Positions 1 to 64,000 of a DNA stretch of 64,000 bases are shown here, piece by piece. Where the stretch lies: positions 62,001-126,000 of the forward strand of contig JAHDVF020000424.1 of assembly GCA_022606425.2 (NCBI GenBank). The letters run 5' to 3'. The notes beneath the pieces are model-generated. The model was not told the origin of the DNA and ran no database searches. It saw nothing but the letters and a program-made list of their open reading frames with translations. The stretch comes from Lepidostoma basale (lineage: Eukaryota; Arthropoda; Insecta; Trichoptera; Lepidostomatidae). Numbering within the stretch: position 1 is the stretch's first letter; the number at the start of each line of letters is the position of its first letter. The translations under genes and the position numbers were made by a program.

Positions 1-91
1 TATTAGAAAAGTTAAACATTTATGTTATACTGGTACAGAATGTTTATAAATTATTTATTACTTTTTGACTCGTTTTCTTTTTCCCCCCACA

Positions 92-612
92 GGGGAACAG
101 TGTAGTGCGCCCTGAGCGATGCAGGCTGAGTTACATCTTAGGGTGTGACCGATCCACAGCCATTTGCGTCTAGAGAATTATTCTCTGATTGGCTTTTCGC
201 CTGCCATGGTACAGAGGACGGCATTTGACACTGTTTGGGGCCAATAGATATTGAAGATTGAGCAAAGGAACCTTCTCCACCCGACTCTATCGCATGCCTT
301 ATGCCTAACATCATCCCAAGTGAAGTCTGATGCTTTAACCTCGTCCTGCAGGGCTCTTCTCCAGGTGGCTCTAGGTCTGCCTCGCTTCCTCTTTCCCTCC
401 ATAAGGTACCAGTATAGTGCGCCTTGAGGGATGTAGGCTAGGTTCCGTCTCAGAGTGTGACCGATCCACTGCCATTTGCGTCTAGCGACTTGTTCTCTAA
501 TTATCTTTTTGCCTGCCATGGTCCAAAGAACGGCATTTGACACTGTTTGGAGCCAATAGATCTTAAATATTGAGCGAAGGCAACTAGTTATACACCTGGA
601 GTTTTCCATCAA
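92..612 (-). mobile_element. RTE-like LINE C-terminus, partly duplicated head to tail
   Basis: The minus strand is open for 144 codons (612 to 178). It reads the C-terminal region of an RTE-like LINE polyprotein: IYWLQTVSNAVL, RRKWQWIGHTLRR, GKRKRGRPRATWRRAL and DRVGWRRFL. After DRVGWRRFL the frame runs straight into a second copy of the upstream segment (IFNIYWPQTVSNAVL, TMAGEKPIRE). The segment at 408-578 is therefore repeated at 92-265, about 315 bp away and in the same direction. This looks like a head-to-tail tandem duplication of a 5'-truncated LINE. The reverse transcriptase and endonuclease are absent. The RTE assignment rests on motif memory. Confidence 0.75.
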
Positions 613-1184
613 GTCAAGTTAAACTAATACAAACAAAATATTTTAAAGGGTTGAAAAGAATAATATCAATGGAATAAAAAAGGAAAGTAACATTATGGTT
701 TCATTGTGTTATGGTGCACAACTTTTACTGCAAATAAAAATTTTGCAAACCGTTAATACATTTTTAGTTGCAATATATAATACTAGGCTCATCCTTCCCA
801 TTCGGATTATTTCATGAAAATTTTAACAGTTTAAGTATTAGCTTGATAAATGCACTTATATTACTATTTTATTTATTTTTCTTCTTCTTTTAATATATCT
901 GACAATCTGTAGCAGAGAAATCATATCTTCATTATGAAGTCAAGCTGTCCGTTCATCTCTGAACTTGTCTTCTAGGTGGACGGTGTCCAGAGGGGTTTTC
1001 ATAAGCATCTATATATGAGAGTCTGTCACTATCCATTCGGGCTACATGGTCCCTCTAGTATCTTCTTCTGAATGTACTCCAGACGATTTAGTATTTTTTG
1101 CAAGTTTTTATAAGTCTGTGTTACGAACGCAATCTTACTTGTTTTATTTAATATTTAAAATAAGGGTCATATAATTATTGTAAC

Positions 1185-1707
1185 GAAAGGGGGAATTTTA
1201 ATAAAATGAAATCACTCTTCTGCAATGAAAACATAAATTTGAAACTCGGCCAGAGAATGATCAAATGCTATGTGTGGTCTGTTTTATTGTATGGATGTGA
1301 AACGTGGACCTTAGAAGTCAACTCAATGAACAGACTGGAAGCATTTGAAATGTGGCTCTATCGCCGAATGCTCAGAATTCCTTGGGCAGACATGGTTACC
1401 AATACCTAAGTTCTGAGGCCAGCGAGAGTTGACAGTTAGCTGTTGTCAACTTTCAAGTTTCAGAAGATTTCACATCTGGGTCATTAAAAGTGAAAAGTAC
1501 CACCTTCTCCAACTGATATTGGAGGGGAAAATTGAGGGACGCCGAGGGCCCGGTAGGAGACAATTGTCCTAGCTGCGAAACATGAGAGAGTGGACCGGCA
1601 TCCGAAGTGTGGAGGAGCTGTTCCGAGCGGCGCAGAATAGGGACAGGTTCGCCGAGGTGATCGCCAACGTTGGAGGGACCCGATTGGGCACTTGAAGAAG
1701 AAGAAGA
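1185..1707 (+). mobile_element. RTE-like LINE C-terminus with GAA-repeat tail
   Basis: Plus-strand coding runs from 1206 and is broken by stops. It begins with SVLLYGCETWTL and LYRRMLRIPW, the region after the reverse transcriptase thumb of RTE-type LINEs. It continues beyond the stop at 1409 with ILEGKIEGRRGPGRRQLS and EWTGIRSVEELFRAAQNRD, and ends in a GAAGAAGAAG tail at about 1694-1707. It is 5'-truncated and has several in-frame stops, so it is a dead copy. The family differs from the fragment at 92-612 and from LINE-A. Confidence 0.8.
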
Positions 1708-1709
1708 TG

Positions 1710-2312
1710 GAAAGGGGGCCGTCGTTCAAATAAGTTTGGGAAACTACGTTCCAAGATATTTTATTTCAACCCAATTTGTTCTACTTGCATCCATTTTTTA
1801 ACCAATTAAACCATTTTCAGTATATTATAGAATGAAAGCTGACTCTACAGCCTTTTCTTTTACTTCATATGTAGCATTTACCTACGTAACAAGCTTCCAT
1901 ATTTCAATGTTACGTATGTGAAATACCTTTTTATTTTTATGTAACAGGAAAGTCTACGTTTGGGATATAACCGCCTCTGTTGAATGAAGTATTCACCAAA
2001 AATATTTAAAAAGGCGGGTACTATTATTATAGCCGTAAATATTTTTTTAGAAAAGTAAGTGAAGGTCTCGTATAAATCATGAGTGAGGCACGGATTATAT
2101 TTCGGATTTCAGTCATGCTCCGCCCCCCTCCCCCACAAGTCTCATAGTATCTACCTATTTATCATAATAAATTGTATTATTTCTCATTGCGGTTTTAGAA
2201 CACCACTTGTCTTTTGTTGGCTTCGCTCCAGCAAAATATTCACCATCAATACTTATTTGAGTCAATTTCTTAATTGCATAGAGGTTTAGGTTTAATTAAT
2301 ACTTTTTTCTAT
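1710..2312. other. Unassigned AT-rich DNA
   Basis: No coding region, RNA gene or repeat is recognised. Short open frames here show no known motif. Confidence 0.4.
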
Positions 2313-2359
2313 TTTTATATATTTAGCAACACTCACTTTATTAAAAAAATAAAAATTAA

Positions 2360-2405
2360 ATACCAAACATGTTTCGGACACACAAGCCCTTCATCAGTGA
2401 TATTA
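2360..2405 (-). ncRNA. Hammerhead ribozyme-like motif, type I, left arm
   Basis: On the minus strand the order is stem I 5' strand AATATCA, core CTGATGA, one extra A, stem II GGGC/GTCC with a G-T pair and a six-base loop, then GAAAC. A two-base AT loop and GT close a 2-bp stem III. T follows as the cleavage-site base, then stem I 3' strand TGGTATT. Stem I forms 7 pairs, one of them G-T. The invariant core (CUGANGA and GAAA) is intact. Self-cleavage is inferred. Confidence 0.72.
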
Positions 2406-2531
2406 TTATATTTAAATATTAAAATTTAAAATATTAATAAATTTTTCACAAATGTGGTCAGTTTCGACATATATTAAAATAAGATGAAATAAAACGATGT
2501 TTTTTAACTACTTCGACATTTGTCTTCCACG

Positions 2532-3254
2532 TTAATAGAGAAAAGTTGTGGGAAATATTGTCTGAATATGGAATAAGTACAAAACTGATCACGGCAATTA
2601 AGTCGCTATACACAGAAAGCACTGCTAGTGTCAGAGTAAATGGAGATCTTACAGCCTGGTTTGATATCAATAAAGGTGTCAAACAGGGTTGCGTAATGTC
2701 CCCGTGGTTATTTAATCTGTATATGGACAAATGTATGAAAGAGCTGAAAGGGTTGGATGTAGGTGCCAAAATGAGCGGAGTGTCAGTAAGCTGTCTCTTG
2801 TATGCGGATGACGCTGTCCTTTTTGCAGACAACGAGCATGAACTACAAGTCCTGGTGAATTGTATGTATGAGGTATGCTGCGAAATGATCTGATGATGAA
2901 TGTTAATAAGTCCAAGGTAATGATTTTTGAAAAGGAAGAAACCACGACAGTCTGCAACATTAGCGTAAATGGTGGAAATTTTGAGCAAGTAGTTGAGTTC
3001 GTGTATTTAGGTAGTATGTTTACAAGAGATGGGCGAGTGGAGAGGGATATTGAAAGAAGGGTTGGGGCAGGCAACAAAGTGAATGGTGCACTTAAAGTTG
3101 TCATCGCAAACAAAAACCTATCAAAAAAAGCTAGAATGACAGTGCACAATTGTGTTCTTCTACCGACCCTTATGTATGGAAGCGAAGCATGGAACTGGCA
3201 AAAGAAGGATGAAAGTAGAATAAATGCAGTTGAAATGAGATCTCTTAGAAGAAT
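2532..3254 (+). mobile_element. LINE-A (RTE-like), 5' part of a split copy
   Basis: This codes the reverse transcriptase palm and downstream region of an RTE-like LINE. INKGVKQGCVMSPWLFNLYM is followed by LLYADDAVLFAD, which holds the catalytic YADD. The first frame stops at 2893 and coding resumes in another frame from 2875 with VVEFVYLGSMFTRDGRVERD, LPTLMYGSEAWNWQKKDE and NAVEMRSLRR. The frameshift near 2875-2893 shows the copy is dead. Endonuclease and most of the reverse transcriptase N-terminus are missing. Coding halts at 3254 inside MRSLRR, and the remainder continues at 7733. Confidence 0.88.
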
Positions 3255-5114
3255 AAATATAATAATATAAATAAAAGGCAGTTTTGGTTGTGTGTGTGGA
3301 CTATTTCTGAGGTTATTCCTGAGCTGATCCTTTTGAAATTTGGAGAATGGACTAAGTGGAATTCAGCGGTCGTCATAGGCATATTTTTGTTATTAGTCGA
3401 GCTCTAATTAACTTTATAAATTAATCAATTAATTGAAAATTTTCGTAGTGCAAACGAATATAGACCTTAATGTTCGTATCACCTGAGTATCAATCTTTTG
3501 AGTCTATATTCGTTTGACATGGTCTGGAGAGAATTCAGTCTCCATGTAATTTTGTGTAGTGGCAACAATGTGTTTTTCATTCTGACAGTCCAATATATTG
3601 CGTTTTACTTTGGGATGTATAATACTTAATACGTTTTACTTATTACGTACTAAAATAATTGGTTGTTTAATTGGTACAGTCTATTTTATTGGCCATATTT
3701 TAATGTACATTAATGTAGACAGGTAATTATACTTCTTAATTTTGGCGAGTATAATTTTAACGCGTCATTTTGAGGTTATGAACGAAATTTTATTTTTTCG
3801 TGTGGCTGAAACTTATTCGTTTCTCTTACGTTCGACGGTGATTACTTAATGATATTCGTTTTCTAGAATTCTAGCCGTTCGATTGGTCACGTGGTCTCTG
3901 AACTGTCAAACTTTTTGTACGTCGTAATATTTTGTAGGTATGAAGTTTCGGTACTTTTAGCTTATGAAGTTTCTGGGATTAAAAGTAACGTCGAGGCTCT
4001 CTAAAAGAATGTGAAGAAACTTGCTTCCGTAAGTATAATATAATATTTATATTTCTAATTCATAAATATATTTTCAGTTTATTCTATTTTGCCGTTTTCT
4101 TTATACGCATACTTTCGTCAGGGAAATTGTTACATTACCACAGCAACGGTAAGAAAGTTCTAATGATATACAATATGAATTACAATATGAATGAATGACA
4201 CAATTCTTATGACTTTTTCCGTTTATTTCTAGGAAAATAAAGTAACAGATCAGAGATGGGACGAAAATTACCAATGCAGCGTGCAAAATAACTTCGTTAA
4301 AATGGAATTAGATCAGTCAAACAACGGATGATCAGTGAATTACATGTACCCTGGAGTGGCGAATGAGAACCGGCTCATTTTCACATTACACATAAGCTAT
4401 TTTTAGTAGTTTTCATTCATATATGAAAATTACATTATTAATTTCAGGTAAGGTTTTTAAATTTACAGTTTATAGACAATTGATTTATTCGTTTTACTAA
4501 CGTGTCATTTTAGGTTATGACGTTTAGTAGTGTAATAATTAGTTATTTAATTGGTATAATCTATTTTAATAATGTTATTTTAATGTAAAACTATTCTGGC
4601 AGGGCGAAAATCTATATCTTTGGGATAAGATATTAAGTTTTGATAAAATAATTCACTAGAGGAGCCTGGTGTGAGAGACCACTGGTCTAATGGGGATATT
4701 TTTGTATTGGGATTGAAATTATTTTGTTAATGAGCCATATTGGTGCATCTGCATGTTGCAATTCTACTTTCTTTTCCATTCCACTCCATTAAATTCTACA
4801 TTATGCTGAGATTTAAAATATTCAAAGATAATTAAATTGTTTTCAGGTTATTTCATTTGCTTAAGGATGGGGAAGACAACGCAGAAGATAATGGATTGCG
4901 CATGTGCAGAGGATGAGGAAAACAACGCAGAAGATACTGGAATGTGCATGTCCAGAGGATGATATCACAAGACATGTTGTTATCTTTATGAACTAATTTG
5001 GAATGGTATGTACAGGTTTACATTGGATTAATTGGTTTAATTTGTTACATAATAATATAGACAATTTATGTACCACTGGTCTGATAGGGGGGTGTTTGTT
5101 TTATGAAGTTTGGA
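3255..5114 (+). other. Upstream part of the insertion that splits LINE-A
   Basis: This is the left part of the 4478-bp insertion into LINE-A. I see no long open frame. It holds a perfect 15-bp inverted repeat (3451-3465 and 3502-3516). It also has direct repeats of an AATTGGT...TCTATTTTA segment (about 3660 and 4545) and of CCACTGGTCT (about 4678 and 5072). A stretch at 4868-4966 is repeated in tandem and recurs near 59320. It may be the 5' untranslated region of the L2-like element or a separate earlier insertion. Confidence 0.4.
3451..3516. repeat. Perfect 15-bp inverted repeat
   Basis: CAAACGAATATAGAC at 3451-3465 is matched by its exact reverse complement at 3502-3516, with a 36-base loop. 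Function is unknown. Confidence 0.7.
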
Positions 5115-7732
5115 TAGGCCATATAACCTAGGGATCTACGAGATCTATAAATTCGCGGCCAGCCTCTCTGAACATTGGATGATTGTTGGAGACATCAATA
5201 TCCGAATAGAGAGAACCTCATCGTCTAGTGATAAATTCCTAGACATGATGGAATGCTATGGGTCCAAGCAATGGGTTACCGAGCCAACACATACCGCAGG
5301 TGGATTACTGGATATCCTCATCTCCAACAAAAATGCTGTTAACACTCCGGCAAGTGTTATAGATATTGGACTCTCGGACCACAAAATGATTCGTACGGAG
5401 ATCCCTTTCCATCCACCACGACCCGTGTTTCAAACTTTCACTTCACGTACATGGCGCTCTTTCAATTTTGAAAAATTTGAAAGAGACTTGATGAACTCAC
5501 ATGTTTGTGAAAAATATAATAACAATACCCTCGAAATGTCATTAGATGAATTAGTTCAAACCTACTACAATGTTTTTACTTCTCTTCTCGACAAGCATGC
5601 TCCACATTCGACAAAAACACTCTGGGTGCGAGTGTCTAATGCATGGTTTGATGAAGAATGTCGTAGAAACAAGAGACTAATGCGTAGGTTTGAACGTATG
5701 TACCGAAACACAGGCCTAAGCTCTTCAAGAGAAGCCTGGGTGAGATCGCAGAATTCTTTTAGAGACCTGATCAAGAAGAAAAGATCGGAGTACTGGAAAT
5801 GTAAAATTGAATCGGAAAAGGAAAATCCCCGACATCTATGGAATTCCGTTAAATCAGTACTCGGAAATAATCAACAAGAAAAGGCCTCTACCAAGTTATC
5901 TCCTCAGGACTTCGCCCAATTCTTTGAAGATAAAATCGCTGTGATTCGTGCAACGACTTCATCTACAACACCACCAACTTTCACGACATATGAGGGAAAA
6001 CTTCTAACTAAATTTAATATCACAACACCTCAAGAAGTGATTAAACTTATCTTAAACGCACCTAATAAACAGTGTTCGCTTGATCCGATTCCGACATGGC
6101 TTCTCAAGAGATGCTGTCACCATGTTGCTCCATTTTTAGTCAAAATTTTTAACAAATCTCTTCTAACAGGACAAGTCCCTTTTTTGCTCAAGAAAGCTAT
6201 TGTTTCTCCCATATTAAAAAAACCTCAACTAGATTCCGAAAATCTTAGTAACTTCCGGCCCGTCTCAAATCTACCTTTCATCTCTAAAGTTCTTGAAAAA
6301 ATTGTAGCCTCCCAAATTTCTAATCACCTTTCGACAAATAATATTTTGTCTAAATTACAATCCGCCTACAGACGTTTCCATTCAACGGAGACGGGATTGC
6401 TTAGAGTCATGTCAGATTTAGTACTGGCAAACGAATCGGGCAAATTGGCACTGCTCTCCCTTCTGGACATGAGCGCTGCGTTTGACACAATTGATCACTC
6501 ATATCTTATCCAACGATTAGCGATCACGTATGGTTTTAGAGGTAATGCCATAGACTGGCTAAATTCATATCTGTCGGATCGTTCACAAGCTGTGCAGCTA
6601 GCAGGTAAAAAATCCTCATTTACTAATATCCAATCTGGTGTGCCACAAGGCTCTGTTTTAGGACCCTTTTTATTTATCATGTTTACAAATGACGTTGCCA
6701 AAATAATAGAATCCTTTGGCCTCCTCTCACATTGCTATGCTGATGATCAGCAACTTTATTTTTTCTGCAACCCTGATGACACCAAACATCTTACGTCAAC
6801 AACTGTCAACTGCATTGATGCCATATCCAGATGGATGGCATCAAACAAACTTAAACTAAATCCATCCAAAACGGAATTTCTCTGGACTTCATTCATTCCT
6901 CAATTTCAACAGCTGACAATGATATCGTTCCCAAAAACTCCACAAAGCTTCTTGGTGTTTATCTTGACGCAAATCTGTCTCTAAAATCCCAAATTAATAA
7001 CACGGTCAGCGCTAGTTTCTTCCACCTAAGACGATTAAAATCCGTCAAAAGGAGTATTCCCCACGACACTTTCAAAACTCTTGTAATTCCTTCGTTGTGT
7101 CACGACTTGATTATTGTAATGGAATTTATGCAAACATTCCAAAACAACAAATAAACAAACTTCAATCTGCGTTCAATGCAGCAGCAAGGCTCATTAAAGG
7201 CATTCCAAAAAAGTCCCATATAACATAACATCTCAAAGAACTTCACTGGCTTAAAAGTCCAGAAAGAATCCAGTATAAACTCTGCTGGACAGTCTTCAAA
7301 GCGCTACATGGAATGGCACCAAGTTATATATCTGAACTCTGTATAACGGACAGCCTAAATTCACGGAAATCCACACTTCGCTCGGCGAACTCTCAGCAAT
7401 AGGAAGATTAGTTGAGCCGAAGCGTTGCCCCAGTACAAATTTCGGGGATCGAGCGTTCGCGGTAGCCGGTCCATCAGCTTGGAACAATCTTCCTTCACAC
7501 CTTAGATGCATAAATGATCCGACAGATTTCAGATCTAAATTGAAAACACATCTTTTTCATATTTCATACCCAACTTAAACATTTATACTTTGTTCTACTA
7601 TACTTTCAAACCGATCGTTTTTTAAGCGGTCACATTTAGATTTTTAAGATTTAAAACACGTCTTAATGCGCCCTTGAGGTGATTACATCACAAAAACGGC
7701 GCTTTAAAAGTTAGCATATTATTATTATTATT
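5115..7732 (+). mobile_element. L2/CR1-type LINE, 5'-truncated, inserted in LINE-A
   Basis: A non-LTR retrotransposon of the L2/CR1 group. It begins inside the endonuclease domain and runs through the reverse transcriptase and the C-terminal region to a 3' untranslated region ending in ATT repeats (7718-7732). With upstream sequence it interrupts the LINE-A copy exactly between MRSLRR (3254) and MCGYSVYDR (7733). The only possible target duplication is 3 bp (AAT). Confidence 0.85.
5116..7560 (+). pseudogene. L2/CR1-like endonuclease-reverse transcriptase, frameshifted
   Basis: The open frame runs to 6984 (about 624 codons; no true ATG start, since it is truncated). Counting codons from 5110, the C-terminal part of the apurinic endonuclease comes first (MIVGDINIR near residue 25, GLSDHKMI near residue 90). 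Reverse transcriptase motifs follow: SNFRPVSNLP, SAYRRFHSTETGLL, FDTIDH (residue 458), GVPQGSVLGP (residue 510), YADD (residue 543) and LNPSKTE. A frameshift at about 6895-6915 moves coding to another frame, which continues with LLGVYLDANLSLKSQ. More shifts and stops precede SRLDYCN, LKELHWL, ERIQYKL and FGDRAFAVAGPSAWNNLPSHL, a typical L2/CR1 C-terminus. The intact palm motifs suggest a fairly recent copy, but the frameshifts make it non-functional. Confidence 0.87.
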
Positions 7733-8132
7733 AATGTGTGGATATTCTGTGTATGATAGAGTGCCGAATGAATATATAAGAAGTGAATGCGGTGCGAATG
7801 ATGGTGTCATGAACAAAATAATGAAAGGATCATTAAGATGGTTTGGACATATTGAAAGAATGAATGAAGAAAAATTGGTAAAAAAATTATATGTTAATGA
7901 TGTAAATAGAACAAGAAATAGAGGAAGACCGAGGAAAACGTGGCACGATCAAATAAATCAAATATTGAATGTCGGCCATGTGAGGAGTCAGAGAAATCGA
8001 CGCGCGTGCATGACACGATGTATGAATGTTGAGGAAGAGAGAGAAATATGTCAGGAAAGAAAGGTGTGGCAGTCCATTCTTTCTGCCTACCCCTTCGGGG
8101 AGACGGCGTGATGGTTAGTTAGTTAGTTAGTT
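7733..8132 (+). mobile_element. LINE-A, 3' part of the split copy, with TTAG tail
   Basis: A continuous 125-codon frame (7734-8111) completes the copy begun at 2532: CGYSVYDR, MKGSLRWFGHIERM, NRGRPRKTWHDQINQ, RNRRACMTRCMNVEEE, ending LSAYPFGETA and stop. A short 3' untranslated segment runs into TTAG repeats at about 8113-8132. The tail abuts the right arm of the hammerhead foldback. Confidence 0.9.
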
Positions 8133-8329
8133 TTTCACTTTTGTGAACACACATGACAAAAGTGGAAGTAGTTAAAAAAAAACATCGTTTTATTCAATTA
8201 TTATTTCAAATAAACTTCCATCAGGAGATTTCAGTAAAATAATTAGATGTTAAAATGATTTTAATATCTTTAAAAACTGACCTCATTAGTGAAATAAAAA
8301 AATAATATTTTTAATATTTATATTTATAT

Positions 8330-8376
8330 AATATCACTGATGAAGGGCTCGTGTGTCCGAAACATGTTTGGTATTT
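8330..8376 (+). ncRNA. Hammerhead ribozyme-like motif, type I, right arm
   Basis: This is one of the best motifs in the window. The core CTGATGA occupies 8337-8343, followed by an extra A at 8344. Stem II pairs 8345-8348 (GGGC) with 8355-8358 (GTCC, one G-T pair). GAAAC is at 8359-8363. A two-base loop (8364-8365) and GT (8366-8367) make a 2-bp stem III, and T8368 is the predicted cleavage-site base. Stem I pairs 8369-8375 with 8330-8336, 7 pairs including one G-T. All nominally invariant core bases are present. An extra base between A9 and stem II is known from a viroid hammerhead. It is the inverted partner of the motif at 2360-2405. Confidence 0.75.
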
Positions 8377-8669
8377 ATTAAAGCGAGTGTTGTATACTAA
8401 GTATAATACATAAAAAAGAAACATTAAACATCTACAACACAAAGTTATGGCGAATATGGAAGAAATTAATTAATACTCTTAAAAAATAAGTTGTTCTTTG
8501 GATCTTCAATATATCTGTGTCTTGTGATATTTCCCGAAACACATTTCACAGATCGTCGAAGACACCATATAAGAAGTAATAAATATCCCAAATCGAATTA
8601 TTTTAATATTGTAATTTGATAAAAAAAAGTTGTGCATTTTAATAAATAAGAGAAAGATGTTTTCTGAGG

Positions 8670-8900
8670 GTAGCCTCACTATCGTGCAAAATGTCCACAT
8701 CCGAAGAGATTTAGAAGGATTATTGCCCTGCCTACGGGCATTACCTTAGGTAGTTTAGTTCTACACAGTTGCAGGTGAAACAATCTACGTTGCCTTTGTC
8801 GCAGATCATTGTCGGGGACAAACAATGTCAAGTAATTAAAAATATCATATTTATGTATTCGACCATGAATCAGTTTTAAAAAATGTACAACCAAATGGAA
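8670..8900 (-). mobile_element. Jockey/CR1-like LINE C-terminal fragment
   Basis: The minus strand reads VVHFLKLIHGRI, LTLFVPDNDLRQ, RLFHLQLCRTKL and MPVGRAI. These match, in order, the C-terminus seen on the plus strand at 10896-11160. This is the conserved end of a Jockey/CR1-like LINE open frame. It is a short orphan fragment with no reverse transcriptase. Confidence 0.7.
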
Positions 8901-8994
8901 AGTTCGTCAATTTCAAGGTTAACCATCCAATGGTTAGTATAACTTTTTTGGTTTTTATCATAATTAACTTCGTTGTTAGACATTGTTTATACTA

Positions 8995-9515
8995 ATTAAC
9001 CATCACGCCGTCTCCCCGAAGGGGTAGGCAGAAAGAATTGACTGACACAGTTTTATTTCTTGACATATTTCTCTTGCTTCCTCAACATTCATACATCGTG
9101 TCATCCACGTGCATCGATTTCTCTAACTCCTCCCATGGCCGACATTCAATATTTGATTTATTTGATTGTGCCACGTTTTTCTAGGTCTTCCTCTATTTCT
9201 GGTTCCATTTACATCGTTAACATATAATCTTTTTTACCATTGTTTCTTAATTAATTCTTTCCATATGTCCTAACCATCTTAATGATCCTTTCATTATTTT
9301 GTTCATAACAATATCATTCGCACCGCATTCACTTATTATATTTTCATTCGACACTATCATACACAGAGTATCTTCACATTCGTCTAAGAGATCTCATTTC
9401 GTCTGCATTTATTCTACTTTCATCCTTCTTTTGCCAGTTCCATGCTTCGCTTCCATACATAAGGGTCGGTAGAAGAACACCATTGTGCACTGCTATTCCA
9501 GCTTTTTTTCTAACT
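8995..9515 (-). mobile_element. LINE-A 3' fragment
   Basis: A 5'-truncated LINE-A copy. It holds the AACCATCACGCCGTCTCC 3' end and the complement of the WHDQINQ, RRACM and MYGSEAWNWQ coding segments, broken by frameshifts. The tail repeat at about 8993-9000 is very short. Confidence 0.85.
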
Positions 9516-9525
9516 TTGTTTATAT

Positions 9526-10430
9526 CTTCATTACGTTCTTAACTGATTGCTTAGAGCGCAAATGACAAAATTAAATCAAAATTCCATTAACAATTGTTGG
9601 ATATTTGTAATTACTGTGTTTTATGTTTTTATGGAATAATGCATTAAAAAAATGTTTTAACATATGGTGAAACTTGAATGTCTCTTTGCTACGATATGGA
9701 TATTTCGCCCTTGAAGGTAAACGGTTGTAATAAAATGTTTACTTTAAATAGGCCACCAACAGTTTTCTGAAAACATGCTATTCTTTTATTTTTTCCCTAA
9801 AAGTAAAAACTTTCAAGGGATTTATTTTTATTTCGGCCTTTTTTTATACAAGAAATCCATTGTCCAATTCCAATTACGCCTCTGGTTAATCCAGTTATAT
9901 CGCCCTGTAACGTGCAAATGTGTGCCATAACACCTGTATACATCGTAGGACGTGTAATGCTGGATGTGTACATATAGTGAACTTATTATAATAAGTGCCC
10001 TATGTCGCGCGACAAGGGAGTACTCGTTTGGCGAAGGGCGAACACGGATTTTTCATTTGCGACGTCATTAACGTTTCACGACGTAATTGGGCCTGGAAGC
10101 CGAACAACTGATTGGTGAAACATGACGTCGTTCGAAGGCTTCGGCTAGACTGTATTTGTTACCGCAAATTAGACGTGGCATTCCATCCATCATAAATTCA
10201 ATATCACGGAAAATATATCTCAGAAAATACAGATGGGAGCTAAGATATTCGTATTTTAATTTATGTAGAAATTTTGTTGGTTTGAGCGTTTGAGCGCAAA
10301 ATACCAAGAATATTATTTGGCCTAGTCCGCAAAGATAATCCATTATAATCCTGGAATATTGTTAAATTTGGTTAAAAAGTTTATAGTAAAAATTGAGGGA
10401 GTAAGGGGGATCCTATTGACTCTTCGAGCG
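9526..10430. other. Unassigned DNA
   Basis: No gene is recognised. A 91-codon minus-strand open frame (10068-10343) has no known motif and is probably chance. Confidence 0.35.
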
Positions 10431-10432
10431 GT

Positions 10433-10462
10433 GCATGGCCATCACCGTGGTGATGGCCATGC
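10433..10462. repeat. Near-perfect 30-bp palindrome
   Basis: GCATGGCCATCAC at 10433-10445 is matched by its reverse complement at 10450-10462 around four central bases. It would form a strong hairpin or cruciform in otherwise AT-rich DNA. Confidence 0.75.
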
Positions 10463-10599
10463 TACGCTGGAGGTTTGATCTGATTCCAAGTACCTATCCA
10501 CACCTCCTCGACTTTGGTCTCCCCTGGAAACTATGCGAAATGTTAGAGATCGAGTGTGAATAGCCTCGGTGGATAATATTGATGCATAGGCTTACGTGG

Positions 10600-10740
10600 A
10601 AGGACACCTCGCCAACCCATCTGGCAAGCGTGGCGTTGTAATGCCAACCACCCCCCGTATGACATATCGTACATGGAGAAGTATGGGGAAGCCTATGTCC
10701 AGCAGTGGACGACAACGGCTGTTAAAGAAGAAAGAAGATA
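10600..10740 (+). mobile_element. RTE-like LINE 3' tail (EAYVQQWT type)
   Basis: The plus strand codes KYGEAYVQQWTTTAV near 10680-10722, the C-terminal signature of a LINE family common in lepidopteran genomes. Only this end is recognisable. It is followed by GAAGAAAGAAG. Confidence 0.55.
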
Positions 10741-10749
10741 GTTAAATTA

Positions 10750-11200
10750 TTTGATCACCACCTGGGATCCGACATTCTTTGATGGTGGAGCGAGTGCAGA
10801 AACAAATTCTGCGCTTTCCTTACCTCAGGGAGCGCGGTTATTACCCGTGGCTCTTTCTGACTGAATTCTTGCTAGGTATGCTAAGCTAATAATCATTGGA
10901 GAGAAGGAGGAATATCCACTTGGAAGTTCACTTCTTTCAGCTGATTGGTGGCCGTATACAAAACTCGGATGTCCTAAGTGATGTAGGTCTATTTGTCCCT
11001 AATAATTACCTTCGTCAATCACAACACAGATTGTTTGATTTGCCGCGCTGCAGAACCAACCTACTAATGGTTATGTCTGTGGGTAGGGCAAACTTATTGC
11101 TTAATCGGGTCGCCTCGGAGGTTGACATATTTCATGCAATATTTAAGCTTAATTTTTTTATGCTTCTCTTTTTAATTCTTATAATGTAATTGTAATAATC
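10750..11200 (+). mobile_element. Jockey/CR1-like LINE C-terminus
   Basis: Two in-frame pieces broken by stops at about 10888. The first is VERVQKQILRF, YLRERGYYPWLF and LTEFLLGML. From 10896 follow ERRRNIHLEVHFFQLIGGRI, LFVPNNYLRQSQHRLFDLP, CRTNLL and MSVGRANLLLN. The order matches the C-terminal region after the reverse transcriptase of Jockey/CR1-like elements. The terminal codons before 11189 are hydrophobic 3' sequence and may be untranslated. Confidence 0.75.
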
Positions 11201-11242
11201 TAGAATTATATGTCTGTAATATTTGTGATTTTTATTAAAATA

Positions 11243-12566
11243 GGGTAAAAGTGGGATAGATGCCGCAGGGGGATAGATGCCACGATTATCATATCGAGAC
11301 ATGCATAACTATTACACTGCCGATTTTGACTTTATAACAAAGCTCTACCCCACTCTCCGCCAGGGTGCCCAGTGCATCGCGTTGTGACGGTCTTGTGAGA
11401 GGAACTTGTTAAATAGGTGATTACGCGTGAACGATTGCTGGATTTCGATTTCTTACTTTATCATTTCGCTCGGAACTTTTGAGCGTATGAGGTAAGTGAT
11501 AATATTTTTATGTTTGCGATCAATGTATACACTAAATGCAAAGATTGTACTGTGATTTAGTATTTTTTTCAGTTAACTTATTTTATATATTTAAAGGCGT
11601 CTATCCCCTCCAAAAAGGATAGATGCCCCAATCCTTGTGAGTATAGTTGCCCTTAGGGGCATCTATCCCATACTAATTCAGCATTTTTATTTTTCAGCAT
11701 TTTTATTTTCCAGAAATGCCACGCAAATACGTACGCAAAATTGGAAGAGCAAGACCAAGAGCCATATGGACCGAAGATGTTCTTAAAAACGCTATATGCC
11801 ATTATAGAAGAGAGGCGAGCAATCGGCTGCAGTACCTACTGACCACTAAAGAAAATATTTCTGCAAAGGAAAATAAAGTTAAAGGTAAAGCCAACCCACG
11901 CTTGTTATGCAAAAATAGCAAACAACGTACCTTATCTGAAGTGCAGATAACTTCATCACTGTCAAAAAAAGACCTAGAGTAGTTTCAGAAGATAGTGATG
12001 AAGACGAAGAAAGTGACCATGAATGCGTGGAATGTTTTGAAAATTACCGAAAACTAAATCTAAGGTGGATTGGCTCCAATGTACTCGTATTATGTGCAGG
12101 AAGTGGCTTCAAGAGTTGCACTTTGTACGGGAATATCTGTAATCAATGTAGACGGGCTAAGCTTTTGCAATTGAAAAAAAAAACTTTCGTATAAAATATT
12201 AGGTATAAAATTGCTAAACTGAATTATAATGTTAGTTTTAAGGGCCAAAAATTATTGTGACATAATTGTGACATAATAAAATAATACATTAAAAATATTG
12301 TTTTAACTGATTTCATAAGGCAACTATCCCACCAGTAAAAATAACAGTGAGGCATCTATCCCATAGAGAAGGCATCTATCCTCATTCATAGGGGTTTTGA
12401 AAATAATTTCTTACAAAAAAAATACCATAAATACTATACTTTTTACACATTAACATTATTATATAATAGGTAAACTAAACGTCACATAAGTATCAGATAG
12501 TTTAATTCATAAGTTTCGAAAAATCGTATTTTTCAAAAAGTGTGGCATCTATTCCGTCTTTTACCC
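11243..12566 (+). mobile_element. pogo-like DNA transposon, internally deleted
   Basis: The element begins GGGTAAAAGTGGGATAGATG and ends with an inverted version (CATCTATTCCGTCTTTTACCC). It is flanked by TA on both sides (11241-11242 and 12567-12568), the target duplication of the Tc1/mariner/pogo superfamily. The motif GGATAGATGCC or its complement recurs inside near both ends (about 11259-11282, 11597-11670, 12320-12385), as expected for transposase-binding subterminal repeats. At 1.3 kb it is too short for a full transposase. Confidence 0.85.
11716..12195 (+). pseudogene. pogo-like transposase remnant (N-terminal HTH plus C-terminal Cys-rich end)
   Basis: The frame opens MPRKYVRKIGRARPRAIW, TEDVLKNAI, resembling the CENP-B/pogo-type helix-turn-helix start (MPR, Arg/Lys-rich, WT-E-L-AI). 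It stops at 11982. The next frame reads SEDSDEDEESDHECVECFEN, and a further shift passes through CRKWLQE and SCTLYGNICNQC, so the C-terminal Cys-rich (PHD-like) segment is split between frames. The DDE catalytic region is missing. The N and C ends of a transposase are thus kept with the middle lost, typical of a non-autonomous derivative. Confidence 0.7.
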
Positions 12567-12596
12567 TAAATGAAAATGAAAAAAATTCAAACAAGA

Positions 12597-12660
12597 AGCT
12601 CGCTTTAGAGTGAAACCGGTTGGAGCTACTTACTCAAATAAAGTGGTTTATACTAAGTGA
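12597..12660 (+). ncRNA. Degenerate hammerhead-like motif (ACCGGT type)
   Basis: AAGAAGCTC, a short loop, GAGTGAAACCGGTTGGAGC resembles the 39408 subfamily: stem II GCTC/GAGT, then GAAAC and the ACCGGT palindrome. The CTGANGA core is lost. Probably an inactive remnant. Confidence 0.35.
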
Positions 12661-12667
12661 AAAAGAG

Positions 12668-13010
12668 TTTAATAAACAAACAAACAAACAAACCATCACG
12701 CCGTTTCAGGCCGGTAGGCAGAGAGAATGGACCACCACACTACTCTATCCTGACAAACCTCTCTAGATCCTCCACATTCATACAACGAGTCATACACGCA
12801 CGTCGATTCCTCCGACTTCTAACATGACCAACCTTTAAAATTTGATTAATTTGGTCATTCCATGTTTTCCTCGGTCTTCATTCTTTCTCCATCAATGCGT
12901 TCCATATTTCCGAACCATCGCAGCGATCCTTTCATAATTTTTTTCGTAATACCTTCTACCGATCTGCATTCCTTTATTATATCAGCATTTGAGATTCTGT
13001 CATTAGCATT
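12668..13010 (-). mobile_element. LINE-A2 3' fragment with TTTG-repeat tail
   Basis: A diverged LINE-A copy (subfamily A2). The tail reads AAACAAACAAAC on the plus strand, a TTTG repeat rather than TTAG. The complement codes the MTRCMNVED, NQILKVGHVRSRRNRRAC and MKGSLRWFGNMERID type segments, with frameshifts and a deletion. Confidence 0.8.
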
Positions 13011-13586
13011 TTTTTCAATTCGATCAAATAAAATATATTGTATTATATAATGATTTTTCATTATAACATTCTAAAAGTTTAATTATATTTAATTTTTTTT
13101 TATTTTGTTACGCCAAAGAAGTATAACTTCTTATGCGTTTTTTCTTAAAAAAACTGACATCTGTTTGTTCACAAAATACTGTTTGGCTTTCTTACACTAA
13201 TTTGTTCTTTTAACCACAGTGTATACAAATATTTTGTCTAATTTAAGCGGGAATTCCGCAGTTGAAGTTTGTTTTCTTAATAGATTTTGTGAAATATTTG
13301 GGAGTTACTGACAATGAAATATGGAAACTTTCCATTACGTATATAATATTATATTTTGAAGAATATGACATGAGAACATAAAGTGAAGTCGAAAGAATTT
13401 CATGGGGATTAGAACCTTTCTAAGTCAACTCCGGGCTGGCAAAGATCTTTGTGAATTGTGCACAAAGGCTAGAAATTGTGTGAGAGAATATTTATTTGAA
13501 AATGAAGATTTAGTCAAAACATTTTTTTTTTCAATTCGATCAAATAAAATATATTGTATTATATAATCATTTTTCATTATAACATT
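13011..13586. repeat. Direct repeat pair, about 64 bp
   Basis: A segment containing TTCAATTCGATCAAATAAAA at 13011-13074 recurs at 13523-13586 with one or two changes, about 510 bp apart. The DNA between is AT-rich with no recognised feature. It could be a flank duplicated by a local event. The spacing and lack of termini argue against LTRs. Confidence 0.6.
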
Positions 13587-13800
13587 CTTCTTCTTCTTCT
13601 TCTTCTTCTTCTTCCTCAGCCTATTCCCGTCCACTCCTGGACAAAAGCCTCCTCCATTCGCTTTCATGTCACTCTGATTGTGCAGACTGCATCCAGGTTA
13701 TTCCGACATGTCTGTTCAGATCACCCTTCCACCGTTGTTGCAGACGCCCTGCACTTCTCTTTGCCGTCCACGATCTCCAAGTCAGCAGTCAGCAATAAAT
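13577..13800 (-). mobile_element. RTE-like LINE tail with GAA repeats
   Basis: On the minus strand the fragment codes WRRLLSRSGRE or, in the shifted frame, MEEAFVQEWTGIG. It then runs into a long GAA tail (plus-strand TTC repeats at 13584-13615). Upstream pieces such as DLNRHVGITWMQSAQSE suggest the usual segment before the terminal WT-IG motif. Confidence 0.65.
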
Positions 13801-14150
13801 TAAAACATTACCTTCTACACTTTTTTTGTTGTTGCATGTTTTGAAGGTATCAATGATAAATATAATGTATTATCATAATTTTGAATGTATTTTTTAAAAT
13901 GATACCTGCGTAGTAATTTCTTACACTCTTGATGTGTCTTAAGGTATTACTTTTAATATTTTTTTTAACGTAGGTTTTTTTAAAAAAAGAGAGAAAGCAA
14001 ATCCATATAAAGTTGAGAAGTGTTTTGTGATATGATATTGTTTCAAACATTTTACACCACGATAATAGATATTTAAGATGTGGTCATTTATATCTTAAAA
14101 CAAAATATTAAGTAAAAATAATTTATAAAACTTGGGTACTTTGTTTTACA
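13801..14150. other. Unassigned AT-rich DNA
   Basis: No gene or known repeat is recognised. Confidence 0.35.
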
Positions 14151-14190
14151 ACACTCTATTTTGTTATATCGAACCAAGTTAATTTGTTTT

Positions 14191-14236
14191 CGTAACCTTG
14201 ACGAAGCTCCGGCGGGAGCGAAACCAGTTGGTTAGA
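14191..14236 (+). ncRNA. Hammerhead ribozyme-like motif, ACC-GT subfamily
   Basis: Stem I pairs TAACC (14193-14197) perfectly with GGTTA (14230-14234). The core reads TTGACGA at 14198-14204, so the first core base is T instead of C. An extra A follows (14205). Stem II pairs GCTCC (14206-14210) with GGAGC (14215-14219), five Watson-Crick pairs. GAAAC spans 14220-14224, with a two-base loop, GT, and T14229 as the cleavage-site base. The C3 change probably weakens or kills activity. The homologue at 39408-39452 has the intact core. Confidence 0.65.
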
Positions 14237-14395
14237 TAAAACAAAAGTGGTGTAAAAAAGTTCACAAGTGTTATAAATTATTTTTAATAATGCCACACCA
14301 CAAATTAAGTGCTTTACAACAAAATGAATAAAGTGCTTCACTCGAAACTATCAAAAATATGTTATCTTGTTATATAACTTACTAACAATCTAAAC

Positions 14396-14880
14396 AACAC
14401 GCCGTCTCCCTTAAGGGGTAGGCAGAAAGAATGAACTGCCATACTTTATTTTCTAACATATTTCTCTCGCTTCCTCAACATTTATATATCGTGTCATGCA
14501 CGCACATCGATTTCTCTGACTCCTCACGTAGCCGACATTCAATATTTAATGACACGTTTTCCTCGGTCTTCCTCTATTTCTAGTTCCATTTACAACGTAA
14601 ACATATACTTTTTTTTACTATTCTTTCCATATGTCCAACCATCGTAATGATCCTTTCATTATTTTGTTCATAACACCATCATTCACACCGCATTCACTTC
14701 TTATATTTTCATTCGACACTCTATCATACACAGAGAATCTACACATTCGTCTAAGAGATCTCATTTCTACTGCATTTATTCTATTTTCATCCTTCTTTTG
14801 CCAGTTCCATGCTTCGCTTCCATACATAATGGTCGGTCGAAGAACACCATTGTGCACTGCCATTTTAGCTATTTTAGTTA
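14396..14880 (-). mobile_element. LINE-A 3' fragment
   Basis: A 5'-truncated LINE-A copy. The clearest frame (14863-14618) reads MYGSEAWNWQKKDENRINAV, MRSLRRMCRFSVYDRVSNEN and MKGSLRWL. The rest is frameshifted. A deletion removes part of the WHDQINQ segment. The TTAG tail is missing. Confidence 0.85.
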
Positions 14881-14884
14881 TAAT

Positions 14885-15309
14885 TAGGGTGTTTTTTTAT
14901 TATGAAAATTGATACGGCTTCATTGGGCTTATAACAAATTGTATAAAAAGATTCCTCTAGTAACATCCTCCAAGGATGTGACTATACTCTAAGCTCACCT
15001 CGCGAATGGATTGCTCTTGTCAGAGTTAACTGAAAAATTCCCGTCACGGATTTAATAAAAGCGACGTCTCCACACTCACGGAAAATAAAACGCCAGGAAC
15101 GCTAAACGAAATCAGAAAAATAATAAAATTAGCTTTTATACACGTGCCATTAAATTAAACTCTTGTTTCATGGATTTTTTAGCACGTTGGCTAGCCGCCA
15201 TATTGGCAAACCGCTGGACACACATTTCTTGATATTCAAACTGAAATCAACAGCTTGATTTACTGTTGTTTTTGGCTATTAGTTTATTTTTAAATCAGAA
15301 TCTACGAAT
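14885..15309. other. Unassigned DNA
   Basis: No gene or repeat is recognised. Confidence 0.35.
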
Positions 15310-15480
15310 TGAAGTTAAATAGTCCATTGTTTTGGCCGAAACACTATGATATTTCAACATTATAAACTGTTGAATTATAAAACTTTGTTTTTATGTATCA
15401 CAATTTTACTTTTATTCAAATTAAATTAAAATTGTGATACAGATAATTTAACAGTTTATAATTGAAGTTATTTAATGTTA
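15310..15480. repeat. Terminal part of AGCTGT-type hammerhead foldback
   Basis: It contains AGTCCATTGTTTTGGCCGAA and the ATGATATTTCAACATT segment found at the ends of the foldbacks near 18650, 29690, 52690 and 56390. A hairpin follows (TGTATCACAATTT and its complement, 15394-15441). The ribozyme core itself is deleted here. Confidence 0.6.
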
Positions 15481-15594
15481 TGGGTTATGCGATATTAAAT
15501 AATAAATATATTTTTTAAATGAAGCACTCACACTGATATATGACATTTTAAATTAATTTATTTATTATTATTATGATTTTGTTGAATCGTTATT

Positions 15595-15825
15595 TACATC
15601 ATTACAGTTCGAGCCAAATCGATGTAAAGGGTATAGCCACCATTTTGATTCTCATGACAAGTGATAGGTAGCTAATTAATGGCCATTTTATTGTCACGAG
15701 AATTCTGCACCAGACCAAAGAAAGCGTGACAAACATACTGCCATCGCCGGGAATCGAGCCCGGGACCTTCGGGGTTAAAGTTAAAGCACTTACCATTCGA
15801 CCATGAAGGTCGTCGAATAAATATA
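15595..15825 (-). mobile_element. tRNA-derived SINE1-A
   Basis: Read on the minus strand, the head contains ACCTTCATGGTCGAATGGTA (A-box-like) and GGTCCCGGGCTCGATTCCCG (B-box-like), then a body with CTTTGGTCTGGTGCAGAATT. The 3' end has ATCGATTTGGCTC and GATTCAACAAAATC followed by TAA-type repeats. Pol III promoter boxes and a tRNA-like head identify a SINE and not a tRNA gene. Its relatives are at 26522, 29935 and 37568. Confidence 0.8.
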
Positions 15826-16059
15826 AAATAAAATAAATACTTAGTAAATAAATACTTAATTATAAAAAACAGAAATATAAAGTTTAACAATCTATGAATT
15901 TTGTAAATTAAAAAAGCAATTAAAAATAAAGAAAATATTATAAATAATTAAACATCATAAATAAATTTAACATCAAGTCCAATCATTTTTTTATTTCCTT
16001 TGTTGTAAGTAAATACCTGAACCCTAATAAGAACTCTAAATTATTATTTTAAATTTTAA

Positions 16060-16290
16060 ATTTATTCTTAATATTTGTTATAATAAAAGCGTAAACGTTC
16101 CAAAATAAATCATTTTAAAATCTGTCAAAGCTGACCGCATTTGTAAAAAAAAAATATAATATTTTTATTATATTAATATTTATATTATATCACTGATAAA
16201 GGACTTGTGTGTCCGAAACATGTTTTTTTTAAATAGTGAGTGTTGTATACTAAAGTTATTAAAAAAGAAACCCAATAAATAGTTTCGCTT
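16060..16290 (+). repeat. Hammerhead element, single arm
   Basis: A solo right arm of the 2313-8470 type family: GTCAAAGCTGACC, then AT-rich sequence, the hammerhead motif at 16187-16232, and the AGTGTTGTATACTAAAG terminus. No left arm is recognised nearby. Confidence 0.65.
16187..16232 (+). ncRNA. Hammerhead-like motif, core base changed
   Basis: The core reads CTGATAA (G8 changed to A). Stem II is GGAC/GTCC with four perfect pairs, followed by GAAAC, AT loop, GT, T. Stem I is mostly lost. Probably inactive. Confidence 0.5.
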
Positions 16291-17170
16291 ATACCCAAGC
16301 TATATTAGATCAATTAAATAACTAAATTAAAAATACAGATTTATGTAAAATGCAAGAGAATATAGGGCCTTTGTTGTGTTAGTATCCACACATACTTAAT
16401 ATCATCTACCTAACTGCCTTTCTTAAAAATAATGTACCGTATTTCCTTGCAATTTTATTAATTACAAGCCCAAACTTTGTTCACTTTTCCCGTTCCCTCC
16501 CTCGTCCCGTCTCGCTCTTCCGTCATCTATACATTTGTGTTAATCTATATTTTTATTTAGTTTCTGTATTGCTCTAATAAAGCTTAGATATAAGCGAAAC
16601 TAATTAATTTGCTTTCAAATAAAATATCATTTCCGTGGTTATAATTAAAAGTTTTTATTTTATTCTTTAAACAATTATTACTCGGTTTCAAATATGACTA
16701 AAAATATTAAACTTATAGGAATAGTGTTTTAAAAATATATAAGAATTAAAACATTTCTTATAGCTTTCTATGGATGTTGAAAAATGATTTTTTATTTGGT
16801 ATTTTGTTCAACATGTTATCAGATTAAGTATATATAAGACTTACATTTTTTGTATAATATTGCAATTTTGGGTAAGAACACTCATCAGGTATATATTTCA
16901 TACGAATATACGGCATTATGTGAAATTTGTATTATAACTATTATATTTTATCTATTAACCCGTGTACACCACAAATATTAAAAAAAAATATTCATAATTA
17001 AAAAAATGTGTAAGCACATTAAATATGTTAAAGAAAATATGAAAATATAATAACGTTGTAATATAATAATATAATAAAATAATAATATAATTATATCATT
17101 ATAAAGTATTGTAGTAATATAAATAACATATAGTACAATAATATAATAATACTATATTAATTTAATAATA
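16291..17170. other. AT-rich low-complexity DNA
   Basis: No gene is recognised. From about 17035 the DNA is nearly pure A/T with irregular TAATA repeats. Confidence 0.4.
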
Positions 17171-17173
17171 TAA

Positions 17174-17360
17174 TGGGGAAAGAGGAAGCGAGGCAGACCT
17201 AGAGCCACCTGGAAAAGAGCCCTGCAGAACGAGGTTAAGGCAGCAGGCCTCACTTCTTGGGATGATGTTAGGCATCAGGCATGCGATAGAGTCGGGTGGT
17301 GAAGGCTTCTTGCAGCCCTATGCACTACGGAGGTGTGACAGGATAAAAAGAAGAAGAAGA
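17174..17360 (+). mobile_element. RTE-like LINE C-terminus with AAG-repeat tail
   Basis: The plus strand codes GKRKRGRPRATWKRALQNEV, then DDVRHQACDRVGW with a premature stop, then LLAALCTTEV and an AAGAAGAAGAAG tail (17346-17363). It is the same family as 92-612. Only the last ~60 codons remain. Confidence 0.8.
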
Positions 17361-17363
17361 AGA

Positions 17364-17997
17364 AAAATAATTATATAATACTATAATAATAATAAATTGG
17401 AGTATTTTTAAATCCCCTCTTCATGAAATATTCATCTCAAGAGAGCTATAATGTCTGTTTTAATTTTCAATCAAATTAGTTTTTATTTTGTAAACGATTA
17501 ATCAAGTAAACGTCATATTCAAATATTTGACCCAGTTGAAGAAAATCCAGCATCAACCTAAAGAGTATTGAATAACCATCAGATTCACTAATGTGAAAAA
17601 TGCATTAAAACTTGCGATGCTCCATCTTACTCAATATCTAAAACTCCACTCCAACTGTCAGGCGTCTTCGCGACTAAGTAATTAAATAACAGTTTTTCGC
17701 TTTGAAATGAGTTTTCCCCGATTGCATCTGGGGACGGATGCACCCCTAACAGTAATGCCGAGTACACGGAGACGGTACGTGTCTCAAGGTTGATCCACAC
17801 CCTCTTCGCGCGTATACGAGTATCGTAACCCTCAACTCTGAACTACGGCGAGACTCCTGCCAAGTTTACAATCTGTCTCTCCTCCGTCCCTGGCAATGAA
17901 CTTGATTGAAATACTCGATACCGTGTTTGTATAACTGACAAACGATTACTTTAAAAGATATTCACCGCTCGCTTTACTTTTCGAAATATTACTTTTA
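17364..17997. other. Unassigned DNA with a moderately GC-rich patch
   Basis: No coding region is recognised. 17700-17930 is clearly richer in G and C than its surroundings but shows no open frame or known motif. Confidence 0.35.
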
Positions 17998-18049
17998 AAA
18001 TTTATAACACCGTCATAATATCACGATTTATTTTTATTCACTGAGAGTG

Positions 18050-18100
18050 TCGCGACAGCTATTTCGCCAACCGACATTGGCATCATCAGGTGTTACAATA
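18050..18100 (-). ncRNA. Hammerhead ribozyme-like motif, AGCTGT subfamily
   Basis: On the minus strand the core is CTGATGA (complement of 18083-18089), with an extra T. Stem II is GCCAA/TTGGC, five perfect pairs around a six-base loop (18071-18076). Next come GAAA and T, then AGCT, GT and C as the cleavage-site base. Core bases are intact. Stem I is weak: GCG after the cleavage site does not pair well with the upstream AACAC. Activity is therefore uncertain. Confidence 0.55.
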
Positions 18101-18529
18101 AACTAAAGTAACAAATGAGAAGAATTACTATTTATAGGGCAAAAAACTCATAAATGTGGTTAGTCATAGTTAAAATTAAGTATGCGAAATCTGTTGACAA
18201 TTTTACAAACAAATATAACAAAGGTGGGAAAAAAACAGTGATTAGAAGAGACAATTATACATACAAGAAATGAAAGTGTATTGTTACAGTTAATATTAAT
18301 AAGGTGAAAAAACTACAAATATTATTATTATAAGCAAACACAATAAAAGTGGGAAACCCATTAATTGAATAGTTTGCTATGTTTACATATAGCAAACAAT
18401 TTTTAAAAATCTGAGAAATTGGAAAATTTTGAAATCTTGAAAATAAAAAAAATGTAAATTGAATGTTATACCACACTAATGAGTTTTATGCCCTATAAAT
18501 AGTAAGTCTTTTCATTTGTTACTTAAGTT

Positions 18530-18582
18530 CATTGTAACATTTGATGATGCCAACATGGGTTGGTGAAACAGCTATCGCGACA
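18530..18582 (+). ncRNA. Hammerhead-like motif, partner arm
   Basis: The core reads TTGATGA (first base changed). Stem II is GCCAA/TTGGT around CATGGG, then GAAAC, AGCT, AT, C. It is the inverted counterpart of the motif at 18050-18100, with a base change on the GT side of stem III. Confidence 0.5.
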
Positions 18583-18824
18583 TTCTCAGTGAATAAAAAT
18601 AAATTGTAATATTTTAACGGTGTTATAAATTTTAACAGTAATAATGTTGAAGTATTATAACATAGTGTTACGGCCTAAACAATGGACTATTTTCGAAATA
18701 TTTTGTATTTTTTAGTTACATTTTTATAATAATTTTTACGAATGAAAACAACTGTTTTCTAGAAGTTTAATTATAATTTAGTTGAATGGAGTGTTTCGCC
18801 TGTTTTACAAATTTTATATATTTT

Positions 18825-19062
18825 TATTTGTATACAACAAGTTGCTTGAACCCAATCACTGCATACAATTTGTTTTTAGCTATTTATTTTTATTATATTG
18901 CTTCTCATGACATGTGACAGGTAGCTAGTCTATCGCTGTTTTTATTGTCACGTAAAAACTACCAGACCAAATACAGCTTGTGTTTTTTTTCACGTTGTCT
19001 TTAACGAAAATAGAACCCGGGACCTTCAGCGTAGCCGTCATAGCTGTTAGGATGCCACTTGG
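18825..19062 (-). mobile_element. tRNA-derived SINE1-B
   Basis: The minus strand has a degraded tRNA-like head (GAAGGTCCCGGGTTC), the TTTGGTCTGGT body, and a tail ending near GTTCAAGCAACTTGTTGTAT. It differs from SINE1-A only in the 3' half. Confidence 0.65.
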
Positions 19063-19094
19063 CCCTTTTTATGCGGTAATTTCTCTTTCCTTTC

Positions 19095-19322
19095 TACATT
19101 TTTGTACACAAAAAATTATCTAAACCCAATTAATGTTAACATTTTTAGCTATTTTCATTTTATGTGATGGTAGCTAGTACATCGCCATTTTTAGTGTCAC
19201 AAAAATTCAACCAGACTAAATATAGTGAGAGTGTTTTTTTCCACACTCTCTTCACTGGGAATTGAACCCGGAAACTTACGTACGGCAGTCATGTCTATTG
19301 CCACATTTCCACGAAGGCCAAC
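19095..19322 (-). mobile_element. tRNA-derived SINE1-B, second copy
   Basis: A close relative of the neighbouring copy: GGCCTTCGTGGAAATGTGGC head, CGGGTTCAATTCCCAG B-box-like stretch, and the same 3' tail type. Confidence 0.65.
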
Positions 19323-19861
19323 CAAGATGTATAATATATTAATTGAATTCGAAATATAAACAAACATATATCAAGTTATCGTTCGTACGTCAAAACCAGG
19401 AGAAAGTAAGTCTTTTTTTTGTAAATGTTTTCTTCATGTATATTTACGTGACGTGATTTTTGTCTAACTGTGTGATTTGTCAAGCGGAGAATCTAAAGCA
19501 TTATTTCCCAACATATGTGGTACCGCCCCCAGTGGGCGGTGTAGTCGTCCATGGGGGCGGTAGCGGGTCCAGATATAAATAGGGGGCGTTAAGACAGTCA
19601 ATTGGGGCGCCGTAGTGTAATTATATTATATAAGAAATTAATAATAAAATACTTTGAAAATACTTTTTTCACGAATGAACATTTTATATGTCTATCAATT
19701 ATTTTTTTAAATCTTATTGTCCATCTATGATTCATTGAGAAACATTTAAAAAATTGCATTCAGTATACGTACCTATATCTAATTTGGTTTAGTACTTTGA
19801 TACTACATTTGATAGTGGTTTAGCAAGGCGAAACATGTCATTTCCATCATATTATTTAACA

Positions 19862-20045
19862 TTATTAACTGTTAAAATTTGAACGCTGTTAGGGTATCAG
19901 AATTTTTTATTGTATTTTATTTTTCGAGACAGCTGTTTCGCCAACCGATGATGGTAACGAAACAGCTGTCACTAAAAGTAAAAAAATAATAAATAATTCG
20001 GATACCAAAACAGCGTTTAAATTTTAACAGTGAATAATGTTGAAG
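19862..20045. repeat. AGCTGT-type hammerhead hairpin, compact
   Basis: Inverted arms (TTAACTGTTAAAATTTGAAC and its complement near 20020) enclose two opposed GAAACAGCTGTC motifs at about 19937 and 19965. The centre keeps only CGATGATGG, so both ribozyme cores are truncated. It lies within the hAT element. Confidence 0.65.
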
Positions 20046-20071
20046 TATCTTAGTTCTTAGTTTAAGAAGTA

Positions 20072-20130
20072 TCCGGAACCTTCGGGGTGGCAGTCAATGC
20101 ACTTACCACTCGGCCACGAAGGTCGTCAAT
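20072..20130 (-). mobile_element. SINE1 head fragment
   Basis: The minus strand reads GACCTTCGTGGCCGAGTGGT and GCCACCCCGAAGGTTCCGG, the tRNA-like head only. The body is absent. Confidence 0.7.
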
Positions 20131-20222
20131 CAAATATCAAATGTTTAATCAAATGTTTTCATTCGACTTAATTATTTAATATTGAGTTTTATATCATTTT
20201 TCTTCTATATTCGCCATACTTT

Positions 20223-20765
20223 GTGTTGTAGATGCTTTATTTATCTTTTTATTTTTTATTTACTTTGTAAATACAACACTTACATTAATTTTTTTTTTTA
20301 ATTACATAGACATATTTCGGACAACTAGTCCTTCTTCATTGATACATATTATAACTAACTAACTAACTAACTAATCATCACGCAGTCTCCCCGAAAGGGT
20401 AGGCAGAAAGAATGGACTGTCACACTTTAACCGATGCGGCACTCTTCTGCAGCATCCTTCTCTTTTCGCCCCGCGGGAGACGCGGTGTGATGGGTTGCGA
20501 AATTCATCGCCACCAATAGCATCTCCCGTAATAAAGATACATATTTAAAATATTATAGAATTGTTTACATGATCTGACAGATGTTATAAAGAGTTATCTT
20601 TATAACATCTGTCAGATCATGTTAACAATTTTATAATATTTTAAATATGTATCTTTATAATATGTATCACTAAAGAAGGACTGGTTGTCCGAAACATGTC
20701 TATGTAATTTTAAAAAAATAATGTAAGTGTTGTTTATATATACAAAGTATATAAAAAAGAAAGAG
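20223..20765. repeat. Hammerhead foldback (GTCC type) with SINE-A in its left arm
   Basis: Left arm 20223-20352 plus 20534-20594, right arm 20597-20765, inverted copies meeting near 20595. They share TACATAGACATATTTCGGAC, GTATCTTTATAA and ATCTGTCAGATCATGT. The left arm is interrupted at 20353-20533 by SINE-A. Hammerhead-like motifs lie at 20308-20350 (minus; core lost C and G) and 20660-20712 (plus; CTAAAGA, GGAC/GTCC stem, GAAAC). Confidence 0.8.
20353..20533 (-). mobile_element. SINE-A: non-autonomous element with LINE-A 3' tail
   Basis: Read on the minus strand, a non-LINE head includes GAAATTTCGCAACCCATCAC and GTCTCCCGCGGGGCGAAAAG. It is followed by the last ~65 bp of LINE-A (CATTCTTTCTGCCTACCC, then the GTGATGATTAG tail in TTAG repeats). 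Sharing the 3' end of an autonomous LINE is the usual way SINEs borrow its reverse transcriptase. A second full copy is at 58153-58320 and a head-only copy at 39268-39340. Confidence 0.75.
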
Positions 20766-21229
20766 ATTTTTTTTCTCATTGTTCAAGAAACAATAAATAA
20801 GTAATTAGAGAAGCCTTCCTTGTACCTAAAGGGGGCGGTGGTCCGGAAAAGTTTGGAAACCGTATGATCTAAAAGGAAAACAACAAAATAAAACCTTTAA
20901 TACGAGCTACTATAAAAGGAAAAATTGTCTTAAAATCGTTTGGTCGTGCATTCCGTTCTAGGAAAGGAAAAGGATATATTGTGAAATGTGCTTATTTTCC
21001 TTAGGGTAACAAAGGAATCACACTTCGTTCGCTGAAGTCGGGCGGGTATGAGTTCAATGTCATGGAAGCATTAAAAGTATTGGACCGTTTCTGGACTGTA
21101 TTGTGGGGTGTCAGTGACTTCCATTTGGGTTCTGTGTCCATTATCACAGATGTCAAAACTAACGTTGCTGCGGCGGCAGACAAATGATTCCACTGAGAAA
21201 CGCCACACAAATTATACGCGGCCAGCCGG
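20766..21229. other. Unassigned DNA after the foldback
   Basis: Beyond the hAT end at 20866, no gene is recognised. An 87-codon minus-strand frame (21001-21264) has no known motif. Confidence 0.35.
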
Positions 21230-22045
21230 CACACACTGGATCCATTTGGCAAAAACATGGACATAGGGGTCGAACTTCGAATTTTGCCTGATTTTTTAAA
21301 TTAGGTCCTCTGTGTGATTCCAACCCACTTTTGTATTTTAACTTTTTTTATATAACTGCTAATTTCCAAGAAAAAATATGTTGTTGTTTTTTTTGTATGA
21401 AGCAAAACTGATTTTTTCAATTAGTTCGGTATCATGTGGATACGTCAAAACCAAACTTAGAAGGGATTACAGAGAGCATAATCTTCTACATTACTAGTTC
21501 CAAAATCTACTTCATATCTCTTCCCGTTTAAAACAGCAGACATTATAAATCTTAATTAATTGTTACGAGTGGTTTCGGATGTTTTGGTAGATGCATAAAT
21601 GATTATCGCATTCCTTTATAATAGAATGGAGTGATTTTAGCATAATTGCGATCATTTATGCATCTAACAAAAAATCTGAAACTACTTAATACTCGTAACA
21701 ATTAATTAAGATGTATAATGTCTGCTGCTTTTAAACGGGTAGAGATATGAAGTAGATGTCGTAACAAGTAATGTAGAAGATTGTGCTTTCTATAATCTTT
21801 ACTAAGTTTGGTTTTGACGTATCCACCTGATTCCAAAATAATTGCAAAAATCAGTTTTGCTTCATACAAAAAAACAACAACATTTTTTTCTTGAAAATTG
21901 GCAGTTATATTAAAAAAAGTTAAAATACAAAAGTGGGTTAGAATCACACAGAGGACCTAATTTTAAAAAATCAGGGCGAAATTCGGAGTTCGACGCCTAT
22001 GTCCAGTGGATCCAAAGTGGACCAAATGGATCCAGTGTGCGGCAA
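21230..22045. repeat. Large palindromic foldback element, about 815 bp
   Basis: Two ~385-bp arms are inverted copies around a centre near 21620. Outer ends read GGCACACACTGGATCC (left) and GGATCCAGTGTGCGGC (right). Inner segments include CCTCTGTGTGATTC, TTTGTATGAAGCAAAACTGA, ATACGTCAAAACCAAACTTAG, TTAATTAATTGTTACGAGT and GATGCATAAATGAT with their complements. Arms differ by scattered substitutions and small indels. There is no coding capacity and no hammerhead core. It is a MITE or foldback of unknown family. Confidence 0.8.
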
Positions 22046-22580
22046 CGCAAAAGAATCAAATTATTTTTGTTTTTCTGATTTGCAACTTATTTTGAGACTA
22101 CGTAACAAGTGAGAGAATTTTTGATATTTCGAATTTCGTAAAGTCATCGGGTGTTTGTCCGTAAGCGTTAAAGTTTTCTTATTTCGTTTTGGTTTGGCAT
22201 AACAATGTGCCGCTACGACTGCACTCTGCTTGGTTTATTGAACAGAGTAATAAAAATAAATCTTGAACTCGGATTTTGTTAAAAATAAAACTTCGCAAAG
22301 ACAAATATTTGCGTTTGTGTCTAGTGGAAGCTTGCTTGCAATTTGTTTTAAAACAAACTTATGTGTTTAAAACCAATCAGCGTACTTCGCAATTATCGCT
22401 GTTCGTTTAAAGAAAATGAATTATTGAAAATCCTACAGAATTCGAATTCATAAAATTTCAATATTATTTTAGAATTCTGTAAATACAACAACGTTAGTAC
22501 AATGATTTTTAATATGTACAGTAAAATGGATAATAATTCACAAAAAAATGTAATTGAAAAATATTAAATAGTCCCTTATA
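22046..22580. other. Unassigned AT-rich DNA
   Basis: No feature is recognised. Confidence 0.35.
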
Positions 22581-22584
22581 TATC

Positions 22585-23135
22585 CAAGTGAAGCATGGAA
22601 CTGGTAAAAGAACGATGAAAGTAGAATAAATGCAGTAGAAATGAGATCTCCAAGACGAATGTACGGTAAATCTGTATATGATAGAGTGTCAAATGCAAGT
22701 ATAAGAAGTGAATGCGGTGCGAATGAAAGTGTTATGAACAAAATAATGAAAGGATTGTTAAGATGGTTTGGATAGAGTCTCAAATGCAATCATAAGAAAA
22801 TAATGCAGTGCGAATGAAAGTGTTATAACAAAATAATGAAAGGGTCGTTAAGATGGTTTGGACACATGAAAATAATGAGTGAAGACAGAATGGTGAAGAA
22901 GGTATATGTAAACGACGTGAACGGAGCTAGAAATAGAGGAAGATCGAGGAAAACGTGGCATGATCAAATCAATCAAATGTTAAATATCGGTCACGTGAGG
23001 AGTCGGAGAAATCGACGTGCCTGCAAGACAAGATGTATGAATGTAGAGGAAGGAAGAAGTATGTCAGGATAGAACAGTGTGGCGTTCCATTATTTCTGCC
23101 TACCTCTCCGGGGAGACGGCGTGATGGTTAGTTAG
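22585..23135 (+). mobile_element. LINE-A 3' fragment with internal ~90-bp tandem duplication
   Basis: It codes fragments of AWNW, NAVEMRSP, SECGANES, then MKGSLRWFGHMKIMSEDRMV, NRGRSRKTWHDQINQ and RNRRACKTRCMNVEE before the GTGATGGTTAGTTAG tail. The segment at 22681-22770 is duplicated in tandem at 22771-22860 with about a dozen differences, so the duplication is old. Confidence 0.85.
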
Positions 23136-23139
23136 TTTG

Positions 23140-24310
23140 TTAGTTTTAAAATTAAGAAACTATTCGTTTTTTAAAACACAAGAAAACCTTAAAAATCATG
23201 TCATATGTCAACAAGCACTAAACTTTTAATAGAAATGTACAATACTCGTATTTAGATTAATACTTCCTAATTTATTAACCGTGAGCATAATAATCGACTG
23301 ATTAATGGAGGTAAAAAAATATTATTATTCATTCGTATAACCATTATTATTCATGTAACCATTTTAAAGTTCATGTATTAATCTATATACCTGTAGCCTT
23401 AATTTCAAAATTGTACGTCTCCCGTTAATAATCATTATACCTGTATTCTTTAATTTAATAGTGTCCTTTCTTTATTATTCAACATACCTGTATTCTCATT
23501 TATAATAGTGTCCTTCTTTCATTAACAACCAAATACAATATTCACCTGTATTTCTAAGACTGATCACAGACTTAACTCGAATTAGGCTTATCTTTTACCA
23601 TTACTCTTAAAATGTTCATAGATTTAACTAAGCTGTCTGTATTAAAAAAATGTATTAGAATTTATTCCGTTTATAACAAAATAAAAGTATTGAGTGTATT
23701 AAGACTTTGAAATTAGTAGAACCAAAGAGTTTTTAAAATGTTCTTATAAACGAGTATATGACAACTATAAGATGAAATAATGTGAATCATAAATTGTATG
23801 CCCTAGCAAGGCGAAATATATCACTGTAATATATTATTATATAATAAAACTAGGAAGTTCAATGTGACGACGTCAACGATGGGGTTAATAAATAGACATA
23901 TCAGTTACACTTTTAAAAACTTGCAGGTAGTTTATATTGAATTTGTTGTGTTTATTCTTGTTTCTGAAGCCGATTCTTCTATTTTAAAATATATTATAAT
24001 AAAACTTATAAAAACAGTCATTTTCATAAAAAATTCAATACATATAAACAAGTAAGTTTGTAAAACAATAAAAGTCACGATGTTTTGTTTCTTGACTTGA
24101 TAAATGTTGCCATAACCCTCCTCGTGTAAATGACGTATTTGATATAAATTCAGAATAAAAATAAGATAGATCTCAGTTGAGCAAAGGTTTTCATCAGCAT
24201 TAAGTGCTATTGGTAACATCAAATAATAGTTTATAAGAAAATATATAATAATATAATGAGATTTTTAAGTAAATTTTGTTTGAATTATATCCAAAACATT
24301 TTGATAATTT
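23140..24310. other. Unassigned AT-rich DNA with a hammerhead-element remnant
   Basis: No gene is recognised. At about 23800-23835 GCCCTAGCAAGGCGAAATAT resembles the stem II-GAAA part of the GCC..GGC hammerhead-like subfamily, without the CTGANGA core. Confidence 0.35.
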
Positions 24311-24314
24311 GATT

Positions 24315-24840
24315 TATTAACTAACTAACTAACTAACTAACCATCACGCCGTCTCCCCGAAGGGGAAGGCAGAAAGAATGGACTGCCACACCTTTCTTTC
24401 CTGACATATTTCTTTCGCTTCCTCAACATTCATACATCGTGTCATGCACGCGCGTTGATATCTCTGACTCCTCACATGGCCGACATTCAATATTTGATTT
24501 ATGTGATCGTGCCACGATTTCCTCGGTCTTCCTCTATTTCTGGTTCCATTTACATCATTAACATATAATTTTTTTACCATTCTTTCTTCATTCATTCTTT
24601 TCATATGTCCAAACCATCTTAATGATCCTTTCATTTTTTAGTTCATGACACCATCATTCGCACCGCATTCACTTCTTATATTTTCATTCGACACTCTATC
24701 ATACACAGAGTATCCACACATTCGTCTAAGAAATCTCATTTCTACTGCATTTATTCTACTTTCATCCTTCTTTTGCCAGTTCCACGCTTCGTTTCCATAC
24801 ATAAGGGTCGGTAGAAGAACACCATTGTGCACTGCCATAA
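24315..24840 (-). mobile_element. LINE-A 3' fragment, well preserved
   Basis: Minus frames of 96 codons (24634-24344) and 73 codons (24859-24638) together cover LPTLMYGNEAWNWQKKDE, MRFLRRMCGYSVYDR, MKGSLRWFGHMKRMNEERMV, NRGRPRKSWHDHINQ and LSAFPFGETA. They are split by one frameshift near 24635. The tail is ACTAACTAACTAACTAACC on the plus strand. Confidence 0.9.
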
Positions 24841-25179
24841 TGTTTTTATTTATAATCAAATGAGATTCTCAACCAGGAAATGCGTAAAAAAAAGATAAAA
24901 AATAATATCATTAAACAATTGAAATAATGATTATTCTAAGTGCTCTTCTCGGTATAAGTTTCTCTGAATAATCTCCGTTGATCGTTTCAAGCAATTATCT
25001 AAAATGTTTTGGTTAACATTAAGCTTGAAACACTCACAATTATTCATCTACCGCCCACCACTACAATAAATTGCGGAAAGATTCCCCATCGAAAGATAAT
25101 AAAAGACAAATAAATATACTCAATGTGTGAGATAGAAAAATATACCGATATAAGTTAGTACCTACTTTTGTTTCTTCTA
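24841..25179. other. Unassigned DNA
   Basis: No gene or known repeat is recognised. Confidence 0.35.
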
Positions 25180-25660
25180 TATACGCCATACTTTGTGTCG
25201 TTATGATGCTTTATTTCTCTTTTTATTTTTTATATACTTTGTACAACACTTATCTTCAAAAAATAAAATTACATAGACATGTTTCGGACAACCAGTCCTT
25301 CAATGATACATATTATAAAGATACATTTTAAAAATATTATATAATTGTTTACATGATCTAACAGATGGTATAAAGATTTATTTTGGAATAATAAATAAAT
25401 ATTTTGTAAGTTATTATAATGATTAAAAATAAACATTAAAAAAAAATGATAATAAATATTTCGGAATAATGATAAATTCCAAAATATATCTACATAACAT
25501 CTGTCAGATCATGTAAACAATTCTATAACCTTTTTTAAATGTATCTTAATAATATGTATCACTGATAGTCGTCCGAAACATGTCTTTGTAATTTTTTTTT
25601 TTAATAAAAGTGTTGTATATACAAAGCATATAAAAATGAAAAAGAGAAATAAACCTACTT
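25180..25660. repeat. Hammerhead foldback (GTCC type), both arms
   Basis: Inverted arms (about 25180-25385 and 25490-25660) share TACATAGACATGTTTCGGAC, ATACATATTATAAAGATAC and ATCTGTCAGATCATGTAAAC. Motifs at 25270-25312 (minus) and 25548-25592 (plus) keep GTCCGAAACATGTC. Each has a small deletion that removes part of the CTGANGA core or stem II. Confidence 0.75.
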
Positions 25661-26521
25661 TCATCTTTAAATTGTATATAGACCATGTTTATTTTTTCAA
25701 AAATATCTGTTTTTCAGACAGTATTTTTGTATTTGCAGAGAAAAATGCTACACACTAAAGTTCACAATATTTCAGTATTTTAACAGCCATATAGAGGCAC
25801 GAAATACTTTTGTAGATACCAGTATTCGTACAATACAGTGACAGTCTGTAATATTTTTGTATATACGCAACGTGAGTTCACGATAACCTGCTTCATATTT
25901 AGAACATTATTTAGTATTAAATTTCTGTCAACGCTATTAATAAATATCATTATTAACGTTATTAATTTATTATATTTTATGGAAATGTCATTTATTTATT
26001 TATTTATTTGAGGGTAACAAACAGCAACTAAGTATATATATTATATAAAAATACACAAAGAAGTACTCAAATAAGGTCAATTGCATGTTACCACAAATAT
26101 AAATGAATGAACAGAGTTAACATTATAGACTTATGAAACGAGATTTAAGTCAACTAAAATCAAGATAAAAGTAACTAAGGTTATAGTATAAATATTAACA
26201 AAAAGATAATAATAATAATACAAGTAAATGAATATAACATTATAACACTATACACACCGAAAAGTTGATGCAACAAATTTTTTTTAAATCATAAGCGTTT
26301 AGGTGAAAAACATCGATTGCATTATAACATTTGTTATAAATATCGCATATCCGGTACATTGCCGCGCTCTGAGTGTAATTTGTGTGATAAGCAGTATCCA
26401 CTGTATGTATCCCCTTTTTTAAGGCCTTATCAAATTTAGACTTATGATATTTGATATTTTGCAATAACATTTCATAACGTCTTAGCATCGCGAAACATGT
26501 CTTCGATAATTATTATAAAAC
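25661..26521. other. Unassigned AT-rich DNA
   Basis: No gene is recognised. TTTATTTATTTATTT occurs near 25992. A remnant GCGAAACATGTC at 26490-26501 belongs to the hammerhead-element group. Confidence 0.35.
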
Positions 26522-26771
26522 ATAATTATTATTATTTTGTTGAATCGCGCTTTATATCATGACAGCATGAGCCAAATCGATGTAAAGGGTATTATAGCTA
26601 TCATAGTGATTTTCGCGACATGTGATAGGTAACAATTTATCGCTATTTTATTGTCACGTGAATTCTACACCAGACAAAAGACAGTGTGACAATCACACTG
26701 CTTCACCAGGAATCGAACCTGGAACCTTCGGGCTAGCAGTTAATGCACTTACCACTCGGCCACGAAGGATG
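26522..26771 (-). mobile_element. tRNA-derived SINE1-A
   Basis: The minus-strand head reads CCTTCGTGGCCGAGTGGTAA (A-box-like) and AAGGTTCCAGGTTCGATTCC (B-box-like). Next come CACTGTCTTTTGTCTGGTG and the 3' end ATCGATTTGGCTC...GATTCAACAAAATAATAA. This is one of the best-preserved copies and helps define the family. Confidence 0.85.
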
Positions 26772-27110
26772 AAAAATGTTATTAAAATAAGATTAAATAT
26801 TTTGCGATTATATTATTTCTTATATAATTGGAAAATATTATTAGTTTGACCGATTCATGTTGACACAAATTAGCAATAATATTTGACACTGCAAAAAGTA
26901 TTGATACGCGAACTTATTTTTATTTATTCTTCGAATGTCTTGGAATTAAAATATTTATAGTAAAACCTCACGATAACAGTCCTCTATAAGAGATATGCTA
27001 TAAATAATAATAGTTTAACAAAATTTTCGTTAACTAGTTATTTCTAACTTCTATGTACTCGTATATTCAGGTAATAAAATTTCAAGTTATAGTGCAAGAA
27101 ATTTTGGTTA
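26772..27110. other. Unassigned AT-rich DNA
   Basis: No feature is recognised. Confidence 0.35.
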
Positions 27111-27114
27111 ATCT

Positions 27115-27395
27115 AAAAACAAACCAAGGTGACTGAAGTGGCTCTACGGATAGGCGGGCTGAAGTGGCGGTGGGCTGGCCATATCTGTCGCAGAACCGAC
27201 AGCCGATGGGGAAAACGGGTTCTGGAGTGGAGACCGCGTACAGGTTTCGGAGAGTTGGACGTCCTCCTGCCTGCTGAACCGACGATCTGAAGAGGATTGC
27301 TGGACATGGATGAATGGGAGCGACAATGGCGGACTTTGGGAGAGGCCTACATTCAGCAGTAGATGGCAGACGGCTGATGATGATGATGAAAAACA
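27115..27395 (+). mobile_element. RTE-like LINE C-terminus with TGA-repeat tail
   Basis: The plus strand codes LRIGGLKWRWAGHICRRTD, RWGKRVLEWRPRTG and, after a frame break, WRTLGEAYIQQ. A TGATGATGATGATG tail follows at 27375-27388. LKWRWAGH and EAYIQQ mark a LINE family widespread in Lepidoptera. It is 5'-truncated and has stops. Confidence 0.8.
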
Positions 27396-27399
27396 AAAC

Positions 27400-27565
27400 T
27401 ACACCGGGTGGTGGTCTAGGGGATAGAACGCTTTGCTCCTGTTCTAGGAGATATGGGTTCAAGCCTGGATACGATCAGATTCTTTCTTCATAATAAGGAG
27501 CTATTTTCTGCTCATATTGAAGATTTTAACATAAATTCTAATATCATTGATTTAAATCTTTGATG
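27400..27565 (+). mobile_element. tRNA-derived SINE2
   Basis: The head contains GGTGGTCTAGGGGATAG (A-box-like) and ATATGGGTTCAAGCCTGG (B-box-like). The body includes GAGCTATTTTCTGCTCATAT, and the 3' end is TTGATTTAAATCTTTGATG. It shares body and tail with the fragments at 38228-38385 and 41320-41400. It is unrelated to SINE1. Confidence 0.7.
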
Positions 27566-27984
27566 TGAGTCTTTTAAAAAAAAAATTCGCGCCTCCCTTG
27601 AAGCCTACGTTTAAGCGCAATCCCGCCGGGAAAATGTGTCCCTTAATTGCTTGGCGTGTTGATATCTCGCAAGCAAGATTTTTTCTTGCAAAAAATTGGC
27701 AGATTTCAAAAAATATTTCGCGTTTCTACTTTTTACGCCCCAATCGGGTCGCTTTATTTCAGCGGATTTTTCATTCGTGTAATTCCAATTTATAAGGAAA
27801 CGGAGCATATTCCTCCGAGGTCAGTTGTACAATATATCCGATGGTATCGGCTCGGTTCCCTCGGGACAACCGGATAATTGGGTCACTTAGCGTCCCTGGA
27901 CTGCCTCGTCAATTAGGATCTCTCATTAGATCTGCAGCTGGGTCTATTGGAGAAATATACGCCAATATAAACAAAGATATCTCG
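27566..27984. other. Unassigned, somewhat GC-rich DNA
   Basis: Overlapping short open frames on both strands carry no motif I recognise. It may be a degraded transposon or unique sequence. Confidence 0.3.
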
Positions 27985-28500
27985 TATGGACCCTTATGTA
28001 TGGAAGCGAAGCATAGAACTAGCAAAAGAAGGATGAAAGTAGAATAAATGCAGTAGAAATAGGATCTCTTAGACGAAGGTGTGGATACTCTGTGTATGAC
28101 AGAGTGTCGAATGAAAATATAATAAGTGAATGCGGTGCGAATGATGGTGTTATGAACAAAATAATCAAAGGATCATTAATATGGTTTGGATATATGGAAA
28201 TAATGAATGAAGAAATAATGGCATGTTAACGATGTAAATAAAAAAAATATATGTTAACGATGTAAATGGAACTAGAAATAGAGGATGACCGAGGAAAACG
28301 TGGCACGATCAAATAAATCAAATATTGAATGTCGGCCACGTGAGGAGTCAGAGAAATCGACGCGTGTGTACATGACATGATGTATGAATGTTGAGGAAGT
28401 GAGAGAAATATGTCAGAAAAGAAAATTGTGGCAGTCTATTATTTCTCCCTACCCCTTCGGGAGACGGCGTGATGGTCAGTTTGTTAGTTTGTGTATATAT
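27985..28500 (+). mobile_element. LINE-A 3' fragment
   Basis: It runs from ACCCTTATGTATGGAAGCGA through the CGYSVYDR, SECGANDGVMN, WHDQINQ, RRVCT and MNVEEVREICQ regions, with frameshifts and a small internal repeat of the VNDVN segment near 28225-28265. It ends GTGATGGTCAG with a shortened tail. Confidence 0.8.
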
Positions 28501-28574
28501 TTTTTCTTACCCATAATTCTACTAAGTATCAGTGGGAAGTATAAATCCTTTTATCTTTTTTTTTAAGTTCCGAT

Positions 28575-28735
28575 CGATTTATTCTTCTTCTTCCTTATTG
28601 TAGACCTATGTGGTTTGTTCTTCAAAGTGTTGCTCCTCCTCTGAGGTAGACTGCCAGCAGTCCTTCCATATTTTAGGAGGTCTTCCATGAGGACGAGTCC
28701 CATGAGGTTGATTATGCAATGCAATATAAGGGAGT
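28575..28735 (-). mobile_element. RTE-like LINE tail with GAA repeats
   Basis: The minus strand codes HGRPPKIWKDCWQSTSEEE or a shifted equivalent, ending in a GAAGAAGAAG tail (plus-strand TTCTTCTTC at 28583-28591). It resembles the GRPPKRWRD-type ends at 34574 and 63572. Confidence 0.55.
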
Positions 28736-28739
28736 CTGA

Positions 28740-29188
28740 TCGATTTATTAAAATACAAAAAAATATCCTAAAAGAAAATAAAAAAAATGATCACGAAAGG
28801 GTTTAACACTTATGTAATGTGTCGAATGACCGAAAAGCTACATTTTTTGTTCGTAGTAAATAGTTTGCATACTCAGAAATCGGAGCAAGAACATACACAC
28901 TGTATCTTTATGATGTAACGATGTGCCCAATGATAACGAAACACTATTTATTATGGCGCATGACGTACTGAAAAAAACGCCGAATCAGTTGAGGTAGTTG
29001 CTCATGTTTGACCTGAATAAAGCGGACATAAATTGTCTGAGTCTTCGAAACACGTACGTATTATAATGTACGCAGTCCCTGCCCTGAAGTATGTTTGATA
29101 AATACTATTCTATTTCCTAAGCGCCCCCACATACGCGGGACTTATCGCGGTCCGGCATCTCGGGGCGGGCTTTTTGCGGAGTGCGTCT
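28740..29188. other. Unassigned DNA
   Basis: No gene or clear repeat is recognised. Confidence 0.3.
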
Positions 29189-29189
29189 T

Positions 29190-29805
29190 AAGGTCCATTT
29201 ACACTGGACAGTGACTTTAACGGCACCGTCACGTCTCCGACGAAGCCTTGAATCTCACCGACTCGTTATCTCAAATACTTTATATAATAAAATTGCTATC
29301 GGAAGTGTTGATAAGATACGCGCAGACGTAAAACTGACATTTATCAACTCTCTTGACGGCGATTTTATTATAGCATTTGAACTGTTAAATTACAAAACTT
29401 TATTTTATGTACCACAGTTGTATTTTTATTTTACGCGACAGCTGTTTCGTCAACCGTAGGTGTAACACCTGATGATGTCAACGTAAAATAAAAATACAAT
29501 TGTGATACATAAAACAAAGTTTTATTTATTTATTGTTTCTTGAACAATGATGTAAAACTCCATATTAAATGATTAATATGTACGAAAAATGTTAGTTTTC
29601 AAGATAATAAAACTCCTTGAAAACAATCATTTTTCATAGATATTAACAAAGTTTTTTTATTTAACAGTTAAAGTATCATAGTGTTTCGGCCAAAACAATG
29701 GACTAAAGCATTTGAAATAACGAGTCGGTGAGATTCAAGGCTACGTCGGTGACGTTACAGTGCCGTTACGGTCACTGTCTAGTGCAATTGGACCTTTATC
29801 TTTTC
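29190..29805. repeat. MITE with AAGGTCCA-type inverted ends, interrupted
   Basis: The left end reads TAAGGTCCATTTACACTGGA and the right end, reverse complemented, AAAGGTCCAATTGCACTAG. Both arms continue with a CAGTGAC...CGGCAC segment and AATCTCACCGACTCGTTAT. A hammerhead foldback (29393-29712) sits between them. A flank segment (TAAAACTGACA) occurs at 29328 and 29867 in direct orientation, so local duplication has occurred. A further arm lies at 30373-30485 and an end fragment at 62740-62785. Confidence 0.65.
29393..29712. repeat. AGCTGT-type hammerhead foldback nested in the MITE
   Basis: Inverted arms (TTATTTTATGTACCACA near 29400 and ATACATAAAACAAAGTTTTA near 29506) flank CGACAGCTGTTTCGTCAACC on the minus strand and CACCTGATGATGTCAACG on the plus strand. 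The minus arm keeps stem II-GAAAC-AGCTGTC and the plus arm keeps CTGATGA, so neither ribozyme is whole. The end CGGCCAAAACAATGGACTA is shared with other copies. Confidence 0.65.
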
Positions 29806-29934
29806 ATGCGACTGATCCTTTCGGACCTCGAGGTCGTCGGGAGTGCTGATAAGAGACGCACATACGTAAAACTGACACTTGTTAATTCTCCTTATAGCGA
29901 TGTTATTATAGCATTTTAGATAACGTATTGACGA

Positions 29935-30375
29935 CCTTTGTGGCCGAGAGGTAAGTGTAAGGTTCCGGGTTCGATTTCCGGCGAGGGTTATGTGATTATC
30001 ACATCGCACGCTTAATAGAAAACTGGCTTAACTCAAAAAGCCAAGTTTTGCTCAATCTGACGTGAGTCGGTGTTTTAACAAAAACAGTTGAAAAACACGT
30101 ACGAATGGATAACGTTAACACTGCGAACGATTATCATACGTACGAATGGATAGCGTTAGCATTGTGAAAAATAGATGGGTAACGTTAACACAAGCCTCTG
30201 TCTAATGTTAACTCAATTATGACCTAAACCATAATCGGTCAGTTTACTTAAGCGTGCGATGTCACGAGAATCAAAATGATAGCTATAAATACGCTTCACA
30301 TCGATTTGGCTCACGTTGTCATGATGTAAAGAGTGATTCAACAAAATAATAATAATAATAATAATAATAATAACG
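29935..30375 (+). mobile_element. tRNA-derived SINE1-A interrupted by a MITE
   Basis: The head (ACCTTTGTGGCCGAGAGGTA and GGTTCCGGGTTCGATTTCC) is at 29935-29990. The tail (CACATCGATTTGGCTCACG, then TAA repeats 30346-30375) is at 30263-30375. Between them lies a 262-bp inverted-repeat insertion. About 95 bp of SINE body present in other copies is missing at the junction. Confidence 0.75.
30001..30262. mobile_element. MITE, 262 bp, 15-bp perfect terminal inverted repeats
   Basis: ACATCGCACGCTTAA at 30001-30015 is exactly inverted at 30248-30262. The match extends imperfectly inward (AAACTG). The interior has no coding capacity and contains imperfect GTACGAATGGATA-GCGTTA repeats near 30098 and 30142. 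Confidence 0.7.
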
Positions 30376-30485
30376 AGTCGGTAAGATTTACGGCTACGTC
30401 GCGTCGGTGCCGTTATGGTCACTGTCCGGTGTAAATGGACCTTTATCTGTTCCTGCGACTGGTACTTTCTGACCTCGAGGTCACG
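30373..30485. repeat. Third arm of the AAGGTCCA-type MITE
   Basis: AACGAGTCGGTAAGATTTAC through GTAAATGGACCTTTATC matches the right arm at 29717-29805, including the flanking 12-bp palindrome GACCTCGAGGTC (30473-30484, also 29823-29834). Confidence 0.65.
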
Positions 30486-30489
30486 ACGC

Positions 30490-30690
30490 TACGATACAAT
30501 ACTGCGCGGAGGAGCAGTCAAGGACCCGGCACAATTAGTCACCCGACCGGGCGGAGCTCTAATCCGCAGGGCCGAGGACCGCGGACGGCGCAGATGGTGG
30601 TCGGCTGGAGTCTAATTAGACACAGCAGAGCTCGGCCGGGCGACGGGACAGCAGCGCGGGCGCGGGGTGCGGACCCGAATGAGATTCTTA
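30490..30690. other. GC-rich, CpG-dense island
   Basis: A sharp rise in G+C and CpG (for example GGACGGCGCAG, CGGGCGACGGGACAGCAGCG) in an AT-rich region. Two overlapping plus-strand open frames are present without known motifs. It could be a promoter, an exon, or part of a mobile element; I cannot tell. Confidence 0.3.
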
Positions 30691-30994
30691 TTTATTGCTT
30701 TCCGCAGTTTTATCTCCATTTGCATAATGTTGAAACTTACAGCGGCACTACCTAGAAGATACTCAAGAATAAATCAAGAAAAGGTACGATTCTTTTAATG
30801 GTAAAAAGAGTCCTCACTTACTGATAAAAAGCTCATTAAGCATCTTAGCACAAAATGGTTAAATTTAATTTATTGAAATTAGTGTGATAAAATTTAATAA
30901 ATATGATTTATATGAATTATTTATGTAAAGTAAACACATCTCATTTCGCCCTTTAATATTGTAATTTCCCGTTGCTTTCTATATTTTTGTATAC

Positions 30995-31178
30995 AAGAGG
31001 TTATTTTAAGACTGTAATTTTTTTCTATTGATTTGATAAGTAGCTCACAAATTTCATTATCACGTGAATTCTATTGTGTTTTTTCTCCAGACTGTAAAAT
31101 CCAGGAAAAAAACCGGGACCTTCGGTATAACAATCATAGCTACCGACGCTCCGCCATGAAGCCCGTCACCTCTTAATA
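30995..31178 (-). mobile_element. SINE1-B fragment, degraded
   Basis: The minus strand keeps GGGCTTCATGGCGGAGCGTC, AAGGTCCCGGTTTTTTTCC and the SINE1 body. It is followed by AAT repeats at 31180-31194. Confidence 0.55.
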
Positions 31179-31464
31179 ATAATAATAATAATAGAGTTCA
31201 CAGAATTGTTTGAACGAGATGATTAAATTTTACTTAAAAAAATACGTATTTCTCAGAAATGCATCAACACCAAAATATTTTAATTTTAGGTCTGGAATGT
31301 CAAGCTTTTAAATGGGTAAAATTAAACGGAACAATAACTTTAAAAATTACTATGTCATGCAATGACTTAATGGCTGTTAATGAATAAAATACAGAACGAT
31401 ATAACGCTTTTAATTATGTTAATTAAATTAGATTGAGGGTTTTTGACCGATTGTATTATTATTA

Positions 31465-31690
31465 TTATTTTTTTTTATACAACAGGTTGCTTGAACCCAA
31501 TAACAGTATACATTTTTTTAAAGCTGATATATTGATTCTCGTGACATGTGACAGGTAGCCAATCTATCGCCATTTTATTGTCACGTGAATACTACGCCAG
31601 ACCAAAGACAATGTGACAATCACACTGCCATCGCCGGGAATCGAACCCAGAACCTTCGGAATGGGAATCAGAGCTCTTACCACTCTTATT
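31465..31690 (-). mobile_element. tRNA-derived SINE1-B
   Basis: The minus strand has AAGGTTCTGGGTTCGATTCC, CACTGCCATCGCC-type complement, CTTTGGTCTGGCGTAG and a tail ending GTTCAAGCAACCTGTTGTAT. Confidence 0.75.
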
Positions 31691-31694
31691 ATTA

Positions 31695-33055
31695 TGATAA
31701 TATTATCTCTTATACAAGTGGCCCTAAAATCATTTTCAAAACAAAGTCTATATTAAAAATAATCGTATCAAATTAACATATTTTGGATATTCCCAGGCTT
31801 CAGTAAGAGTCCCTCATTATTTTTTTAACTTTCTAAAGCGAAAAAAGTTAAACATTTTATCAAAGTTAAAAATTCTTTACCGTTATATCACATTACCAAA
31901 TTCAAAAGATAAGATTATACTTCAATGCAATTTTGAACATAATATAATAGATTGGAGATTCAGTGATGCTTTTATGTTTTTTTCGTTTTGATTATTATTT
32001 TTTTTGAAGGGTATTTCAAAGTCTATCGAAGACTCATAGAATGTACGTCGTGGAAGAAGTAAAATGTCTCTCTGTTATTTCAACCGTCTTTGAATGGAAG
32101 AACATTTTTTCTAGTGATTATTAATGTAAGGATAATATGAGTACGATTTTATTTGATTGAATTGTTTCTATCCAAATGACTAATATAAGTACCGTGCGCT
32201 TTGAGGGGGTGCCGATTATCTTGCTGGGGGGAGGGGAGACTGATCCGCAATGCCGGACCTCGTCTTCCTCCTCTTTAGTTCAATTGCATGATTTTTTCTT
32301 TTCTAAAAATATATAGAATAAACTTCCTATGTTACCTTACTTATTCCACACATTAAATAAATATTCATATTTCCCCCATCCTGCATTTTGTCTTCTCCCT
32401 CCCTCCTGTGCCTCCTGCTGTGCATTATTTCTTTTTTATTCTTTCTCTAACATATGTTATTTATGTATCAATTGTGAATTTTCTTTTGCTGTTGTATTGT
32501 TATGTGTGTACGGCGGGACATCGAGGGAGAGTAGCGTAGCTTAAATGTGGTCTGGGTCCCGCATGGTTGCAAATGTGCATGTTTTATTTTTATTAAACGT
32601 AAATCGAGCACGGACGGGGGACGGGCCTAGGGAGTGCACGAGTGAAGCTGACGAAAGGCGCCGCTGCGCCTATATCAGCTTCGGGTACGCGAAGGGAGCC
32701 CTCTATGGCTCGGCCATAAAAAAAATGACTATTATTTGATTTTTTGTTGTAATACTTTTTTCGATATTGCGGGAAATTCGTGTTTTAAAAGTTTGGTAAC
32801 AAATAATATTTAAATTGATAATGATAATACGAGAAAAAAAACTTTTAGTAAACGAATGATTTCCTCTAATATAGCCAATTTCTTTTTAAATATTATAAGA
32901 AATTGCTTCGTTATGTCACAATATATTATATTGTTTATTAAATCACTAATTGTGATTTATTAAAATTAGAATGTATTCACAATGTGAACTATTATGAAAA
33001 ATGTCTCAATATTGATTATATACTTTTTATTATACTTTTTTTCAAACAACAACAA
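31695..33055. other. Unassigned DNA with GC-rich patches
   Basis: No gene is recognised. 32200-32260 and 32590-32720 are GC-rich. Short open frames around 32329-32739 show no known motif. Confidence 0.3.
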
Positions 33056-33062
33056 AAACCAA

Positions 33063-33455
33063 ACATCACCCCGTTTCCCCGAAGGGGCGAGCAGAGAAAA
33101 TAGACCCCCACACAACTCTATCCTGATACACGTCTCTAGATTTCTCCACATTCATACAGCGAGTCATACACGCACGTCGATTCTACCGACATCTAGCATG
33201 GCCGACCTATAAAATTTAATTAATTTGGACATGCCGCGGTTTTCTCGGTCTCCCACGATTCCGTACTTAATTCAGACCGTTAACGTGTATACGTTAACGG
33301 TCTGATACATTCTTAACCATTTTTCCTTTACCCTTGCTTTCCATATGTCCAAACCAACGCAGTGATCTTTTTATCATTTTGATCATAAAACTTTCCTCTG
33401 CGCTACATTACTTCCTTATATCAGCATTTAAAATTCAGTCGTACATAATATTACC
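33063..33455 (-). mobile_element. LINE-A2 3' fragment
   Basis: The complement of the 3' end (CATCACCCCGTTTCCCC) and of the ETCIR..., MTRCMNVE, RRACMTRC and VGHARCR segments, A2-like in sequence. It is heavily frameshifted. The tail is TTG-like instead of TTAG. Confidence 0.75.
33273..33304. repeat. Perfect 14-bp inverted repeat, 4-base loop
   Basis: CAGACCGTTAACGT at 33273-33286 and its exact reverse complement at 33291-33304, inside the LINE-A2 copy. It is absent from other LINE-A copies, so it arose by a local inverted duplication of about 16 bp. Confidence 0.75.
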
Positions 33456-33468
33456 ACACGTTCGCCAA

Positions 33469-33550
33469 AATCACACTGCCCTTGCCGGGAATCGAATCCG
33501 GGGCTTTCAGTGTGGCAGTCATAGTTCTTGCCACTATACCACGAAGGTCG
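33469..33550 (-). mobile_element. SINE1 head fragment
   Basis: The minus strand reads CGACCTTCGTGGTATAGTGG and CCGGATTCGATTCCCGGCAA, the tRNA-like head. The body is truncated at the LINE-A2 junction. Confidence 0.7.
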
Positions 33551-34229
33551 TATCTATAATAATTGTAGAGAATATCGAGAGGAGTTCATTAGAAATGTTT
33601 TTTCAAAATAAGTTTTAATAATTCTTCTTTGTATTATATATGCGAATATAGAACGAAAAAATGCCACTTATTATAGAGTTCATAACTTATAAATTTTCGT
33701 AATATTTCTTTAACAAGTTAAATCGTTTCTTGCTACTTCTTCTACTAACGGCTCATCAAGGAAAATCATAACAGCCTACAATAATTTATAGCCGATTCCT
33801 GTAAGGTCTTTTATTTTCCCATATTTCTATAGCTCCCCATAAAGTCCGCTTGAGAGGGTAGGGGGATTGAAGGTTAACGGAAACGTTCTTATTTTGATCT
33901 GATAAAAACAATGAACTCGAATTGATGTGCTCGTTCCACAATCAGATTTTAATCAATTCATATACTGTATAGTGAAAACAATACATGAATGTGATGTGAT
34001 CTGGACACTAAAATGTTATTATAGAATTAGATATATTTAGATACGTATTCGATAGTTTTGTTCAGTGATTTATTTCTCAAGACAATTTAAAAAGAAAATT
34101 AAGATTGGATATATTGGACAAACAATATACGATAAAATACCTAATGATTAAGTTAGAAAGATTTTTTTGAAGATGATCAAATGCTTGTACTGAAATCTCT
34201 TGATGGAAGTTCATTTTAAATAATAAATC
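33551..34229. other. Unassigned AT-rich DNA
   Basis: No feature is recognised. Confidence 0.35.
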
Positions 34230-34400
34230 AATTGATGTTTTTTTTACTACTCCACTTTTGTCTTTATTTCGACAGCGACCGGTTTTGCCAGACTCGCTGG
34301 TAACCAGTCTGTCAATGCCAACGAGTCTGGCGAAACTGTTCGCTGTCGAAATAAAGACGAAAGTGGAAGTAGTAAAAAAACGTCGTTTTATTTAATTATT
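34230..34400. repeat. Compact hairpin with two degenerate hammerhead-like motifs
   Basis: Near-perfect inverted arms include TACTACTCCACTTTTGTCTT and TTATTTCGACAGCGA and their complements. The centre holds GCCAACGAGTCTGGCGAAAC (plus) and GAGTCTGGCAAAACCGGTC (minus). These resemble stem II plus GAAAC of the GCCAA-type hammerheads, with CTGTCAAT in place of CTGATGAT. The arms match the inner arms around LINE-A at 2490-2530 and 8155-8200. Confidence 0.7.
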
Positions 34401-34416
34401 ATTTAAGAAAGAAATT

Positions 34417-35162
34417 TTAAGCTGATGGATGCGTCCTAAATAAAACTAGCAAGTGGGCACTAAGATGGTTTAGACATAAGGAACAAATGGATGTGGGGAA
34501 AATGGTTAAAATAATATATATAAAAGTAACTTGTGAATGTAAAAAGAGGTCGAAAAAGGCCAAGGAAGATAGTCTTCTTCTTCTTATTCCTCTAAGTTTA
34601 GGTCGTATGACCTGTTTGTGACGGTAGGCTGTCCTGGGATGATGATGTCCAGCCATCTCTCCATCTCTTCGGCGGCCTTCCTGGTAATCTCTTGCTGCTT
34701 GGGTTTTCATCTTTAACAAGTTTTGGAATTCTTGTAAAATCCATGCGGTTCACGTGGTCTCTCCAAAAGCGCTTCTGCTTCTTCCCCATCTCACTATGTC
34801 TTCAAAACCACACACAGACCTAATCGTTTCATTTCTGATCCGATCTCTGAGGGTTTTGCCTGCGATGGAGCATGGGGTTCGCATTTCTACTACTCTAAGA
34901 AGGTTCTTAGTTCTATTGGTATCGGTTCTAACCTCTATTCCGTACGTCATGATGGGGCGAACGCATACCTCGACGGAAGATAGTGAATGACCAAATTAAT
35001 CAATTACTATAAGGCGGCCATGTTCGAAGTAGGAACAATTGACGATCGTGCATGCCATGATGTATGAATGTACATGATGCGCAAGAGTTAAGTCAGAATA
35101 GAACAATGTGGTGGTCCATCCTCTCTGGGGAAACGGCGTTATGATCGTTAGTTAGTTAGTTC
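34417..35162 (+). mobile_element. LINE-A-like 3' fragment split by another LINE
   Basis: Left part 34417-34573 (ALRWFRH, KVTCECKKRSKKAKE-like coding, degraded) and right part 34975-35162 (NDQINQ, DRACH, MNV, then GTTAGTTAGTTAG tail). The two join smoothly if the insertion and one copy of its 10-bp duplication are removed. Confidence 0.8.
34574..34974 (-). mobile_element. LINE-D (RTE-like) tail, flanked by a 10-bp target duplication
   Basis: On the minus strand it codes MTYGIEVRTDTNRTKNLLRV, AGKTLRDRIRNETIRSVCGF, then in another frame FWRDHVNRM and RLPGRPPKRWRDGWTSSSQD. A short end with AGAAGAAGA repeats follows. It is flanked by GGAAGATAGT at 34564-34573 and 34975-34984, a perfect target duplication, so this is a true 5'-truncated retrotransposition event. 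Confidence 0.9.
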
Positions 35163-35186
35163 AGATTGGCCAATTATTAATATGTA

Positions 35187-35480
35187 TGAAAAAACGATAG
35201 TTTTCAAGGAGTTTTATTATAATATTTATATACGACATGTTTCGCCCTTCTCAGGCATTATCACATATGATAATGTCTTAGATGGGCAAAACATGTCATA
35301 CATAAATATTATAATAAAACTCCTTGAAAACTTTCGTTTTTCATACATATTGATAATTTAATATGGAGTTTTACATCATTGTTCAAGAAACAATTAATAA
35401 ATATTTAAATAATGTATTTTCATACATATTAATAATTTAATATGGAGTTTAACATCATTGTTCAAGAAACATTAAATAAG
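35187..35480. repeat. Foldback with GCC..GGC hammerhead-like motifs
   Basis: Inverted arms (GTTTTCAAGGAGTTTTATTATAATATTTATA and complement, 35190-35350; written here in parts: GTTTTCAAGGAGTTTTAT, ATAATATTTATA). They enclose motifs at 35228-35256 (minus, GATAATGCCTGAGAAGGGCG then AAACATGTC) and 35265-35312 (plus, GATAATG...GGGCAAAACATGTC). The core reads TGATAA instead of CTGANGA, so activity is doubtful. The element continues with ATGGAGTTTTACATCATTG and TTCAAGAAACAAT, a tail seen at many sites. Confidence 0.65.
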
Positions 35481-36065
35481 ATTGGACAAATATTGAAGTC
35501 AGCATACAATTTTTTTTGTTGAAACTACCCTGAAGTGGTTCGTTCGTGCACAGCAAGCTAATTTCACTAACTTTACAAGTTTTTTCACTATTGAGTCAAG
35601 TGGCATAGCGGAAAGCGTGCAGTGCGGCTATGTGATAGTATGCCGTATGATGTTTTGCTAGATTGCTTGCAGAGTAGCTATAACTACCAAGCATGGTTCC
35701 TCCCTGTATGATCGTAGTCTTATGATTTTGTTCAGTGTACTCCAAACTGCGGTGCATGAGTCAATATAAAAAAATACAATTATTAACCCATTAATAATTT
35801 TCTATAAATGAAATATGATTATAAACACCAACAAGGCAACACATTTACTTTTGTTGATTGTATTTTTATGAAAGAAGCATGAAAAAATATTTGAATTATA
35901 ATATACCACAAATGATAGGTGATCAAAAGGACAATATGCTTGGCTAATAATCTTGGGTATTTGTGTTTGATTCCGGTCACGATTTTTTTTCTGTATAACT
36001 TTTCAGCTGTATAGATTGTTTTAATTGAGTAAATCTTACGTTTTTGTTATTAAAAAATATATAAT
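35481..36065. other. Unassigned AT-rich DNA
   Basis: No feature is recognised. Confidence 0.35.
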
Positions 36066-36069
36066 ATAT

Positions 36070-36260
36070 CGAGAAAAATATTTTAATTATTCTGAAGAAA
36101 CATAACATCTCTCAAAACTGATCATATTTGTAAACAATTTTATAATATTTTAAAAACGTATCTTTATAATATCACTGAGGAAGGATCGGTTGTCCGAAAC
36201 ATGTCATAATATTTTTTTTTAAAGTTAGTGTTGTATATACAAAGTAAATAAAAAAGAAAA
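36070..36260 (+). repeat. Hammerhead element, single arm
   Basis: A right arm of the GTCC type: AACTGATCATATTTGTAAAC, the motif at 36166-36215, then AGTTAGTGTTGTATATACAA. No partner arm lies nearby. Confidence 0.65.
36166..36215 (+). ncRNA. Hammerhead ribozyme-like motif with intact core
   Basis: The core is CTGAGGA at 36175-36181 (N7 is G, allowed), with an extra A at 36182. Stem II pairs GGAT (36183-36186) with GTCC (36192-36195), including T-G. GAAAC is at 36196-36200, then AT loop, GT, and C36205 as the cleavage-site base. Stem I pairs TAATATT (36207-36213) with the AATATCA side if A36206 is bulged, with one A-C mismatch. Confidence 0.6.
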
Positions 36261-37560
36261 AGACAAATAAAATATTTTTAACCAATAGAATTCTTAACAA
36301 CGTTATAGTGTTGACCGTAAAATCGCCTAGAAAAGCTTACAACGATCGTGTTTGCTCACAAAAAAGTAATCATATATGCTCGAATAATAAATTCGGTGCG
36401 ATAAATAGTGCATTCGGCTCGTATCTTTTACTTATTTTTTAAAATTAATTACGTGTTTTAAGTTTTCCTTTAGTAATTTAAGGAACATAGTTGCAGTCAA
36501 AGGATTAAATGCTAAAACACTTGATATTTTAAAATAAAAAAATATGTAAGCTCACCTTGTTCTTAGGTCACCCATCCTGTGAATGTGTTTAGCACAAAGT
36601 TAATATACCACGCAAGTAATTAGCAAATAGTTTGGTTAGTTTTAGTAGGGTTTAAATCGATACGGTAAGTATCCGATCACACCGGAGTCCATATTTCCCT
36701 ATCAAGCGACTCTTCTACCTTCCCGGTCTGGCATCTTCCCGAGCGACTCGTATATGGACCTACTCCTCCCTAATAGAGTATAATATAACGTCCAATATAA
36801 TTCAAAAGGTTCGCGGAAGAGGAAGTGGTGTAATAAATTCTGAAAGGAGAAGTGGTAGACCCAAGCTGGGTCGAGGTACATCAAGGGACGAGTTATATAC
36901 TCGGAGAAGGCAAATGATACTCTTATCATAATTCCCTGTTCTATGCTATTTTTGTGAATCATTTAAAATTAAATAAAATCAAAATAAAGAAATCCCATAC
37001 GAAAATCTTTTAGATACAAAACATTATACACTTTGAAATTGAAAAATAACTTTGGTTATTTTCTAGTTAAATATAAAAAATCACCACATGTTTCTCAGGA
37101 GATTTTTAACATATTAAGATATATTATAATGTTCTAGCCAGGGGAAATATAAAATTTCAATGAAATCATTTAGACAACGTACATTTTCATACATATTAAG
37201 CAATAAGCATAACACCCAAATAAAAATGTTTTTTTCTATATATTAAATAATTCAATCAAGCAGTTTTACCTAATTAATTTCTTCGTGCCATAAAACAACC
37301 CTTGAGTGTGAATTATTATTTTATTTTGAAACGCTTTTGCATTTTCAATTTAGCTTATTTAAAATTAAAACGCTTACTTGGGTGGGCCCGTAAAGTAAAA
37401 TTTAATAGCCAGCTTAAACAACGGGGTTCTTGAAGAATTATTAAAATTGCAAGTTTAATTACCTACTTAGATTATTTACTCCGAAATCGTTTTAATATAA
37501 AAGTGTTGAACTCTTCTAATTGGTGAATGTTTAATAAATAAGGCTGTAATTACAATAAAA
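36261..37560. other. Unassigned DNA
   Basis: No gene is recognised. 36660-36950 is less AT-rich, with an 86-codon minus-strand frame lacking any known motif. Confidence 0.3.
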
Positions 37561-37567
37561 TGCCATT

Positions 37568-37800
37568 CTTTGTGGCCGAGTGGTAAGTGTCACGATTGCC
37601 ACACAGAAGGTCCCGGATTCGATTCCCGGCGCGATTGTCACACTGTCTTTGATCTGGTGTGGAATTCACGTGACGATATATTAGCTACCTATCATATGTC
37701 ATTAGAATCAATATGCTTGCTATACTCTTTACATGTATTTGGAGCGCGCTGTAATGATGCAAAGAGCGATTCAACATAGCAAGAGTATTAATATTAATAA
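37568..37800 (+). mobile_element. tRNA-derived SINE1-A
   Basis: The head is CTTTGTGGCCGAGTGGTAAG and AGGTCCCGGATTCGATTCCC. Then come CACTGTCTTTGATCTGGTG, AATTCACGTGACGATAT, and the tail TGATGCAAAGAGCGATTCAA. This is a plus-strand copy of the 26522 element. Confidence 0.85.
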
Positions 37801-38227
37801 AAACTTGTAATTATCTCATTAAATATTTCTTGTCATTTAATTATCAAATATTTGAAAATGATGTGGCAGTGTAAAATATGTCACACTTCTAAAATAGATT
37901 AAATCGTCTGAAAAATGAGGTTTTCATTAATATTATATACTTCATCTAATTAGTTTTAACCCTTAGACCCCATCTGTTATCGTTACGTGGCAAATTCTTC
38001 GTCGTCATACTTTGAATAACATGTCACTTTAAAAACGATATTTTCTTGCAAATCGTAATAGCAATAATTGATTATATGAGTCTCTTCCTCGAATATCAAA
38101 AACTCAATAAACACACACGCGAAATTATGATGCGCACGGTCTACTATTAATTTGACTAAAGTCAATCGTATCTGGCAGAGAAAACTTTAAGTGTGTTGCT
38201 CTTTTTCGTAGAATTAAAAGATCTCTT
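37801..38227. other. Unassigned AT-rich DNA
   Basis: No feature is recognised. Confidence 0.35.
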
Positions 38228-38385
38228 TTTTAGAACTCCAAGGATTTAAATCAATGATTTAATAAATTATTATGCATTTCCTAACAGAGCTGAAATATTA
38301 TAGCTCATTATTGTAAAGAAGTAATCGGGTCGTAACCAGACTTGAACTCAAGTCTTTTGGAATAGGAGGCAAACGTTCTGACACA
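38228..38385 (-). mobile_element. SINE2 copy
   Basis: The minus strand has GAACGTTTGCCTCCTATTCC, GACTTGAGTTCAAGTCTGGT (B-box-like), GAGCTATAATATTTCAGCTC and the tail TTGATTTAAATCCTTGGAG. It is homologous to 27400-27565. Confidence 0.7.
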
Positions 38386-38520
38386 TTTGATAATGCCTTA
38401 TCAAGGCAAAACATGTTGTTCTCATAAAATAAAACTAGAACAAGACCGATTTTTTCATATGTATTATTATTAATTATGAAAATATACATAATTGTTCATG
38501 AAACGATAAATATTCGGTGT
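38378..38520 (+). repeat. GCC..GGC hammerhead-like element, single arm
   Basis: TTTGATAATGCCTTATCAAG then GCAAAACATGTTG: stem II GCCTT/AAGGC is perfect, but the core is TGATAA and GAAAC is AAAAC. It is followed by the TTGTTCATGAAACGATAAAT tail of this family. Confidence 0.5.
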
Positions 38521-38616
38521 TAGTAATAAAATAATGTCATCTCTTTAACGATGTCAAGATTTATCTCAATAAATAACAGTCATCCCGAATAAATTACTTT
38601 TACAAAATATACTTAC

Positions 38617-38705
38617 TAACGAACTAAGCATCACGTAGTTTCCCTGCAACGATGGACCCAAACATTGCTTTCCTGACATAGTTCTATCGCTTACATATGT
38701 ATTTT
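38617..38705 (-). mobile_element. LINE-A 3' end, degraded
   Basis: ACTAACGAACTAAGCATCAC and GTAGTTTCCCTGCAACG resemble the LINE-A tail and last codons. Only about 90 bp remain. Confidence 0.5.
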
Positions 38706-39265
38706 AATATTTGATTTGATGAGAACTTTACGTCTTTACTCTCCAATTCTGACACATGGTTTGATGATTTACATTCAATATTGAGAACATTATATAAATA
38801 TAAAATTGTTAACAATCCTTCATCATTTTCACATTACGTTGTGACACAAAAACCCAGCAGAAAGGAAAAGCGTTGAATAGTGAAAAACTCAATGTGTTGA
38901 AAAGATTGCCTGATAACAGGCGCTCTCAGCAAGTAGCCGATATTACAATAGCGACATAAGTAGGAATTTTGTATAGAAGTAATATACGGCCGGGAGAACA
39001 CATTTTTAATATAACAAGTAGGCAATTTTGTAACAACCGACTTTCCCTTATTTGTATAAAACTCAGCGGATTGAGGCCAGTATTGAGCCCATAAGCTGAA
39101 CGTTCCTTTCATTCTTTATTTTCACACCAAACACAATATTTTCTCAATTTGAGAAAAAAAAAACAGATTTGTATATTTTGTAAGAATCGTTTATTGAGGT
39201 TATCTGTTATTTATTAGGATAAATCTACATATCATTAAATTTGAATTTATATCATTACTCAAGCT
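38706..39265. other. Unassigned AT-rich DNA
   Basis: A 92-codon minus-strand frame at 38834-39112 has no recognisable motif. Confidence 0.3.
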
Positions 39266-39267
39266 AA

Positions 39268-39340
39268 GATGCGGCACTCCATCCTTCTCTTTTCGCCCCG
39301 CGGGAGACGCGGTGTGATGGGTTGCGAACCTCATCGGCAT
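39268..39340 (-). mobile_element. SINE-A head without LINE tail
   Basis: Matches the non-LINE head of SINE-A (GATGCGGCACTCCATCC, CGCGGGAGACGCGGTGTGAT). It lacks the LINE-A-derived 3' part, which suggests the head exists independently or was truncated. Confidence 0.6.
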
Positions 39341-39374
39341 TTGTCATAAATTTATATAATATGAATACATTTGT

Positions 39375-39545
39375 AAATTTGCATTTACACCACTTTATTC
39401 GTTTCAACAACCAACCGGTTTCGCTCCCACCGGAGCTTCATCAGCGTTATAAAAGAGACTGTAACGGTGTTTTTTGTAACCTTGACTTTTTCGCCATGGT
39501 AAGACATTATCAAATATATCGAAACATATCATTCACATAAATTAA
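39375..39545 (-). repeat. ACCGGT-type hammerhead element
   Basis: AT-rich flank, the motif at 39408-39452, and a degraded GCC-type motif at about 39485-39530 (CGCCATGGTAAGACATTATC). It shares the TTTACACCACTTTATTCG terminus with the element near 14150-14280 in inverse order. Confidence 0.55.
39408..39452 (-). ncRNA. Hammerhead ribozyme-like motif, ACCGGT subfamily, intact core
   Basis: On the minus strand the core is CTGATGA (complement of 39438-39444) with an extra A (39437). Stem II is GCTCC/GGAGC (39432-39436 with 39423-39427), five perfect pairs around a four-base loop. GAAAC follows, then a CG loop, GT, and T (39413) as the cleavage-site base. Stem I pairs GGTTG with TAACG, four pairs with the first position mismatched. 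The homologue at 14191-14236 keeps that first pair but has lost the first core base, so the shared ancestor was plausibly a complete hammerhead. Confidence 0.72.
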
Positions 39546-40067
39546 ATTAAAACTTCTAGAAAACTGATGTTTTATTCTTATTAATTATGTAATATCGGAT
39601 GTTTTCATTATTTTAATAACCGAATGTAATAATGACAGGTTTTATAAGGGATGTTGAAGTGTGATGAATTTCTAGTACCAAAATTTGCATGATATTGACA
39701 TGCATAGAGCAGGCTTAAAATGATGAAAGTGGGATAAATCTGTCTTAAATTTGACCATTTTGCAAAACGTTTAAATGCATCATGTGTGAAAGAATACAAA
39801 AAATAGATATAAAAAAATAGGCTACAATACTATTATATATACGACCGTAATACAAACAAAAAATAGTTTTTTAAAGTTATTACTTAAAGATTCCTAGCTT
39901 TAACTGAGAAATGGTTCTTCATTTTATTTTATAATAATATACTTTACCTAAAATTACTTATTATTTAAAGATACTTATTATAACGTACTTATTGTATTAT
40001 ATAAAGATACATTAAGTTAAATATAATGACTAATGTTTAAAACATTTATTTGGTTAGAGTTTTGTTA
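39546..40067. other. Unassigned AT-rich DNA
   Basis: No feature is recognised. Confidence 0.35.
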
Positions 40068-40122
40068 TATATTAACACTTCATGATGAAGGTCACCTCCG
40101 AAACATGTGGTGTTTTTATTTT
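40068..40122 (+). ncRNA. Hammerhead-like motif, GGTC type
   Basis: AACACTTCATGATGAAGGTC then ACCTCCGAAACATGTGGTGT. ATGATGA replaces CTGATGA, stem II is short (GG/CC), then GAAAC and the ACATGT palindrome. The base after GT is G, which is normally not cleavable. AACAC pairs with GTGTT as an outer stem I. Probably a decayed copy. Confidence 0.45.
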
Positions 40123-41150
40123 ATTTTTATAAAAATATTTAATAGATAAAGTGAAGTAAAAAACAGCGTTGTTAATTATATTCCTATGTTATTATAATAG
40201 AATTCAATAGTGTAAACGCCTTAACCTTCAAAAAAGTATTCAATATTTGAATTTTACATCATTAATCAAGAAATAATAAATGAATAAAAAAAAAGTATAA
40301 TTATGAATAAAAATTCTTTCTAAAGTAAATAGTGCCATATTTTTTACTAAATTTTCACAAAAGATATTCGTTACTCATACATAATCTATCGTTTCATTAA
40401 TTCTTAACAAAACACACATCTTTTTACAAATTATTTAATTGACGGTAACATTTATTTCAATAGCTTTTTATCAGAATCAATTATAACATCCAATATGTCC
40501 AAGAAACCCAATCGTTGCGCAAGCGTTACCCGTAGCAGAAAATGTCAGGGGGTAGTTCTGGGAAACGATTCAACAATATACGATAGAACGTTTTATAATC
40601 AATACAAAGTGTACAAAATAATTTCCATACGATAGGCCAGCAGTGCTGGAGCGAGGGGGAGGGTGGGCGGTCTGGCGCGCGGTGGATGCAGCCAAGGACC
40701 TTGGCACACTTCCCGACAGATTGAATTTAACAGAGGCCATATTTTTTAACTTCCCCTCCCTACGCCCAAAGCCGCTCTTGTGTGAACACACTCAAATGGG
40801 AGAGAGACCACGTGACTTCGCTTTACATGGGTTCCTTCTCTGAGAATTATATCATGATAATTCTTGTTTGCAGAATTATTATGTTGCATAACATTTCATT
40901 CATTAATTCCATGTTTAATGTAAGGGTTTGCTTGTGGTATCACTGTAGAACGTAAAACATATTTATTATTTAAATATACCATATTTTATAATTTATTACA
41001 AATAAAAATAAAAAATATAAAATCTGTGTTTAAGAATATTTTTTCTTATGCCATATCAGATCCCCCCAACGTTGGCGATCACTGCAGCGAAAGCATACCT
41101 GTCCTGTATCAATATTAAAAAAAAATGCATTTTTTTTTTTAAAAGACAAG
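40123..41150. other. Unassigned DNA
   Basis: No gene is recognised. 40640-40830 is less AT-rich, with short open frames on both strands lacking known motifs. Confidence 0.3.
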
Positions 41151-41151
41151 A

Positions 41152-41322
41152 ATATGGAAGTTGCAATTTCTATATTATCATATTTTACTACTCTAAAATT
41201 TATTTCGTTCAGGCTGAACTGTTTTATTCAGGAAAAAGAATTTACATAAATAAAAATATATTTGTACTAAGTCTTGTGCTATAAGAAATATTTATTTACA
41301 CGAAAATTACAAAATGATATCA
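41152..41322 (+). repeat. Direct repeat, copy 1 of 2
   Basis: About 170 bp, from GAATATGGAAGTTGCAATTT through TTTATTTCGTTCAGGCTGAA to CACGAAAATTACAAAATG. It recurs at 42369-42550 with about 95 percent identity by eye and a 20-bp insertion. Unit ends do not match LTR conventions. Nature unknown. Confidence 0.75.
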
Positions 41323-41400
41323 AGGATTTACATCAATGATATTAGAATTTATTTTACAATCTTCAATATGAGCAGAAAATAGCTCAAAAAATAACCCATA
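41320..41400 (-). mobile_element. SINE2 tail fragment
   Basis: The minus strand has GAGCTATTTTCTGCTCATAT and the TTGATGTAAATCCTTGATA end, as in 27400-27565. The tRNA-like head is missing. Confidence 0.6.
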
Positions 41401-42368
41401 TTGAAGATAATTTTTATGCTTCGCTAAATGGCTTCGGAAATAGACAGATTAAATTCTCAAATACAAGTGATTATGGTCATAAATAGGTTAATATAAAATG
41501 TGTTTACTTTTTTGAAACAAAAATGTAAACGATGAAGATATACAAATATTTAAAAGATATCAAAAAATACTTTATGGTAACGGTAACGTGGTAATTTCTA
41601 ACAAGTATTTTTGTATTTATATAAATTAAAATCTACGTAAAACCGGCACAACAATTGCGTTTACATGTATATCTATTCGGTTGCTTACAAAACATATAAA
41701 AACTGAATCACGTAGTCAGTTTGATTTCAATTCACGTTGATATGTAATATATAATGTATATATGTAATACGCGTATATACGCATATTAAAATGTCATTAA
41801 CTCGTGTTAAATGAGACACATGCTTTCGGTCTTACTCGTTTTATGACCCCGATAATAAGTTTAAAAACCGGCTAATTTAAATGTTGGTGTATTAGTTATG
41901 GAGTAAAATTAAATATGCATAAAACAAAACCAGGGTTTTAGCACGATTAGGTATACGAAATAAATAACCTCCAAATTTTGTGTTATTGTACACTATAATT
42001 TATTACTTAAGTTAAGAAGTTTCGTAACATTATGTAAGTCGAAATATTTTATTAATTTTCACTCCAGATTGAATGTTAATTGTAACTACAAGGACATCGC
42101 CGGCAGAGGATAAATTTCCTTAATTTGTTTTCTGAAATATTGAAAATGGCTGAAGTTTGAAATAGATAACAAATATTATTAATTTTGCTAATCGCCCAAC
42201 AGCTCGGCTTCTCGAACAGCGTGTCTAGAGTGGAGTGCGGAGATTGTAGGATCCGCGAAGTGTAGAATTATTATAATCAAACATAATAATAATAAATAAC
42301 GCGTAAGCTCTTACCACCCTCAGATCTGGAGGGGGTCCAAAGGAAAATTTATTGTTTTTTTATTAATG
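41401..42368. other. Unassigned AT-rich DNA
   Basis: No feature is recognised between the two direct repeats other than the SINE2 tail. Confidence 0.35.
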
Positions 42369-42550
42369 AATATGGAAGTTGCAATTGTATGATTATACAT
42401 TATATTTTCTATATTATCATATTTTACTACTCTAAAATTTATTTCGTTCAGGCTAAACTGTTTTATTCAGGAAAAATAATTTACATAAATAAAAATATAT
42501 TTGTACTAAGTCTTATGCTATAAGAAATATTTATTTACACGAAAATTAGA
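42369..42550 (+). repeat. Direct repeat, copy 2 of 2
   Basis: The second copy of the 41152 repeat, carrying an extra TGTATGATTATACATTATAT segment near its start. Confidence 0.75.
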
Positions 42551-42619
42551 AAATGGTATTTACACAAAAATAATGATATTGTAATTATTCGAATATAATT
42601 TGTTTTTTGAATGTATACA

Positions 42620-42975
42620 AATACTTGTTGACATTTCACCCATTGCGGGTTAATCATTTTTAAGGATTAATTGTATCTCAGATACAGATTAATTGTATAG
42701 TTATTGTATAGCATAATTTGTAAATAGTTTTTGGAAACAGAATATGGTGGTCGAGGCGTTTACAGGACTTATGACCTATCATTGGTTAGATTAAGCGTCC
42801 GCTTTATGTTAACAACATTCCACATTCCACCTTTCTTACGACCTCCATGTCTGACAAAATTTTGAAAGATGTAAATATGCTACTATGTTGAGAAACACTT
42901 CACATTTTTAGGTCAATCTACACTAGCGCCATCTATTTAGATTAGATGTAAGCATCTAGCAGAAAACCTATTCCA
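42620..42975. repeat. MITE-E copy
   Basis: It starts with ACCCATTGCGGGTTAATCAT and TTAATTGTATCTCAGATACAG, with a core GAAACAGAATATGGTGGTCG and GGACTTATGACC, ending near CGCCATCTATTTAGATT. Related copies lie at 49580-49930 and 60840-61175. Confidence 0.65.
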
Positions 42976-43004
42976 ATATATACTACGTCTGAATATTATT
43001 TATT

Positions 43005-43095
43005 TTAGAGGCTCAGGATAGGGTCGGCTGGGGAAACTTTTTGGAGGCGGCCAAGGTTCATCCAGGACTGTAGAGCCAGAAAGATGATGAGATGA
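43005..43095 (+). mobile_element. RTE-like LINE tail fragment with GATGA repeats
   Basis: It codes AQDRVGWGNFLEAAKVHPGL and then enters AAAGATGATGAGATGAT. The DRVGW-FLEAA order is typical of the extreme C-terminus of RTE-like LINEs. Confidence 0.6.
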
Positions 43096-43099
43096 TATT

Positions 43100-43750
43100 T
43101 CTTTTGAAATCTCATAATATACACCAGGTGTTCAATTTTTTTCAATATTTTGCAGTTAATAATTCTTTAAGTATGTCCAAATGTCTAATATTTAAACATT
43201 CAATTGTAATATATGATTTTAAATTATCAAGGCAAAATATGTCAAGTCTATATATAGATTATATTGGGGGCAAGATATATGTCTCCACGTGTAGTGTTAC
43301 AATAAAAAAAACACCCGGGGCCCCTGGAAACAATACAAAGTCGGCCAAACTTTTCATGACCATAGAAAAAGTATAGGAAAAATAAACCATCCCTAAAAAT
43401 CTACCTTGCAATTGACACCCAAAAGAAGTAGAATATTATACTATAAAACAACATTTAGTAAACAGCCGATTTGATCAACATCAAAAATTACAAAATTTAT
43501 ATTATTTAAATTATTATTTTATTTTATCTAGATCTAGGATAAAAGAACAGATGTATATTGATAATATATATTATAATATAATAAAAAACATGTATTTACT
43601 TAAGGTCATAGCATTTATTACCATCATGTATAATTACAGCATTTGGTATAATATAATCATAGCATTTAGTATAATATATGCATAGCATATAAAATCATAG
43701 CATATATTACCACCATTATCATTTCATATTTATGCTTTACCAACTTTTAT
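43100..43750. other. Unassigned AT-rich DNA
   Basis: No gene is recognised. A remnant CAAGGCAAAATATGTC at 43228-43243 belongs to the hammerhead-element group. Confidence 0.35.
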
Positions 43751-43751
43751 G

Positions 43752-43802
43752 TAGGTACCAGAAGATGGCAGCGAGCTGCGAAAACCAGTCGAAACCATGA
43801 GA
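43752..43802 (+). ncRNA. Degenerate hammerhead-like motif, CAGAAGA type
   Basis: CAGAAGA replaces CTGANGA. GCAG/CTGC forms a stem II-like hairpin, followed by GAAAACCAGTC. It resembles the motif at 46366-46425. Inactive by canonical rules. Confidence 0.35.
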
Positions 43803-43884
43803 TCATTTGCAATTAAACTGAATATATGTTAAAAAGGATTTATTTTTTTGTTAAAAAAAAAACATTTGTTACTTACAGTGAACA

Positions 43885-44985
43885 TAACTAACTAACCATC
43901 ACGCCGTCTCTCCGAAGGGGTCGGCAGAATAAATGAACTGCCACACTTTTCTTCCCGTCACATTTCTCTCGCGTCCTCAACATTCATATATCGTGGCATG
44001 CACGCGCGTCGATTTCTCTGACTCCTCACATGGCCGACATTCAATATTTGATTTATTTGATCGTGCCACGTTTTCCTCGGTCTTCCTCTATTTCTGGTTC
44101 CATTTACATCGTAAACATATATTTTCTTTACCATTCTTTCTTCATTCATTCTTTCCATACGTACAAACCATCTTAATGATCCTTTCATTATTTTGTTCAT
44201 AACACCATTATTCGCACCGCATTCACTTCTTATATTTTCATTCGACACTCTATAATACACAGAGTATCCACACATTCGTCTAAGAGATCTCATTTCTCCT
44301 GCATTTTTTCTACTTTCATCCTTCTTTTGCCAGTTCCATGCTTCGCTTCCATACATAAGGGTCGGTAGAAGAACACCATTGTGCACTGCCATTCTAGCTT
44401 TTTTGGATAGGTTTTTGTTTGCGATGACAACTTTAAGTGCACCATTCACTTTGTTGCCTGCCCCAACCCTTCTTTCAATATCCCTCTCCACTCGCCCATC
44501 TCTTGCAAACATACTACCTAAATACACGAACTTAACTACTTGCTCTAAATGTTTCAAAAAGCATTACCTTGGACTTATTAACATTCATCATCAGCTCATT
44601 TCGCATGCATACCTCATACATACAATTCACCAGGACTTGTAGTTCATGCTTGTTGTCTGCAAGAAGGACAGCGTCATCCGCATACAAGAGACAGCTTACT
44701 GACACTCCGCTCATTTTGGCACCTACTTCCAACCCTTTCAGCTCTTTCATACATTTGTCCATATACAGATTAAATAACCACGAGGACATTGCGCAACCCT
44801 GTTTGACACCTTTATTGATATCAAACCAGGCTGTAAGATCTCCATTTACTCTGACACTAGCAGTGCTTTCCGTGTACGAGTATAGCGACTAAATTGCCGT
44901 GATCAGTTTTGTACTTATTCCATATTCAGACAATATTTTCCACAACTTTTCTCTATTAATACAGTGAAATTCTACCAAGACATTT
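43885..44985 (-). mobile_element. LINE-A, longest contiguous copy (about 1.1 kb)
   Basis: On the minus strand, from about 44960 downwards, it codes the reverse transcriptase palm (MSSWLFNLYMDKCMKELKG, LLYADDAVLLAD, frame 44789-44532). A frameshift and small deletion near 44545-44557 come next. A 199-codon frame (44557-43958) then runs through VVKFVYLGSMFARDGRVERD, LPTLMYGSEAWNWQKKDE, MCGYSVYYR, MKGSLRW, NRGRPRKTWHDQINQ and RRACMPRYMNVED. The tail is TAACTAACTAACC on the plus strand. Endonuclease and the reverse transcriptase N-terminus are missing. It is the best template for a LINE-A consensus. Confidence 0.92.
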
Positions 44986-44989
44986 CAAA

Positions 44990-45595
44990 TAACAACATTT
45001 ATATAAAATCATGACTATAAGTAACCTAGATAAAAATATAGAAATTGTTTATTATTATTCTGGCAATGTAAACACGCTATTGGGCGTCAGAAAGCAAGAG
45101 GTTAACGACGTTAATGATGCCCTAATGCTCCTAGTAAAAGCCAAAGCGGAGGTAAGGCTTCCTAAGGCAGGATAATAAATATCTTTTCAAGTAATGGAAC
45201 AGGAAAGAGTTGTAAGGCCCGAGGTGAGGCCTGGACCGTTCTGGTAATCACTGATTCTTTAGACGCCAGATATGGGTCAAGGTGAATACGATAACCGGAG
45301 CCATGATGTATTTTCTATTCAGCTTTCGTCAGCCAATGGCCACATAAAATATGTCTCGAACAGTATCGAACTTCTATATGGCATGGTAAGATTATCTTGC
45401 GCTGCAAAAATATGTTTTTGGGATGGATGTTTTTGATACTCGGTCGAGCACAAACGAGAGTGATGTGTTATTATTTTTTTTTTCATAAAATATTTCAATA
45501 ATTTCTCGTGTATCTGAAATACTGACTAATCAATTTAAAGCAATTTAAAATTCGAACCCAAACTGTTTGTAAAAATAAATCCTTTTTATTTATTT
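44990..45595. other. Unassigned DNA
   Basis: No gene or known repeat is recognised. Confidence 0.3.
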
Positions 45596-45696
45596 TTTAC
45601 TATATCATCGTAACTTTGTGTTGCGGATTCATTGAATAAGTTTTTTAGACTTTGTATACAACACAAACTTTATTATAAAAAAAAATAATTAAAAAA

Positions 45697-45742
45697 ACAA
45701 ACATGTTTTGGACACAGAAGCCCTTCATCAGTGTTATAAATA
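45697..45742 (-). ncRNA. Hammerhead-like motif, one core change
   Basis: Core CTGATGA (complement of 45725-45731), extra A, stem II GGGC/GTCC, then AAAAC instead of GAAAC, AT loop, GT, T. Stem I AACA/TGTT has four pairs. The G12 to A change should inactivate it. Confidence 0.55.
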
Positions 45743-46085
45743 TATATATTTTTCTAATTTCATGAATGTGGTCAGTTTTGACCGATATTAAAATGATTTT
45801 TTTTCGAACGTATAAAAGTTCGAAAAAAATCTTTCTTTATTTTTACAAACATTTTGGGATTGAATTTTATATTGCTTTGATTTGATTAGTCAGTATTGCA
45901 GATATACGAGAAATGCATAGAATTGCAATTATGCATGAGCATTTGTTATAAACAAACATTTTTAGTAAATCTTAAATAATAAATGTTATAACAAATGCAT
46001 AAACGTTCGAAAAAAAAATATTTCAACCTAAATATCTATCAGTAATACTCGTATCTCTTAAAACTGACCAAACAATTTGTTAAAA

Positions 46086-46138
46086 TATTTATAACACTGA
46101 TAAAGGGCTTCTATGTCCGAAACATGTTTTGTTTTTAA
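46086..46138 (+). ncRNA. Hammerhead-like motif, partner arm
   Basis: Core CTGATAA, extra A, stem II GGGC/GTCC, GAAAC, AT, GT, T. It has GAAAC where its partner has lost it, and has lost G8 where its partner keeps it. The two arms complement each other's core losses. Confidence 0.55.
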
Positions 46139-46365
46139 TTATATTTTTTAAATAATGTTCATGTAGTATACAAAGTTTAAAAATCAGTATTCCTTTTATT
46201 TACATTATTATTAAAAACGTTTTGTTTCCTAGAAATTTTTAAAATTTTGTTAAAAAATATAACATATTAAAAACTTATTTGACTTAATCTGTCAATATTA
46301 ACAATGAAAATCAAACAAGTCTTTAAATAAAATATTTACTTTAACGCCATGTGTTATTCTCATTT

Positions 46366-46425
46366 CAACCGGTTTTGACAGCTGGCTGCTATCTTCTGGA
46401 AGCTGGAAATGCTGATACCGGTACG
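46366..46425 (-). ncRNA. Degenerate hammerhead-like motif with 6-bp stem I
   Basis: On the minus strand CATTTC and GAAATG form a 6-bp outer stem I with an internal loop. CAGAAGA, a stem-loop, CAAAAC, CG, GT, T lie between. The core has two changes. It is related to 43752-43802. Confidence 0.4.
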
Positions 46426-46429
46426 AACT

Positions 46430-46895
46430 AGATCACCGAATGGATTATAACAGAATATTTAATATAAAGATTTTTTGACAATGATCATCTACAAATAAAT
46501 TTAATTTATCAACATTTATTATATTTGTCATATTATGTCAATCTAATATAATAATAACTTCTATAAAACAAATGTTTTCGTTTGTATATATAATATTACT
46601 TGTATTGTTTTACATCATTGTTCAAGATAAAATAAACTATAATAGTATGTTATTTTTGAGTATTTAAAAATTTCAAAAATATTCTTCTAACTTCTGTGTT
46701 GCCGAAACCGGTGAAAATTAGAATAGAAAGTGTAAAAATTTTAATAATTATTATAAATAAAATAATAAATTGATAACTTTTTAATGTTTTTACGTGTATT
46801 ATAAGATATACCATGAACACTGTATTGGTATACATTTATATCCTTTGAATTAAAAAAATATATAATAATTTTATCATCGACAAATTTTAAATGCT
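46430..46895. other. Unassigned AT-rich DNA
   Basis: No gene is recognised. TTGTTCAAGATAAAATAA (46617-46634) is the tail segment of the GCC-type foldback family. Confidence 0.35.
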
Positions 46896-46899
46896 AAAA

Positions 46900-47160
46900 T
46901 AAGGAAGGAATGTAGAGCGGATGAAAGTGTAATGAAAAAAAAATACGAAAAGATACTGCGTCAGTTTGGACATATGGAACGCATGGATGAAGGAAAAATG
47001 GTTAAGAATAATATACGTTAACGGTGTGAATCAAATTTTAAAGGTTGGCCATGTAAGAAGTCGGAAGAATCGACGTGCGTGTATGACTCGCTGTATGAAT
47101 GTGGAGGAAGCTACCTACCCCTGCGGGGCAACCGCGTGATGGTTTGTTGTTGTTGTTCAT
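46900..47160 (+). mobile_element. LINE-A2 3' fragment with TTG tail
   Basis: Degraded coding for ECRADESVM, FGHMERMDEGKMV, NQILKVGHVRSRRNRRACMT and RCMNVEE, with a deletion before GCAACCGCGTGATGGTTTG. The tail is TTGTTGTTGTT, not TTAG. Confidence 0.8.
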
Positions 47161-47615
47161 AGACAAGTTTTGTTGTATTCCGTTTCCTGTGTACAAACAT
47201 CAGAAGTTAGTAAATAAAAAGTCGTTTGTCTGTTAAAAAAGCAAGTAAATAGGCGTAATTAATTCTCTGGGTCGAATTAGTCTATTTTACGATACACGCC
47301 TTCCTTCCAAAACTGCGGTACAAAGCGGCAGACAGCGTGGATCTCAAACAATCCCTGTTTTGGTACGGTAAAGAAAATCTTCGCCGAAATGAAAATCTCC
47401 GGCTTAAACAGCGAACAATGTGCTTTCATGGGAGCTGCCAGTCACCGCGCTGGTGTTCGCTTGTTTTTTTTGTATGGAATATGCCAACCGTAATGATGGA
47501 GGCTTTCGTTGATAGAACTCCGAGAGGAATTTTCCCTTGCACTGGATTTTTTACGAAGCTTAAGACAAACCTTTTATTGTAATGACCACGCTCCATCTAT
47601 TTTTTGAGTTACAGA
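47161..47615. other. Unassigned DNA with an 81-codon open frame
   Basis: A plus-strand open frame at 47337-47582 (MDLKQSLFWYGKENLRRNEN...) lies in moderately balanced-composition DNA. I recognise no domain. It may be an exon fragment or a degraded transposon. Confidence 0.25.
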
Positions 47616-47617
47616 CT

Positions 47618-48005
47618 TTCTGCTGTTGCGGCACTCCATCCTTGCCAAATACAATGATATATAATAAAATAACAAAATAAAAATAACATAACGCAAAATG
47701 TAATTGTTTATATTCACATAATATAATATAATTTTAGACAAATTTAAGGCGTTAACACTATCGTTCTCCCGATGATGAAGGTCTTCGAAACATGTCGAGA
47801 AAAATAAACTTAAAAGTGGAAAAAACAGTGTTTTAATTCATAAAAAATCGTATAATATAATTGTTTTCGTTGGTGCACATGTAGTCAGCTGGAAGATCCG
47901 GACTTTTAATTTAATTTAATTTAATTTATTATTTTCTGTATTAACCGGTTTTTTTAATTGACCTGATTAGGCACTTAAAACAATTCAACTCTAGCAAGAA
48001 CTACA
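47618..48005 (+). repeat. Hammerhead-element family copy, TTCTCCCG type
   Basis: It begins with a GCGGCACTCCATCC stub shared with SINE-A. ACAAAATAAAAATAACAT and the motif at 47762-47806 follow, then GGAAGATCCGGACTTTT, AGGCACTTAA and CAAGAACTAC. The last segments also occur at 58330-58620. Confidence 0.55.
47762..47806 (+). ncRNA. Hammerhead-like motif, TTCTC/GAGAA stem I
   Basis: TTCTC (47764-47768) pairs with GAGAA after the GTC cleavage-site trinucleotide. The core is CGATGATGA, stem II is a short GAAG/CTTC hairpin, then GAAAC, AT, GT, C. Stem II merges with the core, so folding is uncertain. Confidence 0.45.
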
Positions 48006-49575
48006 CAACGTCTTTTTTAAATATATTTATTTATTTGACACATTCACCATGAGTGTTACGTGTCATACATTCATGTTACATGTTTATTTACAAACAATTA
48101 ATACATTTAAAAATAATATAATCTAATAACATAATTGCACAGTTTAAATTAACAAATATTAATTATAATCTTAATAATTGTGTGAAAAAAGGAATAGAGA
48201 AAACTAACTTTTAGATGCACAATAAAATCGTGAAATTCTTATAATTTTAAATTATTGGTAGAGAGAAAATGATTTAATTATATAATCACAAGTTTTGATT
48301 GTGATGACAATTATACTTCTATGGTGATGGAAAATGTGAAAAATACACTAATGATTTCTTTGAGAAAGTTTTTCCGCCCTACTTCGAATTAGGCTCTATT
48401 GTAAAACAACTCACTATCCCAGTAGAAACAAAAATAAAAAATATCATATAACATAAAGTATTTATAGGACATTTGTTGAGAAAACATAAAACTTATTTTA
48501 TAAATTCCAAATGTTAATCGATACGAAAAATCATTTTCTAACGCTTTATATACATATAAATTGGTTTAGTTGGCTACGATGGATATATTTTTAACAAGTG
48601 TATAATAAACAATTACTTATTATTAATATATGCACGAGATATTAAGAATCAATTGTAACTTACTTCCGTGTCTATTGAAACGTGACATAATATAAACAAA
48701 TCACCGTACCTGCTACAACGCTAGTGTTTTGTTTATTTACATTTTTTTATTAAATAGACACACCTTTAATTTCTGTTTATAGTTTAATTTTTTTTTATAT
48801 ATTTTAATTAACTTGCAAATCACGAATACTTGTTTGTGTTAAAAGAAATACACACACCCACGATCTTAATGTCACCTTCTGTAATTGGTATCAAGTACCA
48901 AACCTCCTGTACGCGAAGTAAACAATTCCAAGAAATTTTACAACTCTGTACTCAGCAAAGTACACAATGGGAGTTTTTCGAGTTAACAAAATTACGTAAT
49001 GTATGAATAAATTTGAAGAACCTCTCCGCTTTTCTTAATTTTACTAGCTCTAAGGATATAAAGAGCCGCCCTCATGTTTAAGAAAGTAATTTGGTATTCA
49101 TGAAGTTTTTGAATGAGTTGAAAATACGAGCCATGTAAAGAATTTTATAAAAATATTCCGAGATTATGAATTGAGCAGATATTTTAAGCTTTCAAAAAGC
49201 TCGCTAAACAATAAAAAAGATTAGTCTCGTGCAAGGCATGTCACACGCGTAAAATTATCCTCTTTTTGATGTTGTAGCGTAATTTAAGTTTAGAAGATAA
49301 ACATGAGGGTCTTATATAAGTTATGATACTATTTTCGAGGTAATTTTACAAACGTTTATTCGTAAATTATACATGCTATCGTTTTCATTGAGATAATTCC
49401 GCATCGTATTTATGTATTTATATTTTATATAAAAAAGTGGTTTGAGCGACTGTTCGGCATGAAACCATAATGTTACTTCACTTGTTTCATTGCATTTTTG
49501 TTATCATTTATAACTCTTTAACTCTTTTTTGTACTAGTTTAACTTTCGATTCCATAATCTATACTATTAATTCTT
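48006..49575. other. Unassigned AT-rich DNA
   Basis: No gene or known repeat is recognised over about 1.5 kb. This is the longest unexplained stretch. Confidence 0.35.
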
Positions 49576-49579
49576 CTTT

Positions 49580-49930
49580 TTTAAGTTTTAATTATATCTC
49601 AATAGAGACGTAGATGTAAATTATTTGGAAACAGAATATGGAAGTCGAGGCGTTTACAGGACTTATGACCTGCCATTGGTTGGGTCAGGCGATCACTTTA
49701 TGTTAACAACAATCCCCATTTCGCCCTTCTTACGACACCACATTTGACAAATTTTTGGAACTTGTATATGTGCTACTATTTTTAATAACTTCACATTGTT
49801 GTGCATCTGTTTCCAAATAATTTACATCTTCGTCTTTATTGAGATACAATTAATCCTTAAAAAATTATTAACCCGCAATGGGTAAAAATCCAGTATTTGT
49901 CTACAAGTATTTGCATACAAAAAAAAAATT
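49580..49930. repeat. MITE-E copy with inverted ends
   Basis: The left end is ATCTCAATAGAGACGTAGAT and GTAAATTATTTGGAAACAG. The right end is CTGTTTCCAAATAATTTAC, GTCTTTATTGAGATACAAT and TTAACCCGCAATGGGT. The ends are inverted copies of about 45 bp. The core GGACTTATGACC is shared with the other copies. No coding capacity. Confidence 0.75.
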
Positions 49931-49984
49931 CTATTAATTCTTCAAATAATTTATAACAAAATTATTTATTTAAACGAAACGATA

Positions 49985-50160
49985 TAAACGCACCTAGAAA
50001 TAGAGGAAAATAGAGACAGCATGATCAAATAAACCAAATATTAAAGGTCGGCCATGCGAGGAGTCGGAAAAATCGACGTGCATGAGTTACACGATGTATT
50101 AATGTTGAGAAAACGAGAGAACTATGGAACTAGGTAGTCCATTCACTCTGCCTACCCTTT
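49985..50160 (+). mobile_element. LINE-A 3' fragment, short
   Basis: It codes HDQINQILKVGHARSRKNR and degraded CMNVE and VVHSLCLPF segments. It stops at TACCCTTTAT before the 3' end. Confidence 0.7.
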
Positions 50161-50269
50161 ATATAACCTTGTAAATTGCTCGAAACAAATTTTACTAAGC
50201 AAGCTATCGAACATTTAAGGTTAAGATAAAACTCGTATTCTGATAATATTTACTATGTACATAATATTT

Positions 50270-50550
50270 TATATTGCGTGCAAAAAAAGTGTCAAAAAGT
50301 GTTGTGAAAATACAATGACGATTTTTATGAATTTAAACACACAGTTTTTTTTACCACCATTGAGTTTGTTTTGCTCGATGTGTTTCGAAGGATTTAACAC
50401 TTTATTATCGGCCGAATGATATAAATTGTTTATATCGTTCTCCCGATTATATGGTGAAGGTGTAAAGCCTTCGAAACATGTCGAGAAAAATAAGCCCGAA
50501 AGTGGAAAAAAGCAATGTTTTACAAGAAATTCGTGATTATGAAATTCCAC
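50270..50550. repeat. Hammerhead foldback, TTCTCCCG type
   Basis: Partially inverted arms. On the minus strand near 50370-50410 ATCCTTCGAAACACATCGAG is seen. On the plus strand at 50436-50492, TTCTCCCG, GGTGAAGG, CCTTCGAAACATGTCGAGAA. The plus motif has a GAAGG/CCTTC stem, GAAAC, AT, GT, C and the TTCTC/GAGAA stem I. CTGANGA is replaced by TGGTGA. Confidence 0.55.
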
Positions 50551-50621
50551 GGTGTAGTTGCCTTTTTTTTTTTTTTTTTTTTAATTATCAAATATTAAAA
50601 ATACAATATTTTCAAAAAGAT

Positions 50622-51390
50622 TAGTTCGTGTATTAAGGTAGTATGTTTACAAGAGATGAGCGAGTGGAGGGTATTGAAAGAAGAGTTGGGGCAGGCAACA
50701 AAGTGAATGGTGCACTTAAAGTTGTCATCGCAAACAAAAACCTATCAAAAATATCTAGAATGGCAGTGCACAATGGTGTTCTTCTACCGACCCTTATGTA
50801 TGAAAGCGAAGCATGGAACTGGCAAAAGAAGGATGAAAGTAGAATTAATGCAGTAGAAATGAGATCTCTTAGACGAATGTGTCGATACTCTGTGTATGAT
50901 AGAGTGCCGAATGAAAATATAAGATGTGAATGCGGTGCGAATGATGGTGTTATGAACAATATAATGAAAGGATCATTAAGATGGTTTGGATATATGCAAA
51001 GTATGAATTAAGAAAGAATGGTAAAAAATATATATATATTAACGATGTAAATGGAACAAGAAATATTGGTAGACTGGGGAAAACGTGGCACGGTCAAATA
51101 AATCAAATATTGAATGTCGGCCATGTGAGGAGTCAGAGAAATCGACGCGCGTGCATCAAATAAATCAAATATTGAATGTCGGCCATGTGAGGAGTCAGAG
51201 AAATCGACGCGCGTGCATTACACGATGTATGAATGTTTTTTTTGTGGAAGCCAGCCATTTATTGATGAATGATATGTGTGACAATCTATCGCCATCGAAA
51301 GACCAAAGTGTGGCGACGGGGAATCCATTCGGTGTGGCAGTCTTCTTTCTGCCTATGCCTTCGGGGACACGGCGTGATGGTTAGTTAGTT
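50622..51390 (+). mobile_element. LINE-A copy with a perfect 62-bp tandem duplication
   Basis: A 122-codon frame (50643-51011) reads MFTRDERVEGIERRVGAG, LPTLMYESEAWNWQKKDE, CRYSVYDR and MKGSLRWFGYM. Downstream frames carry GKTWHGQINQILNVGHVR. The 62-bp segment 51095-51156 is repeated exactly at 51157-51218. About 51265-51345 contains a scrambled SINE1 piece (GTGTGACAATCTATCGCCAT, GACGGGGAATCC). The copy ends GTGATGGTTAGTTAGTTA. Confidence 0.85.
51095..51218 (+). repeat. 62-bp perfect tandem duplication
   Basis: Two identical 62-bp units (each starting CAAATAAATCAAATATTGAA and ending GCGCGTGCAT) cover the NQILNVGHVRSQRNRRA codons. Identity implies a recent event in an old LINE copy. Confidence 0.9.
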
Positions 51391-51399
51391 ATTATTTTT

Positions 51400-51830
51400 T
51401 CAAAAAGTTTTTCAAATGTATCAAGTTTGTCTGTGGCATTTAGAAGGGCTGAGAGGGCCCGAGGCAGGTGCAGGGGTCCCAAGGCGGCAGTACCGCAACA
51501 GGTCCTCCTGACACACTTCCCAGCGGCCCCTAGGTCAGGCAGATGATGTTCCGATCCTAAATAGGCCACCCGCTAGCCGCTGGTCGATACGGGCCGCGCG
51601 GTATTCAAGGCCAGTTGCACCTTTGTCCTATGCACTCATACCTAATGTACTCCGGAATTTAGCGCAATCGAAGTCCTATTTTATCGCCTCCCTTTGAGAG
51701 ATGTTATCTCGCACATGCCCACATACTGGGCCACCATCTGTAATGGGACCAAGGGAAATGTGAAGTTAATGTGAAGGGGAAATTTTTCACTATTGAGGTG
51801 TGTATAAATATATATTTATTAATATATTTT
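51400..51830. other. GC-rich unassigned segment
   Basis: 51420-51600 is GC-rich, with a 62-codon minus-strand frame (AYLGSEHHLPDLGAAGKC...). It could be a LINE C-terminus but I cannot assign it. The rest is unremarkable. Confidence 0.3.
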
Positions 51831-51834
51831 TGAT

Positions 51835-52490
51835 CCTTTCATAATTTTGTTCATAACACCTTCTTCCGCTCTACATTCCTTTCTTATATCAGCATTTGAG
51901 ATTTTGTCGTATATCATTTCTACAACACACACGTCTTAGGGACCTCATCTCTACCGCATTTATTTTGCTTTCATCCTTCTTCTGCCAGTTCCTTGCTTCG
52001 CTTCCATACATTAGGGATAGGACTAGAACTCTATTGTGAACGGCCGTTTTCGCTTTCTTTAATAAATTATTTTTTCCAATAACTATTCTTAAAGCTCCAT
52101 TCTCTTTGTGACCCGCACCAACCCTTCTTTTTCGACGTCATTATCCGTTCGGCCATCTGCTGTGAACATGCTACATAAATACACAATTCCCTCACTTGTT
52201 CCAAGTTTTCTTCTTCTGCTGCGATGGTTCGGACATATGGAACGCATAGAATGGTAAAGAAAGTATACGTTATTGATGTAAATGGAGTACGGTGTCGAGG
52301 CAGACCGAGGAAAACATGGCATGACCAAATTAATAGAATTTTAAAGGTTGGTCATGTTAGAAGTTGGAGGAATCGACGTGCGTGTATGACTCGTTGTATG
52401 AATGTGGAGAAAGCTAGAGAGGTTTGCCAGGATAGAGTAGTGTGGCAGACCATTCTCTCTGCCAACCCCTGCGGGGAAATTTTATTTGTT
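51835..52490. mobile_element. LINE-A2 copy with inverted 5' half (twin-priming type)
   Basis: 51835-52205 is on the minus strand and codes the upstream part (YLCSMFTADGRTDNDV, LVRVTKRMEL, ARNWQKKDE, MRSLRR..., up to MKGS). 52214-52490 is on the plus strand and codes the downstream part starting exactly after that point (LRWFGHMERI, RGRPRKTWHDQINRILKVGH, RRACMTRCMNVEKAREVCQD, VVWQTILSANPCGE). The breakpoint falls within GGATC-GCTGCGATGG of the intact sequence. The 5' half is inverted and lies before the 3' half, the hallmark of twin priming. Confidence 0.85.
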
Positions 52491-52679
52491 TGTTTATATT
52501 TTTGATAAACTCATCATTACTGAAAAATATCATAACGATGTTTTTTTTACGAATAAAAACACTGTTTTTCTACTATAATATTATAGTATTTATAAGTTTA
52601 TTGTTCTCGGCTGTTTTGAAGACCCAATTATACTTATGAAAGCGTCTGCTTTGTACAAGTTTTAATATAGTTCATTGTT

Positions 52680-52960
52680 TTGGCCGAAACACTATGATAC
52701 TTCAAAATTTTAAGTTAAGTTAAGTTTTTAAACACTATTTTAATGATATCACAATTTATAATAATTACTTTTATTTTTCGCAATTGCTATTTTGTATTCC
52801 TATGTTGACATCATCAAGTGTTAAAATTATTATGTCGATTTGAATAATTACATTTTAATGATCTTAAAAACTTAACAGTTGAATAAAATATTGTTACACC
52901 TGATGATGCAACATAAGTTGACGAAACAGCTGTATTATTGTTTTTTTAAGGCATTTCATT
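52680..52960. repeat. AGCTGT-type hammerhead foldback
   Basis: It starts with the family end (GTTCATTGTTTTGGCCGAAA). It has opposed cores: TTGACATCATCAAG at 52804-52817 (complement of CTTGATGATGTCAA) and CACCTGATGATGCAAC at 52897-52912. It continues to GAAACAGCTGTATTATTG. Confidence 0.65.
52890..52940 (+). ncRNA. Hammerhead ribozyme-like motif, AGCTGT subfamily
   Basis: Core CTGATGA at 52900-52906, extra T. Stem II pairs CAAC (52909-52912) with GTTG (52917-52920), and G52908 with C52922 past a bulged A. GAAAC is at 52923-52927, the ACAGCTGT palindrome at 52926-52933, and A52934 is the cleavage-site base. Core intact. Stem I is not convincing, so activity is uncertain. Confidence 0.5.
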
Positions 52961-53545
52961 TGTGAAAGCACGATTATGTTAGCATTAGACAAAATTTCTA
53001 GCAAGGCGAAACATGTAACTCCCAACAAATTAAATAATATGTAATATTCAATTTAAAATTATATAATTGTTTAAGAAACAATAAATATATGATGATGTGT
53101 GACTCACATTTTTCATATTAGTAGGTAATAATGTATATTCCTTATTTAAAAATTTATATTTTTTGGAATACAAAAAAAGTATGCTAATATGCTTAAGCTT
53201 ATAAGCAGGAAATATCTCTAAGGATATGTAAATCAAATAAGTCTTCCTTAATTGAATTTCCATTAGGTTACATAATTAATAACACTTAGTTAACAACTTC
53301 ATACATAGCCAGATTTTCGATTACTCTTACGTATGTAATGTTACATGAACATGAACATGACAGGAAGCCCTTCTATGACACCGTATCCTTTTACGCGGTT
53401 TCGCTTTAACACGATAGGATCAATTTCTGAAACCGTAAAACACGTCGAGCTTTATAAGTATTACGGTCAAATTCCTATATAGTAGAATATATATTACTGT
53501 ACTCTAAGGATACACCATTGTGAATAAGCTTTTCAATACAAATGT
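52961..53545. other. Unassigned AT-rich DNA
   Basis: No gene is recognised. AGCAAGGCGAAACATGTAAC at 52992-53011 and TTGTTTAAGAAACAATAAAT near 53068 belong to the GCC-type foldback family. Confidence 0.35.
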
Positions 53546-53547
53546 CT

Positions 53548-53680
53548 TCTTCTTCTTAAATGTTTGCAGAAGAGTCGATTGCTACAGGATTATTCTCCTA
53601 TAATGCTGAACTCCAGCTATCTCTTAATTGTTGTTGGAGTCTTTTTGGTGGATGCCGTCCATCTAGTTTTAAATTAATAA
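53548..53680 (-). mobile_element. RTE-like LINE tail with GAA repeats
   Basis: The minus strand codes LDGRHPPKRLQQQLRDSWSS, then AL and stop, with a GAAGAAGAAG tail (plus-strand TTCTTCTTCTT near 53549). Confidence 0.6.
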
Positions 53681-53734
53681 AAATGAAAAAAATATGTATG
53701 CATAGGAGTGCGTTAAGAATATTTTTTTTTAATT

Positions 53735-54010
53735 TGTGCATGGATGGAGAAATAATAGTTAAAAAAGTAAACGTTAATGATGTCAATGGAGTACGGAGTC
53801 GAGGTAGATCGAGGAAAACACGGCATGACTAAATAAATAAAATTTTATGGTTGTTCATGTTAGAAGTCGTGAGAATCGACGTGCGTGTATGACTCGTTGT
53901 ATGAATGTGGAGGAAACTAGAGAGGTGTGTCAGGATAGAGTAATGTGGAGGTCCATTCTCTCTGCTTACTCCTGCGAGGGAAACGGCGGGATGGTTAGTT
54001 AGTTTGTTTT
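53735..54010 (+). mobile_element. LINE-A2 3' fragment
   Basis: It codes VKKVNVNDVNGVRSRGRSRK, TRHD, then stops, and RRACMTRCMNVEETREVCQD in another frame. It ends GCGGGATGGTTAGTTAG. Confidence 0.8.
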
Positions 54011-54206
54011 GCATTTGAAGGGGGTCATTTTTCATGCACATTTAAAGATTACTTTCCAGTCCCAAAGATTGTTAATATTATCTATTTCGATTTGTTTCAT
54101 ACCTGTTTATGTTTAATTACCGTTTCGCTGAGAGAACTTAATAAACTATTTGTTAACAGAGTTTTAATTAGCATCTCCATATTTTGGTGTCATGTCAAAA
54201 AAAATA

Positions 54207-55899
54207 GGGGAACACGGGTAGAAGTGAGCCACGGGGAGGAGTGAACCATTTACCATATTACTGTGAAACACGATTCGAAACATGTTCAAACTTGACCAAC
54301 GTGTCGCATACTCGTGCTCGTCCAGCACATCCAGTTGCCGCCTGAACCTCGTCACGGGTTCACGTGCTGACAGTATCGCTCGCACTTTTCGACGCTAAAG
54401 TAAAATTTACGAACTTTTTATGAAGGGTTGGACACCTTGCTGTTTAGTTCTAAACAACGGAAAGTGACTCAAAAGTAAGTACTAAATTATATAGTACCTA
54501 GAACTGTTTGTTTGTGGTGCATATTACACATATATATTTTTTTGGAAATTATTTAACTTATTTTGGGTGCTGGGGAGGACTGAACCAACTTCGATTGGGG
54601 AGGATTGAACCATGGTTCATTCCTAGCCCGCAGTCACTTTAATCTAAAATATGTATTTTATTATTTCTCCTTTGTGTGCAGGTAACAACAATGCCTCGAA
54701 TAAATAAAATAAAAACAGAAAATGCAAGGACTACCGAAACTGAAATGCACTGAATGCAATGAAAAACGCACTGAATTTAATAAAGGCAGGAAAGAGTTTA
54801 CAGATGTAGATTTCTTGTGCACTGTTACAGACAGAGATATGCATATAGAAGAATCCAACTCTTCCGCAACTCATCACACCATTTCGTCATCATCTGGTAT
54901 ATTTGTTAGCCCTCAGAATTTCAATGGCAGGAAAAAGGAGTGACATAAGAAAGGGAAGAAAAAAAGGTCGATCAATGATTGCTACGAATACTTCAGAAAA
55001 GGAGAAAATTATGAACAGGTCATGTAATGAAAAGCTGGCTAAAAAACCCAGAAATATTCATCAAGACTTGATGATCAGCGAAGATGAATCAGAAGATGAA
55101 CCAGTATTACAGGATTCATCAGATTCAGATTGTGAATTTGAAGACTTAATTATTCAAGAGGACGATTTACATAATGATTTCAATGGAGATCTTGGTGAAG
55201 GGAGCTTCGTCTTAGTTAAATTTACTATTGCTAAAAAGTCTGATATATACTTTGTTGGGAAGGTATTAAGTTTTGATAATGTAAGACAAGAGATAACCAT
55301 TAGTTTTCTGCGTAAAAGGGGTATTTTTTTATGATGCCAGACATTCCTGATGTTTCTACGGTAGCTCTAAATGATGTTAGATTGACACTTCCCCAGCCAA
55401 GGTATTCAGGCACAACAAAAAGACAATACTGCCATTACAAATTTCCGGTTCAATTTGATTGTATTAACGTTCGGTGATTTTTTGTCTTTTTTTATTACCT
55501 TCATTAATTTGTTATAATATTTTAATACTTATTTCTCTTCATTTTTACTTTGATTACATTATTTTTATATAACCTTGAGTGAAATAAATATTTAGGCTAA
55601 ACATTGTTATACTTTTAGCTGGTTTTATTTTAATAATACCACCATCATGTAAATGGTTCAACTCAACCCACTACTTGGTTCAATCCTACCCGTACACGGG
55701 TAGAAGTGAGCCAGTAGGTGTCTTGCTGTATTTACTCAAATTATAAAGAACTTAAACATATTATCAAATTTGTTTTATTACCATCACAAAAACAATAAAC
55801 GTAGCTAACATAGGGAGCTTACTCTGCTGGTTTATCTTGTTTCCTTTCCCGAGAACAACGGTTTTAAAAAAAAGTGGTTCACTCCTACCCGTGCTCCCC
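54207..55899 (+). mobile_element. pogo-like DNA transposon 2, internally deleted
   Basis: The left end is GGGGAACACGGGTAGAAGTG and the right end, reverse complemented, GGGGAGCACGGGTAGGAGTG. TA target duplications lie at 54205-54206 and 55900-55901. The motifs GTGAACCA/TTGAACCA and CGGGTAG recur near both ends (54220-54245, 54565-54625, 55650-55715, 55875-55899). At 1.7 kb it carries only transposase ends. Confidence 0.85.
54691..55475 (+). pseudogene. pogo-like transposase remnant (N- and C-terminal parts)
   Basis: It begins MPRINKIKTENARTTETEM, resembling the start of pogo-type DNA-binding domains, and soon breaks frame. An acidic stretch (ISEDESEDEPVLQDSSDSDC) leads into LGEGSFVLVKFTIAKKS, DIYFVGKVLSFDNVRQEITI and SFLRKRGIF. 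After a frameshift at 55334 come MPDIPDVSTVALNDVRLTLP and QPRYSGTTKRQYCHYKFPVQ. This order (acidic, VLVKF..VGKV..FLRK, DV-LPQP--TKRQ) is, from memory, the C-terminus of insect pogo-type transposases. The DDE catalytic core is absent. Confidence 0.6.
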
Positions 55900-55904
55900 T
55901 ACAT

Positions 55905-56050
55905 ATCAGACATGTTTTGGAAAACCGGTCCTTCTTCAGTGATACGTATTATATATAAATATGCATATTTGTAATAACAAAAGCATAAACGTTCCAAATT
56001 AAATCTTTATAACATCTGTCAACATTGATCATATTTGTAAACAATTTTAG
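55905..56050 (-). repeat. Hammerhead element arm abutting pogo 2 and a LINE-A copy
   Basis: A GTCC-type left arm: CAGACATGTTTTGGAAAACC, TCCTTCTTCAGTGATACG, ATCTGTCAACATTGATCAT. The minus-strand motif at 55905-55950 has core CTGAAGA (N7 A, allowed), extra A, GGAC/TTCC stem, but AAAAC instead of GAAAC. LINE-A follows directly at 56045. Confidence 0.6.
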
Positions 56051-56345
56051 CTAACTAACTAACCATCACGCCGTCTCCCCGAAGGGGTAAGCAGAAAGAA
56101 TGGACTGCCACACTTTTCTTTTCTGACATATTTCTCTCGAATCATCAACATTCATACATCGTGTCATGCACGCGCGTCGATTTCTCTGACTCCTCACATG
56201 GCCGACATTCAATATTTCATTTATTTGATCGTGCCACGTTTTCCTCGGTCTTCCTCTATTTCTGGTTCCATTTACATCGTTAACATATAATTTTTTTAGC
56301 ATTCTTTCTTCATTCAGTCTTTCCATATGTCCAAACCATCTTAAT
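56045..56345 (-). mobile_element. LINE-A 3' fragment
   Basis: An 86-codon minus frame (56326-56066) reads MERLNEERMLKKLYVNDVNG, NRGRPRKTWHDQINEILNVG, RRACMTRCMNVDD and LSAYPFGETA. The tail is TAACTAACTAACC on the plus strand. It is truncated at LRWFGHM. Confidence 0.9.
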
Positions 56346-56415
56346 AAATTATTTAATTTAACAGTTTAAAATGTTAAGGTATCAAAGTGTTTCGGCCAAA
56401 ACAATGGACTATTTA
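56346..56415. repeat. AGCTGT-type hammerhead element end
   Basis: TTTAACAGTTTAAAATGTTA and AAGTGTTTCGGCCAAAACAA then TGGACTA: the terminal segment of this family, without the ribozyme. Confidence 0.6.
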
Positions 56416-57140
56416 ACAAATAATATGGTTTCATACAACGCGAATTTCTCTAGTTACCTACCATATAAACCGTGTTATATATTGTAGCAGGAGTTGTGTG
56501 TTTATTATTTGAATATATATTTGTACATATGTATATTATTTCAGTACATCTTAGTGAAATAATAATGATTAATTTTAATTGTAATCAGACTCCAAACGTA
56601 TAAACCCAAAATTATTACAATATAGGGATCGAGTATTTAACCACACATTATGAATGTGATAGATAGTTTATACATCTATCGGAGCAGTTTGTAAGATTGA
56701 TATTGAACATAATAGCTTTAACAGTATCTCAGTTTGCCCGACGTATTTGATAGGACGATAATTAGAAATATTAATTAAAGTTTCTTCGAATTTGGCAACC
56801 AATACCCTCTATAGAGAGGACTAAATTGTTTTCATTGAAAACTGATAATATTGATTCCCCGGGGCAAATTAAAACAATATCTTCTCCTAGAGTTCGAATA
56901 ATTCGTGGCGGGAGTTGACGTTAAATATGCCCCGAGGTCTGCTCACCAAAGGAAACAATTTTTATTAGAATTTTCAGAGTCTTCTCAATTTTCATGTAAA
57001 AGCACTCAATTTGTTATGAAGTGTACACAATAGAGAATATTAAAGATTTTTTAGTGTACTTTATTGCTCGATTTTTATTTACTGTGTAAGATAGTGGATT
57101 CATTTGAATTGTAATATTAAAGATTTTCATGTTTTTCGGG
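56416..57140. other. Unassigned AT-rich DNA
   Basis: No feature is recognised. Confidence 0.35.
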
Positions 57141-57144
57141 CAAA

Positions 57145-57555
57145 AGAAGTATGAAAGTAGAATAAATACAGTAGAAATGAGATCTCTTAGACGAATGTGT
57201 CGATACTCTGTGTATGATAGAGAGTGTCGAACGAAAATACAAGAAGTGAATGCGGTGCGAATGATGGTATTAAGAACAAAATAATAAAAGGATCATTAAG
57301 ATTGTTTGGACATATGGAAAGAACGAATAAAGAAAGAATGGTAAAAAAAATATATGTTAACGATGTAAATGGAAACAGAAATAGAGGAAGACCGAGGAAA
57401 ACGTGGCACGATCAAAAAAATCAAATATTTAATATCGGCCACGTGATGAGTCAGTCTTGAGGAATCGAGAGAAATATGTCAGGAAAGAAAGGTATGGCAG
57501 TCCATTATTTCTGCCTACCCCTTTGGGAAGACGGCGTGATGGTTAGTTAGTTTTA
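57145..57555 (+). mobile_element. LINE-A 3' fragment
   Basis: It codes NTVEMRSLRRMCRYSVYDR, SNENTRSECGANDG, KGSLRLFGHMERTNKERMVK and NRGRPRKTWHDQKNQ, with a deletion of the RRACM segment. It ends GTGATGGTTAGTTAG. Confidence 0.85.
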
Positions 57556-57960
57556 CATTACTGCATAATAAAAAAAACAGTTTGTTAGAAATTTAGTAAA
57601 AGCAAAAAAAAAGTTCTCTGCAGTAAACTAACGGTTAAAGCGGTTACGTAATACAACATGTGTGGTAAATAAAGTGTCTCTTTAAATCCTAAATGCACCT
57701 CGCGGTCCCCTAGCTGTCTCGCAGTTAGTGCGGCGAGGCTGCCCCGTATTTGGGGCGCGCCCTTGACCCCGCTAGTGGGGCAGTCTCCCTACACGGCACT
57801 TAAACTGCACGTTGCATACGTTACACTGTTGTAGAAGCCATTAAAGTTCCCATTCGTGCATACAATCAAAGCTGAACTTTCCACGTCGGGTAATATGTAA
57901 TATCAATAGGTCAACTTATGCTTTACACAATAGAATGTTTTAATTTTAATAAAATGTCAT
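57556..57960. other. Unassigned DNA with a GC-rich patch
   Basis: 57690-57800 is GC-rich, with a short inverted pair (CCCCGCTAGTGGGG). Nothing is recognised. Confidence 0.3.
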
Positions 57961-57964
57961 TTAA

Positions 57965-58152
57965 TGTTTCTTTTTTATATACTTTGTATACAACACTCAC
58001 ATTTTAAACTGTTAAATTAAATAACTTTGTTTTATGTATCACGATTTATTTTATTTTACGCGACAGCTGTTTCGTCAACGTATGCTGACATCATTAGGTG
58101 TTACAATATTCTGTCGCGTAAAATAAAATAAATTGTTATACATAAAACAAAA
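57965..58152. repeat. AGCTGT-type hammerhead element split by SINE-A
   Basis: AACTTTGTTTTATGTATCAC, CGCGACAGCTGTTTCGTCAA, TGACATCATTAGGTGTTACA, then a reverse copy of the outer flank (GTCGCGTAAAATAAAATAAA). The minus-strand motif (58070-58120) has core CTAATGA, stem II GTCA/TGAC, GAAAC, AGCTGT, C. The core has one change. Confidence 0.65.
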
Positions 58153-58320
58153 AACTAACTAACTAACCATCACGCCGTCTCCCCGAAAGGGTAGGCAGAA
58201 AGAATGAACTGTCACACTTTTACTGATGCGGCACTCCATCCTTCTCTTTTCGCCCCGTGGGAGACGCGGTGTGATGGGTTGCGAACTTCATCGCCACCAA
58301 TAGGCATCTTCCAACACCCA
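58153..58320 (-). mobile_element. SINE-A with LINE-A-derived 3' end
   Basis: The second full copy of the 20353 element. On the minus strand the head includes GATGAAGTTCGCAACCCATC and GTCTCCCACGGGGCGAAAAG. The 3' part is TTCATTCTTTCTGCCTACCC and GTGATGGTTAGTTAGTTAG. Confidence 0.8.
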
Positions 58321-58625
58321 CAAAATAAATCTAAAACAAATAATAAAAAATACAATGATATAAAATAAAATAACAAAATAAAAATAATTTAAAACAAAAT
58401 GTTATTTTTAGATGGTGCACATATTGTCTATTTAATTTATGTTCCACGTATCCATCGTTTTTTAATTTAGCACATAATGTAATAACACATAATGTTTTTT
58501 TACGATGTTTCACATGTTGACATGGATGATCCGGACTTTTGTGTTTATTTAATTTATGTTACACGTATCCGCCGTTTTTTTAAATTAGCTGTTATCAGGC
58601 ACTTAACCAGCAAGAACTTAAAAAT
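58321..58625 (+). repeat. Copy of the 47618-48005 repeat
   Basis: It shares AAATACAATGATATAAAAT, TAACAAAATAAAAATAA, GATGATCCGGACTTTT, CAGGCACTTAAC and CAGCAAGAACTTA with the earlier copy, and has an internal duplication of TATTTAATTTATGTT...CCACGTATCC. The hammerhead-like segment is missing. Confidence 0.5.
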
Positions 58626-59250
58626 AATATTGAAGAAATTATTAAAACAAAGTTATTTAATTTAACAATTTAAAATATATTATGATTTTATGACATTTAA
58701 AGTGTGTATAATGTATATAAGTAAGTAAAATTATCTATAATAACAAAGGACTTATGTCCGAGATGATTGAATTTTTTATATGTATTTCATCTTAAACAAC
58801 CTGAAAAATGTTTTTCAACCTAAGTACTTTTATAAAAGACACGAAGCCGTGTTCGTTTAACTTGGTTGTTTTTAAGCCCATTATTTTGTACTTCAATGTC
58901 TATTTAGTCCCCTCGAAAATGCTTATTACCATTCAATATTCCATTATATTAGATGTGTACTAAGATAGGCAGACAGTAATGGTGAGTGCCTACCTCATAC
59001 AATATTAAAAGTATATAAGACATTTACCCCGATCACCTGAAAGTAATCTTATTTCCACTTACTTTTCTCTGGCAAAATAAAACAGACGAATAAATGGATC
59101 CGTGAAATTCCTACTTTTCTCGGTGATACATTGGATTTATTATTTGATTCGTATATTATTTAAGATGTACGTATCATTTGATACGCGTTTTTTACTGTTC
59201 ATTGGATAAATAAATTGATACGTAGGTAATTAAAATTATAAAGGTTACAC
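58626..59250. other. Unassigned AT-rich DNA
   Basis: No feature is recognised. Confidence 0.35.
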
Positions 59251-59254
59251 GGTT

Positions 59255-59540
59255 TGCAGAGATGCGGACGCTGAGGACAATAGCACGAAATCTGCAAGGT
59301 GGAAGATATTATCAGATGGGACAGACAACGCAGATGACACTGGAATGCGCACGTGCAGAGGATGGATTCTTCCAGAATCCAACACGTTGTGGTGCATCAG
59401 ATTCTCGTTGGCAACCGTCCCGCCGTAAGACCGCCAAAGAGACGGTAGGCTGTATAAATGGGAGTCAACTTCCCAAGAGGGGCACCCTGACTACAGGAAC
59501 AAATAAAAGGTCTAAAAGGAGAAAAAAACAAGTAAAATAA
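59255..59540 (+). other. Unrecognised 92-codon open frame sharing sequence with 4868-4966
   Basis: The frame at 59262-59540 is rich in Arg, Lys, Thr and Gln and has no motif I know. Part of it (ACAACGCAGATGACACTGGA and TGCGCACGTGCAGAGGATG) matches the tandemly repeated stretch at 4868-4966, so the region is more likely a degraded transposon than a host exon. Confidence 0.4.
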
Positions 59541-59544
59541 AGTG

Positions 59545-60838
59545 AACCTTTGATCTAACAAAACAGTTTTTTTATCTCATTGAATATATGTGATCTGGTA
59601 GCTGTTTCTGATTCGAATCAAAATTGATTTAACTGTACTAATTAATTTTATTTTTTTCTTATTTTTCTAAACATTTGTTTTTCTAATTAACCGAGTTTCC
59701 AAGAAAATACTCCGCTAGGCATTGGGGCGTTGGCGTTGGCGTCGTAGGTGGTAAAATATCCAGAGTAAAATAAGGAGCGACCGTGGCATCCCTATTCAAT
59801 AAAATAATAATTAAATATTATTTTGTTTTTATGAATAAACAATTGATCAAATTCTTTAATTTTCTGCGATATTATATGATATTTTTAATTTCAAATATAA
59901 TATATGATATTAAACAGATACAGATGATGTGAAACAATAATCAAATATTTGGCATAACTATTATGGCAGAGGGGACATTGAATTTTTTTCTTGTAAAGGG
60001 GGCGGTGGTCCTTAAATGTTGGGAATCTCCGGTCTAGTGAACACAAGGTTTGTGATCGAAAGAACTTGCGGTTAATTCTGGAAATGATCTGAGCAATTAT
60101 TTCTCTTTGGTGTCAATATTTAAATAACTGTGTCTTTATATAATCAAAACTCTAATCTTATATGAAGGTCTAATATTTTTATCGTCTTATATTAATATGA
60201 TGCTAAATGATTTAGTATTATAATATATAATGTTAAAATAAAACTATTAACTCTAAAAATAAAAGCAGGAAAAAGAATTTTTTCACATAAATAGTATTTG
60301 TATTAAAATTGAAATATATATGTTTTATCATTTTATAAATGCTAACGTAACACAGAGCGACATTTTTAGTTATTTAGATAATTATAATTTAAATGGATCA
60401 ACAAGTATATTTCTTTAATTATTCAAAAAAAGTTATATGAAAACTTTTACATATTTCGCTACCTATTTGGCAAAAGGTCCCAACTACTTTTTAGTGACTT
60501 TTACAGGAGAGCAAAACTAAGATTTTTTACATTATTTTGATTATTTATAAAAATGTTATTTTTATTCTAAATTGTTCATTTAAAATGTCAATTTACGTAG
60601 CATAACGTTACTTACAAGATATATCAGTAACTAAATTTAAAAAAATATAGATATACATATTTAAAAAAAAAATAGGGTAGAATGCAATTGTAAAAGAAAA
60701 TACATAAAAAATGTAATAAAAAGTACAGCTCTAACGTTTTGTCAAAACATAGAGTGTGCAAAAATAATACTGATGGTATATTTAACGCAATTTCACAAAA
60801 AAACGCATCTGGGACCTTTTATCAAATAAGTACCGATT
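59545..60838. other. Unassigned AT-rich DNA with one hAT end
   Basis: At 59990-60040, AAAGGGGGCGGTGGTCCTTAA and TGTTGGGAATCTCCGGTC resemble the right end of the hAT element at 19499-20866. No matching left end is seen. Otherwise no feature is recognised. Confidence 0.4.
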
Positions 60839-60839
60839 T

Positions 60840-61175
60840 AAGAATTAATTGTATCTCAATAGAGACAAGGATGCAAACTGGAAACAGAAAATGGTTGATC
60901 GAGGTGTTTACAGGACTTATGACCGACTTATGACGTGTTTACAGGAAATTCCCCATTCCACCTTTTTTCTTATGACCACCATGTCTGACAAATTTTTTGA
61001 TGTTGTATATATGTTAATCTGTAACACCACCCTTTACATGGTGGTTTTTTCTATCTACACACTAACGCCATCTATGAAGATTGTCTCTTTTGAGATAAAT
61101 TAATTCTTGAATTGATAATCCGCAATGGGTAAAATCCAGTATTCGTCTACAAGTATTTGTACACATTCAAAAGGT
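60840..61175. repeat. MITE-E copy
   Basis: Left end AATTAATTGTATCTCAATAG. Core GGAAACAGAAAATGGTTGAT, GGACTTATGACC and CACTAACGCCATCTATG. Right end TTTTGAGATAAATTAATTC and CCGCAATGGGTAAAATCCAG. It is the plus-orientation counterpart of the 49580 copy. Confidence 0.7.
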
Positions 61176-62420
61176 TGTAAATACCGATTTATTCATGCAA
61201 AATCAAAAACGTACCAAAGATTTCTATACAAAATATATATTTTTAAATATGTTAATCATAAGTTAATAACGATGTAGAATATATTTTAAACGATTACCAA
61301 AATAAATTCTGTGTTTACACACAAACCATTAATTAAAAACGATCCGCCGACTTGTATACTCATTTAAAGGAATAAAACATTTTTTTAATTAGATCCTTAG
61401 GGAAACACAACGACCAAAAGGAATAAATGGTGGCGACGAAGGATAACAGGATTAATCCCTAGATTTAAAAACACAAAAAATGTATTAAAGAGAGTGCTTT
61501 TCCGCGTCCAATTTTGAAAAAGGAATTTATTATATTCGTTCTGGAAGAAGTCCTCATATTATAAATTGTTTTTCGTTATATCCGAGTATTGTATTTTCTT
61601 TCCACGTATTTTATTATTTTCAACCATTTTGTAATTACATCCGAATAGAATCCTTATAATGAGAAAGTGCTCCCACCCACACAGAATCTAAGTAGAATTT
61701 ACACAAAATTCGCAGTATCATTGTTTATATAATTTAACATGTTTACGTAATTCAAAATTCTCCCGTTAATTAATCTGAACGCCGCTTGTTATTTACTGGG
61801 CCCAATGATATTGTATATTCAAAGACTTCCATAGTTAAAATATTTTCATTAAGTAATGAAATTGAAATTAACCTTTCCCTGGTGCTAAAATAAAAACGCG
61901 CGTTCCTGTGTTGGGTAGTCAGTACCCGATCAAAAATTAGCGATTTTAAATCGGAAAAAAGAGAACATTCATAGCCAATCCCTTTTATTAATTATAATTG
62001 AAGTCAAAAATTATAATAATTGAGATTTATTTGCTGAAAACATTAAAAAAACATCTGGCAACGCTCATGGAACGGGCATAGGCCCACTTTGGTTGCAAGT
62101 CCGAGAGCTACTTCCGGCGGCAGTGAGAACATTGAGCTCCTCGCGCTTCCACAGTGAAGTATGCAAGAGTGAGATGCGAATATAGTGTCGCGTACTCGCG
62201 CACACAGTTTCTACGCGAATTTGTTTCCGATGTTCACAAAATATCTCCGGTGTACCCGATAAATTCTGATTATTATAAATATTTTTTTAAAATCAATGCG
62301 TAAATATTGTTGGTTATTAGAAGCAACGTGTAGAAGATACCCACCATAGGGAAGGGAGGGTTAATAATACGAATCAAAACGTCAGTTTTCTATTTTTTTT
62401 TTAATGTTATGGGAATGATA
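61176..62420. other. Unassigned DNA with one GC-richer patch
   Basis: No gene is recognised. 62040-62290 is less AT-rich, with several CpG (for example GTCGCGTACTCGCGCACAC). It could be regulatory or a 5' exon, but nothing in the sequence decides this. Confidence 0.3.
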
Positions 62421-62424
62421 GAAA

Positions 62425-62640
62425 AACCATCACGCAGTTTGTCAGCATCTCGGTAGGCAGAGAGAATGGACTGCCACAATATTCTATCCTGACATACCTC
62501 TCTAGCTTCCTTCACATTCATACAATATTTAAATTTTGACTAATTTGGTCATGCTATGTTTTCCTAGGTCTACCTCGACTCTGTACTCCATTTACGTCGT
62601 TATCGTATACTTTTTTCAATTATTTTTTACAGATTACAAT
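62425..62640 (-). mobile_element. LINE-A2 3' fragment, degraded
   Basis: AAACCATCACGCAGTTTGTC, GGCAGAGAGAATGGACTGCC, CTAGCTTCCTTCACATTC, ATTTTGACTAATTTGGTCAT: the complement of the LINE-A2 3' end with an internal deletion. Confidence 0.7.
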
Positions 62641-62644
62641 TTTA

Positions 62645-63460
62645 ACTAATATTTTAATTCGCCGTGGAAAAGGCGATTATCTCGGATTTCAAATATAATA
62701 TGAACATCGGCATTAATTAAAAGTAAAATACGTTACGTGTCGGTATTGGCTCATGACGGTCCAGTATAATTGGACCTTTAGGATGAAGGTATATTAAATA
62801 AAAAAATTAATTTGACAACTTAAAAAGTGGATTGTTGGGAGATCCCATGTGTAGTGTAATGCCCCTAATCTAGTGGTTGTGTTTTAAATCCTAGACAAAA
62901 CTCAAATCTTCTATTTCGATATAATTTTACCACACATTTATTTCGATGAAATCTATGTCTAGCTTTAAGGGAAGTTTTCATCTGGGGATAAGATATTTAT
63001 TGGAAATATTTAGAGAATTTCTCTGTGCAGGAATGTAGAGGTAACATTGAACCTTCAGTTATTAGGTAGTGACCTATATGTAGGCCGGGCCGGGTGGATA
63101 TAGGCCGCCAGGGCACAGGGGCCACGGGCAGCGGAGGGGGGAGGGGATGCAGTGCCAATGTCACTACCGCGTACCCCCTCCCTAACTGTTGCTACAAACT
63201 GCCTTCATTGGAAAATCTCATTTGTTTTCAAGGACAGCTGATTTATGCTCCCTGATCGAGCATCTGTTTCCGCGAACCGCAATATGTGTTCAAGGATGAT
63301 TAACTGCCAGAGTATCGTATCCTTAATATCACGTGTACCCATATGTATGCTGTGACATAATTGCTAAATAGCGCGAAAAGCGAAATTTAAAACTATATAA
63401 TGTTATTTCGGAGAGGTCAATTTTTTTAATCAAATGTGACCATAAAAAAATAAATAAAAT
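62645..63460. other. Unassigned DNA
   Basis: 62740-62785 holds an end of the AAGGTCCA MITE (GGTCCAGTATAATTGGACC, itself a short palindrome). 63080-63180 is a GC-rich patch. No gene is recognised. Confidence 0.35.
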
Positions 63461-63464
63461 ATTT

Positions 63465-63571
63465 TAGAAAAATGCAAAATGGGGTTCTAGTGCCAACCCT
63501 TAAGTATGGAAGTAAAACTTGGAGTTGGCAGAGGAAGGATGAAGGTAGAATAAATAGCGTAGAAATGAGAT
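63465..63571 (+). mobile_element. LINE-A fragment
   Basis: It codes MQNGVLVPTLKYGSKTWSWQ, RKDEGRINSVEMRS and ends abruptly at GAGATC, where a GAA-tailed LINE-D fragment begins on the other strand. Confidence 0.8.
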
Positions 63572-63700
63572 CTTCTTCTTCTTCTGCTATATTAAGGACA
63601 GTGTACTATTATTTCTCGGAGCCTGTTCCTGCGATGCAGATGTCCAACTGTCTCGCCATCTTTTAGGTGGTCTTCCTGCAGGTCGATTTCTTATTTGCGT
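63572..63700 (-). mobile_element. LINE-D tail inserted into LINE-A
   Basis: The minus strand codes GRPPKRWRDSWTSASQEQAP-like sequence across frames and ends in GAAGAAGAAGAA at the LINE-A junction (plus-strand TTCTTCTTCTTC at 63571-63582). It is the same family as 34574-34974. LINE-A does not clearly resume on the far side. Confidence 0.65.
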
Positions 63701-64000
63701 GTATATTTATCACTCATTCAGAACATGCTTTTTATGATTTATCATGCCTATATTTTTAGGGGTCGTTATAACTATTTTTAGGGGTCTCTGCTAATATTTA
63801 CTTAAAACTTACGTATATTTATTATTTAATAAAACAAAAATAAATAACCTAAAAATATTAAACATGTTTAATTGAAAGATTGTTAATGGTTTCAGGGTGG
63901 GGTCTTATAACTACAATAAGAAATTACTTTAAACAAAATATTATATTAAAACCTCTCTGCTAATATTTACTTATAACTTTCGTTTCACTTATAAATTTTA
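63701..64000. other. Unassigned AT-rich DNA
   Basis: No feature is recognised. Confidence 0.35.

Follow-up and report, generated by a model that had tools for sequence, protein, structure and literature searches.

Penelope-like element ends as the probable source of dispersed hammerhead-like motifs in a 64-kb window of Lepidostoma basale

A 64-kb stretch of the Lepidostoma basale contig JAHDVF020000424.1 (hereafter the window, meaning the whole stretch of DNA analysed) carries many short motifs resembling hammerhead ribozymes, which raises the questions of whether these motifs are really built as hammerheads and what kind of repeat has spread them. The recurrent module opens with CTGANGA and one additional base, continues through stem-loop II and GAA into a palindrome of 6 or 8 bases, and closes with a strand that complements the upstream flank. 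The initial annotation had recognized in it the type I order with an extra base, and this is borne out in the 18 loci that were parsed, all of which have the extra base after A9. Stem III is the 6- or 8-base palindrome without a proper loop, and no loop-closed stem III was found among the motifs. A pattern scan of the window finds the exact form CTGANGA(8-24 nt)GAAAC at 8337+, 36175+, 52900+, 39444- and 2397-, while 18089-, the sixth locus previously named as core-intact, reads CTGATGA..GAAATAGCTGT. Five sequence-distinct subfamilies (F1, Z, Q, Y and X) carry the module, and the G subfamily is more decayed than these. From 91 pattern rows, 36 motif positions were picked by hand, many of them degenerate, so that the earlier figure of more than twenty loci stands only if decayed motifs are counted. 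Such counts are not independent, since many loci copy one repeat family, F1. As an observation, the hammerhead-like module in the window is confirmed, and its loci are collected in Table 1.

Table 1. Positions of motifs, head-to-head pairs and the reverse transcriptase remnant in the window ("by construction": locus used to train our covariance model; bits and E-values are from that model)
Feature	Position	Strand	Remarks
F1 motif (2397-)	2360..2405	-	All core bases, stems I and II paired; by construction
F1 motif (8337+)	8329..8374	+	All core bases; by construction
Z motif (39444-), ACCGGT	39407..39452	-	All core bases, stem II 5 bp; by construction
Z motif	14190..14235	+	C3 to T; by construction
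Q motif (18089-), 8-base stem III	18046..18097	-	All core bases; left arm, 18-kb pair
Q motif, partner of 18089-	18533..18584	+	C3 to T
F1 motif (36175+)	36167..36211	+	All core bases, stem I lost; by construction
Q motif (52900+)	52892..52942	+	Core intact, stem II poor; hand-parsed
F1 motif	16185..16230	+	G8 to A, stem I decayed; by construction
F1 motif	45694..45739	-	G12 to A; left arm, 45.9-kb pair; by construction
F1 motif	46089..46134	+	G8 to A; right arm, 45.9-kb pair; by construction
F1 motif	55903..55947	-	Stem I 6/6, G12 to A; by construction
F1 motif	20303..20347	-	C3 to A; left arm, 20.5-kb pair; by construction
F1 motif	20662..20706	+	G5 to A; right arm, 20.5-kb pair; by construction
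F1 motif with deletion	25270..25311	-	Left arm, 25-kb pair; outside training; 44.8 bits
F1 motif with deletion	25554..25590	+	Right arm, 25-kb pair; outside training; 22.6 bits, E 0.0027
Y motif	47764..47802	+	U4 to C, stem I TCTC/GAGA; 19.7 bits, E 0.017
X motif, degenerate	40070..40116	+	G at cleavage position; 17.3 bits, E 0.076
Q motif	58054..58105	-	G5 to A; within 126-nt inverted repeat
G pair, head to head	35172..35358		89% palindrome, both motifs degenerate
Q pair (18-kb), head to head	17978..18700		Candidate target duplication 17978-17988 / 18690-18700; right arm 3' end longer
F1 pair (20.5-kb), head to head	20187..20784		Within G-family 3' end; palindromic junction 20531-20658; only left arm tailed
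F1 pair (25-kb), head to head	25161..25661		Only left arm tailed; candidate target duplication CCTACTTT (25161-25168 / 25654-25661)
F1 pair (45.9-kb), head to head	45579..46202		Only left arm tailed (tail diverged); candidate target duplication 45579-45592 / 46189-46202
Q pair, head to head	19855..20044		81% palindrome, junction within motif
Probable Penelope-like reverse transcriptase remnant (PRLYGLSKLHKTNTPL)	5085..5132	-	16 residues, best E 0.005; adjoins no motif

Scored over C3 U4 G5 A6 G8 A9, G12 A13 A14, U16.1 and H17, the core is fully intact in six of the 18 parsed loci (2397-, 8337+, 39444-, 18089-, 36175+ and 52900+), exactly the six to which every core base had been ascribed. Stems I and II are both kept together with the core in only three of them, 2397- and 8337+ (stem I pairs 6/6 each) and 39444- (5/6); stem I is gone at 36175+ (1/6 pairs) and weak at 18089- (3/6), stem II is poor at 52900+ (2/4), and stem I is weak or missing in several copies. 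The parsed copies are mostly decayed, and the suggestion that the repeats are active is unsupported because 12 of the 18 carry core changes. The pairing nevertheless survives sequence divergence between subfamilies, as had been proposed. The stem I and stem II partners fit better within a locus than across subfamilies, with 2 of 720 permutations equal for each stem, a result biased upward because the choice of parsed loci partly used a score including pairing. Less biased is the stem-blind scan (core with at most one mismatch plus an exact palindrome), which gave 15 rows, equal to 14 loci; across 60 shuffles the average was 1.33 and the highest value 6. Of the 14, 16888- seems to be a chance match. 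Nine of these 15 rows have stem II complete with its four pairs, versus 2 of 80 pooled shuffle candidates. With a descriptor of core and stems, nine window loci score at least 17 versus one in total across 12 dinucleotide shuffles, and 23 score at least 14 versus 3–10 per shuffle. Among the 11 F1/Z loci, 80.3% of cells are paired versus 72.4 in shuffles (0/500 as high), five pairs are changed on both sides (6/500 shuffles as high), and covariation reaches 0.239, as against 0.119 for the shuffles and no more than 0.130 when the partners are slid. These data support the formation of stems I (open) and II with compensatory change.

Rfam reported no hammerhead anywhere in the window up to E 5; of the two loci run singly, 8318-8392 gave none and 39395-39465 gave only Hammerhead_HH9 (10.3 bits, E 4.3, gathering score 52), so that in these runs no window motif reached the gathering score. 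Scores at background had been named beforehand as refuting the hammerhead assignment, but we would not take them as a refutation, because the hammerheads of PLEs are described as minimal variants without helix III (PMC7761336, PMC6155905). Our own covariance model, trained on the 11 F1/Z loci, recovers these by construction; beyond them it lists first 25270- and 25554+, both F1, then Y and then X; G has E 0.76, and no Q locus is listed up to E 5. The same F1/Z loci are recovered by a model built on sequence only, which scores Y at 11.2 bits (E 0.019) and X at 12.6 bits (E 0.0074). Structure thus adds bits without better E-values, and the covariance model is not counted as independent proof. 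In the minimum-energy fold of the 8337+ monomer, stems I and II form together with a 3-bp helix across the core, and in monomer folds generally a short helix often occupies the core. Of seven loci co-folded as homodimers, only 2397- is predicted to form a double hammerhead; 18089- keeps stem II with a different trans helix, and the remaining five yield long duplexes.

The arrangement of the copies bears on the kind of element to which they may belong. Same-family neighbours within 700 bp that are supported by BLAST lie head to head in six of six cases (random orientation would give this 1 time in 4096), or in seven of seven when the weak pair 46375/46705 is included. In addition, all three F1 pairs have a tail on one arm, with 0 (20.5k), 2 (25k) and 9 (45.9k, diverged) mismatches of 31, the other arms showing no tail match within 9 mismatches; in the 18k pair one arm has a longer 3' end. 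Target duplications are plausible in four of nine pairs tested, where random window pairs were as good as the outer direct repeats in 0/988 (45.9k), 27/997 (25k), 39/989 (18k) and 84/988 (20.5k) cases, the repeat windows having been chosen by eye and the 45.9k score taking in right-arm bases. The target repeats of 35.2k, 19.9k and 50.4k fail or are at chance level, and those of 34.3k and 14.2k are not at element ends. For nine of the 36 motif positions the window contains no matching repeat at E 1e-6.

The repeats that carry the motifs are quite probably the pseudo-LTRs (pLTRs) of several Penelope-like families, mostly present as very short 5'-truncated copies, each with a minimal type I hammerhead motif. 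The earlier proposal of a ribozyme-bearing retroelement family is supported, the Penelope-like candidate being the one favoured by the architecture. Penelope pLTRs are described as ~200 bp long and mostly inverted head to head with junction palindromes; the pLTR encloses the first codons, one of the two inverted pLTRs may carry a 31-bp tail, and target duplications of 8-10 bp accompany some copies but not others (PMC3846280). With those of Adineta vaga, the window pairs share the inverted head-to-head order, the palindromic junction, the one-arm tail and, as candidates in some pairs, short target duplications (PMC3846280), but they differ in that no ORF is recognised between their pLTRs or next to them. 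Minimal type I hammerheads in pLTRs are reported as dispersed by thousands in animal genomes (PMC7761336), and these minimal PLE hammerheads (Cervera and de la Pena 2014; Lunse et al. 2017, via PMC7761336) have in common with ours the type I order and the want of a true helix III, as well as dispersed copies and a proposed dimeric action; the window differs from that account in having five or six subfamilies in 64 kb and no attached ORF.

Coding sequence was sought in the window by tblastn with 120 PLE proteins (E<=0.01), of which 2 as listed have a GIY-YIG domain, so that the endonuclease was thinly covered. No Penelope ORF lies beside any motif; the one match at this threshold is the remnant in Table 1, and 109 alignment rows begin in 5100-5199 at E up to 5. 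Two extra matches of a more sensitive search, 2608-2835 (E 0.004) and 10087-10278 (E 0.008), were judged to be chance. A non-LTR ORF is also present in the window. In external DNA, the candidates for a PLE ORF combined with the motif, 11 pattern stretches from viral_contigs and 20 from genome_contigs, yielded no confirmed case. The viral pattern matches, two loci that carry the same coding-like stretch, were rejected; the best match of our covariance model to them has 14.2 bits and E 0.16.

In the proposed elements, the hammerhead motif would lie upstream of the probable start codon. Reverse transcription would begin internally, 3' of the motif and either including or omitting the ~30-nt tail, and would stop soon. 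Both target strands may have been primed, whence many insertions would consist of two inverted pLTRs joined at their 5' ends; as most insertions would keep the hammerhead, the density of motifs would follow. From tandem elements, multimeric transcripts would be cut by the hammerhead after H17, probably through pairing of two copies at their palindromic stem III, or else assisted by the protein of the element. One PLE protein is reported to cut and extend both strands, starting at two adjacent internal sites, and in its RNA the hammerhead cuts 26 bp past the start codon, with the start of the ORF placed at stem II (PMC11167929). The distance from A9 to H17 is 26 nt in seven of the 11 F1/Z loci and 25 nt in four, if an ATG is assumed to begin at A9. 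Poseidon of Anolis carolinensis, PAc, resembles the window elements in its hammerhead near the ORF start and its similar cut distance, and its internal initiation with both strands extended in vitro may be likened to the priming that we infer here from sequence; PAc, however, is a tandem element that is expressed and has an ORF, whereas the window has only remnants (PMC11167929). For head-to-head copies, PMC3846280 favours self-priming on an antisense template over two-strand priming, which counts against the two-strand step. A bolder version appears unlikely, namely that the ORF-less head-to-head pairs would be a miniature Penelope derivative, non-autonomous and mobilised in trans, whose palindromic two-hammerhead unit, with the extra core base as a rule, would be the minimal substrate of two-strand priming.

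Satellite, retrozyme and MITE origins were also considered and then rejected. Non-autonomous metazoan retrozymes, 150-450 bp type I hammerhead repeats that spread via circular RNA, share with the window a type I hammerhead in short AT-rich repeats (PMC7229834), and the F1 matches of ~170 nt and the ORF-less unit would suit them. Those described in PMC7229834 are, however, tandem repeats with canonical hammerheads; the window copies are not tandem and their helix III is no hairpin. At E 1e-6, none of the motifs sits in a unit that is repeated in direct orientation within 900 bp, tandem 150-450 bp units are absent at this setting, and the inverted pairs with a one-sided tail suit pLTRs better. 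A retrozyme origin is therefore hardly likely, and the same direct-repeat result leaves the retrozyme or satellite ancestry entertained earlier unsupported. MITE-like or foldback DNA transposons, in whose inverted repeats the motif would have arisen by chance, would account for the many copies that are inverted repeats, some with repeats outside, yet five F1 copies (2375-, 8359+, 16215+, 36196+ and 55918-) have no nearby inverted partner, the junctions vary between pairs (by eye), the F1 arms stop at different points and the pairing is preserved across subfamilies, all of which makes this origin very improbable. Chance or low-complexity likeness in AT-rich repeats, or conserved sequence without RNA function, could draw on the background Rfam scores and on the sequence-only recovery of the F1/Z loci, but is extremely improbable given the shuffle controls, the fit of stem partners within and not between subfamilies, and the pattern CTGATGAAGN{6,16}CGAAACATGT, which occurs in the viral collection in only two stretches, both the same coding-like DNA, and has two instances, by reading, in the window.

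With Penelope-like ends as the preferred reading, the window looks like a dense example of a known phenomenon, namely such ends with mostly decayed hammerhead motifs, and in kind the finding is expected. A 2020 review still described the role of PLE hammerheads as a mystery (PMC7761336). Many short insertions from multiple families, in which the 3' end, the junction and the hammerhead are all readable, would make tests from sequence possible. Such a genome could thus be used to ask whether the 5' ends of insertions ever coincide with the hammerhead cut, and whether inverted copies originate by two-strand priming or by self-priming.

The hammerhead-like modules named in the initial annotation are present in the window, which is AT-rich (33% GC, 0 N) and contains numerous non-LTR retrotransposon remnants, a content pointing to a eukaryotic and probably animal source. 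Five exact matches to the core pattern are present in the window, the sixth named locus having GAAAT where the others have GAAAC. With a descriptor combining core, stems and cleavage base, nine loci score at least 17, as against one in total over 12 dinucleotide shuffles, while a stem-blind scan returned 15 rows, representing 14 loci, against a shuffle mean of 1.33 and maximum of 6 (60 shuffles). All four stem II pairs are formed in 9 of these 15 rows versus 2 of 80 shuffle rows, and at least four of five stem I pairs in 7/15 versus 4/80. Eighteen loci from six subfamilies were parsed. Own versus other-subfamily partner strands pair at a mean of 3.83/6 versus 2.58 in stem I and 3.78/4 versus 1.81 in stem II, a comparison that overstates the difference because the 18 loci, unlike those of the stem-blind scan, were partly chosen on pairing; 2 of 720 partner permutations per stem are equally good, the true arrangement included. 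Among 11 loci of subfamilies F1 and Z, two-sided changes occur in five pairs, and 80.3% of cells are paired overall, with just 63.4% in stem I. Stem II variants include GGAC/GTCC versus GCTCC/GGAGC. Stem III lacks a proper loop, its sequence being palindromic (ACATGT, ACCGGT or ACAGCTGT). In the parse of all 18 loci (52900 by hand), a single base separates A9 from stem II, namely A in F1 and Z and T in the remaining subfamilies; in the stem-blind scan, the stem II score without this base is best or equal at 55939 and 52900. A viroid hammerhead with an extra core nucleotide is known from the title of a study cited in PMC6155905. Motif decay is heavy: six of the 18 parsed cores are intact, as had been claimed for at least six loci, but core and both stems are kept together in just three.

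In the covariance-model check proposed for the loci, the Rfam hammerhead models accept none, the top score being 10.3 bits (Hammerhead_HH9 at motif 39444-); a home-built model is partly circular. Minimal hammerheads of Penelope-like elements (PLEs) are described without helix III in portions of PMC7761336 and PMC6155905, and such an absence here would account for the weak scores.

F1 motifs lie within matching stretches of up to about 170 nt. At E 1e-6, one or more repeat partners exist elsewhere in the window for 27 of the 36 motif positions, and none for the other nine. Seven pairs of neighbours assigned by us to the same subfamily lie less than 700 bp apart among the 36 positions, and all seven run minus then plus, with 5' ends inward; BLAST supports inverted homology in six, the exception being 46375/46705. 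Further motifs occur in self-inverted stretches at 14.2, 29.4, 34.3, 50.4 and 58.1 kb, and five F1 copies are solitary. Junction sequence, judged by eye, varies between pairs, and the 20.5-kb pair is inserted into a G-family 3' end that resumes on both sides. The F1 tail, ACAACACAAAGTATGGCGAATATAGAAGAAA, is confined to the left arm in the 20.5-kb (0 mismatches), 25-kb (2 mismatches) and, in diverged form (9/31 mismatches), 45.9-kb pairs; it also lies downstream of the single copy 8359+ (9 mismatches). The 18-kb pair has its longer 3' end on the right arm. Head-to-head Penelope copies have been attributed to self-priming on an antisense template (PMC3846280, in part). In vitro, Poseidon of Anolis carolinensis (PAc) cuts and extends both strands from two internal sites, according to passages of PMC11167929, and we prefer this two-strand route because the arms of one pair can end at different points. 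Target duplications are unconvincing at 35.2 kb (384/994 random comparisons as good), 19.9 kb (760/995) and 50.4 kb (265/994), and likewise at 34.3 kb (34/993) and 14.2 kb (31/989), where the match sits away from the element ends.

Features of the window (fractions for candidate target duplications are random comparisons scoring as good)
Position	Feature	Detail
8337+	Stem I	ATCA/TGGT
45731-	Stem I	AACA/TGTT
47769+	Stem I	TCTC/GAGA
45.9-kb pair	Candidate target duplication	0/988; score includes arm bases
25-kb pair	Candidate target duplication	27/997
18-kb pair	Candidate target duplication	39/989
20.5-kb pair	Candidate target duplication	84/988
20531-20658	94% palindrome between motifs of 20.5-kb pair	Apparently its junction
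57998-, 58073-	F1-type 3' end directly after Q-type unit	Possible exchange of 3' ends among subfamilies, or nested units
35338-35400, 35417-35479	G-family 3' end, tandem duplicate	Relatives at 20765, 29561-, 38478, 40248, 46604, 53053 (0-9 mismatches of 36)
38408+ (about 38385-38420)	G core TTGATAA (C3 to T with G8 to A)	Would preserve 3-8 pair at this locus; G copies elsewhere differ
21232-22039	Self-inverted, about 800 nt, arms 84% alike, no hammerhead motif	Probably foldback element
21550-21711 (within 21232-22039)	Plant miRNA model match	35.3 bits, under gathering score 117
5107-6984	Long reverse transcriptase ORF of a non-LTR retrotransposon	PF00078 relatives; best match 45% over whole query
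26698-26769	tRNA-like, under Rfam threshold; six relatives	Seven-copy family, probably tRNA-derived SINE heads
51094-51218	62-nt piece, perfect tandem duplication	Apparently from non-LTR element

For Adineta vaga Penelope pseudo-LTRs, parts of PMC3846280 report features like those of the repeats in the window. Dispersed minimal type I hammerheads number thousands in metazoan genomes, some mapped to PLE pseudo-LTRs (PMC7761336, excerpt), with one coral having more than about 4,000 once up to 1508 canonical motifs are deducted from over 6000 (PMC7229834, excerpt), and several hammerheads have a palindromic stem III permitting dimers, Aedes being the drawn example (PMC3088659, excerpt). The window motifs are thus a dense case of a known phenomenon. 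No PLE ORF lies beside a motif; 120 PLE proteins match a 16-residue reverse transcriptase remnant at 5085-5132, which is not motif-adjacent. The window copies retain the hammerhead, probably because reverse transcriptase starts 3' of it, and such retention does not show that it works at present. The PAc hammerhead cleaves only with protein present, and hammerhead mutants still inserted in vitro (PMC11167929, in part). The original role of the motif would most likely have been the processing of transcripts of tandem elements.
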